Shown here piece after piece: positions 1 through 64,000 of a stretch of 64,000 bases of DNA. Source of the stretch: Brevibacterium sp. (GTDB lineage Bacteria; Actinomycetota; Actinomycetes; Actinomycetales; Brevibacteriaceae); the NCBI GenBank assembly GCA_030457025.1, contig JAKDSA010000004.1, forward strand, positions 19,706 to 83,705. Reading direction: 5' to 3'. The stretch's first letter is position 1. Every line of letters starts with the position of its first letter. A program made the position numbers and the translations under genes. The notes beneath the pieces are model-generated. The model saw nothing but the letters and a program-made list of their open reading frames with translations. It ran no database searches and was not told the DNA's origin.

Positions 1-776
1 CATTCGGCGGTGGAGGAGTGTCGACTAAGACCGAGACCACCAACCCCGTTGTCCGAGACTTCGAGCATCAATTGAACAAGATCCTCAAGCTGCTGGTCGA
101 ACACGGGACCGGATTGCTGATCACGTTGGATGAAGTGCACAAGGCGCAGTTGACTGAGATGCGAGAGCTGACAGGCACGATCGCGTATGCATTCAGCGAG
201 GGAGCTCCGGTTGCCTTCGCTGCGGCTGGTCTTCCTGAGACGATCAACTCCTTGGTCAACGATGACATCTCCACCTATCTTCGACGCTCAGCGAGAGTCG
301 AACTTGGAAGTCTCAGTGACGATGGGGTGCGGACGGGACTGCTGGCACCGATCGAAGATCATGGGAAACGCATCAGCGAGGCGGCGTTGAGCAAAGCCGC
401 CGACGCGACGGGTCGCTACCCGTACCTTGTCCAGCTGATCGGCGATCAGGCGTGGAAGCGAGCTTCACGCCGAATTGCAATTACCGACGCCGATGTGGCT
501 GCTGCCGTCGAAACATCGCGCGGAATGATGTTTGAACAGATACATGGGCCAACATTCGGCCAGTTGTCCGGGCGGGAGCATGAATTCATGGTGGCCATGA
601 GTGCTGATGATGAAGACTCGGCGGTCAAAGATATTGCAACTCGAATGGAGATCAGCGGAAAGAACGCAAGCGTGTATCGCTTGAGGCTTCTGGCTCAGGG
701 CGTCATCGAAGCTCCCGCGCGTGGCAAACTTCGCTTTGCGATTCCGTTCACCAGAGAATATCTTCGCAGTCGCTGA
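1..776 (+). CDS. AAA/ATPase-domain protein, 3' part (5' end truncated by window edge)
   Basis: The frame is open to the window start (FGGGGVSTKTETTNP...). Walker-B-like LLITLDEVHK and a C-terminal winged-helix-like tail. The GTG at 18 is probably internal. Confidence 0.7.
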   Translation, partial: FGGGGVSTKTETTNPVVRDFEHQLNKILKLLVEHGTGLLITLDEVHKAQLTEMRELTGTIAYAFSEGAPVAFAAAGLPETINSLVNDDISTYLRRSARVELGSLSDDGVRTGLLAPIEDHGKRISEAALSKAADATGRYPYLVQLIGDQAWKRASRRIAITDADVAAAVETSRGMMFEQIHGPTFGQLSGREHEFMVAMSADDEDSAVKDIATRMEISGKNASVYRLRLLAQGVIEAPARGKLRFAIPFTREYLRSR

Positions 777-2258
777 TCACAGCTCCGGCAGCAGCGAGAT
801 CGGGTTCTCGATGCAGTCTGCGATGAAGGTGAGGAACTGGCTCGGCTCGGCCCCATCACAGGCGCGGTGGTCGAACACGAACGACAGGTACATGACCTTG
901 CGGACGGTGAGCTCGCCGTCGACGACCCACGGACGGTCCTTGATCCGGCCGAGTCCGAGCATCGCGACCTCGGGCAGGTTGATGATCGGTGCGGAACCGT
1001 CGACGCCGAACACGCCGTAGTTGTTCAGTGTGAATGTGCCGCCGGTCAGCTCCTGAGAGCTGAACTTGCCGGTCGACGCCTTGCCGACGGTCTCGGATAC
1101 GGAATCGCGCAGCTGTCGCAGACTCATCTGGTCGGCGCCGTGGACGACGGGCACCATGAGGCCCCGTGGCGTCTGCGCGGCCAGGCCGAGGTTGATGTCG
1201 CCGTGGGTGACGATCTCGCTGGCCTCGGTGTCGATCGAGGAGTTGATGATCGGGTACTTCTTCAGTCCCGCGATGACGAAGCGGGACACGAGCGAGAGCA
1301 GCGAGTACTTCTCCCCTGTCCTCGCCTCGAGGGCCCGTTTCGTGTCCAGCAGCTCGGTGGCGTCGACGTCGAGCCAGATCGTGGCCTCGGGGATCTCCTG
1401 CCGCGACTGCGTCAGACGTTCGGACACGACCTTGCGCAGCCCCGTGATCGGAGTCCGGGTATCGCGGTTGGTCGATTCTTCCCTCGCCGAGGTGGTGGTG
1501 CCGACACGGTCGCCACTTTCCAGGGCAGCATTGTTCGGGACCGCGGTCGTCGTGCCCGATTCGATGGCCTTGAGGACATCTGCCCTGGTGACGATGCCGC
1601 CTGGACCAGTGCCCGGGAGGTGCTTGGCGCTGAGTCCGTTGTCCTTCGCGAGCTTGCGCACGATGGGTGAAGACACCGGCGACACCAGCGCCTCGGCAGC
1701 AGGTTCGCGAGCAGTCTGGACCACGGGTTCGGCAGCAGCGTGGACTGGGGGTTCGGGCGCGGCGGCGGGGGGAGAGACCGGTGGCTCTGCAGCGTGAGCA
1801 GCCGTCGAGCCGCTGGTCTTCGCGCCGAAAGAGCGCTTCTTCGTCGATCGCGCCTTGGGCTCGGACGTTCCGTAGCCGATGAGGTTGGCACCACCGCTGT
1901 CGGAACCGGCACCGGAGTCGGTGTTCACGTCCGCACTCAAATCAGCGCCCACCTCGGCGACGGAGAGCAGGGCCTGACCTGCGGACACGGTGTCACCGGC
2001 GGAGGCATGCAGAGCCTCGATCCGTCCGGCGAACGGGCACGGCAGCTCGACGACGGACTTGGCGGACTCGACCTCGACGACCATCTGGTCGACGTGGACC
2101 TCGTCGCCGACGTCGACGAGCCAGCTGATGAGCTCGGCTTCGGTCAGCCCCTCACCCAGGTCGGGGAGGATGAAATCGCGGGCGCTCGTCGTGTGTGCGG
2201 ACCCGTTGGAACCGGCGGTCCCGGTCGTGCTCGTCTCGGCGCTCATCACAGCTCCCAA
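777..2258 (-). CDS. Dihydrolipoamide acyltransferase (E2) of 2-oxoacid dehydrogenase complex
   Basis: Lipoyl domain (VVEVESAKSVVELPCPFAG), E3-binding domain (SPIVRKLAKDNGLSAKHLPGTGPGGIVTRADVL), catalytic FDHRACDGA. Confidence 0.93.
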   Translation of the reverse strand: MGAVMSAETSTTGTAGSNGSAHTTSARDFILPDLGEGLTEAELISWLVDVGDEVHVDQMVVEVESAKSVVELPCPFAGRIEALHASAGDTVSAGQALLSVAEVGADLSADVNTDSGAGSDSGGANLIGYGTSEPKARSTKKRSFGAKTSGSTAAHAAEPPVSPPAAAPEPPVHAAAEPVVQTAREPAAEALVSPVSSPIVRKLAKDNGLSAKHLPGTGPGGIVTRADVLKAIESGTTTAVPNNAALESGDRVGTTTSAREESTNRDTRTPITGLRKVVSERLTQSRQEIPEATIWLDVDATELLDTKRALEARTGEKYSLLSLVSRFVIAGLKKYPIINSSIDTEASEIVTHGDINLGLAAQTPRGLMVPVVHGADQMSLRQLRDSVSETVGKASTGKFSSQELTGGTFTLNNYGVFGVDGSAPIINLPEVAMLGLGRIKDRPWVVDGELTVRKVMYLSFVFDHRACDGAEPSQFLTFIADCIENPISLLPEL

Positions 2259-3265
2259 TCCCAGGATTCGAGGGCGTCGAGAATACGTTCGGCGGTCGGC
2301 AAGAAGTACTCCTCGAGCTTCGGAGACGGATAGGGGACATCAAACCCGGTGATCCGCAGGATCGGGGCCGACAGGTGGGTGAAGTTGGCCTCGGTGACCC
2401 GGGCGGCCACCTCGGCGCCGTATCCGCCGAACTGGGCGGCCTCATGGATGATCGCGGCACGGGAGGTCTTGCGCACCGATGCGGACACGGTCTCATCGTC
2501 GAAGGGCGAGAGCGACCGCAGATCGATGACCTCGATGGACAGTCCGTGCTCGGCGCCTTCCTCGGCCGCAGTCAGGGCTGTGCGCACGGTGGGGCCATAG
2601 GCCAGCAGGGTTGCGTCGCTGCCCTCGCGCACGACCTGCGCTCGGTCCATCGGGGCGGTCTGCACGGGCAGGCTGAGCTCGTCCTTCATCCAGTACCGAG
2701 ACTTCGGTTCCATGAAGATCACGGGGTCGTCGGAGGCGATGGACTCGCGCAGCAGGGAGTAGGCGTCGGCCGGATTCGACGGGGTCAGGACGGTCAGACC
2801 CGGGGTCGAGATCCAGTAGGCCTCGGAGGAATCCGAGTGGTGTTCGACGCCGCCGATGTCTCCCGCGTAGGGGATGCGGATCGTGACCGGCAGGCTGACC
2901 TTGCCCTTCGTACGGTTGCGCATCTTCGCCACGTGGGACACGATCTGCTCGAACGCGGGGTAGGCGTAGGCGTCGAACTGCATCTCGACGACCGGGCGCA
3001 TCCCGGCCATCGCCATGCCGATCGCGGTGCCGACGATCCCTGACTCTGCGAGCGGGGAGTCCCAGACGCGTTCGGGTCCGAATTCCTTGCGCAGGCCTTC
3101 GGTGACACGGAATACCCCGCCGAGGCGGCCGACGTCCTCACCGAAGACCAGGACGTTCTCGTCTTCGGTCAGGCTGTCGCGCAGGGCCTGGTTGAGTGCC
3201 TTCGTCATCGTCACCGAGGTCGGTGCCGGGGTCTCATCTGCTGTGGTCGCAGCCGTGACGGTCAT
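2246..3265 (-). CDS. 2-oxoacid dehydrogenase E1 beta subunit
   Basis: VFGEDVGRLGGVFRVTEGL, EMQFDAYAYPAFEQIVSH. Overlaps the E1 alpha and E2 genes. Confidence 0.93.
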   Translation of the reverse strand: MTVTAATTADETPAPTSVTMTKALNQALRDSLTEDENVLVFGEDVGRLGGVFRVTEGLRKEFGPERVWDSPLAESGIVGTAIGMAMAGMRPVVEMQFDAYAYPAFEQIVSHVAKMRNRTKGKVSLPVTIRIPYAGDIGGVEHHSDSSEAYWISTPGLTVLTPSNPADAYSLLRESIASDDPVIFMEPKSRYWMKDELSLPVQTAPMDRAQVVREGSDATLLAYGPTVRTALTAAEEGAEHGLSIEVIDLRSLSPFDDETVSASVRKTSRAAIIHEAAQFGGYGAEVAARVTEANFTHLSAPILRITGFDVPYPSPKLEEYFLPTAERILDALESWDWEL

Positions 3266-4368
3266 GACTGTGCCGCCGCTGCCAGTTCAGCCTCGAGCTG
3301 TTCCTGCTGTGCGGCGAGGTTCGCACGCGGGTTCGCATAGACATAGGCGAAGAGCTCGGTGGGGTCGACCTCGGCTTCGGTGTTCATGGCGTCGCGGACC
3401 GAGGTGGCAAGCTCTTCCGCACTCGCCGTGATCTCGGCGGCGACGTCATCGTCGAGGACGCCCGCTGTACGCAGGTGCTTCTCGAGACGGTCGATGGGAT
3501 CGAACTGCTTCCAGTGCTCGACCTCCTCGGAGTCACGGTACTTCGTGGGATCGTCGGAGTTCGTGTGCGACTCCATCCGGTAGGTCAGGCATTCGATGAG
3601 GGTGGGGCCCTCACCGTTGCGGGCGCGTTCGAGGGCCGCGGTGACCGCGGCGAACACGGCCGCGATGTCGTTGCCGTCGACGCGGATGCCGGGCATGCCG
3701 TAGCCGGCGGCCCGGTCGGCGAGCATCGTGGCGTTCGCCTGTTCGCGCAGCGGAGTCGAGATCGCGTACTGATTGTTCGCCAGTACGAAGACGGTCGGGG
3801 TCTGCCACACTGAGGCGAAGTTGAAGGCCTCGTGAGTATCGCCCTCGCTGCTGGCGCCGTCGCCGAGGAAGGTCAGAGTGCAGGCATCCTCGCCCTTGAG
3901 TTTGGCGGCCATGGCGTATCCGGTCGCATGCAGGGTCTGCGTGGCCAGCGGTGTCGATGCAGGTGAGGTGTGGTATTCGTTCGGGTCGAACCCGCAGTGC
4001 CAGTCACCGCGGAAGGCCGAGAGGATCTCGGTCACGGGGACCCCGCGGGTCAGCAGTGAGGCGGAGTCGCGGTAGGTGGGGAAGAGCCAGTCACTCGGTG
4101 CCAGTGCGGTGGTGGCACCGACCTCGATGGCTTCCTGTCCGGCGGCCGAGGGGTAGGTTGCCAGCCGTCCCTGCCTGGTCAGGTGGGTGACCTGAGCCTC
4201 GAAGCGACGGACCTGGACCATCTTCTGGTACAGGCCCAGGAGCGTGCTATCGCTCGGAATTCTCAGTCCATCGGTCGGGACATCGGTCGGCTGTCCGTCC
4301 GCGCCGATGAAGCTGACGGGCTCCAGCTGGGGCAGTGCGCGGCGAGTGGTGGGAACGTCAATGGTCAT
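3262..4368 (-). CDS. 2-oxoacid dehydrogenase E1 alpha subunit
   Basis: TPP-binding LGDGASSEGDTHEAFNFASVW, YRMESHTNSDDPTKYR. Confidence 0.93.
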   Translation of the reverse strand: MTIDVPTTRRALPQLEPVSFIGADGQPTDVPTDGLRIPSDSTLLGLYQKMVQVRRFEAQVTHLTRQGRLATYPSAAGQEAIEVGATTALAPSDWLFPTYRDSASLLTRGVPVTEILSAFRGDWHCGFDPNEYHTSPASTPLATQTLHATGYAMAAKLKGEDACTLTFLGDGASSEGDTHEAFNFASVWQTPTVFVLANNQYAISTPLREQANATMLADRAAGYGMPGIRVDGNDIAAVFAAVTAALERARNGEGPTLIECLTYRMESHTNSDDPTKYRDSEEVEHWKQFDPIDRLEKHLRTAGVLDDDVAAEITASAEELATSVRDAMNTEAEVDPTELFAYVYANPRANLAAQQEQLEAELAAAAQS

Positions 4369-4496
4369 GACCCCATGGTGTCGTGACCCGCATCACCGAT
4401 CCAGGGTCTGCGAGAAGGTTCGGACGGGGCGTGCGTTTGTGTTGGGAAGAGTGGACGAAGTGCCGGTGACGGTAGTTCCGGGCGGACGTTTGGCCC

Positions 4497-5057
4497 TCAG
4501 ATTTCGCCCCAGCGATAGCCGCGCGAGGTGAACGCCTCGGCGACCTTGTCCTTCTTTCCTTCGACGTCACCCTTGTAGGCCTGATGTCCGCCCTCGGTGA
4601 GTATGGTCAGCTTGCCGCCGTCGAAATAGGCGGTGGAGAAGGCGGTCCGAGAAATCCGCAGCGGGTGGTCATCACTCCTGCCGACGACGATCTCGTCATC
4701 GCCGACGAGCAGCGGAGTGGTCGACGCGCTGATGACGAGTGTGGCGATGACGCCGAGGGCGGCCCCGATGATCGGGCGGACGGCGACGACCCAGGCTTGA
4801 TCGAACTTGCTCAGCTTCTCGATGGCCTCTCCGAAGGGGATCGGGAACTTCGTCGCGAACGTGCCCAGCGCCGGCAGGAAGAATCCGAGGGCGACGCCGA
4901 TGCTGACGCAGACGGCACCGATGACCAGGACATCGGCCCGGCCGAGTCTGAACACCGAGGCACCGTCGTTGCCGACGGCATTCGTCCCGGTGGCACGGTT
5001 TGTCTCCGTGGCGCAGTTGTTCTCGATGTGGTCGGCTCTGTGTTCGCTGTCGTTCAT
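4497..5057 (-). CDS. Membrane protein, YqeB-like
   Basis: Two hydrophobic segments, then a C-terminal YFDGGKLTILTEGGHQAYKGDVEGKKDKVAEAFTSRGY domain. Start chosen at the internal ATG at 5057. Confidence 0.55.
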   Translation of the reverse strand: MNDSEHRADHIENNCATETNRATGTNAVGNDGASVFRLGRADVLVIGAVCVSIGVALGFFLPALGTFATKFPIPFGEAIEKLSKFDQAWVVAVRPIIGAALGVIATLVISASTTPLLVGDDEIVVGRSDDHPLRISRTAFSTAYFDGGKLTILTEGGHQAYKGDVEGKKDKVAEAFTSRGYRWGEI

Positions 5058-5151
5058 GGTTCCCTCTAACCTTGCCGCGGCGAATGTCGATGGAGCCTCG
5101 AGCATTCGCTGCCACTGTCATTGGCTCTTGTGGTATATGATTGTACCAAAG

Positions 5152-5169
5152 TGGAACAAGAGTGTTCCA
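5152..5169. promoter_or_regulatory. Dyad TGGAAC-N6-GTTCCA, candidate operator of the adjacent TetR gene
   Basis: Perfect 6-bp arms, about 85 bp upstream of the TetR start, between divergent genes. Confidence 0.4.
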
Positions 5170-5251
5170 GTATGGTGTCGATCGGGCATGATTGGCAGCA
5201 GAAGACTGTTTGGTCCATGAAGCTGATCGGGCATAAGAAGGGGAGGCGCTG

Positions 5252-5899
5252 ATGAATTCATCCGGAGGCGGTATGCGTCGATTGGGGAGAGATGCTCTGG
5301 TCTCCGAGTCGATGACCGTGCTCGCCGAGAAGCCCGGGGCCTCGATGATCGATATTGCGAGCGCCATCGGCGTCGGGCGGACCACCCTCTACCGGCACTT
5401 CGGTGACCGGGAGGCCCTGATCGCCGAGGTGGCGCGGCAGGGGGCGCGCAAGTTCACTGCCGCCCTGATGGACGCCCGCCCCCACCTCGGTCCGGGTCTC
5501 GATGCCGTCGAGCGGGCGTGTGCCCAGCTGTTCACCGTTCCCGATGTCCTCACCCTCATGTTCGCCGACAAACCGATCATCACGGATGACACCTTTGCCG
5601 AGGTGGAGCGCGAGCATGCAGGCTCGCCGCCCGAGGAGGGAGATCCGGTGGAGGCGATGATCCGCAGGGGGCAGGCCGATGGCTCCATCGCCGGTGACGT
5701 GCCGGTCGTCTGGGCGGCGATGTACGTCTTCCTGACGATCGGCTCCGGGCACCTGTTCGATGTGACCACCCGATCCGGACCGGGGGGCGCGGAAAGCCGC
5801 GGAGCTGCCCTCGAACTGACGATCCGCGCAATCAGGAAGACATTGAGTGCACCGGAGGACCACCTCGGCGGAGGTGGTTGTTCCTCGGCAATGACTTAG
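5252..5899 (+). CDS. TetR family transcriptional regulator
   Basis: N-terminal HTH: MIDIASAIGVGRTTLYRHFGDREALI. Confidence 0.88.
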   Translation: MNSSGGGMRRLGRDALVSESMTVLAEKPGASMIDIASAIGVGRTTLYRHFGDREALIAEVARQGARKFTAALMDARPHLGPGLDAVERACAQLFTVPDVLTLMFADKPIITDDTFAEVEREHAGSPPEEGDPVEAMIRRGQADGSIAGDVPVVWAAMYVFLTIGSGHLFDVTTRSGPGGAESRGAALELTIRAIRKTLSAPEDHLGGGGCSSAMT

Positions 5900-5914
5900 G
5901 TTAGGCTGACCTAT
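5896..5914. promoter_or_regulatory. DtxR/IdeR-type iron box TTAGGTTAGGCTGACCTAT
   Basis: 17 of 19 positions match the canonical TTAGGTTAGSCTAACCTAA. Overlaps the TetR stop codon. Confidence 0.65.
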
Positions 5915-6119
5915 GAGAATGTGGGAATGATCGTGTTTCTGAAGGCAGTTGACACACCTGCTTGATGTTGCGAGTCCGCAATCTCGACGTTTCATCCGTC
6001 AGGAAATCCTCGGAGCTGAATTCACGTCGCGTACGTCCCGACTGCAGGTATTGCCGATTGTCCTGCGTGAGGCGGTGATCAGGTGTGGATTCGGCTCCGA
6101 GGGTGTGCTGGTGAGCGGG

Positions 6120-6578
6120 TCAGTGGCCCGAGCCGGGGCGGTGTCCTTCCGCCTCGTCGAGGATGAGCAGCGAACGGGAGGACACGACTCCGGGAACTTC
6201 GTGGATCCTGCGCAGAATGACTTGCGACAGCGCCGTGTTGTCCGGGGCGTTGACGGTGACCAGGGCGTCGATGTCGCCGCTGACGGCCTGCACCTTCTCA
6301 ACGAACGGCAGTTCGGCGAGTAAGTCCCTGACTTCGGGCCAGGGCTTGTCGCCGATCTTGACGACGACCACCGCGGTCACGGTCATACCGAGGGCGCTGC
6401 GATCCACCTCGGCGGTGAATTTCCTGATCGCGCCCGACTCGATCAGAACTGAGAAGCGCTTGTGGGCGGCCGACCGGGAGATGTGCACTCGCTCGGCCAA
6501 TTGACGGACACTCAGACGCGAGTCGTCGACGAGCGCGGCGATGATGCTGCGGTCGATATCGTCGAGGTCGAATGCCAC
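6120..6578 (-). CDS. Lrp/AsnC family transcriptional regulator
   Basis: DDIDRSIIAALVDDSRLSVRQLAERVHISRSAAHKRFSVLIESGAI HTH and RAM-like domain. Confidence 0.9.
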   Translation of the reverse strand: MAFDLDDIDRSIIAALVDDSRLSVRQLAERVHISRSAAHKRFSVLIESGAIRKFTAEVDRSALGMTVTAVVVVKIGDKPWPEVRDLLAELPFVEKVQAVSGDIDALVTVNAPDNTALSQVILRRIHEVPGVVSSRSLLILDEAEGHRPGSGH

Positions 6579-6994
6579 AGGCGCTCCTTCAACATTGATG
6601 CCGGCGTCAGACTCGTCGACTCAGGGTCAGTGCCTGGTCACGGTCGGTGTCTCCATTCTAGGCCCCCGGCGATCGTCGCGCTTCTCGCGGCGAACGGCAG
6701 ATCAGCTGCGCGGCCTCGCCGATCGGATCTGCGTCTTCTCTGCGTCTTCACGATCGCCCTCCGCATGTGAGGACGCCTTCTCGGCATATGAATATGACGT
6801 CCTATGGATATAATCTGTTCGAACGTTCGTACAATAGGCATGTTAGCTATCGCACACAGCACGTAAGATATCTGACTGAGTACTTTTCCCGGTTCCGTCA
6901 TGGACCCGGGTGTCGGACGAGAACGTGCTGACTGTAGATTATGAGGCAGAAGTCTCATCTGCAGATGAATTGCCCCATGGAATAGGAGTCATCC

Positions 6995-7771
6995 TTGAAG
7001 ATCGCGGTGTTGGTCAAAGAGGTCCCGGATACATACGGGGATCGGAAACTGAATTTGGAGACCGGTTTGGCGGATCGTTCCGCCTCGGAAGCGGTCCTCG
7101 ACGAAATCGGCGAGCGTGCCCTCGAAGTCGCTCTCTCCTACAAGGACGGCAGCGACGGCACCGAGGTGAGCGTGATCTCGATGGCACCCGACACCGCGAC
7201 GGCCACGATCCGCAAGGGCCTGGCCATGGGCGCGGACAACGCAGTGCACGTGTCGGACGAGGAGCTCCTCGGTGCCGACCTCGGTCTCACCGCCGAAGTT
7301 CTCGCGGCAGCCATTCGTCGTGGCGGGTTCGACCTCGTCATCACCGGCAACGTCTCCACCGACGGCAATGGCGGAATGATGCCCGCCATGCTCGCCGAGC
7401 ACCTCGACTTCCCGCACGTGACCGGCCTGAGCGCGGTTGAGATCAGCGACGACAAGGTCGCAGGAACCCGCGGAGTCGAGAGCGGCAAGCAGGAAGTCAA
7501 TGCACAGCTTCCAGCCGTCATCTCCATCACCGAGGCGCTTCCCGAAGCCCGGTTCCCGAACTTCAAGGGCATCATGGCAGCGAAGAAGAAGCCCTTCGAA
7601 GTCATCACCCTGTCCGACCTCGAGGTCGATGCCAACGATCAGTCCACCGCACGATCGATCATGGTCACGGTGGCGGAGAAACCGCCGCGTGAAGCCGGAG
7701 AGAAGATCGTCGACGAAGGGAACGGTGGAGCCGAGCTCGCCGAATTCCTCATCAAGAACCGCTTGGCCTAA
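6995..7771 (+). CDS. etfB: Electron transfer flavoprotein beta subunit
   Basis: [19 protein letters not shown]..., [34 protein letters not shown] start. Confidence 0.93.
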
Positions 7772-7782
7772 GGAGAGTCGAT

Positions 7783-8769
7783 ATGTCCGAATTCCCACAA
7801 GACTCCATTCTCGCCGTCCTCACCGCCGACTCCGAAGGCCAGCTGGAGAAGCCCTCCGCTGAGCTGCTCGGCGGCGCCGGTGAGATCGGTTCACCTGTCG
7901 CACTGGTACTGGCACCGGCCGGTCAGGGCGAGGCTGCTGCTGAGCAGGCCGCATCCTTCGGCGCCGTCCAGTCACTCATCGCCGAGGTTCCTGAGGGCAA
8001 TTCTGCACTCGGAACCTTCGCCGTCGACGCTCTGAGCGCGGCGAGCGACCTGGCCGCACCCGACGCCATCCTCATCTCGCACTCGATCGATGGCAGGGAC
8101 GTCGCCGGACGTTTCGCAGTCCGGTCCGGTTCGGCCGTGTCCGTCGACGCCCTCGGCGTCGAGCGCGACAGCGAAGGCATCGTGGCCAACCACTCCGTCT
8201 ACGGCGGCGGCTACACCGCATCCTCGGCACCGACCTTCGGCGCTCCCGTCATCACGATTCGCCAGGGATCCATCGAGACCCGCGGCGAGGCCCAGTCCGC
8301 GAACTCCCAGGCCCTCGAGGTTGCCGATTCCGGTAAGCGCTCGGCGCAGATCGAATCGTTCGAAGCCGTCGTCGAGACATCTTCGCGTCCCGAACTGCGT
8401 GGGGCCTCGAAGGTCGTCTCCGGTGGCCGCGGTGTCGGCTCGGAGGAGTCCTTTGAGCTCGTCGGCGAACTCGCCGATGTGCTCGGTGCCGCTGTCGGTG
8501 CCTCGCGTGCGGCCGTCGACGCCGGATACATCGCCCAGTCCCACCAGGTCGGACAGACCGGCGTCTCCGTGTCGCCGCAGCTCTATGTCGCCCTCGGCAT
8601 CTCCGGCGCGATCCAGCACAAGGCCGGCATGCAGACGTCGAAGACCATCGTTGCTGTGAACAAGGACGGCGAAGCGCCGATCTTCGACATCGCCGATTAC
8701 GGCGTCGTCGGCGACCTGTTCAAGATCGTGCCGCAGTCGATCGAGACCTTGAAAGAGAACAAGTCCTGA
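7783..8769 (+). CDS. etfA: Electron transfer flavoprotein alpha subunit
   Basis: C-terminal FAD-binding [47 protein letters not shown]...[29 protein letters not shown]. Confidence 0.95.
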
Positions 8770-8770
8770 T

Positions 8771-11305
8771 ATGGCCACGTATTCCAGTTCGCTGCGCTCG
8801 GGCCTGCCCAGAGTTGAGGGCGGTGAGCCATGGCCCCCAGAGGGTGTCATCGGCGAGCCGGTCGAGCCGGGCACTTCCCCTGTCTCGGTTGAGCCGGCCG
8901 ACTCGGTTGAATCGGTAGACACCGCCGAGCAGGTCGAGGCCGAGCAGCCCGTTGCAACCGAGCAATCCGCCGAGGCTGAAGAGCCGACCGATGCCGCCGA
9001 GGCTGACGCCCCCGGAGAGTCAGAAGGCGCCGATGAGTCCGGCTCCCTCGCTGCCGGTGCCGGCGTGGGTGCGGCCGGTGTCGCTGCCGGCGCAGCGGCT
9101 GGAACAGTGGCCGCCGCATCCGATTCGGATGCGGTCTCAGATGAAGGTGCCGAGCAGCCGTCCGCTTCGGATTCAGTCTCCGCGCAGTCGTCCGCTCCTG
9201 CCGCGGAGGCGAGCAGTGAGGTTCCGCTGCGCCGTGGTCTGCCCCGCGTTGCCGGTGGCGACCCTTGGCCACCCGAGGGCCTCGCGCCTGCAGGCGTGAA
9301 GGCTCCATCGAGTTCGGAAGCTGTCTCAGCACCCTCCGAGGGTGGGCCCGCTCAGGTCGACTCGGATTCCTCGTCTGTCGCTCCGGCTGCTGCCGGTGCC
9401 GCAGGTGCGGGAGCTGCGGGGGCTGCGGCCGCTGGTGCCGCTGTCGCGTCCACCGTCGACGCTGAGGACGCGCCTGCATCCGAAGCACCCGCGGAAGCTG
9501 CCCCTGCTGAGGCTGCCCCGGCGGCTGAGCCTGCCCCTGCCGGGGATGTTCCGCTGCGCCGTGGTCTGCCCCGCGTTGCCGGTGGCGACCCCTGGCCGCC
9601 GGAGGGCCTAGCCCCTGCAGGTGCAAAGGCTGCCTCGGCACCGTCGACATCTTCGGCCGCGCCCACAGCCTCGACTCCACCTGCCGGTGAGGGTGCTCCT
9701 GCAGCCGAGGGTGCTGCGGGTTCGAGCACATCCGAAGGTGGAGAAGCTCCAGCCGCAGGTGATGCGTCCACGGATACCGACAAGTCAGCGGCAGCCCCGG
9801 CCGCCGCTGCGACGGCCGGCGCTGCTGGTGCCGCCGTCGGTGCTGCTGCGGCCTCCGGGAAGAAACCATCGGGTGAGCTCAGCGATACACCTCTGCGCCG
9901 CGGACTGCCTCGCGCGGCTGGCGGAGATCCATGGCCTCCAGAAGGCTTCGCTCCGGCATCAGCCGGTGCCGCTCCGGCTGCAGAAAATGATTCTTCTGCC
10001 GACTCTTCCTCGGCCGCTCCAGTGGCAGCCGCGGGAGCAGGCGCTGCCGTCGGCACCGGTGCAGCCGGTGCCGCTGTGGCAGCCTCGAGCTCGGACGAGA
10101 AGGCCGCATCCGACGAAAAGGCCGCGGCCGACGAGAAGCCAGCGACCACCTCGGCAGAATCGACTTCGACGAGATCCGGACTGCCGAAGTCAACGGGGCC
10201 TGCGCAGAGGAAGCCGATGGGCAAACCCGCCGCCAAGGCGACGGACAAGCCAACTGCGAAGCCCGCAGCGAAACCGGTAGACAAGCCTGCCGCGAAGACG
10301 AGCGCCGCACCTGCCAAGAAAGCGGAATCGCCTGCTGCCAAATCCTCGGCAACGGCCGCCTCGGCGAAACCGTCGGCAACGTCCGCGAAGAAGAAGGAAC
10401 CGACGATGATCGGTTCGAAGTCCGTGGGCCAGTGGGCGAAGCTCGGCGGCCTCGGACTCGGTGCCCTCATCGTCGTTGCCGGAATCCTCGTCCTCGCCGC
10501 CCGTGGGCTCACGACTCTGCCAGGTGTGCCCGAGTTCCTTGAGCGCTACCCGGGCGAGTACCATCTGCCCGCGTTCGTCGATGACGGATTCCCCGGCTGG
10601 GCGAGGTGGACGCACTTCCTCAACGTCTTCTTCATGGTCCTCATCATCCGCTCCGGCCTGCAGGTCCGTCATCAGCAGAAGCCGCCGGCCTTCTACACCC
10701 CGAAGAAGGGTGGCAAGAAGGTCAGCATCAACCTGTGGTTCCACACGGGCATCGATCTGCTGTGGCTGGCCAACGGCGTCATCTTCGTCGTCCTGCTGTT
10801 CATCTCCGGACATTGGGCGCGCATCGTGCCCACGAGTTGGGAAGTCTTCCCGAACGCCGTCTCGGCAATGCTGCAGTACGCAATGTTGGATTGGCCGGCA
10901 GAGGACGGGTGGGTCAACTACAACTCGCTCCAGCAGCTGATGTACTTCATCGTTGTGTTCATCGCGGCCCCGTTGGCTGCGATCACGGGTGTGCGGATGA
11001 GCGAATGGTGGCCGAAGGACGCCACCAAGCTCAACAAGTTCTACCCGGCGCCGCTGGCTCGCGCGATCCACTTCCCGACGATGATCTTCTTCGTCGTGTT
11101 CATCCTCATCCACGTGTTCCTCGTGTTCACGACGGGTATCCTGCAGAACCTCAACCACATGTACGGGGGTTCGGATGCTCTGAACTGGGTCGGATTCACC
11201 TGGTTCGTGGTGTCGTTGGCAGTCATCGCGGGTGGCTGGTTCGCCGCCAGACCGATGCTGTTGGCACCGATCGCGAATATGTTCGGTCGCGTGTCGAGCC
11301 GGTAG
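8771..11305 (+). CDS. Cytochrome b/b6-like membrane protein with long repetitive Ala/Pro-rich N-terminal arm
   Basis: C-terminal ~290 aa has about six hydrophobic segments with paired His (ARWTHFLNVFF; NLWFHTGIDLLW; HFPTMIFFVVFILIHVFLVF). N-terminal arm carries four LRRGLPRVAGGDPWPPEG-type repeats and a Lys/Ala/Pro segment. Confidence 0.75.
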   Translation: MATYSSSLRSGLPRVEGGEPWPPEGVIGEPVEPGTSPVSVEPADSVESVDTAEQVEAEQPVATEQSAEAEEPTDAAEADAPGESEGADESGSLAAGAGVGAAGVAAGAAAGTVAAASDSDAVSDEGAEQPSASDSVSAQSSAPAAEASSEVPLRRGLPRVAGGDPWPPEGLAPAGVKAPSSSEAVSAPSEGGPAQVDSDSSSVAPAAAGAAGAGAAGAAAAGAAVASTVDAEDAPASEAPAEAAPAEAAPAAEPAPAGDVPLRRGLPRVAGGDPWPPEGLAPAGAKAASAPSTSSAAPTASTPPAGEGAPAAEGAAGSSTSEGGEAPAAGDASTDTDKSAAAPAAAATAGAAGAAVGAAAASGKKPSGELSDTPLRRGLPRAAGGDPWPPEGFAPASAGAAPAAENDSSADSSSAAPVAAAGAGAAVGTGAAGAAVAASSSDEKAASDEKAAADEKPATTSAESTSTRSGLPKSTGPAQRKPMGKPAAKATDKPTAKPAAKPVDKPAAKTSAAPAKKAESPAAKSSATAASAKPSATSAKKKEPTMIGSKSVGQWAKLGGLGLGALIVVAGILVLAARGLTTLPGVPEFLERYPGEYHLPAFVDDGFPGWARWTHFLNVFFMVLIIRSGLQVRHQQKPPAFYTPKKGGKKVSINLWFHTGIDLLWLANGVIFVVLLFISGHWARIVPTSWEVFPNAVSAMLQYAMLDWPAEDGWVNYNSLQQLMYFIVVFIAAPLAAITGVRMSEWWPKDATKLNKFYPAPLARAIHFPTMIFFVVFILIHVFLVFTTGILQNLNHMYGGSDALNWVGFTWFVVSLAVIAGGWFAARPMLLAPIANMFGRVSSR
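8792..10189 (+). repeat. Protein-level repeat array: copies at 8792-8845, 9227-9280, 9554-9607, 9893-9946, plus degenerate copy 10169-10189
   Basis: LRSGLPRVEGGEPWPPEG; LRRGLPRVAGGDPWPPEG (twice identical); LRRGLPRAAGGDPWPPEG; TRSGLPK. Confidence 0.92.
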
Positions 11306-11339
11306 ATCTCGGCTCGTAGGCATCCGGCAGCGGATCACC

Positions 11340-11377
11340 GAAGCCCCCGTAGGATCATTCGATCCTGCGGGGGCTTC
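11340..11377. terminator. Hairpin terminator gaagcccccgtaggatc/gatcctgcgggggcttc
   Basis: 17-bp arms with one G-T wobble and a 4-nt loop, just after the cytochrome b-like gene. Confidence 0.75.
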
Positions 11378-11463
11378 GTCGTATCCCTCTGTTGGGCGGC
11401 GGTCAGTACGGTCAGCCAACGGTCGGCAAGTTCAGGCAAGTTCAGGCAACGGTCGGTAAGTTC

Positions 11464-11531
11464 AGCCAAGGGTCGGCAAGTTCTCATCGATCGAGAGCGA
11501 AGAATCGATCAGGGCTTGCCGACTGTTGGGC
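11464..11531. repeat. 68-nt dyad element H (25/18/25)
   Basis: AGCCAAGGGTCGGCAAGTTCTCATC / GATCAGGGCTTGCCGACTGTTGGGC, about 18/25 paired. Arm resembles element G. Confidence 0.55.
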
Positions 11532-11555
11532 ACCTTGTTGGGCGGCGGATCCCCT

Positions 11556-12217
11556 TCAGTGCAGGGCGGCTCGCAGAGTCTTGTCGAACTCGCGGACATG
11601 TTCGGCCGCGTGGGCCTCGACGGCTGATTCCTTGCCCTCAAGGATCGCCTCGAGCAGATCGATGTGCTCGCGAATATGGCCGATGAGGTCGGGAATGCGA
11701 GGGATGACGAGGCACCAGATCCTCGTCGCCAGATCATCGAGGCGGACGAGAGTCTCCATGAGATGCGGGTTGTCGACCGAGCTGTAGATGAGGCGATGGA
11801 CCTCGAGGTCGCGCTCCACGAGGGCGCGTGGTTCGTCGGTCTCCTTCAGTTCCCGCAGATCAGCGATCGTCGCTTCGAACTCTCGACAGCGCTCGGGGGT
11901 GATATTGCGGGCGGCTTTGCGGGCGGCGATGGGCTCGAGGACCTCACGCATCTCGGAGATCGTCGACAGATCCTTGAGATCGATGTTGCTCGCGAAGGTT
12001 CCGCGTCGCGAGTAGGAGACGACGAGGTGGTCACTCTCCAGCCGCTTGAGCGCTTCCCTGATGGGGGTCCGCCCGACGTCGAGCTCGGCGCTCAGGCCCG
12101 CCTCGTTGATGGGGTCACCGGGGGCGATGTCGAGCATGATGAGGCGGTGGCGGAGGATCTCGTAGGCACGCTCGGCCAGAGACATCTTCTGCGACACCGC
12201 ATCGGCCGACGAATCCA
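11556..12217 (-). CDS. GntR family regulator (FCD-type)
   Basis: [56 protein letters not shown]. Divergent from the sox operon. Start chosen at [11 protein letters not shown]. Confidence 0.88.
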
Positions 12218-12324
12218 TTTTCACACTCCTGAGATCACCTATTGCGCATGTGCTTTTCCTCGTCATAGACTACAGGAACACACCTGATATATTAGTTGAT
12301 GATCAAACGGTCGAAGGAGATCGC

Positions 12325-13542
12325 ATGGCCGACCAACTCCCCGAACACCCGGACTTCCTGTGGCGCAACCCGGAACCGAAGAAGTCCTACGAGGCCGTCA
12401 TCATCGGCGGCGGCGGCCACGGTCTCGCGACGGCCTACTACCTCGCGAAGGACCACGGCATGACGAACATCGCCATCCTCGAACGCGGATGGCTGGCCGG
12501 GGGCAACATGGCCCGCAACACGACGATCATCCGCTCGAACTACCTCTGGGACGAGTCCGCCGCGATGTACGAGAAGTCCCTCAAACTCTGGGAGCAGCTG
12601 CCCGAGGAACTCGACTACGACTTCCTGTTCTCCCAGCGCGGAGTCCTCAACCTCGCCCACACCCTGCAGGATGTGCGTGAGTCCCAGAGGCGTGTGAATG
12701 CGAACGCGCTCAACGGCGTCGATGCCGAATGGCTCGACCCCGAGCAGGTCAAGGAAGTCTGCCCGATCATCAACATCGGCGACGACCTACGCTACCCGGT
12801 CATGGGCGGGACCTACCAGCCGCGTGCCGGCATCGCCAAGCATGACCACGTCGCCTGGGCCTTCGCCCGCAAGTGTGACGAAATGGGCGTCGACATCATC
12901 CAGAACTGCGAAGTCACCGGCATCGAACGCATCGGCGACAAGGTCGTCGGAGTCGAGACCAATCGCGGCAACATCGCCACCGAGAAGGTGGCCATGTGCG
13001 TGGCCGGCGACTCCTCGGTCCTGGCCGACATGGCCGGGATCCGACTGCCGATCCAGTCCCATCCGCTGCAGGCGCTGGTGTCCGAACTCTTCGAACCCGT
13101 CCACCCAACCGTCGTGATGTCCAACCACGTCCACGTTTACGTCTCCCAGGCGCACAAGGGCGAACTCGTCATGGGCGCCGGAGTCGACTCGTACAACGGA
13201 TACGGACAACGAGGCGGCTTCCACGTCATCGAAGAGCAGCTCGCCGCCGCGGTCGAACTCTTCCCGATCTTCGCCCGCGCCCATGTGCTGCGCACCTGGG
13301 GTGGAATTGTCGACGTCACCCTCGACGCCTCACCGATCGTGTCGAAGACCGAGGTCGCAGGACTCTACGCCAACTGCGGATGGGGCACCGGAGGCTTCAA
13401 GGGAACACCTGCCGCTGGCTTCACCTTCGCCCACACCATCGCGAACGACGAACCGCACCCGCTCAACGCCCCCTACGCGCTCGACCGGTTCGAAACCGGC
13501 CACCTCATCGACGAGCACGGCGCAGCCGCCGTGGCCCACTGA
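12325..13542 (+). CDS. soxB: Sarcosine oxidase beta subunit
   Basis: FAD-binding [58 protein letters not shown] before the ATG at 12325. Confidence 0.93.
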
Positions 13543-13567
13543 CCGGATCGACTCAGGAAGGACGACC

Positions 13568-13927
13568 ATGCTTCTCATCGACTGCCCGCACTGCGGGCCA
13601 CGCGACGAAACCGAATTCCACTACGGCGGGCAGGCCCACGTTGCCTACCCGGCCGACCCCCACGCACTGAGCGACCGGGAGTGGGCCGAGTTCCTCTTCT
13701 ATCGCGACAACGACCGCGGCCTCTATGCCGAGAGGTGGAGCCACAGCCTCGGCTGCCGCAAGTGGTTCAACGCCATCCGCGACACCGTGACCTATGACTT
13801 CACGGCCATCTATCCCATGGGCCAGGCCCGACCCGACACCGCCGAGGCTGCTCCACAGGCCTCAGCAATCGCCGAGGCCGACCCACAGCCCCATCCCACC
13901 GCCGGTTTCGAAGGAGCGGTCCGATGA
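13568..13927 (+). CDS. soxD: Sarcosine oxidase delta subunit
   Basis: [24 protein letters not shown]...[22 protein letters not shown]. Confidence 0.93.
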
Positions 13928-16900
13928 CGCACTCCGCTCGTCCTTCCGGTTCGACTCACCTGTCCGGTCCGACTCGCCTCGACCACGCGACCGGCATCGA
14001 CCGGTCGCGCCACATCTCCTTCAGCGTCGACGGCCAGCAGCACACAGGCTTCGCCGGTGACACCATCGCCAGTGCGCTCATCGCCTCCGGCCGCATCGAC
14101 TGCGGAGCCTCGACGTACCTGGGACGGTCCCGCGGGATCCTCAGCGCCGGCATCGAAGAGTCGAATGCCCTGGTCCGGGTCAAGGGACGTATCCCCGGCG
14201 ATGTCAGCGAATCCATGCTGCCCGCCACCCGCGTGCCCATCACCGAGGGCCTCGAGGCCGATTACCTCTCGGGCTTGGGCATCCTCGACCCCGGTCAGGA
14301 CGAACTCGTCTACGAGCACAAGCACATCCATGTCGACGTCCTCATCGTCGGTGCCGGACCCGCCGGTCTGGCCGCCGCCCGGGAGGCCGGGAAGTCAGGC
14401 GCCAGGACGCTCCTGCTCGACGACCGGTCCGCTCCCGGTGGCTCGCTGCTCTCCAGCCCGGGACGCAGTGTCGAGGGAGCCCTCGACGAGTCCATCGACG
14501 AGGTGCCCGCCCCCGAGTGGATCGAGGCCACCGTCAACGGCTTCGCCGAGGCGGAGGAAATCACGTACCGTCCGAACACGACCGTCTTCGGCAGCTATGA
14601 TTCGAACTTCTTCGTCGCCCTCGAAGACCGGACACGCGAACTCGTCGAAACCGAGGGCACGGGCTCCGGCGCGAGCGCGGGCTCTGCCGACAGCGACCGG
14701 GACGACACCGCCTCCCGCGCGGGCACCCGGCAGCGGGTGTGGCACATCCGGGCCAAGCAGGTCGTGCTCGCCACGGGAGCCCATGAGCGCCCCATCGTGT
14801 TCGCCGACAACGACCGACCGGGCATCATGCTCGCTTCGGCCGTGAGAACCTACCTCAACCGCTTCGGCGTCGCCGCGGGTCAGCGCATCGCGATCGCGGC
14901 GACGAACGATTCGGCCTACGAACTGCTGGCCGATCTGCACGCGGCCGGAATCGACGTTCCGGCGATCATCGACTCCCGGGCCACCGCCTCGGCGATGGCC
15001 GAGAGAGTCGTCGACACGACGGGAACCCGACTCATCCTCGGCTCCACGGTCACCGGCACCGCAGGCGAGGGCCCGGCGGGGCGCATCAGCCGGGTCACCG
15101 TCGCAGCCCTCGATGAGGACGCTGTGGCGGCCGGTCACGGCGAAGACATCGACGTCGACCTGCTCGCTGTGGCCGGAGGGTTCTCCCCGGTCATCCACCT
15201 GCACGGACAGCGCAGAGGGCCAATCGTCTGGCGGGCCGACATCGCCGCCTTCGTCCCGAAGACACCGGTGCGCGACCAGTTCACCGTCGGCGCGATCAAT
15301 GGTGACTACTCCCTCGAAGCGGCTCTCAAAGACGGTGCCGAGGCGGGCAATGCCGCAGCCAACCGCTCCGGCTTCGCCGCCGCGCTCACCGTTCCCAAGG
15401 CCGCGGCGATGACCTTTGCACCGGCGCGCCCACTGTGGCTGGTCACCTCGGCCGAGGACGATCACACGGCGCTGACCACGCACTTCATCGACTTTCAGCG
15501 CGATCAGAGCGTGGCGGACGTGCAGCGGGCGATGAACGCAGGCATGCGCTCGGTCGAGCACATCAAGCGCTACACCTCGATCTCTACAGGAGGCGACCAG
15601 GGCAAGACGAGTGCGGTCAATGCCATCGGCGCGATCACCAGCATCCTCGGCGAGACCGACCTGGGCTCGGTCGGGCACACGACCTTCCGCGCTCCCTTCG
15701 CCCCGGTGCCCTTCGCAGCATTGGCCGGCCGGCGGAAGGGCGAGCTGTTCGATCCGGCGCGCATCACCGCGATCCACCCCTGGCACGTGGCCCACGGAGC
15801 CGAGTTCGAAGACGTCGGAGGGTGGAAGCGGCCCTGGTACTACCCCCGCCCGGGCGAGGACATGGAGGCAGCGGTGCTGCGCGAGGGCAAGGCCGTGCGC
15901 GAATCGGTCGGCTTCCAGGACGCCTCGACGCTGGGCAAGATCGAGATCCGCGGCACCGACGCCGGCGAGTTCCTCGGCCAGATCTACACGAACGGCTTCA
16001 AGAAACTGGGGGTCGGCAAGGGCCGCTACGGTCTCATGTGCACACCCGACGGCATGATCTTCGACGACGGCGTCACCCTGCGCGTGGCCGAGGACCGCTA
16101 CCTCATGACCACGACCACCGGCGGTGCCGCGACCGTCCTCGAATGGCTCGAGGAATGGCACCAGACCGAATGGCCGCATCTCGACGTTGTCTTCACCTCG
16201 GTGACGGAGCAGTGGTCGACCGTCGCGGTCGCCGGCCCCAGGTCGCGAGACGTCATCGCCAAGATCGCCCCGAACCTCGACGTGTCCAATGAGAACTTCG
16301 AGTTCATGGGCTTCCGCGAGACGACCCTGGCGGGCGGGATCCCGGCGCGCATCTGCCGGATCTCCTTCTCCGGTGAGCTGGCCTTCGAGGTCAATGTCGA
16401 GAACTACTACGGCCTGGCCGTGTGGGAGGCCGTCGCCGAGGCGGGGGCCGAGTTCGACATCACCCCCTACGGCACCGAGGTCATGCACGTCCTGCGTGCC
16501 GAGAAGGGTTTCATCATCGTCGGTCAGGACACCGACGGGACCGTGACCCCGCAGGATGCGGGCATGGAGTGGATCGTCTCGAAGTTCAAGGACTTCATCG
16601 GCAAACGCTCATACTCACGGATCGACACGGCCCGCGAGGACCGCAAACACCTCGTCGGGGTCCTTCCCGTCGACGGCACGACCCGGCTGGCCGAAGGTGC
16701 GCAGCTCATCACCTCGGGCACCCCGGTGACTCCGGAGGCCGGGCCTGTGCCGATGATCGGCCACGTCACCTCCTCCTACATGTCGCCGAGCCTCGATCGC
16801 CCGATCGGTCTCGCCTTCGTCGAGAACGGCCGGAACCGGACGGGTGAGATCATCCAATCCCCGGTTGCAGGCAGCCTCGTCGACGTCGAGATCACCTCGC

Positions 16901-16941
16901 CCGTCTTCTACGATCCAGAAGGGAACCGCCGTGATGGCTGA
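13924..16941 (+). CDS. soxA: Sarcosine oxidase alpha subunit
   Basis: 1005 aa. N-terminal [10 protein letters not shown]-type domain, FAD domain [19 protein letters not shown]-terminal GcvT/aminomethyltransferase domain. Confidence 0.95.
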
Positions 16942-17671
16942 CACCACCCACACCACCGAGCATCGCCAGAGACAGCTGCGCACCGTCGAGTCCTCCGCCG
17001 AGGCGCTCGATGCCCTCCGCGTCTCTCCCGGAGCCCACCTCGCCGAGGAGATGGCCACGGCCACCAAGGCCGGCGCAGACGCCGTGGGGCTGCGGGAACG
17101 AGTCTTCGCCGTCCAGCTCGGGCTGCGTTGTACGCCGCGAACCGCCTCGGCCGAGGCGCTCGAGTCTGCTCTCGGGATCACCTTGCCCACGCAGATCGGC
17201 GAGGTCACCGGTGACGAAGCGGGACTGTATGCGCTCTGGCTGAGTCCCGATGAGTTCCTCGTCGTCGACGTCTCCCGGCGTCAGCGGCCCGGAGAGACCC
17301 TCGTCGCCGAGGCCTCCCTCGAGGGGCTACCGGGACAGGCTGTGGATCTGTCAGCGAACCGCACGATCCTCGAACTGACCGGGTCGAAGGCCCGTGAGGT
17401 CCTTGAGAAGAGCGTCCGCACCGACCTCCACCCGCGGGCCTTCGGCGTCAGCACGGCGATCTCGACCCAGCTGGGGACGGTGCCGGTCATCCTGCACCAC
17501 TCCGCAGCGCTCGAATACCGCGTCTATCCGCGGGCGAGCTTCGCGGACTTCACGGTCCGCTGGCTGCTCGACGGAATGGCGGAGTTCCTCATCGACGGAG
17601 GTGCCGCGGACCTCGCCGGCAGCACGAGTGCCATCGGCACCGCGAGTGCCGAGGCCGAGAGCAGGCACTGA
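16934..17671 (+). CDS. soxG: Sarcosine oxidase gamma subunit
   Basis: Position after sox[16 protein letters not shown] and [33 protein letters not shown]. Confidence 0.9.
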
Positions 17672-18909
17672 TGGCACTCGGTGTTCTCGACCTCTTCTCC
17701 ATCGGCCACGGCTCCGACTCCGCAGTGCTGGCCGGGCTGTCGGGTCACGAACCCGAGACCCTCGACCCGGACATCGTGGCACCGTTGGTGACCGAGGTGA
17801 GAGCGCAGAGCTCGCTCAACCTCGGCGGGCGGAGGCCGATCGCCTTCGACCCGGAGACCGACATGGTCCTGCATCTGCGCGAATCGCTGCCCGGTCATCC
17901 CAACGGGATGCGGCTGAGCGCCGAGGTGGCCGGCTCCGTGATCGAACGCGACTACTATTCGATCGGGGGCGGCTTCGTCGTCACCGAGGACGAGATGGGA
18001 GGCGAATCCGACGTCTCACGCGACCGCTTCCATTTCTCGTCGGCCGATGAGCTGTTGGCGCTCTGCCGGGACAACGAGCTGAGTATCGCCGAGCTCATAG
18101 CGCTCAATGAGCGGCAGCGACAGGACGAGAGCGAACTGCGTAAGCAGCTGCTCGAGATCTGGGCCGTCATGCGCGAATGCGTCGACAACGGGTGTTCGCG
18201 CACCGAGGAGCAGCTTCCGGGCGGGCTGAAGGTGCGCAGGCGCGCGCCGGAGCTTCGGTCACGGCTCGAAGACGCCGAGTACCGGGCGACCGGGTCCCTC
18301 GACGCCCTCGAATGGGTCAACCTGTACGCGCTGGCCGTCAATGAGGAGAACGCCTCCGGAGGCCGAATCGTCACCGCTCCGACGAACGGTGCCGCGGGGA
18401 TCATCCCGGCTGTGCTGCACTACATGGACCGGTTCGTGATCGGCGATGACGAGTCCCAGCAGGTCAGAGACGAGGCCGTGGTGACATTCCTGCTCACCTC
18501 CGGCGCGATCGGGATCCTGTTCAAACGCAATGCCTCGATCTCCGGGGCGGAAGTCGGCTGTCAGGGTGAGGTCGGCTCTGCCTGTGCCATGGCCGCCGCC
18601 GGTTTGTGCGCCGTCCTCGGTGGGAGTCCCGAGCAGGTGGAGAACGCCGCCGAGATCGGGCTCGAACACAATCTGGGCCTGACCTGCGATCCGGTCGGGG
18701 GACTCTTCCAGGTCCCGTGCATCGAACGCAATGCCATCGCCGCGGTGAAGGCGATCAATGCGGCCCGGCTGTCCATGCACGGCGACGGCAGTCACCGGGT
18801 GAGTCTTGATCAGGCGATCGAGACGATGCGCCAGACTGGTGCCGACATGAAGTCGAAGTACAAGGAGACGTCACTCGGCGGACTCGCCGTCAACGTCGTC
18901 GAATGCTGA
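17671..18909 (+). CDS. sdaA: L-serine dehydratase (Fe-S type), apparently lacking ~40-50 aa near the N-terminus
   Basis: Cys ligands in VGCQGEVGSAC, LTCDPVGG, QVPCIERN, and C-terminal VNVVEC. Start overlaps the soxG stop (TGATG). Expected IGPSSSHTVGPM segment absent. Confidence 0.85.
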   Translation: MALGVLDLFSIGHGSDSAVLAGLSGHEPETLDPDIVAPLVTEVRAQSSLNLGGRRPIAFDPETDMVLHLRESLPGHPNGMRLSAEVAGSVIERDYYSIGGGFVVTEDEMGGESDVSRDRFHFSSADELLALCRDNELSIAELIALNERQRQDESELRKQLLEIWAVMRECVDNGCSRTEEQLPGGLKVRRRAPELRSRLEDAEYRATGSLDALEWVNLYALAVNEENASGGRIVTAPTNGAAGIIPAVLHYMDRFVIGDDESQQVRDEAVVTFLLTSGAIGILFKRNASISGAEVGCQGEVGSACAMAAAGLCAVLGGSPEQVENAAEIGLEHNLGLTCDPVGGLFQVPCIERNAIAAVKAINAARLSMHGDGSHRVSLDQAIETMRQTGADMKSKYKETSLGGLAVNVVEC

Positions 18910-18946
18910 GTTGCAGGCCGGCGGGCGCGGGACGACTGCGAGGGCC

Positions 18947-18979
18947 GGCTGCGCATGACGGCTGCGCATGACGGCTGCG
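18947..18979. repeat. 13-bp tandem repeat ggctgcgcatgac (2 full copies + partial)
   Basis: Direct reading of sequence between sdaA and purU. Confidence 0.85.
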
Positions 18980-19083
18980 AGGGGCGGACGACCACGTGCG
19001 AGGCCGCTGACCTGGGTGAAGTTGACCAGCACGCCCAACCCGCCAATGATAGAAGACACCCATCGAGTAAGGAAGCAGCGGAT

Positions 19084-19938
19084 ATGCAGGATTACATCTT
19101 CACCCTGGAATGCGACGAACGACCGGGCATTCTCCATTCCGTCACCGGTGCGCTGTTGACCCATGGGGGTGACATCAAGGAACTCAAGCAGTTCGACGAT
19201 CAGTACACGAAGCGCCTGTTCCTGCGCATCGACTTCAGCGTCGAGGAGGGCTCGAACGGTGCGATCGATGGACTGCGCAGCGACTTCGACGCTATCGGCA
19301 CCGAGTTCGGCGCTCGTTGGCAGATGTGGCCGCAGGGGGAGAAGCGTCGGGTCCTCATCATGGTCTCGAAGTTCGAACACTGCCTCAACGATCTGCTGTT
19401 CCGGTCCCGGGTCGGCGAACTGCCCATCGAGATCGCGGCCGTGGTGTCCAACCATCCCGACCACCGTGAACTCGTCGAATGGCACCACATCCCGTTCTTC
19501 CGCGTCCCGGTGACCAAGGAGACGAAGCCCGATGCGGAGGCGAAGCTGCTCGAGCTCGTCGACCGGTTCGAGGTCGATCTCGTCGTCCTCGCCCGCTACA
19601 TGCAGGTCCTCTCCGATGACCTGGCTCGCGAGCTGACAGGCAAAGCGATCAACATCCATCACTCGTTCCTGCCCTCGTTCAAGGGCGCCAAGCCCTACCA
19701 CCAGGCGTGGGAGCGGGGAGTCAAGACGGTCGGGGCGACCGCCCACTTCGTCAACAGCGAACTCGACGAAGGCCCGATCATCGCCCAGCAGCTCGTCGAG
19801 GTTGATCATGCGTTCGGCCCGCAGGACCTCGTCGCAGCCGGACGCGACGCCGAGTGCAAGGCCCTGTCCAATGCCGTGAAGTGGCACTGCGACGGCCGCG
19901 TCTTCCTCTCAGGCAAGCGCACCGTCGTCCTGCGCTGA
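19084..19938 (+). CDS. purU: Formyltetrahydrofolate deformylase
   Basis: N-terminal ACT domain (LECDERPGILHSVTGALLTHGGDIKELKQ), then NIHHSFLPSFKGAKPYHQAWERGVKTVGATAHFVNSELDEGPII. Confidence 0.95.
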   Translation: MQDYIFTLECDERPGILHSVTGALLTHGGDIKELKQFDDQYTKRLFLRIDFSVEEGSNGAIDGLRSDFDAIGTEFGARWQMWPQGEKRRVLIMVSKFEHCLNDLLFRSRVGELPIEIAAVVSNHPDHRELVEWHHIPFFRVPVTKETKPDAEAKLLELVDRFEVDLVVLARYMQVLSDDLARELTGKAINIHHSFLPSFKGAKPYHQAWERGVKTVGATAHFVNSELDEGPIIAQQLVEVDHAFGPQDLVAAGRDAECKALSNAVKWHCDGRVFLSGKRTVVLR

Positions 19939-19990
19939 GCCAGCGGGGCGACGCTGCTAGTCGACGCGGCGCGGTGCCGCTGCATTTCAT

Positions 19991-20058
19991 CGGGGGGCTA
20001 CCTTAGCTTCGAGAGCATACTCTATAGAGTGTGCTCTCGAAGCTAACCTGTACTCTCG
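19991..20058. repeat. 68-nt dyad element E (25/18/25; inner 44 nt nearly perfect palindrome 20003-20046)
   Basis: TTAGCTTCGAGAGCA...TGCTCTCGAAGCTAA, 15-bp perfect arms, with an inner ACTCTATAGAGT palindrome. Confidence 0.75.
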
Positions 20059-20097
20059 GCGACCTCGGCGACCTCGGCGACCTCGGCGACCTCGGCG
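20055..20097. repeat. 9-bp tandem repeat (ctcggcgac)x4 + partial
   Basis: Direct reading; abuts dyad E. Confidence 0.95.
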
Positions 20098-20119
20098 CCT
20101 GGGCGCCGGACCGCGGGGC

Positions 20120-21727
20120 TCAGCTGGGCTCGGGTTCCTGCGCCACGACGTTGAAGGTCTCCATCCTCGAATCCTGAGCGCCGCGGACATAGCCCGAGGG
20201 TGCTGCCGCGGTCATCCGGAGGAAATCGACGACCTCGGCGCTGAGGACCTCACCGGGCAGAACATTGGGCACACCGGGTGGATACGCGGCCAGAGCATCG
20301 GCCGAGACCCGACCGACCGCGTCGGCGAAGGACACCGTCCTGGGTGCCGCGAAGTAGGCATCACTGACCTCCAGGCGCTTCTCGCAGCTGCCCGGCAGGA
20401 CGATTGGCCGCTCCGGCTCAGACTCGGACCGCGGCAGCTCCTGCAGAGCGGTCCAGAAACGATCGACATCGACAGGTGAGGTGGCGCCGATGAGCAGCAG
20501 AAGCGCCGAAGGCGTCGCCAGTTCGCAGTAGATCCGATGGTCGCGGATGAGCTGGTACTGGGCATCGGCACCGGTGATCCCCGCGCCACGGGTGTCGATG
20601 ACGACCTTGAACGGGTCGTTGTCGATCGCATCATGACCGCCGAGGATGTCGGGAGTCGCGTCACGGAACCGCGCGTCGCTTCGGACTCGGCCTCGGATCT
20701 CCTCAGCGGTGGCCAGCGCTTCATCGATCGCCTCCGGGTGGGTGACCAGATGGCGGCGGGCCTCGTCGAGGGAGGACAGCAGGATCGCACTTGAGGAGGT
20801 CGACTGATAGGACTTCACGACCCGATCGACCAGCGTTTCGATGCGCCTGGCCTGTGGGCCGTGACCGAGGTGGATCATCGCGGACTGTGCGAGGGAGCCG
20901 GCGCCCTTGTGGGTGCTGGAGATGACGAGGTCGGCGCCCAGACGGACCGCGTTGACGGGCAGCTTCGGGTGCATGCCGAAGTGTGAGCCCCAGGCCTCAT
21001 CGACGATGAGGGGAACATCGTGGGCGTGGGCCACCTCGGCGATGGCGGCGATATCGGCCACAGCACCGAAGTAGCTGGGGGAGACGAGGTAGACCGCGGC
21101 GGAATCTGGGTGCTCGCTCAGGGCGTTCTCGACCTCGGCCGGGGTCACTCCGTGGGAGGAGCCGAGTCCGACATCGACGCGAGGGTGGATGAAGTGCGGG
21201 CGCAGCTCGGCGTGGGTGACACCGTCGATGACGGAGGAGTGGACGCTGCGCTGAAGGACGAATTCGCGGCCCAATCCCCGCACGACGGTCGTGGCGATGT
21301 GGTTGCCGCCCGATGCGCCGTTGGTGATGAACCAGGTCCGCGTCGCGCCCCAGGCCTCGGCAGCGAGTTGTTGAGCCTGCATGATCGGAGTCACCCGCTC
21401 GTGATTGATCATGCGCCAGTTCTCCTGGTCGACGCCGCTGAAGAGCATGGGGAAGTCGATGGACATGCCGGGCTCGCCGACGACTTCGGCTAGCCCCGGC
21501 GCGTGGTCGCGGCTGCCCTGGTGGGCGGGCACATGCAGGCGCTGCCAGTCCTCGGCGGCCAGGGAACGCAGCGCTTCGGCATACGGGGCGGTGTGCTGGC
21601 GGGGATCGACCATGGTGCCCGTCTCAGCCGTTTCGGGGGCAGTTTCGGTGCCCGGGACGGGGGCAGCCTCGGTGCCCGTGGCGGGGATGATTGCTGTGTC
21701 TGGATGGAGGTGAGTATCGGCGCGCAT
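20120..21727 (-). CDS. Orn/Lys/Arg-type PLP-dependent decarboxylase
   Basis: PLP lysine motif DLVISSTHKGAGSLAQSAM, VDEAWGSHFGMHP, C-terminal YPPGVPNVLPGE. Confidence 0.9.
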   Translation of the reverse strand: MRADTHLHPDTAIIPATGTEAAPVPGTETAPETAETGTMVDPRQHTAPYAEALRSLAAEDWQRLHVPAHQGSRDHAPGLAEVVGEPGMSIDFPMLFSGVDQENWRMINHERVTPIMQAQQLAAEAWGATRTWFITNGASGGNHIATTVVRGLGREFVLQRSVHSSVIDGVTHAELRPHFIHPRVDVGLGSSHGVTPAEVENALSEHPDSAAVYLVSPSYFGAVADIAAIAEVAHAHDVPLIVDEAWGSHFGMHPKLPVNAVRLGADLVISSTHKGAGSLAQSAMIHLGHGPQARRIETLVDRVVKSYQSTSSSAILLSSLDEARRHLVTHPEAIDEALATAEEIRGRVRSDARFRDATPDILGGHDAIDNDPFKVVIDTRGAGITGADAQYQLIRDHRIYCELATPSALLLLIGATSPVDVDRFWTALQELPRSESEPERPIVLPGSCEKRLEVSDAYFAAPRTVSFADAVGRVSADALAAYPPGVPNVLPGEVLSAEVVDFLRMTAAAPSGYVRGAQDSRMETFNVVAQEPEPS

Positions 21728-21801
21728 GGGACCCACACTATGAATTGAAGCTTGTCTACGATATAGCAAGAAACCATCTACGGTGACATAGTGTCTATGC
21801 C

Positions 21802-22734
21802 ATGATGAATCTGCAGCAGTTCCGGGTGCTCCTGGCGATCAGGGACGAGGGAAGCCTCAACCGTGCCGCCGAGGTGCTCGACCACGGAGTCCCGACCGTG
21901 ACCCATCATCTGCGCACCCTCGAATCCCATCTGCGGATCAGGCTCGTCGACCGGTCCCGCAACGGAGCCCGGCTGACCCCGCTGGGTGAGTCCTTCGCCG
22001 AGGAGATCGAGCCGGTGCTGGCACGCATCGACCGGGCCGAGCAGCTCGTCACCGCTCAACGCGATGCCGGGGTGGTGTCCCTGCGGGTCGGGTCATTCTC
22101 CTCGATCGGATCGCGTCTCCTTCCCGCCGCGATTGCGCAGCTCCAGCAGCGGACCTCTGTGCGGGTCGAAGTCGTCGAGGCCGAACCCAGCGAAGTCGTG
22201 AGGATGCTGCACAGTGGTGAGGTCCATGCCGGTCTCATCTACGACATTCCCGAGTTGCCCGAGTTCGCCGGGCCGGAGCTGAGACTGCGCACCCTTCTCG
22301 ACGAGCCGTACCGGGTCATGGTCGCCCGAGACGGAAGACTGGCGAGGCACGAGGTCCTCGACTTCGCGCTGATGAGCGATGTCGACTGGGTGTGCAGCCG
22401 CAACGAGTCAGAGGCCTCGGTGCGGGTGCTGCGACGGATCTCGCGGGGTCTCGGGTACGAACTGCGCGAACTCATGCGCAGCGATGACCTCTACATGATC
22501 CATGGGCTCGTGGCCGAGGGCCTCGGGTGCGCATTGACCACCGAGGTGGCCGTCGACACCGACTTCGACGTCGTCCTCCGACCCGCGAAGCAGGACCTGG
22601 GGCAGCGACGCGTGTCCTTCGTGACCCGTCCGGGACCGAACCCTGCCGCGGTGGGTTGGCTGGGCGAGATCCTCGGGTCGGTGGCGGCGCGACTGGAGGC
22701 CGCCTCGGCGACATCCTCGAATCCGAGACGGTGA
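21802..22734 (+). CDS. LysR family transcriptional regulator
   Basis: MNLQQFRVLLAIRDEGSLNRAAEVLDHGVPTVTHHLRTLESHL HTH. Divergent from the decarboxylase. Confidence 0.9.
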   Translation: MMNLQQFRVLLAIRDEGSLNRAAEVLDHGVPTVTHHLRTLESHLRIRLVDRSRNGARLTPLGESFAEEIEPVLARIDRAEQLVTAQRDAGVVSLRVGSFSSIGSRLLPAAIAQLQQRTSVRVEVVEAEPSEVVRMLHSGEVHAGLIYDIPELPEFAGPELRLRTLLDEPYRVMVARDGRLARHEVLDFALMSDVDWVCSRNESEASVRVLRRISRGLGYELRELMRSDDLYMIHGLVAEGLGCALTTEVAVDTDFDVVLRPAKQDLGQRRVSFVTRPGPNPAAVGWLGEILGSVAARLEAASATSSNPRR

Positions 22735-22783
22735 GCAGAAGCGCGGCCGGCGGGTAGGGCAGCGTCCTCCTCTTGGGCTTCGT

Positions 22784-22851
22784 CGAGCGCACACCTTAAC
22801 CTCGAGCGCGCATGCTGCAAGGTGTGCGCTCGAGGCTAAGGTGTCCGCTCG
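22784..22851. repeat. 68-nt dyad element F (25/18/25)
   Basis: CGAGCGCACACCTTAACCTCGAGCG / CGCTCGAGGCTAAGGTGTCCGCTCG, 23/25 paired. Confidence 0.8.
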
Positions 22852-22875
22852 ATGTTCACGTGTGTTCTGCGGTGA

Positions 22876-23766
22876 TCAGGGCTCGGCCTGTGTGCTCAGC
22901 GCTTCACCGATGGCCTTGGCCTCGTGGCGCAGCAGCGCGACGAGGCGTTCGACGCGGGGACCGGTGACGCGCTCGGCGATGCTCGCGATGGACAGTGCCG
23001 CACGAGGGCGGCTGCCGCGGATCTTCAGCGGCACTCCCACCGCCCAGGACCCTTGGGCGAAGAGGCCGGGATTGTGGACGAAGCCATCGACCCGGGCACG
23101 GTCGATGATGTCGCGCAGTGCAGTGACGGACACCTTGGGGTAGCGCTCGGTGAAGAGCTGAGCATTGGCGTCGAACTGGGCGTCCACCTCGGCGGGGGAG
23201 AGTTCGGAGAGGATCGCGAGGCTGCCGGCGCCGATGCCCAGCGGATGACGATCACCCACGGACAAAGCGTTGTTCAGGATCTCGCCGAAGCCCTCCTCGC
23301 GCCTGGCGCAGATCGAGTAGCTGCCGGTGCGCATGGTCAGGAAGGCGGTGTCCTGGCTCAGCTCGGCCAGGCGCAGCAGGCTCGACTCCGACTCCGTGAC
23401 CAGGGGGTCGACGGACTTCTGAGCGAGCTGGCCCAAAATCTGCGACTGCACACCCAGACGGTATCCGCCCTCCTCGAAGCGTTCGACGTAACCCATGGCG
23501 ATGAGCGCCTGGAGCATGCGGTGGACGCTGGCCTTGGGTCGTCCGCTGATCGAGGCGATCTCCGACAGACTCGCACCGCTGCCGCGCTCGCCGGCGATGA
23601 GGCCGACAAGGTTGAGCAGGGACAATGCGCGCTGGATGCTCTGGGCGCCGGTGCCGGGTTCCAGGTCATCGACGGCGTGGGCGACGTTGAAGGACGCCGA
23701 GCGGCGCAGGATCTTCCCGCGCATCTTCATGCGGTGTTCGTCTTGGGGATCGGCACCGTTGTACAT
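22876..23766 (-). CDS. IclR family transcriptional regulator
   Basis: QSIQRALSLLNLVGLIAGERGSGASLSEIASISGRPKASVHRMLQALIAMGYVE HTH. The longer ORF to 24795 is an artefact. Confidence 0.9.
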   Translation of the reverse strand: MYNGADPQDEHRMKMRGKILRRSASFNVAHAVDDLEPGTGAQSIQRALSLLNLVGLIAGERGSGASLSEIASISGRPKASVHRMLQALIAMGYVERFEEGGYRLGVQSQILGQLAQKSVDPLVTESESSLLRLAELSQDTAFLTMRTGSYSICARREEGFGEILNNALSVGDRHPLGIGAGSLAILSELSPAEVDAQFDANAQLFTERYPKVSVTALRDIIDRARVDGFVHNPGLFAQGSWAVGVPLKIRGSRPRAALSIASIAERVTGPRVERLVALLRHEAKAIGEALSTQAEP

Positions 23767-24067
23767 GCCTCCATTATGGTCCCAATCGTTGAGCTGCTCT
23801 CGCTCGGGCACGGTGACGAGCGCGTGCGGTGCCGAGCCGAGGGTCTCGCGGCGACGGTGCTGCGGTGACGATCGGCAGCTTGAGCCGATCCATGATGTGG
23901 AACAGGACTCGGTGCCCCGGGAGGCGCGGCCGGCACCCAGCCTCCTAGACTCGGGAGCGACACCGCACTCGGGCTGAGGTCGGGTGCCGGGCCTGGCCCC
24001 GGTGACGCAGCGATCCCACGCTTCAGAAACGCTGAACCGAGATGTTGGGCACGAGCACGTATCGGCG

Positions 24068-24898
24068 ATGACAGGCAGGAAAGCAGGCGACGTGAACACG
24101 ACGGTCCTCAATCTCAACGATGTGACATTCCGACGCGGGGAGACACAGATCCTCCACGGCATCGACCTGAGCATCGGCCGCGGAGAGCACTGGGTCCTCA
24201 TCGGCCCCAACGGTGCGGGGAAGTCGACGATACTCAGCTTCGCCTCGGCGCAGGTCTTTCCCACCTCAGGAACTGTCGACATCCTCGGACAGCGCATGGG
24301 CAGGGTCGAACTCCAGGCCCTGCGCCGCCACATCGGGCACGTGAATCCACGCCACCCCCTGCGCTCGAACCTGAGTGTGCGTGAGGTCGTCCTCACCGGA
24401 CTGACCGGCACGATCGAACGCCCCTTCCGGTGGGAGCCCAGCCCGGAGAAGATTGCCAAGGCCGAGGGCCTCATCGCCGAGGTGGGACTGAGTTCCCGCG
24501 CGGATGCCGGGTGGAAGATCCTGTCGCAGGGGGAGCGGGGCCGGGCACTGGTGGCCCGAGCGCTCATCGCCGATCCGCAGCTCCTCCTCTTCGACGAACC
24601 GACCACCGGCCTCGACGTCGCCGCGCGTGAGCAGCTGCTCGAGACGATCGATTCGCTGTCGGTGACCTCCCCTGAGCTGACGACTTTGCTGGTCACGCAC
24701 CATCTCGAGGAGATCCCGGAGTCCACCTCCCACGCTATGCTCATCTCCCACGGCCAGCTCACCGCGGCGGGTGACATCGCCGAGGTGCTCACCACCGACG
24801 AAGTCAGTGCGGCCTTCGAGCACCCGATCGATGTCGGTTTCGCCGACGGGCGCTTCTCGGCACGTGCGATCCGGCAGCGGCAGGCTGCCGTGGTCTAG
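24068..24898 (+). CDS. ABC transporter ATP-binding protein
   Basis: Walker A GPNGAGKST, signature LSQGERGRALVARAL, Walker B LLLFDEPTTGLD. Confidence 0.92.
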   Translation: MTGRKAGDVNTTVLNLNDVTFRRGETQILHGIDLSIGRGEHWVLIGPNGAGKSTILSFASAQVFPTSGTVDILGQRMGRVELQALRRHIGHVNPRHPLRSNLSVREVVLTGLTGTIERPFRWEPSPEKIAKAEGLIAEVGLSSRADAGWKILSQGERGRALVARALIADPQLLLFDEPTTGLDVAAREQLLETIDSLSVTSPELTTLLVTHHLEEIPESTSHAMLISHGQLTAAGDIAEVLTTDEVSAAFEHPIDVGFADGRFSARAIRQRQAAVV

Positions 24899-24941
24899 TT
24901 GTACTTCCTCGACACGTTGTGAACGGTAGTTGAAATAGAGC

Positions 24942-25500
24942 GAAGACCTCCGATATCGATATGGGTAACCACACTCATGATCGAGTCCCGGAGGTCTTCA
25001 TGACGCACCGATGACCATCGAGGGTAGATGCCGCCTGGTCGTCCTCGCCATCAACGACGGGTGGTCCCAGCGCTGAGTCGCCGAACGATTCCAAGTCTCG
25101 CCAGCAACCGTATCCAGATGGGTGCGTAGACACCGTGCCGGAAGCGATCTCGACGATCTGACCCCACCGCAGCCCCACACGACTGTCTGTCAAACGGGAA
25201 ATACGCATCCTGGCGCTGAGGATCAACCAGCGGTGGGGTCCGCACCGGATCGGCTATCATCTTCGTATTCCTCGCTCGACTGTTGGTCGAGTCCTCAACT
25301 GGTTCCGAATGCCGCTCTTGGCTCACGTCGATCAGATGACAGGACTGCCAGTACGGAAACCGGTCCCAGCCCGTTACGGGGTCGAGCTGCCCGAGCCGGA
25401 GCCACGGGAATGCGTGGCTACCGGTTCCTCCAGCATGCTGTCGATGACTATTCGAGAGTCGCCTACTCCGAGATCCTTGATGGTGAGCGCAAGGATATCC
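24942..25500 (+). pseudogene. IS481-like transposase remnant with upstream hairpin
   Basis: Hairpin GAAGACCTCCG...CGGAGGTCTTC abuts the ATG at 25000. Frames disrupted by stops: VEGRCRLVVLAINDGWSQR*VAERFQVSPATVSRWVRRHRAG...GYRFLQHAVDDYSRVAYSEILDGERKD. Confidence 0.7.
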
Positions 25501-25992
25501 GGGCACGGCGTCGTCCCATTCGGCCCAGGTCCGGATCGGGATCTGAGACTTCAGCAGCGACCCGGGTTTCGTATGGGACCGGCCCCGGGGCAGCATCCTC
25601 TTACGTTCATTCGCGAGTTTCCGGTCGATCGTGGCCGCGCTCATCGACGTGATCAGGTCGGCTTGGGCATCGGTGAGGGTGAGTTCCTTGTCGCGTCTGA
25701 GCATCGGGACCAGGGTCGGCAGCATCGCGGCCATGAAGTTTGCCAGCTGGTGCCCTAAGGATGGCCCAGCAGGTGATCAAGGCCGGCAACAGGTCGGGAG
25801 TGTAGATCGGGGCCCGCCCGGGTCGGGGTTTGATGACTTTGGGTTTCAGGGCTTGACGTAGCGCGGTGCGGGCGTAGCGCGGTGGAAACCGGTGAGATCG
25901 ACGAGTTCGTCAAGGATCCTGGTTTTGCCGGCCCGGTTGGCGTTTTTGTAGGCGAGGGCTTTCTTCTTCGTCACGGCTTGTCGTTGCTTCAT
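25500..25992 (-). pseudogene. Integrase-core (rve-type) transposase remnant, frameshifted
   Basis: Minus-strand MKQRQAVTKKKALAYKNANRAGKTRILDELVDLTGFHR, LITCWAILRAPAGK, and MSAATIDRKLANERKRMLPRGRSHTKPGSLLKSQIPIRTWAEWDDAVPG lie in different frames. Confidence 0.7.
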
Positions 25993-26122
25993 TGTCAACT
26001 CCATGAAAATCAGGCGTACTCGTCATTGGAGCCTGTGTGCTGGTGCCACTCCGGTGGCGGAGGTTTGCTATGAGTCAACGCGCGTCATTGCGCGCGTTCT
26101 CTGAGCGGCTTAGTCTTGAAGC

Positions 26123-26314
26123 ATGAAGATGAGTACCGTATGGAGCATCATTGGCGCGATCATTGCCATCATCATCGCATGGTGGGTGGTCAACGTCGCG
26201 TTCTCGATCGCCTGGTTCCTCGTCAAGGCGATCATCGCAGTGGTCGTCGCGGCCGTGATCTTCACCCTCATCAAACAGGCCTTCAAGTCCAAAGACCGCC
26301 AGAAACAGCGCTAG
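26123..26314 (+). CDS. Small membrane protein (63 aa)
   Basis: Two hydrophobic segments and a basic tail; plausible start. Confidence 0.55.
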   Translation: MKMSTVWSIIGAIIAIIIAWWVVNVAFSIAWFLVKAIIAVVVAAVIFTLIKQAFKSKDRQKQR

Positions 26315-26492
26315 AGGCTCATAGCTCGCGCCGGAGACTCGCCGCTGCTGTCCTTCCTCCTGCGCGAATTTCCCCAGCTCTGCGCTATTTCGCGTGAGTG
26401 ACCCCAATGCCTCATTTTGCGGACGAGAACCCTGTCTGCAAACAGGCCGCTCGTCCGCAGACCGGGGTGCACATGTCCGCAGATCACGTGAG

Positions 26493-27527
26493 TCAGAGAT
26501 CGCCGAGGCTGGTGTTCGCCCCGCACAAGACGACGCAGACCTTCTCGCCGTCCGAGGGCACGTAGACACCTGAATCGCTGGACCCATGGATGCCGGCCAG
26601 CGCGGTGGCCGCCGCATGCTCGACAGCCAGTCGGTGCTCGCCCCACAGGTGACGTCGCGCGGAGACGATCTGCTCATCATCGACGAGCACCGAAGTGACC
26701 AGGTCATTCTGCGCAGCGGACACAGCCAAGGGCGTGGCGCGGCGAGCACCCAGAGAATCCGCGGCCACCGAATCGACTGGGACGTCGACGGGCTCGCCGG
26801 CCTCCAACGCCGCGTTCAGTGCCCGACAGTTCTTCGGTTCCACCGCGACCGTGCGCACCCCGTGGAACGTCGCGGCCGTGGCCACACCGGCGAACAGGCC
26901 ACCGCCGCCTGCGGAGACGACGATGGTGTCGAGGTCGGGGATCTGCGAGAGGATCTCGGTCATCATGGTGCCCGCTCCAGCTGCGATCAGGGGATGATCG
27001 TAGGCGTGCGAGGCCAGTGCCCCCGAGGACTCGACGAACTCATCGCAGGCCTGAGCCGCCTCGGCGTATTCCGCACCGATCAGACGCACCTCGGCACCAT
27101 AGTCACGCAGGCGCTCGACCTTGACCGCGGGAGCGTTGGCGGGCAGGAACACGGTCGCTGGAACACCCGCGTCCCGGGCCGCCCAGGCGCAGGCCAGGCC
27201 CGCGTTGCCGCCCGAGGCGATCGTCACGCCGGCCTCGGGGAAGGTGCCTTCGGCCAGGTGAGTCTGGATGAAGTTCTGCGCGCCGCGGGCCTTGAACGTG
27301 CCCGTGTACTGCATGAACTCGAGGGCGAAGTGCACGCCTGATCCGGTCGGGTCGCTGCTCGGCGGGGCGGACCATGTTGCCGCCGTCGACGTGGGTGCCT
27401 CGGGAGCGTTCCCGGGTTGTGCCGAGGCCACCGTCACTGGTCGCACCCGGCTGGAGATCCTCGCGGCGGCCGCTTCGATATCGGGATAAGTCAGCGATGT
27501 TGCCAGCGGGTTAGTCTGTTCGGACAT
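26493..27527 (-). CDS. Serine/threonine dehydratase-like PLP enzyme
   Basis: FMQYTGTFKARGAQN (PLP Lys), TIASGGNAGLACAWAARDAG, VVSAGGGGLFAGVATA. Start chosen at MSEQTNPLATSL. Confidence 0.88.
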   Translation of the reverse strand: MSEQTNPLATSLTYPDIEAAAARISSRVRPVTVASAQPGNAPEAPTSTAATWSAPPSSDPTGSGVHFALEFMQYTGTFKARGAQNFIQTHLAEGTFPEAGVTIASGGNAGLACAWAARDAGVPATVFLPANAPAVKVERLRDYGAEVRLIGAEYAEAAQACDEFVESSGALASHAYDHPLIAAGAGTMMTEILSQIPDLDTIVVSAGGGGLFAGVATAATFHGVRTVAVEPKNCRALNAALEAGEPVDVPVDSVAADSLGARRATPLAVSAAQNDLVTSVLVDDEQIVSARRHLWGEHRLAVEHAAATALAGIHGSSDSGVYVPSDGEKVCVVLCGANTSLGDL

Positions 27528-27877
27528 GAGCGCCTCCTCGATGGTGGGTTGTTCACGCATATCATCGCACTTCGGGCCCTCCGGGTTGCGAACTTATGCG
27601 GAACGTTGCAATTACGGTTCCAGACGACGAATATGTCATTCGTGCACAACCCTAGGATTCGAGGTTGAAAGGAGCTTGCTGACGATAGTCTGTGAGCTCA
27701 TTGGTGCAAGACACAGTGGACTCGGGCGAAGGGTCGAAAGTAACGCGGTTCACCGCGCTGGCGGATAGCGACTCTGCCGATCCGCAGTGGGTCTTTCTGA
27801 CGACGCGGAGCTCTTGGCGCCCCATTCGCCACCTGGTCGCCGACTTTCCCCAGGTGCTGATGAGGAGTTCGATGTGA

Positions 27878-28150
27878 ATGGAAGCGTTTGTGTGGTTGGC
27901 GATTGCCGTGAGCTTCGTCGTTGGCATTGCCGTGAAGGCATCTTCTCGGACGGTTGGCACTATTTTTGCCGTGGTGTGGGTGGCTGCGCTCACGGCGGTT
28001 TCCGGAACTCTGATGTCGCAAGACACCGTGACGACCACGTTCGAGGTCTTCGCAGCAGCTTTCGCCGGTTCGCTGGCCGCGTTCTTTGCTGGCTTTGCAC
28101 TAGTCGGTCTCATTCGAGACTGGAGAAGTCGAAAGGCAAGGACCGCTTGA
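27878..28150 (+). CDS. Small membrane protein (90 aa)
   Basis: Three hydrophobic segments, charged C-terminus. Confidence 0.5.
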   Translation: MEAFVWLAIAVSFVVGIAVKASSRTVGTIFAVVWVAALTAVSGTLMSQDTVTTTFEVFAAAFAGSLAAFFAGFALVGLIRDWRSRKARTA

Positions 28151-28156
28151 CCCCCA

Positions 28157-28193
28157 GAGGAGACCCGCCCTGTGCACATGGGAGGGTCTCCTC
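28157..28193. terminator. Hairpin terminator gaggagaccc/gggtctcctc
   Basis: 10-bp perfect arms between convergent genes. Confidence 0.65.
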
Positions 28194-28248
28194 ATCTGAC
28201 ACCCGCGAGACCGTTCCGCTCTCAGCTCCCCGGTACGCAAACCTCACC

Positions 28249-29598
28249 TCAGTGATGCTTGACGACGCCCAGCTCCACACCCTTTGGCTCCTTGACCAGG
28301 CTGACGGCGACGAGCGAGATGACGCAGACGATGATCATGTAGACGGCGATCGACAGTGACGAACCGGTCCAAGTCAGCAGGGCCTGGGCGATCGTGGGGG
28401 CGAAGGCGCCGCCGAGGATCGCGCCGAGGGCGTAGCCGATCGACACGCCGGAGTAGCGGACCTGCGGAGGGAACATCTCCGCATACATCGCGGACATCGG
28501 ACCGTAGGACAGGCCCATTCCGACGGTGAGGACGAAGATGCCGATGCCGTACATCCAGATATTGGCCATGTCGATCATGAGGAAGGTCGGCACGAGCCAC
28601 ACGATGAGCAGGATGTAGCCGATCTGGAAGGTCCGCACGCGACCCAGCTTGTCCGACAGCGCCCCGCCCCACATCGTGAAGACCAGCCAGCCGAAGCTCG
28701 CCAGGGTCGTGGCCAGAAGCACGGGTGCTCGGTCGAGGCCGACGGTGCCGCCATCCTCGATGGGTCGGGAAGCGTAGGCGGCGAAGAAGGCGATGATCAT
28801 GTAGCCCACGGCGTTGTTGCCGATGAAGATGAGTGCGGAGAGGACGACTTCCTTCGTGTTCTTCTTGAACAGAGTCGACAGCGGAGCCGAGGACTCCGCC
28901 TTGCGTTCGGCGAGTTCGGCGAAGATCGGGCTCTCCTCGACCTGGCGGCGAATGTAGTAGCCGATGAGAACGAGGACGACGGAGAACAGGAACGGAATCC
29001 TCCATCCGAAGCTTGCGAACTGTTCGGGGCTGAGGATCGTGGTCAGGATCCAGATCACGCCGGTGGCGAGGATCATCCCGACCGGCACGCCGATCTGCGG
29101 GTAGGCGCCGAAGAGCCCGCGTTTGTTCACCGGCGCGTGTTCGACCGAGAGCAGTGCGGCACCGCCCCATTCCCCGCCGGCGGAGAAGCCCTGCAGGATC
29201 CGCAGGAGCGTGAGCAGGATGGGGGCTCCCACACCGATGGCCGCATAGTTGGGCAGGAGTCCGATGAGCGAGGTCGCGGCACCCATGAGGACGAGCGTGA
29301 GGACCAGCATCTTCTTGCGTCCGATGCGATCGCCGAGGTGGCCGGCGATGATCGCGCCCAGTGGCCTGAACAGGAATGAGATTCCCAGAGAGGCCCAGGC
29401 CATGATCTGGCCCAGTGCCGGATTGTCGGAGGCCAGGGGGCCGAAGTACTGGGCCGAGAGGATGAGGCCGGCGGCCTGGGCATAGATGAAGAAGTCGTAC
29501 CACTCGATCGTGGTGCCGACGAGGGTTCCGGCCAGAACCCTGCGCTCCTCGCGCGTGATCGAGGTCGGTGCTGCCGCTGCGGGCGAAGCTGAAGACAT
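28249..29598 (-). CDS. MFS transporter, metabolite:H+ symporter type; candidate phenylacetate-regulon transporter
   Basis: GTTIEWYDFFIYAQAAGLIL..., PLGAIIAGHLGDRIGRKKML. PaaR-like site upstream at 29674. Confidence 0.88.
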   Translation of the reverse strand: MSSASPAAAAPTSITREERRVLAGTLVGTTIEWYDFFIYAQAAGLILSAQYFGPLASDNPALGQIMAWASLGISFLFRPLGAIIAGHLGDRIGRKKMLVLTLVLMGAATSLIGLLPNYAAIGVGAPILLTLLRILQGFSAGGEWGGAALLSVEHAPVNKRGLFGAYPQIGVPVGMILATGVIWILTTILSPEQFASFGWRIPFLFSVVLVLIGYYIRRQVEESPIFAELAERKAESSAPLSTLFKKNTKEVVLSALIFIGNNAVGYMIIAFFAAYASRPIEDGGTVGLDRAPVLLATTLASFGWLVFTMWGGALSDKLGRVRTFQIGYILLIVWLVPTFLMIDMANIWMYGIGIFVLTVGMGLSYGPMSAMYAEMFPPQVRYSGVSIGYALGAILGGAFAPTIAQALLTWTGSSLSIAVYMIIVCVISLVAVSLVKEPKGVELGVVKHH

Positions 29599-29673
29599 GA
29601 GAGAACTTTCCCTGGGTGATGTGCTGCGAAGCGGCGGTCCTCGACCCTGAGTGATCGTCGACGCTTCCGCGCA

Positions 29674-29691
29674 AGTGACTGAATGGTCAGT
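29674..29691. promoter_or_regulatory. Putative PaaR operator AGTGACT-GAAT-GGTCAGT
   Basis: Matches the 7+4+7 pattern of the other three sites (see findings). Confidence 0.5.
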
Positions 29692-29870
29692 AATTGACTC
29701 CGATCATAATGCACATGGTGACAGGTGTCACGTTGCAGGTGGGTGACTTGCCGCGTCGGGCGAGGCGGCCCGAAAAGTTCGGCACGCTGCGCCCGCCGGG
29801 TCCTGACGCCCGTCCTTCCGGGGGAGACGCGGCGCACGACGGTTCGAATGCCACACCTGCAATGACAATA

Positions 29871-29888
29871 ACCGACCAATTGGTTAGT
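29871..29888. promoter_or_regulatory. Putative PaaR operator ACCGACC-AATT-GGTTAGT
   Basis: Best dyad of the four; upstream of paaZ. Confidence 0.6.
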
Positions 29889-29965
29889 ATTAATTGCAGG
29901 AATCGGCAGCGGTGCCGAAGATGGCCGCCGTGCACCGGAGACATCGTTGAACAGGGAGACCAGAC

Positions 29966-32002
29966 ATGACCGAAATTCTCAGTTCGTATGTGGCAGGCGA
30001 CTGGCACACCCCCGGCGGGAGCCCCGACAGTGCCCGAGTTGTCCACGACGCCACCAACGGGCAGGTTCTCCACCACGTCTCCTCAGCCGGCATCGACTTC
30101 GCCGCCGTCAATGAGCATGCCCGCAGCACCGGCATCCCCGAACTGCAGAAGCTGACCTTCCACCAGCGCGGTGTGATCCTCAAGAAGCTCGGCGCCTACC
30201 TTATGGAACGGGCCAAGGACTACCACGAGATCTCGTTTTCCACCGGCACGACCAAGCGCGACGGGTTCGTCGACATCGAAGGCGGCATCGGCACCCTCTT
30301 CACCTATTCCGGCGTCGCCCGACGACAGATGCCCAACTCCACGGTCCATCTCGACGGCGGGGTCGAGCGCCTGTCGAAGAACGGCACCTTCGTCGGCCGC
30401 CACATCCTGACCTCCCGACAGGGTCTGGCAGTCCAGATCAACGCCTTCAACTTCCCTGTCTGGGGCATGCTCGAGAAGTTCGGCCCCATGTTCGTCGCCG
30501 GCATCCCCGTCGTCGTCAAACCCGCCACCGACACCGCCCACCTGACCCGCGCCGTGGTTGCCGACATGATCGAATCCGGGTTGCTGCCGGCCGGTGCCAT
30601 CCAGCTCATCAGCGGCGACGTGACTCCATTGTTCGACCATCTGGCCGAACAGGATGCGATTGCCTTCACCGGTTCCGCGGCCACGGCCAAGCACCTCGGC
30701 GGCCTGGAATGCGTGCGTGATCGCGGCACGCGCTTCTTCGCCGAGGCTGACTCGCTGAACTTCTCCCTGCTGGGCCCCGATGCCGGGCCGGGCACCGAGG
30801 AATTCGACCTCTTCGTCTCCGGCGTCGTCGCCGAGATGACCGTCAAGGCCGGGCAGAAGTGCACGGCGATCCGTCGCACATTCGTCCCCGAAGAGCACAG
30901 AGAAGCCGTCGCCGAGGCACTCGTCGCCAAGCTCGCGACTCAAGGCGTCGGTGACCCCCGTGAGAAGTCCACCCGGCTGGGACCGGTCGTATCGGACAAA
31001 CAGCGCGATGACGTCCTCGACGCCATCGATGAGATCACCTCGGCGGGGGCCCACGTCCTCACCGGCGGTCGCGAAGCCTCCGATGAACTGGCGAAGAACC
31101 TCGGCGGAGCCTATGTCGCTGCCACGGTCCTCCAGGCCGACGATCCGTGGGTCGACGCGGTCCACGACATCGAGGCCTTCGGGCCGGTGACCTCGCTGAT
31201 CTCCTATTCCTCCACCGAAGAAGCTGTTCGTCTGGCCGCTCGCGGGCGCGGATCGCTGGTCGGCTCGGTCGTCACCCACGATGCCGGGTTCGCCACCGAA
31301 TTCGTCCGCCAGGCCGCCCCCTGGCACGGACGCATCCTCGTCCTCGACCGCGACGACGCCGAAGAATCGACCGGGCACGGTTCGCCCCTGCCCACCCTCA
31401 TCCATGGCGGCCCGGGACGCGCCGGCGGCGGCGAGGAGTTGGGCGGACTGCGCGGCATCACACACTTCATGCAGCGCACCGCGATCCAGGCCTCCCCGGA
31501 CATGCTCACTGCCATCGGCGGAGAATGGGTCGCCGGTGCCGAACGCCGGACGGGGCAGCATCCATTCACGAAGACCCTGGCCGATCTGCGCGTCGGCGAT
31601 GCCCTCGAATCCGAGCGTCGGACCGTCACACTCGAGGACATCGCGCACTTCGCGGAGTTCACCGGCGACACCTTCTACGCCCACACCGACGAAGAGGCTG
31701 CGGCTGCGAACCCGTTCTTCCCGGGACGCGTGGCCCACGGCTACCTCATCGTGTCCTTCGCCGCCGGACTCTTCGTGCAGCCGGACCCGGGCCCAGTTCT
31801 CGCGAACTACGGCCTCGAGGGCCTGACCTTCATCACACCCGTTTCACCAGGGGATTCGCTCAAGGTGACCCTGACCGCCAAGCGCATCACCCCGCGTGAG
31901 ACCGACGAATACGGCGAGGTCCGCTGGGACGCCGAGGTCGTCAACCAGAACGACGAACCCGTCGCCAAGTACGACGTGCTCACGCTGGTGGCGAAGGAGT
32001 AA
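29966..32002 (+). CDS. paaZ: Bifunctional aldehyde dehydrogenase / enoyl-CoA hydratase of phenylacetate catabolism
   Basis: N-terminal ALDH (NAFNFPVWGMLEKFGPMFVAGIPVVVKPA, GQKCTAIRR) fused to a C-terminal MaoC domain (FAEFTGDTFYAHTDEEAAAANPFFPGRVAHGYL). Confidence 0.95.
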   Translation: MTEILSSYVAGDWHTPGGSPDSARVVHDATNGQVLHHVSSAGIDFAAVNEHARSTGIPELQKLTFHQRGVILKKLGAYLMERAKDYHEISFSTGTTKRDGFVDIEGGIGTLFTYSGVARRQMPNSTVHLDGGVERLSKNGTFVGRHILTSRQGLAVQINAFNFPVWGMLEKFGPMFVAGIPVVVKPATDTAHLTRAVVADMIESGLLPAGAIQLISGDVTPLFDHLAEQDAIAFTGSAATAKHLGGLECVRDRGTRFFAEADSLNFSLLGPDAGPGTEEFDLFVSGVVAEMTVKAGQKCTAIRRTFVPEEHREAVAEALVAKLATQGVGDPREKSTRLGPVVSDKQRDDVLDAIDEITSAGAHVLTGGREASDELAKNLGGAYVAATVLQADDPWVDAVHDIEAFGPVTSLISYSSTEEAVRLAARGRGSLVGSVVTHDAGFATEFVRQAAPWHGRILVLDRDDAEESTGHGSPLPTLIHGGPGRAGGGEELGGLRGITHFMQRTAIQASPDMLTAIGGEWVAGAERRTGQHPFTKTLADLRVGDALESERRTVTLEDIAHFAEFTGDTFYAHTDEEAAAANPFFPGRVAHGYLIVSFAAGLFVQPDPGPVLANYGLEGLTFITPVSPGDSLKVTLTAKRITPRETDEYGEVRWDAEVVNQNDEPVAKYDVLTLVAKE

Positions 32003-32121
32003 GCGCTCCGGCGCAGTCTTTCGCACAGGCGTGGGCGCTGGTCTCAGCGTCCGCCACGCAGAGGCGGCCTCCGCACCGATCGGGTGCAGGGCCGCTCAGC
32101 TCTTCGTGCCGATGTTCCGGA

Positions 32122-32189
32122 CGCCAACGGTTGGTACCTTCTCATCGAGAATCTTCGAATTTTCGAGCAGGAACTACCAACCGTTTGGG
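32122..32189. repeat. 68-nt dyad element G (25/18/25)
   Basis: CGCCAACGGTTGGTACCTTCTCATC / GAGCAGGAACTACCAACCGTTTGGG, about 18/25 paired. Arm resembles element H. Confidence 0.55.
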
Positions 32190-32204
32190 CTCCGCGCCGT
32201 TTGA

Positions 32205-32250
32205 GCTTCGTGCGTGGAGACGGTACGGCTTCGTGCGTGGAGACGGTACG
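32205..32250. repeat. 22-bp tandem repeat (gcttcgtgcgtggagacggtacg)x2, approximate bounds
   Basis: Direct reading; adjacent to dyad G. Confidence 0.85.
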
Positions 32251-32287
32251 GCTGAGACGCGCAACCGCGCCCCGACGATGAGCGTGC

Positions 32288-33061
32288 TCAGGCCTCCAGG
32301 CCGTTGAAGGCCATCGCGGTGACCGCCTCGGCGATGGTTTCGGGGCCGACGGGATAGCTGGGGCGATACCACTCGGTGATGGAGTTGACCATGCCGAAGA
32401 GCAGGCGGGTGATCAGGCCCGGTGTGAAGTCCGAGCGCAGACCGCCTTCGTTGATCGCCTCTTTGACCAGAACCCTGATCTTGTCGTCGATCGTGCGGCG
32501 TTGGTCGAGGGCCTCGATCTCGACAGCCGAGTTCCCGCGCACCCGCAGCAGAAGGGTCACGGAGTGGTGGTACTCGATGAGGATGACCACACTGGCATGG
32601 ACGGCGGCGCGCAGGCGTTCGAGAGCGTTCAGGCCCGTGCGCTGACTTTCGGCCTCGACGGCGGAGTCGAGGGCGCCGATGCCGCGGTTGATCGCCAGGT
32701 GCAGCAGCTCTTCCTTCGACTTCACATGGTGGTAGATCGCGGACTTCGTGATGCCGAGTTCGCGGGCCACGGTGTCCATGGACGTTCCGTCGTAGCCGCG
32801 GGTGACGAACACCTCGGTGGCACGTTCGATCAGCGTCTCCCGGTCGTAACCGGGGCGCCCGCGACGGGTGCGCTTGGGCTGTGCCCGTGCGCCCGCCTCG
32901 GCGTCGGTGGCACCTGTGTGCGCCGACGAGTCGGCAGCGACGCCCGTGTCTGCGCTCGCGGCAGGGTCGGTGGCCGGATCGGCTGCGGACACGAGGCCCG
33001 GGTCAACTCCGTATACGAGGTCCGGCGTCGACGCAGGTGAGGTCGGTTTCGGCATGCGCAC
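32288..33061 (-). CDS. TetR family regulator, likely PaaR-type
   Basis: DREtl..YDGTSMDTVARELGITKSAIYHHVKSKEELLHLAI HTH; inside the paa cluster. Confidence 0.85.
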   Translation of the reverse strand: MRMPKPTSPASTPDLVYGVDPGLVSAADPATDPAASADTGVAADSSAHTGATDAEAGARAQPKRTRRGRPGYDRETLIERATEVFVTRGYDGTSMDTVARELGITKSAIYHHVKSKEELLHLAINRGIGALDSAVEAESQRTGLNALERLRAAVHASVVILIEYHHSVTLLLRVRGNSAVEIEALDQRRTIDDKIRVLVKEAINEGGLRSDFTPGLITRLLFGMVNSITEWYRPSYPVGPETIAEAVTAMAFNGLEA

Positions 33062-33112
33062 CAGTCTAACCAGCCCGCAACGTGGGTGCGGCCAGCCTCG
33101 CCACAGGATCGA

Positions 33113-34408
33113 TCACCGCATGCCCTCACGACGGTCGACGATGCGCTGGAGCTTGCCCACCGAGCGGGGCAGCCCGCCTGGCTGGAGAACAGACACGGTC
33201 GATGAGACGCCGAGGCGCTCCTTGATGCGGGCGGCGACCAGACGATCGAGGCCCTCGAGCTCGACGGCACCGACGCCCTCACGGCACTCGACCTCGACGG
33301 TCATCTCATCCATCCGGCCCGGACGTGTGAGCACGAGCTGGAAGTGGGGACTGAGGTTCTGGAACTCGAAGAGCACGGTCTCGACATTGGCCGGATAGAC
33401 GTTGACTCCGCGGATGATCATGAGGTCGTCGGAGCGGCCGGTGATGCGCGAGATCCGGCGGAAGTTCTCTCGTGCGGTGCCCGGCAGAAGCGTCGCGAGA
33501 TCGTGCGTGCGGTAGCGGATGATCGGCAGTGCTTCCTTCGTCAGAGACGTGAAGACCAACTCGCCCTCCTCGCCGTCGGGCAGCGCCTCACCGGTGAACG
33601 GGTCGACGATCTCCGGGTAGAAGTGGTCCTCCCAGATGGTCGGCCCATCCTTCGTCTCCGCGAATTCGCTGGCGACTCCCGGGCCCATGACCTCGGAGAG
33701 ACCGTAGATGTCGACGGCATTGATGTTGAAGGAACGCTCAATCTCCTTGCGCATCTCATCGGTCCAGGGCTCGGCGCCGCAGATCGCGGTCTTCAGGCTC
33801 GTCGTCGTGGGATCGATGCCCTGCTTGTGGAACTCGTCGAGGATTGTGAGCAGGTAGGTCGGGGTGGCCGTGATGATCTCGGGCTTGAAGTCCTGGATCA
33901 GCTGCACCTGGCGTGGTGTCTGGCCGCCGGAGATCGGCACGACGGTGAAGCCGTGACGCTCGGCGCCGTGGACGCCGAGACCGCCGGTGAACAGGCCGTA
34001 GCCATAGGCGTTGTGCATCATCTGCCCACGCTTGCCGCCTGCGGCGAGGATCGAACGCGCAACGAGGCTGCCCCACCTGTCGAGATCGCCCACCGTGTAG
34101 CCGACGACCGTCGGCAGACCCGTGGTCCCCGAGGAGGCGTGGATGCGAGCGACCTGCTCACGCGGGAGGGCGAACATCCCGAATGGGTAGTTGTCGCGCA
34201 GATCCTGCTTGTTCGTGAACGGCAGCTTCGCAATGTCATCGAGACTGGTGATGTCGGCAGGGGTGATGCCGAGGTCGTCGAAGGCCGTCCGATAGAACGG
34301 CACCCTCTCATAGACCGTTGTCACGGTGGTCTGCAGATTGGCGAGCTGATCGGCACGCAGCTCATCCAGGCTCATGCGCTCTCCGGGGTCGAGGTCGTTG
34401 GCAGTCAT
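33113..34408 (-). CDS. paaK: Phenylacetate-CoA ligase
   Basis: RIHASSGTTGLPTVVGYT, DIYGLSEVMGPGVASE, RSDDLMIIRGVNVYPANVE. Confidence 0.95.
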   Translation of the reverse strand: MTANDLDPGERMSLDELRADQLANLQTTVTTVYERVPFYRTAFDDLGITPADITSLDDIAKLPFTNKQDLRDNYPFGMFALPREQVARIHASSGTTGLPTVVGYTVGDLDRWGSLVARSILAAGGKRGQMMHNAYGYGLFTGGLGVHGAERHGFTVVPISGGQTPRQVQLIQDFKPEIITATPTYLLTILDEFHKQGIDPTTTSLKTAICGAEPWTDEMRKEIERSFNINAVDIYGLSEVMGPGVASEFAETKDGPTIWEDHFYPEIVDPFTGEALPDGEEGELVFTSLTKEALPIIRYRTHDLATLLPGTARENFRRISRITGRSDDLMIIRGVNVYPANVETVLFEFQNLSPHFQLVLTRPGRMDEMTVEVECREGVGAVELEGLDRLVAARIKERLGVSSTVSVLQPGGLPRSVGKLQRIVDRREGMR

Positions 34409-34483
34409 CGTTTTCTCCTTGCGAAATTCTGTTGTGGTGCACATTCTTTGGACGCCGAGGTGCGGCGTCGTTCCAGCGTCGTT

Positions 34484-35044
34484 TCAGGGGGCGGCCGGGT
34501 GAGGCATCCCCTTCGGAGCTGGCAGGGTGCGGGAGCGGCCGCGGTAGACGGCGATGATGTCTTCGCCGCGGGTGACTTCGACGTCGTAGACGCCGGAGCG
34601 GCCCTGTTTGACGACCTCGCGGCCGCGGGCGACGAGGTGGTCGCCCGTAAATGTGGGTTTGAGGAAGTCGATGTCCCCGCCCGAGGCGACTGTGATCGAG
34701 CCGGGATAGTTGCAGGCCATCGCAAAGGTGGTGTCGGCGAAGAGGAACACGTAGCCACCATGCGTGATGTCGTGGCCATTGGTCATGATCTCGGTGACCG
34801 TCATCGAACACTGTGCCCAGCCGGGGCCGTGGTCGTCGACGGTGATGCCCAGGTGCTGCGAGGCGCGGTCGTTGGCGAACATCGCCGCGGCGCCGGTCTT
34901 CGGCTCGCCTCCGGGGCTCGGTTCGCTGCGTGTGGTCTCGTCGACGCTTTCGCTTGCCGCTTGACCGCCACTTGCGCTTGCCGTTTGACCGATGTTCTCG
35001 GATGGTCCTGCGTCCTCGGGTGACCGGTGGCCGGATTTCTCCAT
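34484..35044 (-). CDS. paaI: Hotdog-fold thioesterase of phenylacetate cluster
   Basis: ITNGHDITHGGYVFLFADTTFAMACN. Start chosen at MEKSGHRS. Confidence 0.85.
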   Translation of the reverse strand: MEKSGHRSPEDAGPSENIGQTASASGGQAASESVDETTRSEPSPGGEPKTGAAAMFANDRASQHLGITVDDHGPGWAQCSMTVTEIMTNGHDITHGGYVFLFADTTFAMACNYPGSITVASGGDIDFLKPTFTGDHLVARGREVVKQGRSGVYDVEVTRGEDIIAVYRGRSRTLPAPKGMPHPAAP

Positions 35045-35154
35045 ATCGCGCTCCTCGTCGAGTGATGCTTCTGCAGCGGTTGGTGCATGTGGGATGCATG
35101 TGGGAGATGGCGATCTCACCCCAGAGATTCCGGCAACGGCACCTTCAAAGATTA

Positions 35155-35172
35155 AACGACCATCTGGTCAAT
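35155..35172. promoter_or_regulatory. Putative PaaR operator AACGACC-ATCT-GGTCAAT
   Basis: 18-bp dyad upstream of paaI/paaK. Confidence 0.55.
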
Positions 35173-35221
35173 AAATATCGTTGTGATCGGCGTCTCTGTC
35201 AAGTCGGGTGAGCGCGAACGT

Positions 35222-35289
35222 CGAAACAGCGGAGCAGCGCCGAGGCTGCTGTGCGTGCACCGTTGGTTCGACGCTGCACCGTTGTTTCG
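35222..35289. repeat. 68-nt dyad element A (25/18/25)
   Basis: CGAAACAGCGGAGCAGCGCCGAGGC / GGTTCGACGCTGCACCGTTGTTTCG; loop TGCTGTGCGTGCACCGTT. Confidence 0.75.
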
Positions 35290-35480
35290 AGTGAGGCGTT
35301 GATGGGTGGTGTCGACCCCGACCCCGTACTTGCTGCATTTAGCTTTATCGATAGGCATGACCTGCGTTTTCATTGTTCTGCAATCGGCTCGCTGTGAGGG
35401 CAGGCGAGCGAAGATGCACAGGAGGAGCTCGATGTGCATTGCGCCCCGGCGTGCGGTGTGCCACACTGATAGTGAACAAT

Positions 35481-35498
35481 ACAGAACAAATGGTCAGT
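35481..35498. promoter_or_regulatory. Putative PaaR operator ACAGAAC-AAAT-GGTCAGT
   Basis: 18-bp imperfect dyad upstream of paaA. Confidence 0.5.
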
Positions 35499-35595
35499 AA
35501 ATGCTTGCCCCGGGCCGACGGTCGGACGATGGTCGAATCGAACGGCCGGTGCGCAGCACACGGGCCAGGAGTGCGCATCCAAGGGTGGAGTGGTC

Positions 35596-36624
35596 ATGAC
35601 AACAGAAGTCACCGGGACACCGGACGAAACACATCTCGAGGCGCAGTTCGCCGACACGATCGGTCGTAAGGACCGAATCGAGCCGCGCGACTGGATGCCG
35701 GAGAAGTATCGCAAGACTCTCGTGAGGCAAGTGGCTCAGCACGCCCACTCGGAGATCATCGGCATGCAGCCCGAAGGCAACTGGATCTCCCGGGCGCCCT
35801 CGCTGCGCCGCAAGGCGATCCTGCTCGCCAAGGTCCAGGACGAGGCCGGTCACGGCCTCTACCTCTACTCGGCCGCCGAGACCCTGGGTGCGACCCGCGA
35901 CGAACTCACCGAGAAGCTCATCGCCGGCAAGCAGAAGTACTCCTCGATCTTCAACTACCCGACGCTGTCCTACACCGACGTCGGCACGATCGGCTGGCTC
36001 GTCGATGGTGCCGCGATCTGCAACCAGGTGCCCCTGTGCCGGACCTCCTTCGGCCCCTACGGCCGCGCCATGATCCGCATCTGCAAGGAAGAGTCCTTCC
36101 ACCAGCGCCAGGGCTACGAACTCCTGATGACGATGATGCGCGGCACCGACGAGCAGCGGGCCTCGGTCCAGGAGTCGGTCAACCGCTTCTGGTGGCCCTC
36201 GCTCATGATGTTCGGCCCACCCGACGACGATTCGCCGAACACCGAGCAGTCGATGGAGTGGGGCATCAAGACTCACACCAATGACGAGCTGCGCCAGAAG
36301 TTCGTCGACATGTCCGTCCCGCAGGCCGAGGCCCTGGGCGTGACCTTCCCTGACGAAGGCCTGAAGTGGAACGAGGAGCGTGGACACTACGACTTCTCGA
36401 CGCCGGACTGGGACGAATTCTGGGCAGTCGTCAAGGGCAACGGTCCCTGCAACGACCAGCGCGTGAATCACCGCAAGCGCGCCTGGGACGAGGGAGCCTG
36501 GGTGCGCGAGGCTGCGCTCGCCTTCGCCGAGAACTCGGCCGCAGACTCGGCGCCCACCGATTCCCCTGAAGCCAGCAGCGCCGCCGCACCCACCAACACC
36601 ACCGCCGAGGAGGCCGCCAAATGA
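35596..36624 (+). CDS. paaA: Phenylacetyl-CoA epoxidase subunit A
   Basis: [36 protein letters not shown]. Confidence 0.96.
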
Positions 36625-36956
36625 GCGCAGAGACTAACCCCAGGTCCGCCGCAGCAGGCAAGACCCCGAGCGTGCGCGGCGAATGGCCCCTCTACGAGGT
36701 GTTCGTGCGCGGCAAGCGCGGACTCAACCACGTCCACGTCGGATCGCTGCACGCAGCCGATGATCAGATGGCGATCCATCATGCCCGCGACGTCTACACC
36801 CGTCGCAACGAAGGCGTGAGCCTGTGGGTCATCCGCTCCTCGTCGATCACGGCCTCGAGCCCCGACGAGAAGGATCCCATGTTCGCTCCCAGCGGCGACA
36901 AGGTCTACCGCCATCCGACCTTCTACGACATCCCCGACGATGTCCCCCACATGTGA
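36621..36956 (+). CDS. paaB: Phenylacetyl-CoA epoxidase subunit B
   Basis: [41 protein letters not shown]. Confidence 0.96.
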
Positions 36957-36966
36957 GGAGGCGACG

Positions 36967-37947
36967 ATGACTGCACACGACACCAACGAACCATCCATCA
37001 ACATCGACCACGACGAAGCCGGAGCCAACATCGAGCACGGCGAGTCCGAGAACGCCTATTCGGGCCTGCTCGTCAACGACGCCAGCTGGGCCTTCGGCAC
37101 CGATTTCGAAGACCCCCTGGCCGGCGTTGACACCACCGTTCCTGAGGGCGTGGACTCACGCGAGCTCGGGGTCTACTGCCAGATGCTCGGCGACGACGCA
37201 CTGATCTTCTCCCAGCGGATCTCCGAATGGTGCTCCAATGCACCCGATCTCGAAGAGGACATCGCGCTGGCCAACATCGCCCTCGACCTGCTGGGCCAGT
37301 CCCGGCTCCTCCTCGCTCGGACAGCGGCCGCCGATCCGAGCCTTGTGCCGCAGCTGCCCGAGGGCTCGCCGGTTCCCGACGAGGACCGGCTCGCGTTCTT
37401 CCGCGAGGATCTCCAGTTCCGCAACGTCCGGCTCGCCGAGGTGCCCAATGGTGACTTCGCCGAGGCGGTCGCGAAGATCCTCATGTACTCCACCTGGCGC
37501 CTGGCGATCTTCGAACGCCTCCAGTCCAGCCGGGACTCCGTGCTCTCGGCCATCGCGGTCAAGGGCGTGAAGGAGATGTCTTACCACCGCGACTTCGCCG
37601 GCCGCTGGGTCCTCACCCTGGCTCGCGGGACCGAGGAGTCGAAGGCCCGACTCCTGAGCGCCCTCGACGGGCTCTGGCCCCTGTGGGACGAACTCTTCGA
37701 GACCCACCCGATCGAAGCCTCGGTCGCGGCCGCAGGAATCGGCGTCGACCCCGCTGAGGTGGCCGATGAAGCCGGGGTCATCCTCGACCAGGTCTTCGCC
37801 GCAGCCGGCATCGACCGCCCCGAACGCGGCGCCCTGGCCGGAGTGCGAGGGCAGAAGGGCCGCGACGGACTGCACACCGAAGCACTGTCGAAGATGCTCG
37901 CCGACATGCAGGTCGTCGCCCGTCAATATCCGGAAGGACAATGGTGA
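36967..37947 (+). CDS. paaC: Phenylacetyl-CoA epoxidase subunit C
   Basis: GDDALIFSQRISEWCSNAPDLEEDIALANIALDLLGQSRLLL. Confidence 0.95.
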   Translation: MTAHDTNEPSINIDHDEAGANIEHGESENAYSGLLVNDASWAFGTDFEDPLAGVDTTVPEGVDSRELGVYCQMLGDDALIFSQRISEWCSNAPDLEEDIALANIALDLLGQSRLLLARTAAADPSLVPQLPEGSPVPDEDRLAFFREDLQFRNVRLAEVPNGDFAEAVAKILMYSTWRLAIFERLQSSRDSVLSAIAVKGVKEMSYHRDFAGRWVLTLARGTEESKARLLSALDGLWPLWDELFETHPIEASVAAAGIGVDPAEVADEAGVILDQVFAAAGIDRPERGALAGVRGQKGRDGLHTEALSKMLADMQVVARQYPEGQW

Positions 37948-38531
37948 CCGCAGCACTTCAGACCCACGAGTCCATCATCCGCGACGGCCGTGACGACCGC
38001 GACGCCCGGTCCGCCGACGCCGGCAGCAGCCCCGCCGAACCGCTCGACCGTGCCCGCGCAGCAGCAGCTCGCGTGACGGATCCGGAGATGCCGATGCTCA
38101 CGCTCGTCGACCTCGGCGTGCTCCGTGATGTCGCGATCGAGGACGGACGCGTCGTCACGACCATCACCCCCACCTACTCGGGGTGTCCGGCGATGGCGAC
38201 GATGCGCGATGATCTGCAGCGCGAACTCCAGGACGCGGGATTCGAAGACGCCGAGGTGCGGGTGTCCCTGACGCCGGCCTGGACGAGTGACTGGATCACC
38301 GAAGAGGGGCGGAAGGCACTCAAGGGTGCCGGAATCTCCCCACCCGGGCAAGCACCCAGGCATCAGGGACCTGTGGCTCTGACCCTCATGCCCACGAATC
38401 GAGCCCTGACCTGCACCCTGTGCGGCTCTGCCAATGTGAAGCTGTCCTCGGAATTCGGGCCGACGGCGTGCAAGGCGATGTACCAGTGCCTGGACTGCCT
38501 CGAACCGTTCCAGCATGTGAAGGAGATCTGA
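37941..38531 (+). CDS. paaD: Phenylacetyl-CoA epoxidase accessory protein D
   Basis: DPEMPMLTLVDLGVLRDV, C-terminal CTLCGSANVKLSSEFGPTACKAMYQCLDCLEPF. Confidence 0.95.
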   Translation: MVTAALQTHESIIRDGRDDRDARSADAGSSPAEPLDRARAAAARVTDPEMPMLTLVDLGVLRDVAIEDGRVVTTITPTYSGCPAMATMRDDLQRELQDAGFEDAEVRVSLTPAWTSDWITEEGRKALKGAGISPPGQAPRHQGPVALTLMPTNRALTCTLCGSANVKLSSEFGPTACKAMYQCLDCLEPFQHVKEI

Positions 38532-38532
38532 G

Positions 38533-39678
38533 ATGACCGAAACGATCAATCAGAGCGCCGAGGCGACTGCCGCAGCCGATTCGGACACGTCGACCGAGCC
38601 GACCGTTTCAGGCGCGGGTGCTCCCCGGTCGAGCTTCTACCCACTGACCGTGAAGTCCGTCGACCACCTCACAGAGGACTCGGCGGCAGTGACCTTCGAC
38701 GTCCCAGCCGAATACGCTGAGCTCTTCGACTTCGCCGCGGGACAGTCTCTGACCCTGCGCCGGATGATCGACGGCGGAGAACACCGCCGCTCGTATTCCA
38801 TCTGCGCCCCGGCCGGAACCGATCCGCGCATCGGCGTCCGCGAGATTCCCGACGGACTCTTCTCCCAGTGGCTCGTCAACGACGTCCGACCGGGTGAGAC
38901 CATCGAGGTTCAGCCGCCCAGCGGCAGCTTCCAGGCCGACCCGGACCTCGGCGGACGGCACCTGTGCATCGCGGCAGGATCCGGCATCACTCCGATGCTC
39001 TCGATCGCCACCACCGTGCTGTCGAACCCGGACGCCTCTCTCACTTTGCTCTACGGCAATCGCACCACGAACACCGTGATGTTCGCCGAGGAGCTCGCTG
39101 ACCTCAAGGACTCCCGCAACCAGCAGCTCGACCTCATCCACGTCCTCTCCCGCGAACCCCGCGAGGTCGACCTCTTCTCAGGTCGCCTCGACGAGGAGAA
39201 GCTGCGTGCGCTGCTGACGAACCTGGTGCCCATCGGCGACATGGACCACGTGTGGCTGTGCGGACCTTTCGGCATGCTCAGCGACGCTCGTTCCGTCCTC
39301 GCCGAATTCGGTGTGCCGAAGGACAAGATCCACTTCGAACTCTTCTACGTCGACGAACCGCCACCGGCGGTCGTCCACGCGGACAAGGTCGTCGAGGGTG
39401 CGACCAGCGACGTCACGATCGTCCTCGACGGACGACGTTCCACCTCGGCGATGTCACAGGGACAGACGATCCTCGACTCCGCCCAGGAGTCACGCTCGGA
39501 CCTGCCGTTTGCCTGCAAGGGCGGAGTGTGCGGGACCTGCCGCGCCAAGATCTGCGGGGGAGAAGTCGAGATGGTCCGCAACTACGCCCTCGAAGACTCC
39601 GAGGTCGAGGCGAACTTCGTGCTCACCTGCCAGACCTTCCCCGTCAGCGACGAGGTCACGGTCGACTACGATTCATGA
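38533..39678 (+). CDS. paaE: Phenylacetyl-CoA epoxidase reductase subunit E
   Basis: FNR domain RSYSICAP plus a C-terminal 2Fe-2S ferredoxin CKGGVCGTCRAKICGGEVEM. Confidence 0.95.
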   Translation: MTETINQSAEATAAADSDTSTEPTVSGAGAPRSSFYPLTVKSVDHLTEDSAAVTFDVPAEYAELFDFAAGQSLTLRRMIDGGEHRRSYSICAPAGTDPRIGVREIPDGLFSQWLVNDVRPGETIEVQPPSGSFQADPDLGGRHLCIAAGSGITPMLSIATTVLSNPDASLTLLYGNRTTNTVMFAEELADLKDSRNQQLDLIHVLSREPREVDLFSGRLDEEKLRALLTNLVPIGDMDHVWLCGPFGMLSDARSVLAEFGVPKDKIHFELFYVDEPPPAVVHADKVVEGATSDVTIVLDGRRSTSAMSQGQTILDSAQESRSDLPFACKGGVCGTCRAKICGGEVEMVRNYALEDSEVEANFVLTCQTFPVSDEVTVDYDS

Positions 39679-39806
39679 GTCGAATCGTCCGCAGATCGAA
39701 TTCCGCCCGCTGGCACACGCCCCGAGACTTCTGAGCATCTGACGTTCTCGGTCGCTAGGCTTGAGAACTGTCGACGCTGCACCACACACCACACCTGAGG
39801 AGACCC

Positions 39807-40973
39807 ATGCCCGAGGCTTTCATCCTGGACGGACTGCGCACACCTATCGGCCGCTACGGCGGAGTCCTTGCTGATCAGCGACCCGATGACCTCGTCGCGA
39901 CCACGCTCAAGGCCGTCGTCGACCGCTCCGGGATCGATCCAGGCGACATCGACGAGGTGATCCTCGGCTCGGCGAACCAGGCCGGTGAGGACAACCGTAA
40001 CGTCGCTCGCATGGCTGTGCTGCTGGCGGGTCTGCCCGAGTCCGTTCCCGGGTTCACCGTCAATCGTCTGTGTGCCTCCGGGCTGACCGCGATCACGACG
40101 GCACGGCAGATGATCGCGGCCGGTGACGCCGATGTGGTTGTCGCCGGCGGCGTCGAATCGATGACACGTGCACCCTGGGTGACGGAAAAGCCGCAGCGGC
40201 CCTGGGCGAAACCGGGCAAGTCCTGGGACACCTCGATCGGCTGGCGGTTCACCAACCCCGCCTTCGGTGAGGACACGACCCTGTCGATGCCCCAGACCGC
40301 CGAACGTGTGGCCGAGCAGTGGAAGCTGGAGCGTGAAGAGCTCGATGCCTTCGCCTACGCCTCGCATCAGTTGGCACTCGCGGCGCAGGAGGCGGGCAAG
40401 TTCGATCCCGAGATCCTGCCCATCGGCGACATCAGCGCCGATGAGGGGCCACGGGCGGACACCACCGTGGAGAAGCTCGCCAAGCTGCGGGCGATCCACG
40501 GACCCGGGGGAGTCATCACCGCCGGCAACTCCTCCTCGCTCAACGACGGTGCCGCCGTGACGATTCTCGTCAGCGAACGCTATGCCGAGAAGCACGGTCT
40601 GAGCCCCAGAGCACGCGTCGTCACCGGTGCCAGCGCCGGTGTCTCCCCGGAGATCATGGGCATCGGCCCGGTCCCGGCCACCCGCAAGGCCCTCGACCGC
40701 GTCGGCTGGAGCGTCGACGATCTCGAGACCGTGGAACTCAACGAAGCCTTCGCCTCCCAGTCTCTGGCCTGCATCGGAGACCTGGGGCTCGATCCGGAGA
40801 CCGTCAACGGCTTCGGCGGTGCGATCGCGCTGGGCCACCCCTTGGGCTGCTCGGGAGCACGCATCACCCTGACACTGCTCAACCGCCTCGAACAGGCCGA
40901 TGCCAAACGCGGACTGGCGACGATGTGCGTCGGCGTCGGCCAGGGCTCGGCACTGCTGTTGGAGCGAGTATGA
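39807..40973 (+). CDS. paaJ: Thiolase of phenylacetate pathway
   Basis: NRLCASGLTAI, GGVESMTRAPWV, GHPLGCSGARI. Confidence 0.92.
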   Translation: MPEAFILDGLRTPIGRYGGVLADQRPDDLVATTLKAVVDRSGIDPGDIDEVILGSANQAGEDNRNVARMAVLLAGLPESVPGFTVNRLCASGLTAITTARQMIAAGDADVVVAGGVESMTRAPWVTEKPQRPWAKPGKSWDTSIGWRFTNPAFGEDTTLSMPQTAERVAEQWKLEREELDAFAYASHQLALAAQEAGKFDPEILPIGDISADEGPRADTTVEKLAKLRAIHGPGGVITAGNSSSLNDGAAVTILVSERYAEKHGLSPRARVVTGASAGVSPEIMGIGPVPATRKALDRVGWSVDDLETVELNEAFASQSLACIGDLGLDPETVNGFGGAIALGHPLGCSGARITLTLLNRLEQADAKRGLATMCVGVGQGSALLLERV

Positions 40974-41896
40974 GCGCCGGCGGCAGCGCCGCGACCACAG
41001 CGGGCGGCACGACCGGCGGCGCCGGAGACGCGAACTTTCCGCTGCTGATCGAACGCTGCGAGGACCGGGTCATCATCCGGCTGAATCGACCCGAAGTGCG
41101 CAACGCCATCGACCAGAACATGGCCGATGCCCTCCACGAGGTGTGCGCGGAGCTCGAAGCCGAGCCGAAGGTCGCCATCCTCACAGGTTCGAACGGCGTC
41201 TTCGCCGCCGGTGCCGACATCGGCCAGCTGCTGGGCCGCGGCCGCGAAGAGGCCCTGGCCGGCATCAACTCCAAGGTCTTCACCCGCATCCAGGAACTGC
41301 CGATGCCCGTCATCGCCCTCGTCGGTGGAGTCGCTCTGGGCGGCGGAGCCGAGCTGGCATTCGCCTGCGACTTCCGCATCGGGACACCGACGACGAAGAT
41401 CGGCAACCCCGAGACGGGGCTGGGCATCCTCGCCGCGGCCGGAGCCGCCTGGCGTCTGCGCGAACTCGTGGGGGAACCACGGGCCAAGGAGATCCTCTTG
41501 GCGGGACGGACTCTCCAGGCCGAAGAGGCCAAATCGATCGGCCTACTCAACGACGTCGTCGACCCCGAGGACCTCGAACTCGCAGGTGAGGCACTTGCCG
41601 ATCGGATCGCGAGCTTCGCACCTCTGGCCGTGAGGCTGAGCAAATCGGCATTCCATGCCCCGCGTGAGGCACATCCGCTCATCGACAATCTGGCCCAGGC
41701 CGTGCTGTTCGAGACCGAGGAGAAGCACACTCGGATGACTGCCTTCCTCGAGAAGCGGGAAGCGAAGAAGCGGCAGAAGGCCGAAGCTGTGGCCACCGAG
41801 GCCATGGACGAGCAGTCCGACCCTCGACATGAGCAAACTGATCCGCGGGCAGTCCAAGACGCTGCCCGAGATGAGGAGAGAGGCAGCGCCGAATGA
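40970..41896 (+). CDS. paaF: Enoyl-CoA hydratase/isomerase
   Basis: RPEVRNAIDQNMADALHEV, GVFAAGADIGQL. ATGA overlap with the thiolase gene. Confidence 0.88.
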   Translation: MSAGGSAATTAGGTTGGAGDANFPLLIERCEDRVIIRLNRPEVRNAIDQNMADALHEVCAELEAEPKVAILTGSNGVFAAGADIGQLLGRGREEALAGINSKVFTRIQELPMPVIALVGGVALGGGAELAFACDFRIGTPTTKIGNPETGLGILAAAGAAWRLRELVGEPRAKEILLAGRTLQAEEAKSIGLLNDVVDPEDLELAGEALADRIASFAPLAVRLSKSAFHAPREAHPLIDNLAQAVLFETEEKHTRMTAFLEKREAKKRQKAEAVATEAMDEQSDPRHEQTDPRAVQDAARDEERGSAE

Positions 41897-42780
41897 GCGA
41901 GCAGAGGGCACACGAACCGGACGCGGTGCACACCGCTGACACAGGTCGGGCCGCCCCCGTGGTCCCGGAGACGGTCGGTGTCTACGGCGGCGGCCGGATG
42001 GGCGCGGGAATCGCCCACGCATTCGCCAGCGCCGGTGCCCGCGTCATCATCATCGAGAACACCGAAGAGACGGTGGCCGCGGCGAAGGAGCGCATCGACG
42101 CCTCGATCGAGAAGTCGGCATCCAAGGGCCTCGAAGTCAAGGGCAGCGTCGAGGTCGTGCGCGATCCCACGCTGCTCGATCAGGCACTGCTCGTCGTCGA
42201 AGCCGTCCCGGAGATCGTCGAACTCAAGCAGGAGATCCTGGCGGCCATCGCGAAGCACGCGCCGGCCGCGAGCATTGCCACGAACACGAGTGCCCTGTCC
42301 ATCGATGAGCTCGCCGCCGCACTGCCTAGGCCCCAGGCGCTCATCGGACTGCACTTCTTCAACCCCGTCCCCGTGTCCGACCTCGTCGAGGTCGTCGTCG
42401 GCACTCACACCCGACCAGAACTCGTCGACGTCGCAAAGTCCTGGGTTGAGGGCTTGGGGAAGACGGCGATCACGGTCAAGGACTCGCCGGGATTCGCCTC
42501 CAGCCGCCTCGGCGTGGCCCTGGCTCTCGAAGCGGTGCGGATGGTCGAGGAGGGAGTCGCGAGTGCCGAGGACATCGACAACGCGATGACCCTGGGCTAC
42601 CGCCACCCTGCTGGACCGCTGAAGACCACGGACATCGTCGGCCTCGACATCCGCCTCGGCATCGCCGAGCACCTGGAAGCGGAACTGGGGCCCAGGTTCA
42701 CCCCGCCGCAGCTGCTCAAAGACAAGGTCGACGCAGGTCAACTGGGTCGAAAGTCCGGCCAGGGATTCTATACTTGGTGA
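41893..42780 (+). CDS. paaH: 3-hydroxyacyl-CoA dehydrogenase
   Basis: VYGGGRMGAGIAHAFASAGARVIIIE, GLHFFNPVPVSDLVEVV. Confidence 0.93.
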   Translation: MSEQRAHEPDAVHTADTGRAAPVVPETVGVYGGGRMGAGIAHAFASAGARVIIIENTEETVAAAKERIDASIEKSASKGLEVKGSVEVVRDPTLLDQALLVVEAVPEIVELKQEILAAIAKHAPAASIATNTSALSIDELAAALPRPQALIGLHFFNPVPVSDLVEVVVGTHTRPELVDVAKSWVEGLGKTAITVKDSPGFASSRLGVALALEAVRMVEEGVASAEDIDNAMTLGYRHPAGPLKTTDIVGLDIRLGIAEHLEAELGPRFTPPQLLKDKVDAGQLGRKSGQGFYTW

Positions 42781-42829
42781 CCAGGCGGCATCGTCCGCTT
42801 GCCGCACCGTCATCTGCAAAGGAGCACAC

Positions 42830-43606
42830 GTGACCGAGATCCGACTGTCCAACCGGGGGAACATCGCCGAGATCGTCCTCGACGGCCCCGATTCCCGCAA
42901 CGCACTCGACGCGGACAACCTCCGCGACCTTGCCGCGGCAGTGTCCAAGGTCGCCGAGGCGGTCCCGAGCGTTCGCGCGCTCCTGATCCGGGGAGAGGGC
43001 AAGGTCTTCAGCTCCGGTCGCGACATCTCGGCCGTCGACGTCGAAACCGATGACGCACACGCATTCCTGGCTGAGGCGTTCACGCCCGTCTTCCAAGCCA
43101 TTCGCGCCCTGCCGATCCCCGTGATCTCGCAGGTCCAGGGGGCCGCCCTGGGACTGGGCTTCGGCGTCGCTGCGGCCGCAGACATCATCATCGCCGCCGA
43201 CAATGCGAAGTTCGGTTCGCCCTTCGCCGCGATCGGCGCGATGCTCGACTCGGGCGCACACCACGTGTTCCTCGACCGGGTGGGCTACCACCGAACGATG
43301 GATCTCATCATCACCGGTGACTTCATGACCGGCGCCGAGGCGGCCGCTGCCGGCATCGTGTCCCGTGTGGTTCCAGTTGAGGAGCTGGCCGAGTTCGTGG
43401 AGTCGAAGCTGTCGACGATCGTGACCGGCCCGGCCGAGGCCTTCGCGATGGAGAAGGGCTTCGTGCAGAAGCTTGCCGACGAGCGACCGCCCCTGGCGCA
43501 GGTGCTCGCGGAGGAGGCCAACCTCCAGGAGTCCGCCCGCCAGACCCCGGACTATGCCGAAGGGTTCAAGGCCTTCCAAGAGCGCCGGGCGCCGAAGTTC
43601 ACCTGA
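42830..43606 (+). CDS. paaG: Enoyl-CoA hydratase/isomerase
   Basis: GPDSRNALDADNLRDL, EGKVFSSGRDISAV, QGAALGLGFGVAAAADI. Confidence 0.88.
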   Translation: MTEIRLSNRGNIAEIVLDGPDSRNALDADNLRDLAAAVSKVAEAVPSVRALLIRGEGKVFSSGRDISAVDVETDDAHAFLAEAFTPVFQAIRALPIPVISQVQGAALGLGFGVAAAADIIIAADNAKFGSPFAAIGAMLDSGAHHVFLDRVGYHRTMDLIITGDFMTGAEAAAAGIVSRVVPVEELAEFVESKLSTIVTGPAEAFAMEKGFVQKLADERPPLAQVLAEEANLQESARQTPDYAEGFKAFQERRAPKFT

Positions 43607-43639
43607 GCTGGCGTTGGAGCTCTGCCCCGAACCCTGAGA

Positions 43640-43981
43640 TCACTTGGCGGGCTGGACCTCGTCCTCGACGACCCATTTGTGATTCGTCATCGTCATGTCA
43701 CCCATATCGAGGTCGACCATGTAGACGGTGTCGTCGGTCGAGCTGTCGATCGTTGCTTCAGTGCCCTTCATTCCGGGCATATGGTCAGCGGTGAGAGTGA
43801 CTTCATCGCCGACCGCAGATGTGGGGTCGGATGCTTTGTCGATACCCTTGGGTGGCTGGCCGCCGTCTGCGGCGTGCTCATGGCTGTCATCGTGCTCCTC
43901 ACCCGGTGCCGACTCGGAGTGGATTTCTTCATGTCTCTGCTTGGATTTCACTGGCTGTGATGGCCTGAGCACGAGTGGCAT
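43640..43981 (-). CDS. DUF1541/YdhK-like domain protein, short and lacking an obvious signal peptide (possible fragment)
   Basis: SAVGDEVTLTADHMPGMKGTEATIDSSTDDTVYMVDLDMGDMTMTNHKWVVEDEV. Confidence 0.6.
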   Translation of the reverse strand: MPLVLRPSQPVKSKQRHEEIHSESAPGEEHDDSHEHAADGGQPPKGIDKASDPTSAVGDEVTLTADHMPGMKGTEATIDSSTDDTVYMVDLDMGDMTMTNHKWVVEDEVQPAK

Positions 43982-43993
43982 TCGATGCCGACG

Positions 43994-44014
43994 CTATACG
44001 TCGAGGGGGTATAG
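43994..44014. promoter_or_regulatory. Dyad CTATAC-N8-GGTATAG, metal-regulator-like
   Basis: Palindromic ends and a G-run between the DUF1541 gene and a lipoprotein gene. Confidence 0.35.
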
Positions 44015-44037
44015 TTGTCAACGTGATTCAGACGGAG

Positions 44038-44631
44038 ATGAGAGGCGTGGCGAACCTGAGGCGAGTCATCGCAATTGCGGCCCTGACCTTGTTGCTAGCA
44101 GGTTGTGGAACCGACGATTCGGGCTCCGGATCCGGCGGCGATCAGGTGTCGACGGAGGAGTTCCTCTCCGAGCACGGATTGGACGGGATGAGCGCCGTTG
44201 AAGCCATTGACCATCTTGACCGACTGGCAGTGGCTGACCGCCCGAGCGATCTCATGGCGTCGGTCTACCCCGATGAGCTGGTGCTTGCCGGTGAAGCACA
44301 GGAAGTGACTTTCGACCTGCCGAAGGAGAAATCGTATGTGTCGATTGCTCCCTACGTGAACACCACCCACGACTGCTTCTACCACAGCCTGACAACCTGT
44401 CGTGGAGAGCTCAGCAACGAGGAAATCGACGTGCAGATCACCGACAGCGCCACCGGCGAACTGCTCGTCGACGAGCAGGCGATGACGTTCGACAATGGCT
44501 TCGCCGGATTCTGGGTCCCGAGCGACATCGCCGGAACCATCGACATCACTCACGAGGGGAAATCAGGTTCCGTTGAACTCTCGACTGCCGATGACGGGGC
44601 GACCTGCATCACCGACATTCGGCTCTCCTGA
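44038..44631 (+). CDS. Putative lipoprotein
   Basis: Signal peptide RRVIAIAALTLLLAGCGTDDSGSGSGG with lipobox LLAGC. Start chosen at the ATG at 44038. Confidence 0.7.
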   Translation: MRGVANLRRVIAIAALTLLLAGCGTDDSGSGSGGDQVSTEEFLSEHGLDGMSAVEAIDHLDRLAVADRPSDLMASVYPDELVLAGEAQEVTFDLPKEKSYVSIAPYVNTTHDCFYHSLTTCRGELSNEEIDVQITDSATGELLVDEQAMTFDNGFAGFWVPSDIAGTIDITHEGKSGSVELSTADDGATCITDIRLS

Positions 44632-44658
44632 TCAGAAGCCTTGGCCGTCCGGGCCGCA

Positions 44659-45435
44659 TCAGTCCTCGGGCTTCGCCTCAGGCTCGCCCTCGGGTCCGCC
44701 CTCGACGTCGAGCTTGCCTTCGACTTCTGACTCGGCCGTGCCCTTCTGAGTCGACTTCCACCGACGGAAGGTGAGGATCGTCAGCACGATGACCAGCGCC
44801 CACGAAATGCCGACGCCAGTGCCCGTGATGATGCCGGGATTCCCGATGAACGCGCCAACCGCGACAAGGGAAAGCTGCCCCGGCAGGGCGGAGACGACGG
44901 TGGCGATGAGGAAGGTGCGGCTCCTGATGCCCAGAGCTCCGCTGCCGTAGTTGACCGGCCAATAGGGGAAACCGGGCATGAGCCGAAGCATGCACACTGC
45001 ATAGAAGCCTCCGTTGGTCAGGCGAGACTCGATCGCTTCGGCATGGCTGCCCAACAGTTTCATCACGGTGTCGTGGCCCAAACCGCGCGAGATCCAATAG
45101 CCACCCAGGCAACCGGCCAGAACACCGATCATCGACAGGATCGTGCCGAACACCAGGCCGAACGCCAGCCCGCCGGCAACGGCCATGATGGTGACGGGGA
45201 TCGGTGTGGCGGCGACGACCGCGTAGAGGAGAATGAAGATTCCGAAGCCCCAGAAGCCAGCATCCGCGATCTGCTTTTGGAGCCCACCGAGCGAGGGCAG
45301 CTGAACGTTGAAGACCAGCCACAGACCTGCGAGCACCGCCAGGGCCAAGGTCACGTTGCGCAGGATCGAACCCCACGGCACTCGCGATTCGCCGCGAGAG
45401 CTCGTGTGCTGTGCGGAGTTCTCATCGAGTGGCAT
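44659..45435 (-). CDS. TVP38/TMEM64 (DedA-like) membrane protein
   Basis: GGLAFGLVFGTILSMIGVLAGCLGGYWISRGLG, RLMPGFPYWPVNYGSGALGI. Confidence 0.85.
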   Translation of the reverse strand: MPLDENSAQHTSSRGESRVPWGSILRNVTLALAVLAGLWLVFNVQLPSLGGLQKQIADAGFWGFGIFILLYAVVAATPIPVTIMAVAGGLAFGLVFGTILSMIGVLAGCLGGYWISRGLGHDTVMKLLGSHAEAIESRLTNGGFYAVCMLRLMPGFPYWPVNYGSGALGIRSRTFLIATVVSALPGQLSLVAVGAFIGNPGIITGTGVGISWALVIVLTILTFRRWKSTQKGTAESEVEGKLDVEGGPEGEPEAKPED

Positions 45436-45679
45436 GGAACGATCCTACGTGTCCGGCTCGATGGGCAATGAATCGGTGGTGCTGAGTGCGAAACGGCGGG
45501 CCACCTCGGCGTGGGCACACATACCCGCAGTCAGGCTGAAGTCGACAATCAATGTGCCGATCAGGACGACAAGGCACGTCAGGGCACCGACAAGGACCCT
45601 GGCCTTGGGCTTCTGGTGAAAGAGTCCGAGTGGCGGGTCGGTGAGACCTGTGTGAGCCCGGTTCGCTGTAGTGCCGTGA

Positions 45680-45850
45680 TCAGCCGGCGAAGATCGCGAC
45701 GGCTTTGATCACCGTCAGGGTCAGGCCCCACACGAGCCCGCCGGCCACGACGACCGTCAGGGTCGATCCGACTGCTTTGTAGGCGACGCCGACGGGAGAC
45801 TGCGGTGAGCCCTCGGCCGGGACATGTGCTGTGGGTGCGGAATCGCTCAT
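45680..45850 (-). CDS. Small membrane subunit accompanying OFA-type MFS transporter (56 aa)
   Basis: Translated by hand: MSDSAPTAHVPAEGSPQSPVGVAYKAVGSTLTVVVAGGLVWGLTLTVIKAVAIFAG*. Absent from the ORF track, probably through a length cut-off. Confidence 0.7.
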   Translation of the reverse strand: MSDSAPTAHVPAEGSPQSPVGVAYKAVGSTLTVVVAGGLVWGLTLTVIKAVAIFAG

Positions 45851-45868
45851 GGTGTCCGTCCCTTCCTC

Positions 45869-47242
45869 TCAGTTCTCGTCTTCGAGGGCGGCGGCCTGCT
45901 TGGCCTTGACCGTCTCTGCGCGTTCGAAGTGCCTCTTGCTGACCGGCCGGATCAGGGCGTTGGCGATGAAGCCGACAGCCAGCGCCCCGACCATGATGTA
46001 CATGCCCGGAGTATAGAGCTCGGGCCCGGTCTTGCCTGCCTTGTCGCCCGCTTCGACGACAGAGTTGACGATGAGCGGTCCGGCCACGCCCGCCGCAGAC
46101 CATGCGGTGAGCAGGGCGCCGTGGATGGCTCCGACCTGGTAGACGCCGAAGAGATCCTTGAGGTACGCCGGGACCGTGGAGAATCCGCCGCCGTAGAACG
46201 AGATGATGACGAGGGTGGCGAGGATGAACAGGACGAGAGAGCTGCCTCCGAAGAGGGCCACGGCCAGGTAGAGGATGAGTCCGCCGCCGAGGTAGAGCAT
46301 GTAGTTGTTCTTGCGACCGAGATAGTCCGAGGTGGTCGACCAGACGAAGCGACCAGCCATGTTGCCGATCGAGAGAAGGCCGACGTAGCCGGCTGCGGCT
46401 GCGGCTGTGATCCCGAAGTAGGCCTGTGCCATCGGGGCGGCGTTCTCGAGGATGCCGATTCCCGCGGTGACATTGAGGAACAGGGCGACCCACAGCAGCC
46501 AGAACTGCGGGGTGCGGATCGCGTTGCGGACTGAGACGTTGCCCTGCGTCTGCATAGGCTTGGCCGTCGCCTTGGAGGGATCGAAGTTCTTCGGTGTCCA
46601 CTCGGGATGGGGCACACGGATGACGAAGGCTCCCGCGGTGATGACAACGGCGTAGACGATGCCCAAGGTGACGAAGGTCGGCGTCAGGCCGGCGACGAGG
46701 TTCTCCGGTTCGGTTCCGCCGCCGTAGAGGCTCATGAGCTGGTTCGACATCGGGCTGGCGATGAGTGCGCCGCCGCCGAAGCCCATGATCGCCAGGCCGG
46801 TGGCCAGGCCCGGACGGTCGGGGAACCACTTCATCAGCGTCGAGACGGGGGAGATGTAGCCGATTCCCAGTCCGATGCCTCCGATGACGCCGTAGCCGAG
46901 GTAGACCAGCCACAGCTGACCGGTCATGATTCCCAGCGATGCGACGAAGAAGCCGACGACCCAGCAGGTGCCCGCTGCGGCCATTGATGCCCGCGGGCCG
47001 TTCTTCTCCACCCAGGGGCCGAAGACGGCCGAGGAGATGCCGAGCATGAGGATCGCGATCGAGAAGATCCAGCCGATCGAGACTTCGCCGGCGTCGAAGT
47101 GCGTCATGAAAGGGATCTTGAACACGCTGAATGCGTAGACCTGCCCGATGCACAGATGGATTGCCAGGGCAGCCGGGGGAATCAGCCACCGGTTGAAGTT
47201 CTTCGGTGCGACGATCGCCGACCGAGAGAGGACCGAAGCCAT
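45869..47242 (-). CDS. OFA family MFS transporter (oxalate/formate antiporter-like)
   Basis: RWLIPPAALAIHLCIGQVYAFSVFKIPF; twelve-TM-like profile. Confidence 0.88.
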   Translation of the reverse strand: MASVLSRSAIVAPKNFNRWLIPPAALAIHLCIGQVYAFSVFKIPFMTHFDAGEVSIGWIFSIAILMLGISSAVFGPWVEKNGPRASMAAAGTCWVVGFFVASLGIMTGQLWLVYLGYGVIGGIGLGIGYISPVSTLMKWFPDRPGLATGLAIMGFGGGALIASPMSNQLMSLYGGGTEPENLVAGLTPTFVTLGIVYAVVITAGAFVIRVPHPEWTPKNFDPSKATAKPMQTQGNVSVRNAIRTPQFWLLWVALFLNVTAGIGILENAAPMAQAYFGITAAAAAGYVGLLSIGNMAGRFVWSTTSDYLGRKNNYMLYLGGGLILYLAVALFGGSSLVLFILATLVIISFYGGGFSTVPAYLKDLFGVYQVGAIHGALLTAWSAAGVAGPLIVNSVVEAGDKAGKTGPELYTPGMYIMVGALAVGFIANALIRPVSKRHFERAETVKAKQAAALEDEN

Positions 47243-47421
47243 GAAGGATCCTTAGGTTTGTGTGCTCTGCGTGCGACCATCGTCGGTCGTACGTACTGTG
47301 AGGACGAGCGCATCGTGATGACACGCTTCTGTTCCCCTACACACTAGAGCGCACACAAGGATTTGGCGAGGAACTCTCAGAAGTTCCCCACGATTGGGAC
47401 TCGCAGTGAAGGAGCTCCGCT

Positions 47422-47460
47422 CGGACGACACTCGACGAAGCTGTCTGTCAGTGTCGTCCG
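47422..47460. terminator. Hairpin cggacgacact/agtgtcgtccg
   Basis: 11-bp perfect arms downstream of the minus-strand SurA-like gene. Confidence 0.55.
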
Positions 47461-47496
47461 AAGGGGATTCTCGGTCCTCCGGAGACCTGCGATCCG

Positions 47497-48279
47497 TCAG
47501 AGGTTGATCGTGACGTCGCCCTTTTCGCGCAGTTTCTTGGCGTACTTCTGAGTCGCCTGGGTCGACTTCTGGCTTTTGACCTGCTTCTCGAGCTGCGGAC
47601 GCATCTCCTCAAGCGGTGGGATCTCCTGGGCCTGCTGGCCGCTCTGCTGCGCCATCTGCTCCTGCTGGGTCTTCGCCTGCTCGTAGGCCTGGCCGATCTC
47701 TTCGCCGCTGACCTTGAACTCGCCGTACTCGTCCTGGATGAGATCTTCGATCGACAGCTGAGTCTTGAGTTCGGAATGGACCTTCTTCTCGTCCATGCCC
47801 TGCTTCTTCATGGCCGCGAGGAAGTCCTTCTTGCTCATCTGGCTCGACTCGGCGGATTCGCCGAGGGCCTTGTCGATGTCCTTGTCGGAGACCTTGATGC
47901 CGCGCTCATCGGCTTCCTGGCTCAGCAGTTCGGTGCTCACGAGGTTCTCAGCGGTCTGGGTTTTGAGCTGTTTCTCGTCGACCTGCTGGCCGGACTGCTG
48001 TGACTGCATCTGCATCTGCTGGTATTGGGTCTCGTAGAGAGGGACGAAATCGTCCTTGGTGATCTTCTCACCATTGACCTCGGCGACGACCTTGGGGATG
48101 CCGTCGGTGTTCGGTTTGCCGTTCTGGCTTTGGGCCTGATCTTTGCCCTGGCCCTGCTCAGCCGCGGCGGAGGACTTCTCTTCCGCTGGCTTGTCCTCGG
48201 GTGAACCGCAAGCGGCGAAGGACACCACTGATACGGACAAGGCGAGGCCCAGCAGCCACTTGCTCTTCTGCACATTCAC
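47497..48279 (-). CDS. SurA-N-like lipoprotein (peptidyl-prolyl isomerase-type chaperone)
   Basis: Lipobox VSFAACGS; VVAEVNGEKITKDDFVPLYETQYQQMQ domain. Confidence 0.8.
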   Translation of the reverse strand: MNVQKSKWLLGLALSVSVVSFAACGSPEDKPAEEKSSAAAEQGQGKDQAQSQNGKPNTDGIPKVVAEVNGEKITKDDFVPLYETQYQQMQMQSQQSGQQVDEKQLKTQTAENLVSTELLSQEADERGIKVSDKDIDKALGESAESSQMSKKDFLAAMKKQGMDEKKVHSELKTQLSIEDLIQDEYGEFKVSGEEIGQAYEQAKTQQEQMAQQSGQQAQEIPPLEEMRPQLEKQVKSQKSTQATQKYAKKLREKGDVTINL

Positions 48280-48404
48280 TCCTGATGTCGGGATCAGCCT
48301 GCCAGGCTAACAGTCGCGATTCACTGAAGTATGTGTGGAACATGACCACCGCTTGGCAAGGGTGAGATACTGGAGGGACCGGGCCACGGACGAGAGGTTC
48401 AGAC

Positions 48405-48761
48405 ATGGAGTCGAGATTTCGCGGAGTGTTCCTGACCTGTGCGGACGCCGAGGCGACGGCTGATTTCTACCGTGATGTCGCCGGAGTGCCGGTGGAGCCA
48501 GTCGGCAGCGATGACTACACCTACTGGATGCTGGACCTGAATGGCGTTCAGATCGCCCTCCACGATGCGAAGGCGTTCGCGGACTACAGCTTCCCGCCCA
48601 ACCCGGAGTCCAACCTCACCCACCTCTACTTCCGGATCCCCGATCTGCAGGCGTTCCTCAACCATGTGCAGGACGTGAGTGCGCCGCTGATCGACGTCGA
48701 CGATGTCGTTGCAACGGTCGAAGACCCCGACGGCAGGAAGGTCATGTTCGGCACGGCGTGA
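48405..48761 (+). CDS. VOC family (glyoxalase-like) protein
   Basis: GVFLTCADAEATADFYRDVAGVPVEPVGSDDYTYWMLDLNGVQIALHD; VEDPDGRKVMFGTA. Confidence 0.85.
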   Translation: MESRFRGVFLTCADAEATADFYRDVAGVPVEPVGSDDYTYWMLDLNGVQIALHDAKAFADYSFPPNPESNLTHLYFRIPDLQAFLNHVQDVSAPLIDVDDVVATVEDPDGRKVMFGTA

Positions 48762-48785
48762 GCGGCTGGCAACGGTCAGTGCTGG

Positions 48786-49334
48786 TCAGCGCATCGGCTC
48801 GTAGGCCGAGTAGACGACACCGCTGACGAATGGCTTCGAGTCGAGGAGCCGCAGCCGAGGCACTCGCGCGTCCTCGGGGAAGAAACCGCGTCCGCGCCCC
48901 TGCCACACCGGGTAGGTGAACATTCGGTACTCATCGACGAGTCCGGCGGTGATGAGCGCATGTGCCAGGGTGATGCTGCCGGTGAGGATCACGTCCCGGC
49001 CCGGTTCATCGCGCAGGGCTGCCGCGGCCTGCAGCGGATCCTCGCGGATGACGGTTGAGTTCTGCCATTCCGGTTCGGCCAGCGTCGTCGACACCACTCG
49101 CTTGTCGACTCGGTCGAGGTGGGCTGCGACTCCTGTGCTGTCGTGAGTCTGCAGCGGCCAGTAGCCGCGGAAGTCCTCGAAGGTCTGCCGGCCGAGCAGC
49201 AGCACATCCTCGTTGGCCGACTGGCGCATGAGCTCGGCGGACAGCTCCTCATCCTGGGCCTGTGGGTCGAACCAGTCGTCGAGCATTTCGATTCGACCGT
49301 CAAGGGTCATGTTCTGGGTGATGATGATGCGCAC
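48786..49334 (-). CDS. Dihydrofolate reductase family protein (RibD C-terminal-like)
   Basis: VRIIITQNMTLDGRIEML, DVLLLGRQTFEDFRGYWP, DVILTGSITLAHALITAGLVDEYRMFTYPVWQGRG. Confidence 0.85.
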   Translation of the reverse strand: MRIIITQNMTLDGRIEMLDDWFDPQAQDEELSAELMRQSANEDVLLLGRQTFEDFRGYWPLQTHDSTGVAAHLDRVDKRVVSTTLAEPEWQNSTVIREDPLQAAAALRDEPGRDVILTGSITLAHALITAGLVDEYRMFTYPVWQGRGRGFFPEDARVPRLRLLDSKPFVSGVVYSAYEPMR

Positions 49335-49491
49335 GGCGGGCTCCTCGTCGAGTGGTGGCGTCACCGACCACGGTACGCACGACGAGGCTCGCGGTCCATG
49401 ACTCGTTTCTCGACAGTGCCTGTTTCTCAAGGGTCCGATTCTCAGTAGAGTCGGACTCACAGCTCATTTGGCCCGAAGGAGAACCGCGCCC

Positions 49492-50706
49492 ATGTCCGCA
49501 TCGCAAACCGCTTCCATCCCAGATTTCCGCACCGAGGCTCAAGGGCTGCAGAGCGATCTGGTGGCTCTGCGCCGCACCCTGCACGCCAATCCCGAAATCG
49601 GCTTCGACCTGCCCTTCACACAGAAGACCGTCGTGGATGAACTCGCCGACCTGGGGCTCGAGATCACGACGGGTGAGTCGCTGAACTCGGTCGTTGCCGT
49701 GCTCAAGGGTGGACGTCCCGGACCTGCCGTGCTGCTGCGCGGGGACATGGATGCCCTGCCCGTGGTTGAGGACACCGGCCTCGACTATTCATCAACCAAC
49801 GGCAATATGCATGCCTGCGGCCACGATATGCACACGGCAGGCCTCGTCGGGGCCGCCCGTCTGCTCGCCGCGCACCGCGACGAGCTGCCCGGCTCCATCG
49901 TGTTCATGTTCCAACCCGCCGAGGAGGTCGAGGGTGGTGCCGAGCCGATGATCGCCGAGGGTGTGCTCGAGGCCGCGGGGGTGCCTGTCATCGCCGCCTA
50001 CGGAATCCACGTCGAGGCCGATGAGCGTGGAAAGTTCACCACCAAGGGCGGGCCGCTGATGGCAGGATTCGCCGATCTCAACCTGACGATCCACGGCGCC
50101 GGCGGCCACAGCTCCCAGCCACAGGCCACCCGTGACCCGGTGCCTGCCGTCGCCGAGATCGCACTGGCACTGAATACGATGGCGACCCGCTCCTTCGACA
50201 TCTTCGACCCCGTCGTCGTCTCCGTGACTCAGCTCGAAGGCTCACAGGCCAGCAACATCATCCCGGACACCGCGAAGCTCACCGCCTCGGTCCGCTACCT
50301 CTCCGCAGATTCGATCGCTCTGCTGCAAGAGCGCGTTCCCGAGGTCGCCGAGAACATTGCTCGGGCGCATCGGTGCACCGCCGAGGTGGACTTCAGAATC
50401 GGGTTCCCCGTGACTGTCAACAACCCCGTCGAGACAGGGGTCGTCCTCGACCGCCTCGGCGAGATCTTCGGCGCCGAGCACGTCGAGGAGATGGCCGTGC
50501 CGCGGATGGGCTCGGAGGATTTCTCCTATGTGCTCGAGAAGGTGCCGGGCACATTCGTGTTCCTCGGGGCCACGCCCGAGGGCGTCGACCCGGATGCGGA
50601 GACGAACCATTCGCCCAGGGTCGTCTTCGACGACGGGCTGCTGGGCGATCAGGCCGCGGCATTGGCGCACCTGGCGTTTGCTCGGCTGAGCGACGAGGTG
50701 CGCTGA
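49492..50706 (+). CDS. M20 family amidohydrolase
   Basis: ALRRTLHANPEIGFDLPFTQ, LRGDMDALPV, NMHACGHDMHTAGLVGAARLL, FMFQPAEEVEGGA. Confidence 0.93.
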   Translation: MSASQTASIPDFRTEAQGLQSDLVALRRTLHANPEIGFDLPFTQKTVVDELADLGLEITTGESLNSVVAVLKGGRPGPAVLLRGDMDALPVVEDTGLDYSSTNGNMHACGHDMHTAGLVGAARLLAAHRDELPGSIVFMFQPAEEVEGGAEPMIAEGVLEAAGVPVIAAYGIHVEADERGKFTTKGGPLMAGFADLNLTIHGAGGHSSQPQATRDPVPAVAEIALALNTMATRSFDIFDPVVVSVTQLEGSQASNIIPDTAKLTASVRYLSADSIALLQERVPEVAENIARAHRCTAEVDFRIGFPVTVNNPVETGVVLDRLGEIFGAEHVEEMAVPRMGSEDFSYVLEKVPGTFVFLGATPEGVDPDAETNHSPRVVFDDGLLGDQAAALAHLAFARLSDEVR

Positions 50707-50732
50707 GGCGCGCTGAGGCGCGCCCGCAGCAC

Positions 50733-50800
50733 CGAAACACGGGCGCTGCGTCGAGTTGCGGGTTTGCACCCATGTGTCTCGACGCAGCGCCCGTGTTTCG
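50733..50800. repeat. 68-nt dyad element D (25/18/25)
   Basis: CGAAACACGGGCGCTGCGTCGAGTT / GTCTCGACGCAGCGCCCGTGTTTCG, 23/25 paired. Confidence 0.85.
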
Positions 50801-50830
50801 GCGGAGGCTCCTGGTGGCGCTGGTGCTGCC

Positions 50831-52045
50831 TCAGGCCTTGATCATGCCGTGGGGGTCGAGGACGAACTTCTTGGCGACACCTGAGTCGAAGTCGGCGTAG
50901 CCCTGCGGAGCATCGTCGAGGGCGATCGGAGTGGCATTGACGTTCTTTGCGATCGAGACCTTGTCACCCAGGATCGCGTGCATCAGACCGCGGTTGTACT
51001 TCATGACCGGGCACTGGCCGGTGACGAAGACATGCGACTTCGCGAAGCCGAGGCCGAAGCGCATCGACAGCGATCCCTGCTGGGCAGCCTCGTCGGCCGC
51101 ACCCGGGTCGCCGGTGACATAGAGGCCGGGGATGCCCAGGCTGCCGCCGGCTCGGGTGATGTCCATGAGCGAGTTGAGCACGGTGGCCGGGGCCTCCGTG
51201 GCCGCGTCCTTGCCGTGGCCGCGAGCCTCGAATCCGACGGCATCGATTCCGCACTCGACCTCTGGAGTACCGAGGATCTGCTCGATCTGGTCCTTCGGGT
51301 CACCCTTGGAGACATCGACCGTTTCGCACCCGAAGGCGCGTGCCTGCGCGAGCCTGTCCTCGTTGAGATCGCCGACGATGACGACCGAGGCACCGAGCAG
51401 CTGCGCAGAGGTGGCCGCCGCGATCCCGACCGGACCCGCACCGGCGACGTAGACGGTCGATCCGATCGTGACTCCGGCACCGACGGCGCCATGGAAACCC
51501 GTGGGGAAGATGTCGGAGAGCATCGCCAGATCGAGGATCTTCTCCATCGCCTGATCCTTGTCCGGGAACTTCAGCACATTCCAGTCGGCATAGGGGACGA
51601 GGACGTATTCGGCCTGCCCGCCGACCCATCCGCCCATGTCGACATAGCCATAGGCCGAACCCGGGCGATCAGGGTTGACGTTGAGGCAGATGCCGGTCTG
51701 GCGTTCGATGCAGTTCCGGCAGCGACCGCAGGAGATGTTGAACGGCACGGAGACCAGGTCGCCGACCTTGACGAACTCGACGTCACGTCCGACCTCGACC
51801 ACCTCACCGGTGATCTCATGGCCGAGAACGAGCCCCTCCGGTGCGGTGGTGCGCCCGCGGACCATGTGCTGGTCGGAGCCGCAGATGTTCGTGGCCACGG
51901 TCTTGAGGATGACGCCGTGATCGACTTTGCGTCCCACGTTGGCCGGGTGGACGCCCGGCCCGTCCTTGAGGACGAATTCGGGGTATTCGGTGTCGACGAC
52001 CTCGACCTTGCCGGGACCCGCGTAGCTGATTGCCTTATTGCTCAT
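50831..52045 (-). CDS. fdhA: Glutathione-independent formaldehyde dehydrogenase (zinc alcohol dehydrogenase family)
   Basis: TNICGSDQHMVRGRTTAPEGLVLGHEITGEV, SCGRCRNCIERQTGICLNVNPDRPGSAYGYVDMGGWVGGQAEYVLVPYAD. Confidence 0.93.
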   Translation of the reverse strand: MSNKAISYAGPGKVEVVDTEYPEFVLKDGPGVHPANVGRKVDHGVILKTVATNICGSDQHMVRGRTTAPEGLVLGHEITGEVVEVGRDVEFVKVGDLVSVPFNISCGRCRNCIERQTGICLNVNPDRPGSAYGYVDMGGWVGGQAEYVLVPYADWNVLKFPDKDQAMEKILDLAMLSDIFPTGFHGAVGAGVTIGSTVYVAGAGPVGIAAATSAQLLGASVVIVGDLNEDRLAQARAFGCETVDVSKGDPKDQIEQILGTPEVECGIDAVGFEARGHGKDAATEAPATVLNSLMDITRAGGSLGIPGLYVTGDPGAADEAAQQGSLSMRFGLGFAKSHVFVTGQCPVMKYNRGLMHAILGDKVSIAKNVNATPIALDDAPQGYADFDSGVAKKFVLDPHGMIKA

Positions 52046-52245
52046 CGTTGAGCCTCCATTCGAAAGAATGCGGAAGGGGGCGAATGCCAGGAGAGTCGAC
52101 CGACCTCCTGAAATATCAGTCGTTCATCAGACGTGACTGCAGTCTCGCCGTTCGCTTATGCGTCTGTCAATAGCCGTCTCAGACACCAGCAGCCACCGTC
52201 TCAGAGGGTGGAGCCAGTGGCCGTTTGCTCCCGGGCATGTTCTTC

Positions 52246-53172
52246 CTATTCGCCGAGGCGGGTCGCCAGAATGTGCTGAGAGGTGGCCCGCAGGTGCCGC
52301 AGGGACTCCTTGATCAGTGGCGAATTACGGCTGCCGGCGCGGACTGCGGCGACGATCTTCCGGCTGAGTCGGCCCGGCCCGCTCAGACGGACTCGGGTGA
52401 CATTGTCCTCCCCAGCGAGGCTGACCAGTCGAGGGAGCAGACTGACGCCCACACCGACACCGACGAGCGCCGCCTGCGTCTCCCATTCGACGGATTCGTG
52501 CGAGATCCTCGGGGTCACGCCGGCCGCGGTGAAGGCGGCGATGAACAGTGCGTGATAGGGCGATCCGGGCACGGCGGTGATCCAATCCTCGGCGGCCAGT
52601 TCGGCCAGCGTCACGGATTCGAGCGTGGCGACCCTGTGGTCGGAGGGCACCATGACGTCGAGCGGGTCGTCGAGGAGGTCGACTTTCTCGAATCGGGGAT
52701 CGTCCTCAACCTGGACGTCGCCCTGCATGGAGACGACGACTGCGAGGTCGATGCGTTCGGCGATGAGGAGTTCGAGGCATCGCGTCGGACTTGCCTCGGT
52801 CACGTGGACCCTGGATTCGGGATGGGAGTTGCGCAGATGGGCTGCGAGCGGTGCGAGCAGATTCGACGATGCCGTGGAGAAGCCGCCGATGCCGAAGTGC
52901 GACGGAGACTGGTCGCCGGCGGTCAGGGAAGAGGCGCGGATGTCCTCCCACTCGGCGATGAGGCGGTCTGAACGGCGGACGAGATGCCTGCCTGTGGCGG
53001 TCAGGCGCAGGCCGCGTCCGTCCCTGGTCAGCAGGGTCATTCCGAGGCTCGCCTGGAGTTCGCGCAGCTGCCCGGACACCGCCGAGGGCGAGTAGCCGGT
53101 GAGCTCGGCAGTGGCGGCGACGGTGCCGCAGGCGGCGAACGTGCGCAGAGTGATGAGGCGCGGATCGATCAT
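52246..53172 (-). CDS. LysR family transcriptional regulator
   Basis: MIDPRLITLRTFAACGTVAATAELTGYSPSAVSGQLRELQASLG HTH. Divergent from gbcA. Confidence 0.9.
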   Translation of the reverse strand: MIDPRLITLRTFAACGTVAATAELTGYSPSAVSGQLRELQASLGMTLLTRDGRGLRLTATGRHLVRRSDRLIAEWEDIRASSLTAGDQSPSHFGIGGFSTASSNLLAPLAAHLRNSHPESRVHVTEASPTRCLELLIAERIDLAVVVSMQGDVQVEDDPRFEKVDLLDDPLDVMVPSDHRVATLESVTLAELAAEDWITAVPGSPYHALFIAAFTAAGVTPRISHESVEWETQAALVGVGVGVSLLPRLVSLAGEDNVTRVRLSGPGRLSRKIVAAVRAGSRNSPLIKESLRHLRATSQHILATRLGE

Positions 53173-53317
53173 GGTTCTATTGTGCCCTGGATCATGCGGA
53201 AGATCCGCACATAATCCACCGAAAACTCGCGCTTTTCCTGCAGTGTTCACCTCGCTATCGTCGACTGTGACGTCACGGGTTCCGACGGTCGTCACACAGC
53301 AGCGCACATCAAGGGAG

Positions 53318-54618
53318 ATGGAATTGACCGCAGTGAATCTGGCGCCGACGATGCAGGGTTTCCCTGCCGGCTTCAGCGAGGAGAGGCTCGACGAAATCCG
53401 ACGCCGTCTCGACACCCGACGCACCGGTTTCTCCCTCGAGGCTCCTTTCTACACCGATGACCATCTCTTCAATCTCGATATGCAGGCCATCTTCGGGCAG
53501 AACTGGGTCTTTGCCTGCAGCGTCGCGGAGATCCCCGAACCCGGTGACTACGTCACGCTCGACTACGGTCCCTACTCCCTCATTGTTCTCCGCACCGACG
53601 AGGGCGGAGTCAACGTCCTCCACAATGTGTGCCGCCACCGAGGCGCCCGAGTGCTGACCGAGGACACCGGAACCACCGGCAATCTGGTCTGCGGGTACCA
53701 CTCGTGGACCTATTCACCCGCGGGCGACCTCATCCACGCCTCGGCGCCGGGTGAGTTGGAATTCGACAAGGCCTGCTATTCGCTCAAGCGTGCGCACGGA
53801 AAGATCGTCGCAGGTCTCGTCTTCCTGTGCCTGGCCGAAGAGCCCCCGGCTGATTTCGACGACACCGCGGCGATCTTCGCGCCCTACGTCGGACCCCACG
53901 AACTGGCGAAGACGAAGGTCGCCTACCAGCAGAACATCATCGAGGAAGCCAACTGGAAGCTCGTGATGGAGAACAACCGCGAGTGCTACCACTGCGATGG
54001 TCACCCGGAGTTGGCCTGCGCTCTGTTCCCGACCTGGGGACTGACCGATGACACGATTCCACCCCACCTCGAGGAGGTCTGGGACCGCAATCAGCAAGCT
54101 CAGGCCTCGCTGGAATACCGGTGCCGACGCTACGGACTGCCCTACGAGGTCGTCGAAGAGCTCGACACCCGGATCGCCGGAATTCGGATCTCGCGCGAAT
54201 CACTCGACGGTCAGGGGGAGTCGTTCTCCGCCGACGGCAGGCGCCTGTCGAAGAAGCTCCTCGGCGATCTTCCCGATTTTCGCTTGGGTCGCTGTTCCAT
54301 GCATCTGCAGCCAAACAGCTGGTTCCACCTCCTCGGCGATCATGTGGTGACCTTCACCGTCCTCCCGATCAACGCGCACCAGACGCTGGTGCGCACCACC
54401 TGGCTCGTCGCCGATGATGCGGTCGAGGGTGTTGACTACGACCTCGAGACGTTGACGCATACGTGGAAGCAGACGAACCTGCAGGACAAGAACTTCGTCG
54501 AGCTCTGCCAGCGGGGCGCGGCAAGCCCGTTCTACGAGCAGGGCCCGTACATGAAGAGCGAATACCAGGTCGAGGCATTCATCAACTGGTATGTGACTCG
54601 GATGCGGGAGCATGTGGG

Positions 54619-54622
<4 letters not shown>
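53318..54622 (+). CDS. gbcA: Rieske-type glycine betaine monooxygenase-like oxygenase subunit
   Basis: Rieske CRHRG...CGYHSWTY; non-heme iron region ENNRECYHCDGHPELA. Confidence 0.87.
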
Positions 54623-58793
<4,171 letters not shown>

Positions 58794-58811
58794 TGGGCCC
58801 TTCACTCTTGC

Positions 58812-58879
58812 CGAAACCACGCCGCTGCTTCGAGACGCTTGTGCGTGCATAGTGGTCTCGAAACAACGGCGTGGTTTCG
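58812..58879. repeat. 68-nt dyad element B (25/18/25)
   Basis: CGAAACCACGCCGCTGCTTCGAGAC / GTCTCGAAACAACGGCGTGGTTTCG, 23/25 paired; loop GCTTGTGCGTGCATAGTG. Confidence 0.88.
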
Positions 58880-59048
58880 ATTGGGTGCTTGCAGTCCACC
58901 CGCTTCTCGGGATGGCGCCGACCGGGGAAGGACACTCCTCGTTCCATATGGTGGATTCGAATTGACCAATAACTGGGACTGACGAAAGTATGACAGCAGG
59001 AGTTACTGTCGACTGCCCCACCTCGGTGGAGGATCCAAAGGAGTGTCC

Positions 59049-59168
59049 ATGCCCAAGCCTGCGATCATCGGTTGGTCCCACGGAAAGTTCGGACGCTCCG
59101 AATCGCCTCTTCCCGAGATGATGGCCGATGCAGCCCGGGGTGCCATTGCTGATGGGACCTCGCACGAG
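59049..59168 (+). pseudogene. Possible thiolase N-terminal remnant
   Basis: MPKPAIIGWSHGKFGRSESPLPEMMADAARGAIADGTSHE* resembles the N-terminus of SCP2/thiolase-type proteins, then a stop. Confidence 0.4.
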
Positions 59169-59306
59169 TAGAGGAGGCCGGTGAGCGAGTCGACGGTCCT
59201 CGCCGGCGGCGAGGTCGATGACATGCTGCGTCTGAGGGGTGGGCACCGAGACGATCCTCGGCTCCTGCCGGTGGCCGGCATGGACGACCGCCTCGCCGGG
59301 CTCGCC

Positions 59307-59366
59307 GAGGCAGTATCCCGGTTCGTCGAGGCGGTGGCCCGGTTCGTCGAGGCGGTGGCTCGGGCC
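59307..59366. repeat. 21-bp tandem repeat gaggcggtggcccggttcgtc (~3 copies)
   Basis: Direct reading of sequence. Confidence 0.9.
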
Positions 59367-59428
59367 GGAGGGCGAGGCGACCGGCACTCGAGCCGGGGAG
59401 TCGGACTCGTGCGGGCCCGCGGAACCGG

Positions 59429-59876
59429 TCACAGCGCCTCCTCCTGACCGGCCACGGCATCGGCGATGAGCTGAGCTTCCTGGTAGAGCAGTGCGGCGAT
59501 TTCGAACACGCGGCTTCCCGTCAGCCGCTCCTCGATGCTGGCGATCGACAGTGCCGACCGAGGTTGGCGGCCCCGCTCGATGATCTCCTTGAGCGCTGGA
59601 ACGGATACCGCGGGATAGCGTTGTGCGAAGCTTCGGACTTTGGCGTCGACGAAGGCGTCCACCTCGGCGGTGGGGAACTGGGTCATGATGGCCAGGCTCC
59701 GGCCCCGATGCCGAGTGGATGGCGATCGCCCACGGCCAGGGCGTTGAGCATGCGGTGCCCGGTCCCAGATCGTCGACCGCATGGGCGATATTGAACGAGG
59801 CGGACCGGCTCATGATCCGCCCGCGCAGCCTCACCCGGTCGAGATCGTGTATCGGTGCTTCGCTGCCCATGCTCAC
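59429..59876 (-). pseudogene. Decayed IclR regulator with two internal deletions and a frameshift
   Basis: RGRIMSRSASFNIAHAVDDLGPGT and MTQFPTAEVDAFVDAKVRSFAQRYPAVSVPALKEIIERGRQ/PRSALSIASIEERLTG match the intact IclR at 22876-23766 but lack its HTH. Confidence 0.8.
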
Positions 59877-59937
59877 GATTATGCTGCGCAGGGAGTCGGT
59901 TGAGGAGCCGGATCCATGATGTGGACCGCAGATGGGG

Positions 59938-60849
59938 TCACCGCCGGGGAGCCAGGTGCCGACACAGGGCTTCGGCCATCAGCTCGATGCCCTCCGATTC
60001 CCGCTGCGGATCGGCGACGAGAACCTGAATGAAACGGGCGTCGAGACTGGGATCGTCAAGCTCCACGGCGGTGCACCCCGCCTCGGCGAGAGTATCCGGG
60101 ATCGTTCGCTGGGCCATCATCGCGATCATCGTCGTACCCGCCACGGCCCTCAGCGTCAGCACTGGGCAGGTGGCCTCGACCGCCGGAGAGAACACCTGCC
60201 CCTGCGCACGAACGGCCTGCTCGATCCTCATCCGAGCGGTGTTGCCAGCAGGCAGGGTGGCGATCGGATAGTCGACCAGATCACGGATGCGCAGGCTCGA
60301 CCGGCCGGCAAGGGGGTGAGTGCTGTCCAGGACCGCGAAATTTCGGGCCTGGATCTGATCGACCCGTCGGACCCCAGGGATCTCGACGTGATTGTGGCTC
60401 GATACGGAGAAGTTCACGCACAGGTCCGCCTGCCGGCGTTTCAGCACTTGGAGGGCTTCGAGGGAGTTCCGGTCGAGGACGGAGATCTGCACCCGGTCGG
60501 TGATGGTCATGACCTCGTTGATGGCATCGGCGACGACAGTCTGGCCCAGTCCCGTGCTGGTGACGACCGTGATGGTCTCCACGGAGCGGGAATAACCGCC
60601 GAAGGAATCGGAGAGCAGCTCGGATTCGGCGATCATCCGCCGTGCGAAATCGGCAACGGCCATGCCCTGGCCGGTGGGGACGACTCCGGTCGCCGATCGT
60701 TCGAACAATGTCGTCCCGTAATGGTCCTCAAGCGTTCTGACCTGACGGCTGGCGGTCGAATGTGAGACGAACAGAGCCCGCGCCGCGAGGTGGATCGAAC
60801 CGTATTCGACCACGGCCAGTAGGGTGGTGAGACTGCGGAGGTCGGTCAT
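59938..60849 (-). CDS. LysR family transcriptional regulator
   Basis: LRSLTTLLAVVEYGSIHLAARALFVSHSTASRQVRTLEDHYGTTLFERS HTH. Confidence 0.9.
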   Translation of the reverse strand: MTDLRSLTTLLAVVEYGSIHLAARALFVSHSTASRQVRTLEDHYGTTLFERSATGVVPTGQGMAVADFARRMIAESELLSDSFGGYSRSVETITVVTSTGLGQTVVADAINEVMTITDRVQISVLDRNSLEALQVLKRRQADLCVNFSVSSHNHVEIPGVRRVDQIQARNFAVLDSTHPLAGRSSLRIRDLVDYPIATLPAGNTARMRIEQAVRAQGQVFSPAVEATCPVLTLRAVAGTTMIAMMAQRTIPDTLAEAGCTAVELDDPSLDARFIQVLVADPQRESEGIELMAEALCRHLAPRR

Positions 60850-60964
60850 GGCGTCATGCTACGCGTGGTGGTGCGCAACGTGCACCACCTCCGTGCAGGA
60901 TTCGCACCGGTCTGCGGACAGATCGGCCTTCCGGTTCCGCAGTCGGTTCGGCGACGCTGGATGC

Positions 60965-62500
60965 ATGACCTCAGATCACAGCACCGGCCGCGATGAGGCG
61001 GCACCCGACCAAGCAGTACGCAGCGATGGCTCACCGTCCGAGGCACCCGCTGCCGACCGAGAGTCCGTCACCCGCGCCGCAGGCGAGTCCGTCCGCAGCG
61101 AGGCCTTCTTCGACCAGCTCGCCGCCCGGGTCGCCCGACGCACCGAGAGCCAGGCCGAAGGCAACGGAGCCGCCGCACGAGCCTACCTCGCCGAGGAGAT
61201 CGTTCCCGAGCTCACTGCGCTGGGCTTCGACTCCACGATCCACGACAACCCGGAATCCGCCGAACACCCGCTGCTCATCGCCTCCCGCATCGAAGATCCG
61301 AACCTGCCCACCGTCCTCCTCTACGGTCACGGCGACGTGCAGTTCGCTCACGACGCGCAATGGTCCGAGGGCCTCGACCCCTGGGTGCTCACCCGCGACG
61401 GCGACCGACTCTACGGCCGCGGCAGTGCTGACAACAAGGGCCAGCACACCGTGAACTCGCTTGCACTGTCGACGCTGCTCGACGCTGTCGCAGCGGGTGG
61501 ACCTGCGACCGACGGGAAGCTCGGATACAACGTGAAGGTCCTCATCGAAACCGCCGAGGAGGCCGGTTCGCGCGGGCTCAAAGCCTTCGCAGCCGCGCAC
61601 CAGGCAGAGCTCGACGCCGACCTCTTCCTCGCCTCCGACGGTCCGCGGATCGCGGCCGAGCACCCGACGCTCTTCCTCGGCTCCCGCGGGGCACTGAACT
61701 TCACGCTCATCGTTCATGACCGCGACGGAGACCACCATTCGGGAAATTGGGGCGGGAAGCTGCGCAACCCAGCCACCGTCCTCGCCGCCGCCGTGAACTC
61801 CCTCGTCGACGGCAACGGGATCATCCGCATTCCCGCACTGCGGCCGGCGGCCCCGCCCACGTCGGTGCTCGACGCAGTGGCGAAGCTGCCTGAAGTGGTC
61901 GAAGAGGGATCGCCGACAGTCGATCGTGACTGGGGTGAGCCCGGACTGACCTCGGCGGAGCGGGTCTTCGCCTTCAACGTCATCGAGGTGCTCGCCCTCG
62001 AGGCAGGAAATCCGGACCAAGTCGTCAATGCGATCCCGGGGACGGCCGCAGCGCATATGCAGCTGCGTTTCGTCGTCGGCACCGACGTCGATGACGTCGA
62101 GACCACGGTGCGAACCCACCTCGAGGAGCAGGGAATCCACGGTGTCGACATCGTCGCCGCGCACTGCATGCCGGCCACCCGCCTGGACCCGAATGCCCGC
62201 GTTGTCGCGGCGGCAGCGGAATCGATCAAGGCAACGACCGGCCTCGAGGCCGCTATCGAACCGAATCTGGGCGGCACCATTCCCAACGATGTGTTCGCCG
62301 AGGTGCTGGGCCTGCCGACCGTGTGGGTGCCGCATTCGTACCCCGGATGCAATCAGCACGCTCCCGACGAACACGCCCTGTCTTCGATTCTCGAACAGGG
62401 GGCTGAGATCATGGCGGGAATGTTCTGGGACATGAGGCAGAACCCGGATGACTGGTTCACCTCGAAGGGCCCCTCGGCGAGCACAGGAGACGCGCAATGA
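60965..62500 (+). CDS. M20 family peptidase/dipeptidase
   Basis: VLLYGHGDVQFAHDAQWSEGLDPWVLTRDGDRLYGRGSADNKGQH, LIETAEEAGSRGL. Confidence 0.9.
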   Translation: MTSDHSTGRDEAAPDQAVRSDGSPSEAPAADRESVTRAAGESVRSEAFFDQLAARVARRTESQAEGNGAAARAYLAEEIVPELTALGFDSTIHDNPESAEHPLLIASRIEDPNLPTVLLYGHGDVQFAHDAQWSEGLDPWVLTRDGDRLYGRGSADNKGQHTVNSLALSTLLDAVAAGGPATDGKLGYNVKVLIETAEEAGSRGLKAFAAAHQAELDADLFLASDGPRIAAEHPTLFLGSRGALNFTLIVHDRDGDHHSGNWGGKLRNPATVLAAAVNSLVDGNGIIRIPALRPAAPPTSVLDAVAKLPEVVEEGSPTVDRDWGEPGLTSAERVFAFNVIEVLALEAGNPDQVVNAIPGTAAAHMQLRFVVGTDVDDVETTVRTHLEEQGIHGVDIVAAHCMPATRLDPNARVVAAAAESIKATTGLEAAIEPNLGGTIPNDVFAEVLGLPTVWVPHSYPGCNQHAPDEHALSSILEQGAEIMAGMFWDMRQNPDDWFTSKGPSASTGDAQ

Positions 62501-63795
62501 GCGAGCACACGATGGCTGCGACTGCCGCCTCGGCGACCAAGCCCGTGCGGCCGTGGAAGGTGATCGTCGCCGCCTCCATCGGCAACGCCCTTGAGTGGTA
62601 CGACATTGCGATCTATGCCTACTTCTCGGTCTACATCTCCGTCGCCTTCTTCCCGTCCGAGAGCCACTCGGTGTCCATCATGCTGGCGCTGGGCACCTTC
62701 GCCCTGTCGTTCTTCATCCGACCCGTCGGTGCGATCGTGCTCGGCAGCTACGCCGACCGCAAGGGCCGCAAACCGGCGCTGACGCTGACGATCTGGCTGA
62801 TGTTCCTGGGCACGCTGATGATCGTCGTCATGCCTCCGGCCCATGTCATCGGCCTGGCCGCCCCGCTGCTCATCCTGCTCGCCCGTCTGATCCAGGGCTT
62901 CGCCGCGGGTGGGGAGTTCGGATCAGCGACCTCACTCATGGTCGAACACCTGCCCAATCGCAAGGGCTTCGCCGCCAGCTGGCAATTCACCTCCCAAGCG
63001 ATGTCGACGATCCTGGCTTCCGTCATCGGTGTCAGCCTGACGACCGGCTTGAGCCAGGAGCAGCTCGAGACCTGGGGTTTCCGTCTGCCCTTCATCGTGG
63101 GCCTGCTGGTCGGACCCATCGGCCTCTACATCCGCCGTCATGTCCCCGAATCACCGGAATTCACCGCCCTCGCGGCTGAGGCACCGAAGCAGACAGCAGC
63201 GATCGGCGGAATCCTGCGCCACCACAAGCTGGCCGTGGTCCTGGCCATCGGCGCCATCGCGGTCTCGACCTGCCTCAACTACTTCATCACCTACGTACCC
63301 ACCTACGCCGTGGACAACCTGGGAATGACGAGCTCTGCCGGCTTCTGGGCCACCCTGGTCTCGGGCATCGTCCTGCTCCTCGTCACCCCGGTCGCCGGCT
63401 ACTTCTGCGACAAGGTCGGACGACTGACATTTATGATCCCGGCTGCCGTGGCCGTGATGGTGCTGACGTGGGTGCTCTTCACCTGGGTCGTCGCGGCCAA
63501 TGCGCTGAGCGTGCTCATCGTCGTCGTCGCGATCTTCTCGGTGCTCAAGGCCGCCTACTATGGTCCGCTGGCCAGCGTCATGGGCGACATCTTCCCCACC
63601 GAGGTGCGCGGCACAGGGCTGTCCCTGGGCTACAACATCGGCGTCGCCATCTTCGGTGGGCTGACACCGCTCGTCGCCGCCTGGCTGATCGGCATCACAG
63701 GTGATGCGAAGGCGCCTGCCTACTGGGTGCTGCTGGCCGGTGTGCTCAGCGTCAGCGCAATCCTCGTGGCCTGGAAGAAGCTCGGCGTGCGCTGA
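62497..63795 (+). CDS. MFS transporter, metabolite:H+ symporter type
   Basis: ASIGNALEWYDIAIYAYFSVYIS, FIRPVGAIVLGSYADRKGRKPAL. ATGA overlap with the peptidase gene. Confidence 0.9.
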   Translation: MSEHTMAATAASATKPVRPWKVIVAASIGNALEWYDIAIYAYFSVYISVAFFPSESHSVSIMLALGTFALSFFIRPVGAIVLGSYADRKGRKPALTLTIWLMFLGTLMIVVMPPAHVIGLAAPLLILLARLIQGFAAGGEFGSATSLMVEHLPNRKGFAASWQFTSQAMSTILASVIGVSLTTGLSQEQLETWGFRLPFIVGLLVGPIGLYIRRHVPESPEFTALAAEAPKQTAAIGGILRHHKLAVVLAIGAIAVSTCLNYFITYVPTYAVDNLGMTSSAGFWATLVSGIVLLLVTPVAGYFCDKVGRLTFMIPAAVAVMVLTWVLFTWVVAANALSVLIVVVAIFSVLKAAYYGPLASVMGDIFPTEVRGTGLSLGYNIGVAIFGGLTPLVAAWLIGITGDAKAPAYWVLLAGVLSVSAILVAWKKLGVR

Positions 63796-63826
63796 CTCGG
63801 TGCGCACTGACTCGGTGCGCGCCCGT

Positions 63827-63894
63827 CGAGAAACGGGGTGCGTGTCGAGACGCATGTGCGTGCGCATGGTTTTCGACGCTCAACCCGTTTCTCG
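63827..63894. repeat. 68-nt dyad element C (25/18/25)
   Basis: CGAGAAACGGGGTGCGTGTCGAGAC / TTTTCGACGCTCAACCCGTTTCTCG, about 20/25 paired; loop GCATGTGCGTGCGCATGG. Confidence 0.75.
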
Positions 63895-64000
63895 GTGGCG
63901 TCGGGGACCACGGGCATTCTCGTCGCCGGCGGGGTGGGCCTGCGGCGTGATCAGTTCAACTGTCCCCGTGCGTCTACGGGCCAGCGATCGATCAGTTCGC

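Follow-up and report, generated by a model that had tools for sequence, protein, structure and literature searches.

Hairpin elements at the Brevibacterium locus

The stretch of Brevibacterium sp. DNA analysed here, 64,000 nucleotides in length and referred to below as the window, carries eight intergenic dyads, A to H, all of which were found in place when the sequence was re-read and none of which is assigned a strand. It forms the end of a contig in a draft genome of 3.42 Mb, and for one of its genes the nearest relatives belong to Brevibacterium species. Element H (11468–11527, a 60-nt core inside 11464–11531) lies in the convergent gap between a cytochrome b561-domain gene and a GntR gene. 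Elements E (19991–20058) and F (22784–22851), of 68 nt each, occupy convergent gaps between a formyltransferase-domain gene and an Orn-Lys-Arg decarboxylase gene, and between LysR and IclR genes, respectively, and element G (32126–32185, another 60-nt core, inside 32122–32189) is located between convergent aldehyde dehydrogenase-MaoC and TetR genes. The remaining four are again 68 nt long. Element A (35222–35289) is positioned in a divergent gap upstream of paaA and D (50733–50800) in the convergent gap of M20 peptidase and alcohol dehydrogenase genes. Element B (58812–58879) follows a DAO/GcvT-domain gene, and no clear gene is evident over about 1 kb on its other side; C (63827–63894) is preceded by a gene for an MFS transporter and lies close to the end of the contig, with no downstream gene before that end is reached. 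Inspection of the open reading frame list places H, E, F, G and D, five elements in all, between convergent genes.

The initial annotation described these elements as a single family in which two 25-nt arms enclose an 18-nt loop. Its hand-counted arm matches proved exact, with 23 of 25 positions pairing in B, D and F, 20 of 25 in A and C and 18 of 25 in E, G and H. The supposed loop turned out to be mostly base-paired, leaving an apex of about 4 nt, and all eight elements fold into long hairpins.

As a set, the eight dyads exceed chance. They score 16.6–26.2 in an ungapped dyad scan of the window, and seven of them lie above the top score (18.0) of 20 Markov-shuffled windows, with only G (16.6) falling below it; dyads scoring at least 16 number 12 in the real window versus a mean of 0.45 per shuffled window. 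There were no Rfam matches at the gathering score in the window. The elements are clustered locally, eight being present where about one would be expected if the genome holds 45–60, a total that is itself an estimate.

Three dispersed repeat families

Alignment and covariance models bear out the three subfamilies recognised earlier, I (A to D), II (E and F) and III (G and H), and rather than forming one family, each of the eight hairpins is a solo copy belonging to one of these three sets of dispersed repeats. Families I and II conform to the 25/18/25 geometry, whereas the unit of family III is 60 nt, corresponding to positions 5–64 of the longer interval, the 4 nt beyond it at either end of G and H being neither conserved nor paired; a single 68-nt family including G and H was rejected on this ground. 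The ends of the units are sharp. Eight copies of family I align without gaps over 68 columns and, for families I and II, the limits of conservation coincide with those of the 68-nt unit to about 3 nt, with about 3 weakly conserved nt on each side and a mean information of 0.85–0.94 bit per position inside and 0.07–0.09 outside. For all three families taken together, the values are 0.85–0.96 bit per position inside and 0.07–0.13 in the flanks. Other hairpin families in Brevibacterium measure about 52–76 nt.

Further copies occur outside the window and were detected when 424 kb of this genome were scanned. Covariance models, built separately for families I, II and III, were employed to scan the genus and gave 29, 24 and 30 matches, respectively, in the genome of origin; since a palindrome usually matches on both strands, about two matches correspond to one element. 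Copy numbers given here are counts from model searches, with stricter filters applied in the genus scans. Among 41 Brevibacterium genomes, family I occurs in 31, family II in 26 and family III in 15.

Compensatory change is seen at the B site and its orthologues, eleven species (ten besides the present one) carrying a 68-nt hairpin there with differing arms. At this site 22 of 32 pairs are altered on both sides, in agreement with the earlier observation that the two arms change together. Moreover, 87.5% of cells stay paired, beyond both shuffled (0 of 500) and slid versions, a percentage that is partly due to ascertainment, as it was by their hairpin form that the elements were detected; the double changes, all at a single site, carry more weight. 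At the B site, a different hairpin or none is present in other species. The gap orthologous to that of element D holds, depending on the species, a copy, a copy with a half copy, a copy with a family III copy, or no element.

Partner genes encoding VSR/DUF559-like proteins

The partner gene was found because copies of family I occur in pairs about 1.1 kb apart. The gene lying between such paired copies has about 325 codons and encodes a protein with a weakly AbiEi-like N-terminus and a VSR/DUF559-like C-terminus. Family I brackets genes of clusters 0 and 2, family II brackets a paralogue of the family I partner (locus L179; also L190 and L199) and family III a 312-aa DUF559 protein (loci L217, L281 and L283), and these partner genes are located outside the window. 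One hairpin is situated upstream of the start of the partner gene and the second at or just past its stop codon.

Matching upstream and downstream flanks were detected for 49 of 69 VSR-like genes in Brevibacterium, versus 2 of 352 control genes, and were absent for the other 20 VSR-like genes. The Fisher probability for this contrast, about 4e-45, treats the species as unrelated and, since some of the 69 loci are orthologues, they do not count as independent observations. These loci represent at least 20 hairpin families, which are coupled to the protein sequences: a hairpin family is shared by 95% of pairs of proteins that are at least 70% identical, by 33% of those at 55–70% identity and by 0% of those below 55%. 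The Mantel rho for this coupling is 0.38, compared with a maximum of 0.17 in 999 permutations.

Four residues, E214, D247, E258 and G261, are invariant in 38 diverse partner proteins. Profile searches yielded matches to DUF559 for 21 of the 38 and to REase_MTES_1575 for 17, at E values of up to 0.1, and several loci surpass the DUF559 cut-off. Matches of the partner profile to PDB entries are weak and include 3hrl (endonuclease-like) and 3r3p, a mobile intron protein which we take to be I-Bth0305I. The AbiEi N-terminal match (PF13338) is also weak, with an E value of 0.005 that lies below the Pfam cut-off. Given the profile match and the E...D...E motif, the partner proteins are classed as predicted members of the VSR/DUF559 nuclease superfamily.

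Stable genes and dispersing hairpins

Whereas the hairpins are dispersed, the partner genes keep their syntenic positions. A neighbouring gene was shared by 45 of 45 member pairs in cluster 0, 15 of 15 in cluster 1, 10 of 10 in cluster 2, 3 of 3 in cluster 3 and 6 of 6 in cluster 4, and by 1 of 3 in cluster 6. The genes are single-copy, in that paralogues sampled within each of eight genomes are at most 58% identical, the sets of paralogues being non-exhaustive.

Gain or loss at one orthologous position is apparent at the convergent HAD-cls site. The gap measures 27–78 nt in seven genomes without an element, 111–263 nt in eight genomes with one solo hairpin belonging to one of three families, and 1265–1377 nt in seven genomes that carry hairpin-gene-hairpin with both ends in range. 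Such a site, where the whole unit is present or absent and the gene lies between two copies, is compatible with an autonomous transposon in which hairpin, gene and hairpin move as one, the solo copies being deletion remnants or MITEs. Against this stand the divergence of gene copies within each of the eight genomes, the synteny in nearly all clusters and the dispersal of the hairpins; near-identical whole units at different loci were not found among the sampled paralogues of the eight genomes. We judge an autonomous transposon to be very unlikely.

The median number of family I matches is 29 for the 16 genomes that have the family I gene and 3 for the 25 that lack it, phylogeny not being factored in and presence of the gene being defined as at least 54% identity, a threshold chosen after the families had been seen. 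This contrast is also seen among close relatives, as judged by HAD protein identity, with 22, 24 and 29 matches in genomes G033, G011 and G020 versus 8, 8 and 6 in G007, G008 and G035. Several genomes lacking the gene have 11–16 matches, and G021 is an exception in carrying 30 with no family I gene detected. No movement event, excision product or target-site duplication was seen in these comparisons, which are between species and involve flanks too diverged to define target-site duplications.

A mobile element class was among the options raised in the initial annotation and it is now well supported by the sharp boundaries in unrelated flanks, by the family-specific partner genes and by presence and absence at orthologous sites. 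Judged from their sequences, the hairpins constitute a dispersed and bounded class of palindromic elements that is probably mobile.

Occurrence in other Actinomycetes

Relatives of the partner proteins are encoded in 109 of 148 Actinomycetes genomes, covering 67 of 82 genera, and in actinomycete genera other than Brevibacterium the flanks match at 21 of 29 loci versus 2 of 118 control genes. As an out-of-sample query, a gene-flank palindrome of another genus, TGATCATGGAGAA...TTCTCCATGATCA, was searched for in twelve genomes. It is present at 7–44 copies in six of seven genomes of genus g43 (six of at least eight related genomes tried) and was absent from the other genera searched, the reversed-pattern control giving 0 in the twelve genomes. 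Nearly all of the copies listed are 56–57 nt, with spans of 46–71 nt allowed. Regarding a phage origin, no relative was found in two viral-contig scans, a negative result that is weak evidence because such scans reach only close relatives.

Genomic placement and transcription termination

The anticipated enrichment at convergent gene pairs was borne out for 35 sampled family I copies, of which 22 lie in convergent, 11 in tandem and 2 in divergent gaps, compared with 38, 77 and 45, respectively, of 160 background gaps, these proportions being approximate because the rough gene caller gave wrong assignments for H and F of the window. On either strand the first 8 nt beyond the eight elements contain 0–4 T and no T-run, and an intrinsic U-tract terminator was rejected given the lack of a T-run 3' of the stems. 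A simple terminator scanner, applied to 50–64 kb, picked out a single inner stem, in C, and made no call at B or D.

The conservative interpretation offered initially was an unusually long bidirectional terminator lacking a U-tract. On this explanation, convergent gene pairs would keep a long GC-rich stem and the likeness between copies would arise from the spreading or conversion of good terminators. The over-representation of convergent gaps and near absence of divergent ones among the sampled copies are consistent with it, as are the paired arm changes at orthologous site B and the occurrence there of other hairpins or none in other species, and selection for termination could likewise keep hairpins paired. 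It does not, however, predict a fixed, family-specific length with sharp ends, nor the bracketing of VSR-like genes by matching hairpins, one of them upstream of the start, nor 7–44 closely similar copies per genome. In addition, the convergent HAD-cls site is hairpin-free in some species (the 27–78 nt gaps) and element A lies in a divergent gap. Termination as the only function leaves the repeated families, the fixed unit length and the partner genes unexplained, and we consider it an unlikely account of the elements. As a side-effect it is possible, given the convergent enrichment and U-less stems, and a terminator role may be secondary to dispersal.

The scarcity of divergent placements also bears on the proposal that the hairpins are operators of the AbiEi-like protein, serving either as the binding sites of a regulon or as control sites of a type IV toxin-antitoxin or defence system. 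AbiEi antitoxins bind DNA and autoregulate, and one hairpin does lie upstream of the partner gene. But the solo copies avoid the promoter-bearing divergent gaps, the nuclease residues are invariant and the second hairpin is located at or just past the stop codon, and we regard an operator function as highly improbable. AbiEi itself is assigned to a type IV toxin-antitoxin system (PMC3985639); the present proteins share with it a weak similarity in the N-terminal winged helix and differ in the addition of a C-terminal nuclease domain and palindromes.

Comparison with known systems

The present elements have much in common with the REPIN/RAYT "REPtron" of Pseudomonas, E. coli and other bacteria (PMC3116915, PMC3733652, PMC8266576). 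Both have short extragenic palindromes of fixed length with compensatory changes, copies located mainly 3' of genes together with half copies (REP singlets), and dispersed families, each with its own single-copy gene bracketed by repeats. REPINs are palindromic doublets, of 71 bp for GI, that show compensatory changes and are linked to RAYT genes (PMC3116915). In Brevibacterium we likewise find dispersed extragenic hairpin repeats of fixed unit length and a bracketed single-copy gene, the families tracking the protein. The partner differs, being a Y1/HUH transposase in the REPtron and a protein with a VSR/DUF559 PD-(D/E)XK-like domain here, and the GTAG tag is missing, none occurring in the nearest 6 nt or so around any of the eight elements, with no tag in the family consensus flanks. 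Moreover, the elements occur in Actinomycetes, which are not listed for either GTAG or CGTC REPs in PMC3733652, where GTAG REPs are given for Proteobacteria, Cyanobacteria, Chloroflexi and the PVC group. Because the working plan is shared but neither the tag nor the enzyme is, we term the elements REPtron-like rather than members of that class.

Classical REPs moved by a RAYT (a Y1 tyrosine transposase) would be similar in element style and placement (PMC3116915, PMC3733652), but PF01797 is missing from all 41 Brevibacterium genomes, with control genomes positive in the same search, and the GTAG tag accompanies 0 of the 8 elements. A RAYT/IS200 partner is refuted for Brevibacterium at this sensitivity, and the probability that classical REPs underlie the hairpins is close to nil. 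CGTC REPs are also dispersed palindromes at gene ends with no adjacent Y1 transposase, but their stems are 8–9 bp and they have no known transposase or other partner (PMC3733652), whereas the stems described here are about 25–32 bp and have a partner gene. A nuclease domain distantly similar, by a weak profile match, to that of the partner proteins is carried by VSR-fold (EDxHD) homing endonucleases, I-Bth0305I among them. The VSR-fold homing endonuclease domain promotes DNA mobility; the present genes differ in that no intron or intein was seen and that palindromes bracket the gene and are accompanied by many solo copies.

No prior report pairing such palindromes with VSR-like genes was found in the open-access literature, and the arrangement looks like an unreported actinobacterial counterpart of REP/RAYT pairs. 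It is regarded as a separate kind because mobile elements are classified by their enzyme, even where the working style is REPtron-like.

A possible mode of dissemination

We think it likely that these hairpins represent mobile palindromes of a REPIN-like kind, present as solo copies, with each family tied to one stable single-copy VSR/DUF559-like gene. In the proposed scheme, the partner gene, bracketed by two palindromes, would encode an AbiEi-like winged helix or another N-terminal region joined to a VSR/DUF559 PD-(D/E)XK-type domain. The protein would recognise its own palindrome as a duplex, a cruciform or a single-stranded hairpin, the nuclease domain would break DNA at the palindrome, and repair would then copy or re-insert the short element at another place. 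Purifying selection would leave copies chiefly at the 3' ends of genes, where they may double as U-less bidirectional terminators. From the sequences we infer a protein that binds and cuts the elements and either mobilises or maintains them; possibly it maintains or polices them instead of moving them.

More broadly, and with slightly less assurance, we favour the existence of a second, independently evolved REPIN-like class, widespread in Actinomycetes, in which a VSR/DUF559 nuclease, and not an HUH transposase, would recognise a cognate palindrome family and disseminate it in trans. If this is true, a large group of orphan actinobacterial AbiEi-like/DUF559 genes would gain a partner and a testable function, and the abundant intergenic palindromes of actinobacterial genomes would be explained. 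The many cognate protein and hairpin pairs would constitute a natural specificity code, and REPIN-like partnerships between palindromes and enzymes would have arisen at least twice, with unrelated enzymes.

Other dyads and occupants of the element sites

Two further dyads in the window were recorded in addition to the eight hairpin elements. One, an ordinary terminator-like hairpin of 18 bp with a 4-nt loop (11339-11378), lies between the gene end at 11305 and element H (core 11468-11527), and the other is a long-loop dyad without a family match, spanning 99 nt with a score of 19 (6006-6104).

In other species, two more hairpin families, with arms near AGGTCGCTAACGGATA and near TCTCCTGCGGGTGGATCC, occur at the same convergent sites (L134, L135, L140, L144 and L058; L136, L141 and L142). 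At sites orthologous to element D (50733-50800), family I adjoins a family III element (L047:368-515, L053:415-570 and L052:279-426). At the site of element B (58812-58879), L057 carries, 48-103 nt past the orthologue of the window gene 56238-58793, a different hairpin that resembles those flanking the genes in L201 and L207.

Hairpins and VSR-like genes

In three genomes of another actinomycete genus, g43 (G174, G099 and G184), a 56-57-nt palindrome, TGATCATGGAGAA...TTCTCCATGATCA, is present in 33-44 copies per genome and also adjoins VSR-like nuclease-domain genes (L314 and L318). Contig C177 of the window's own genome (L192) carries a VSR-like gene without matching hairpins at its flanks, no family I gene was found in genome G021, which has 30 family I matches, and both flanks of a control gene (L027:12812-14015) match one another with a score of 50.

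Half elements

Half elements consisting of the left arm only immediately precede full hairpins, both in the gap orthologous to that of element D (L075 and L048) and after the HAD gene (L137-L139, L145, L147, L148, L150, L151 and L153). Such half elements are reminiscent of the singlets of the REP system.
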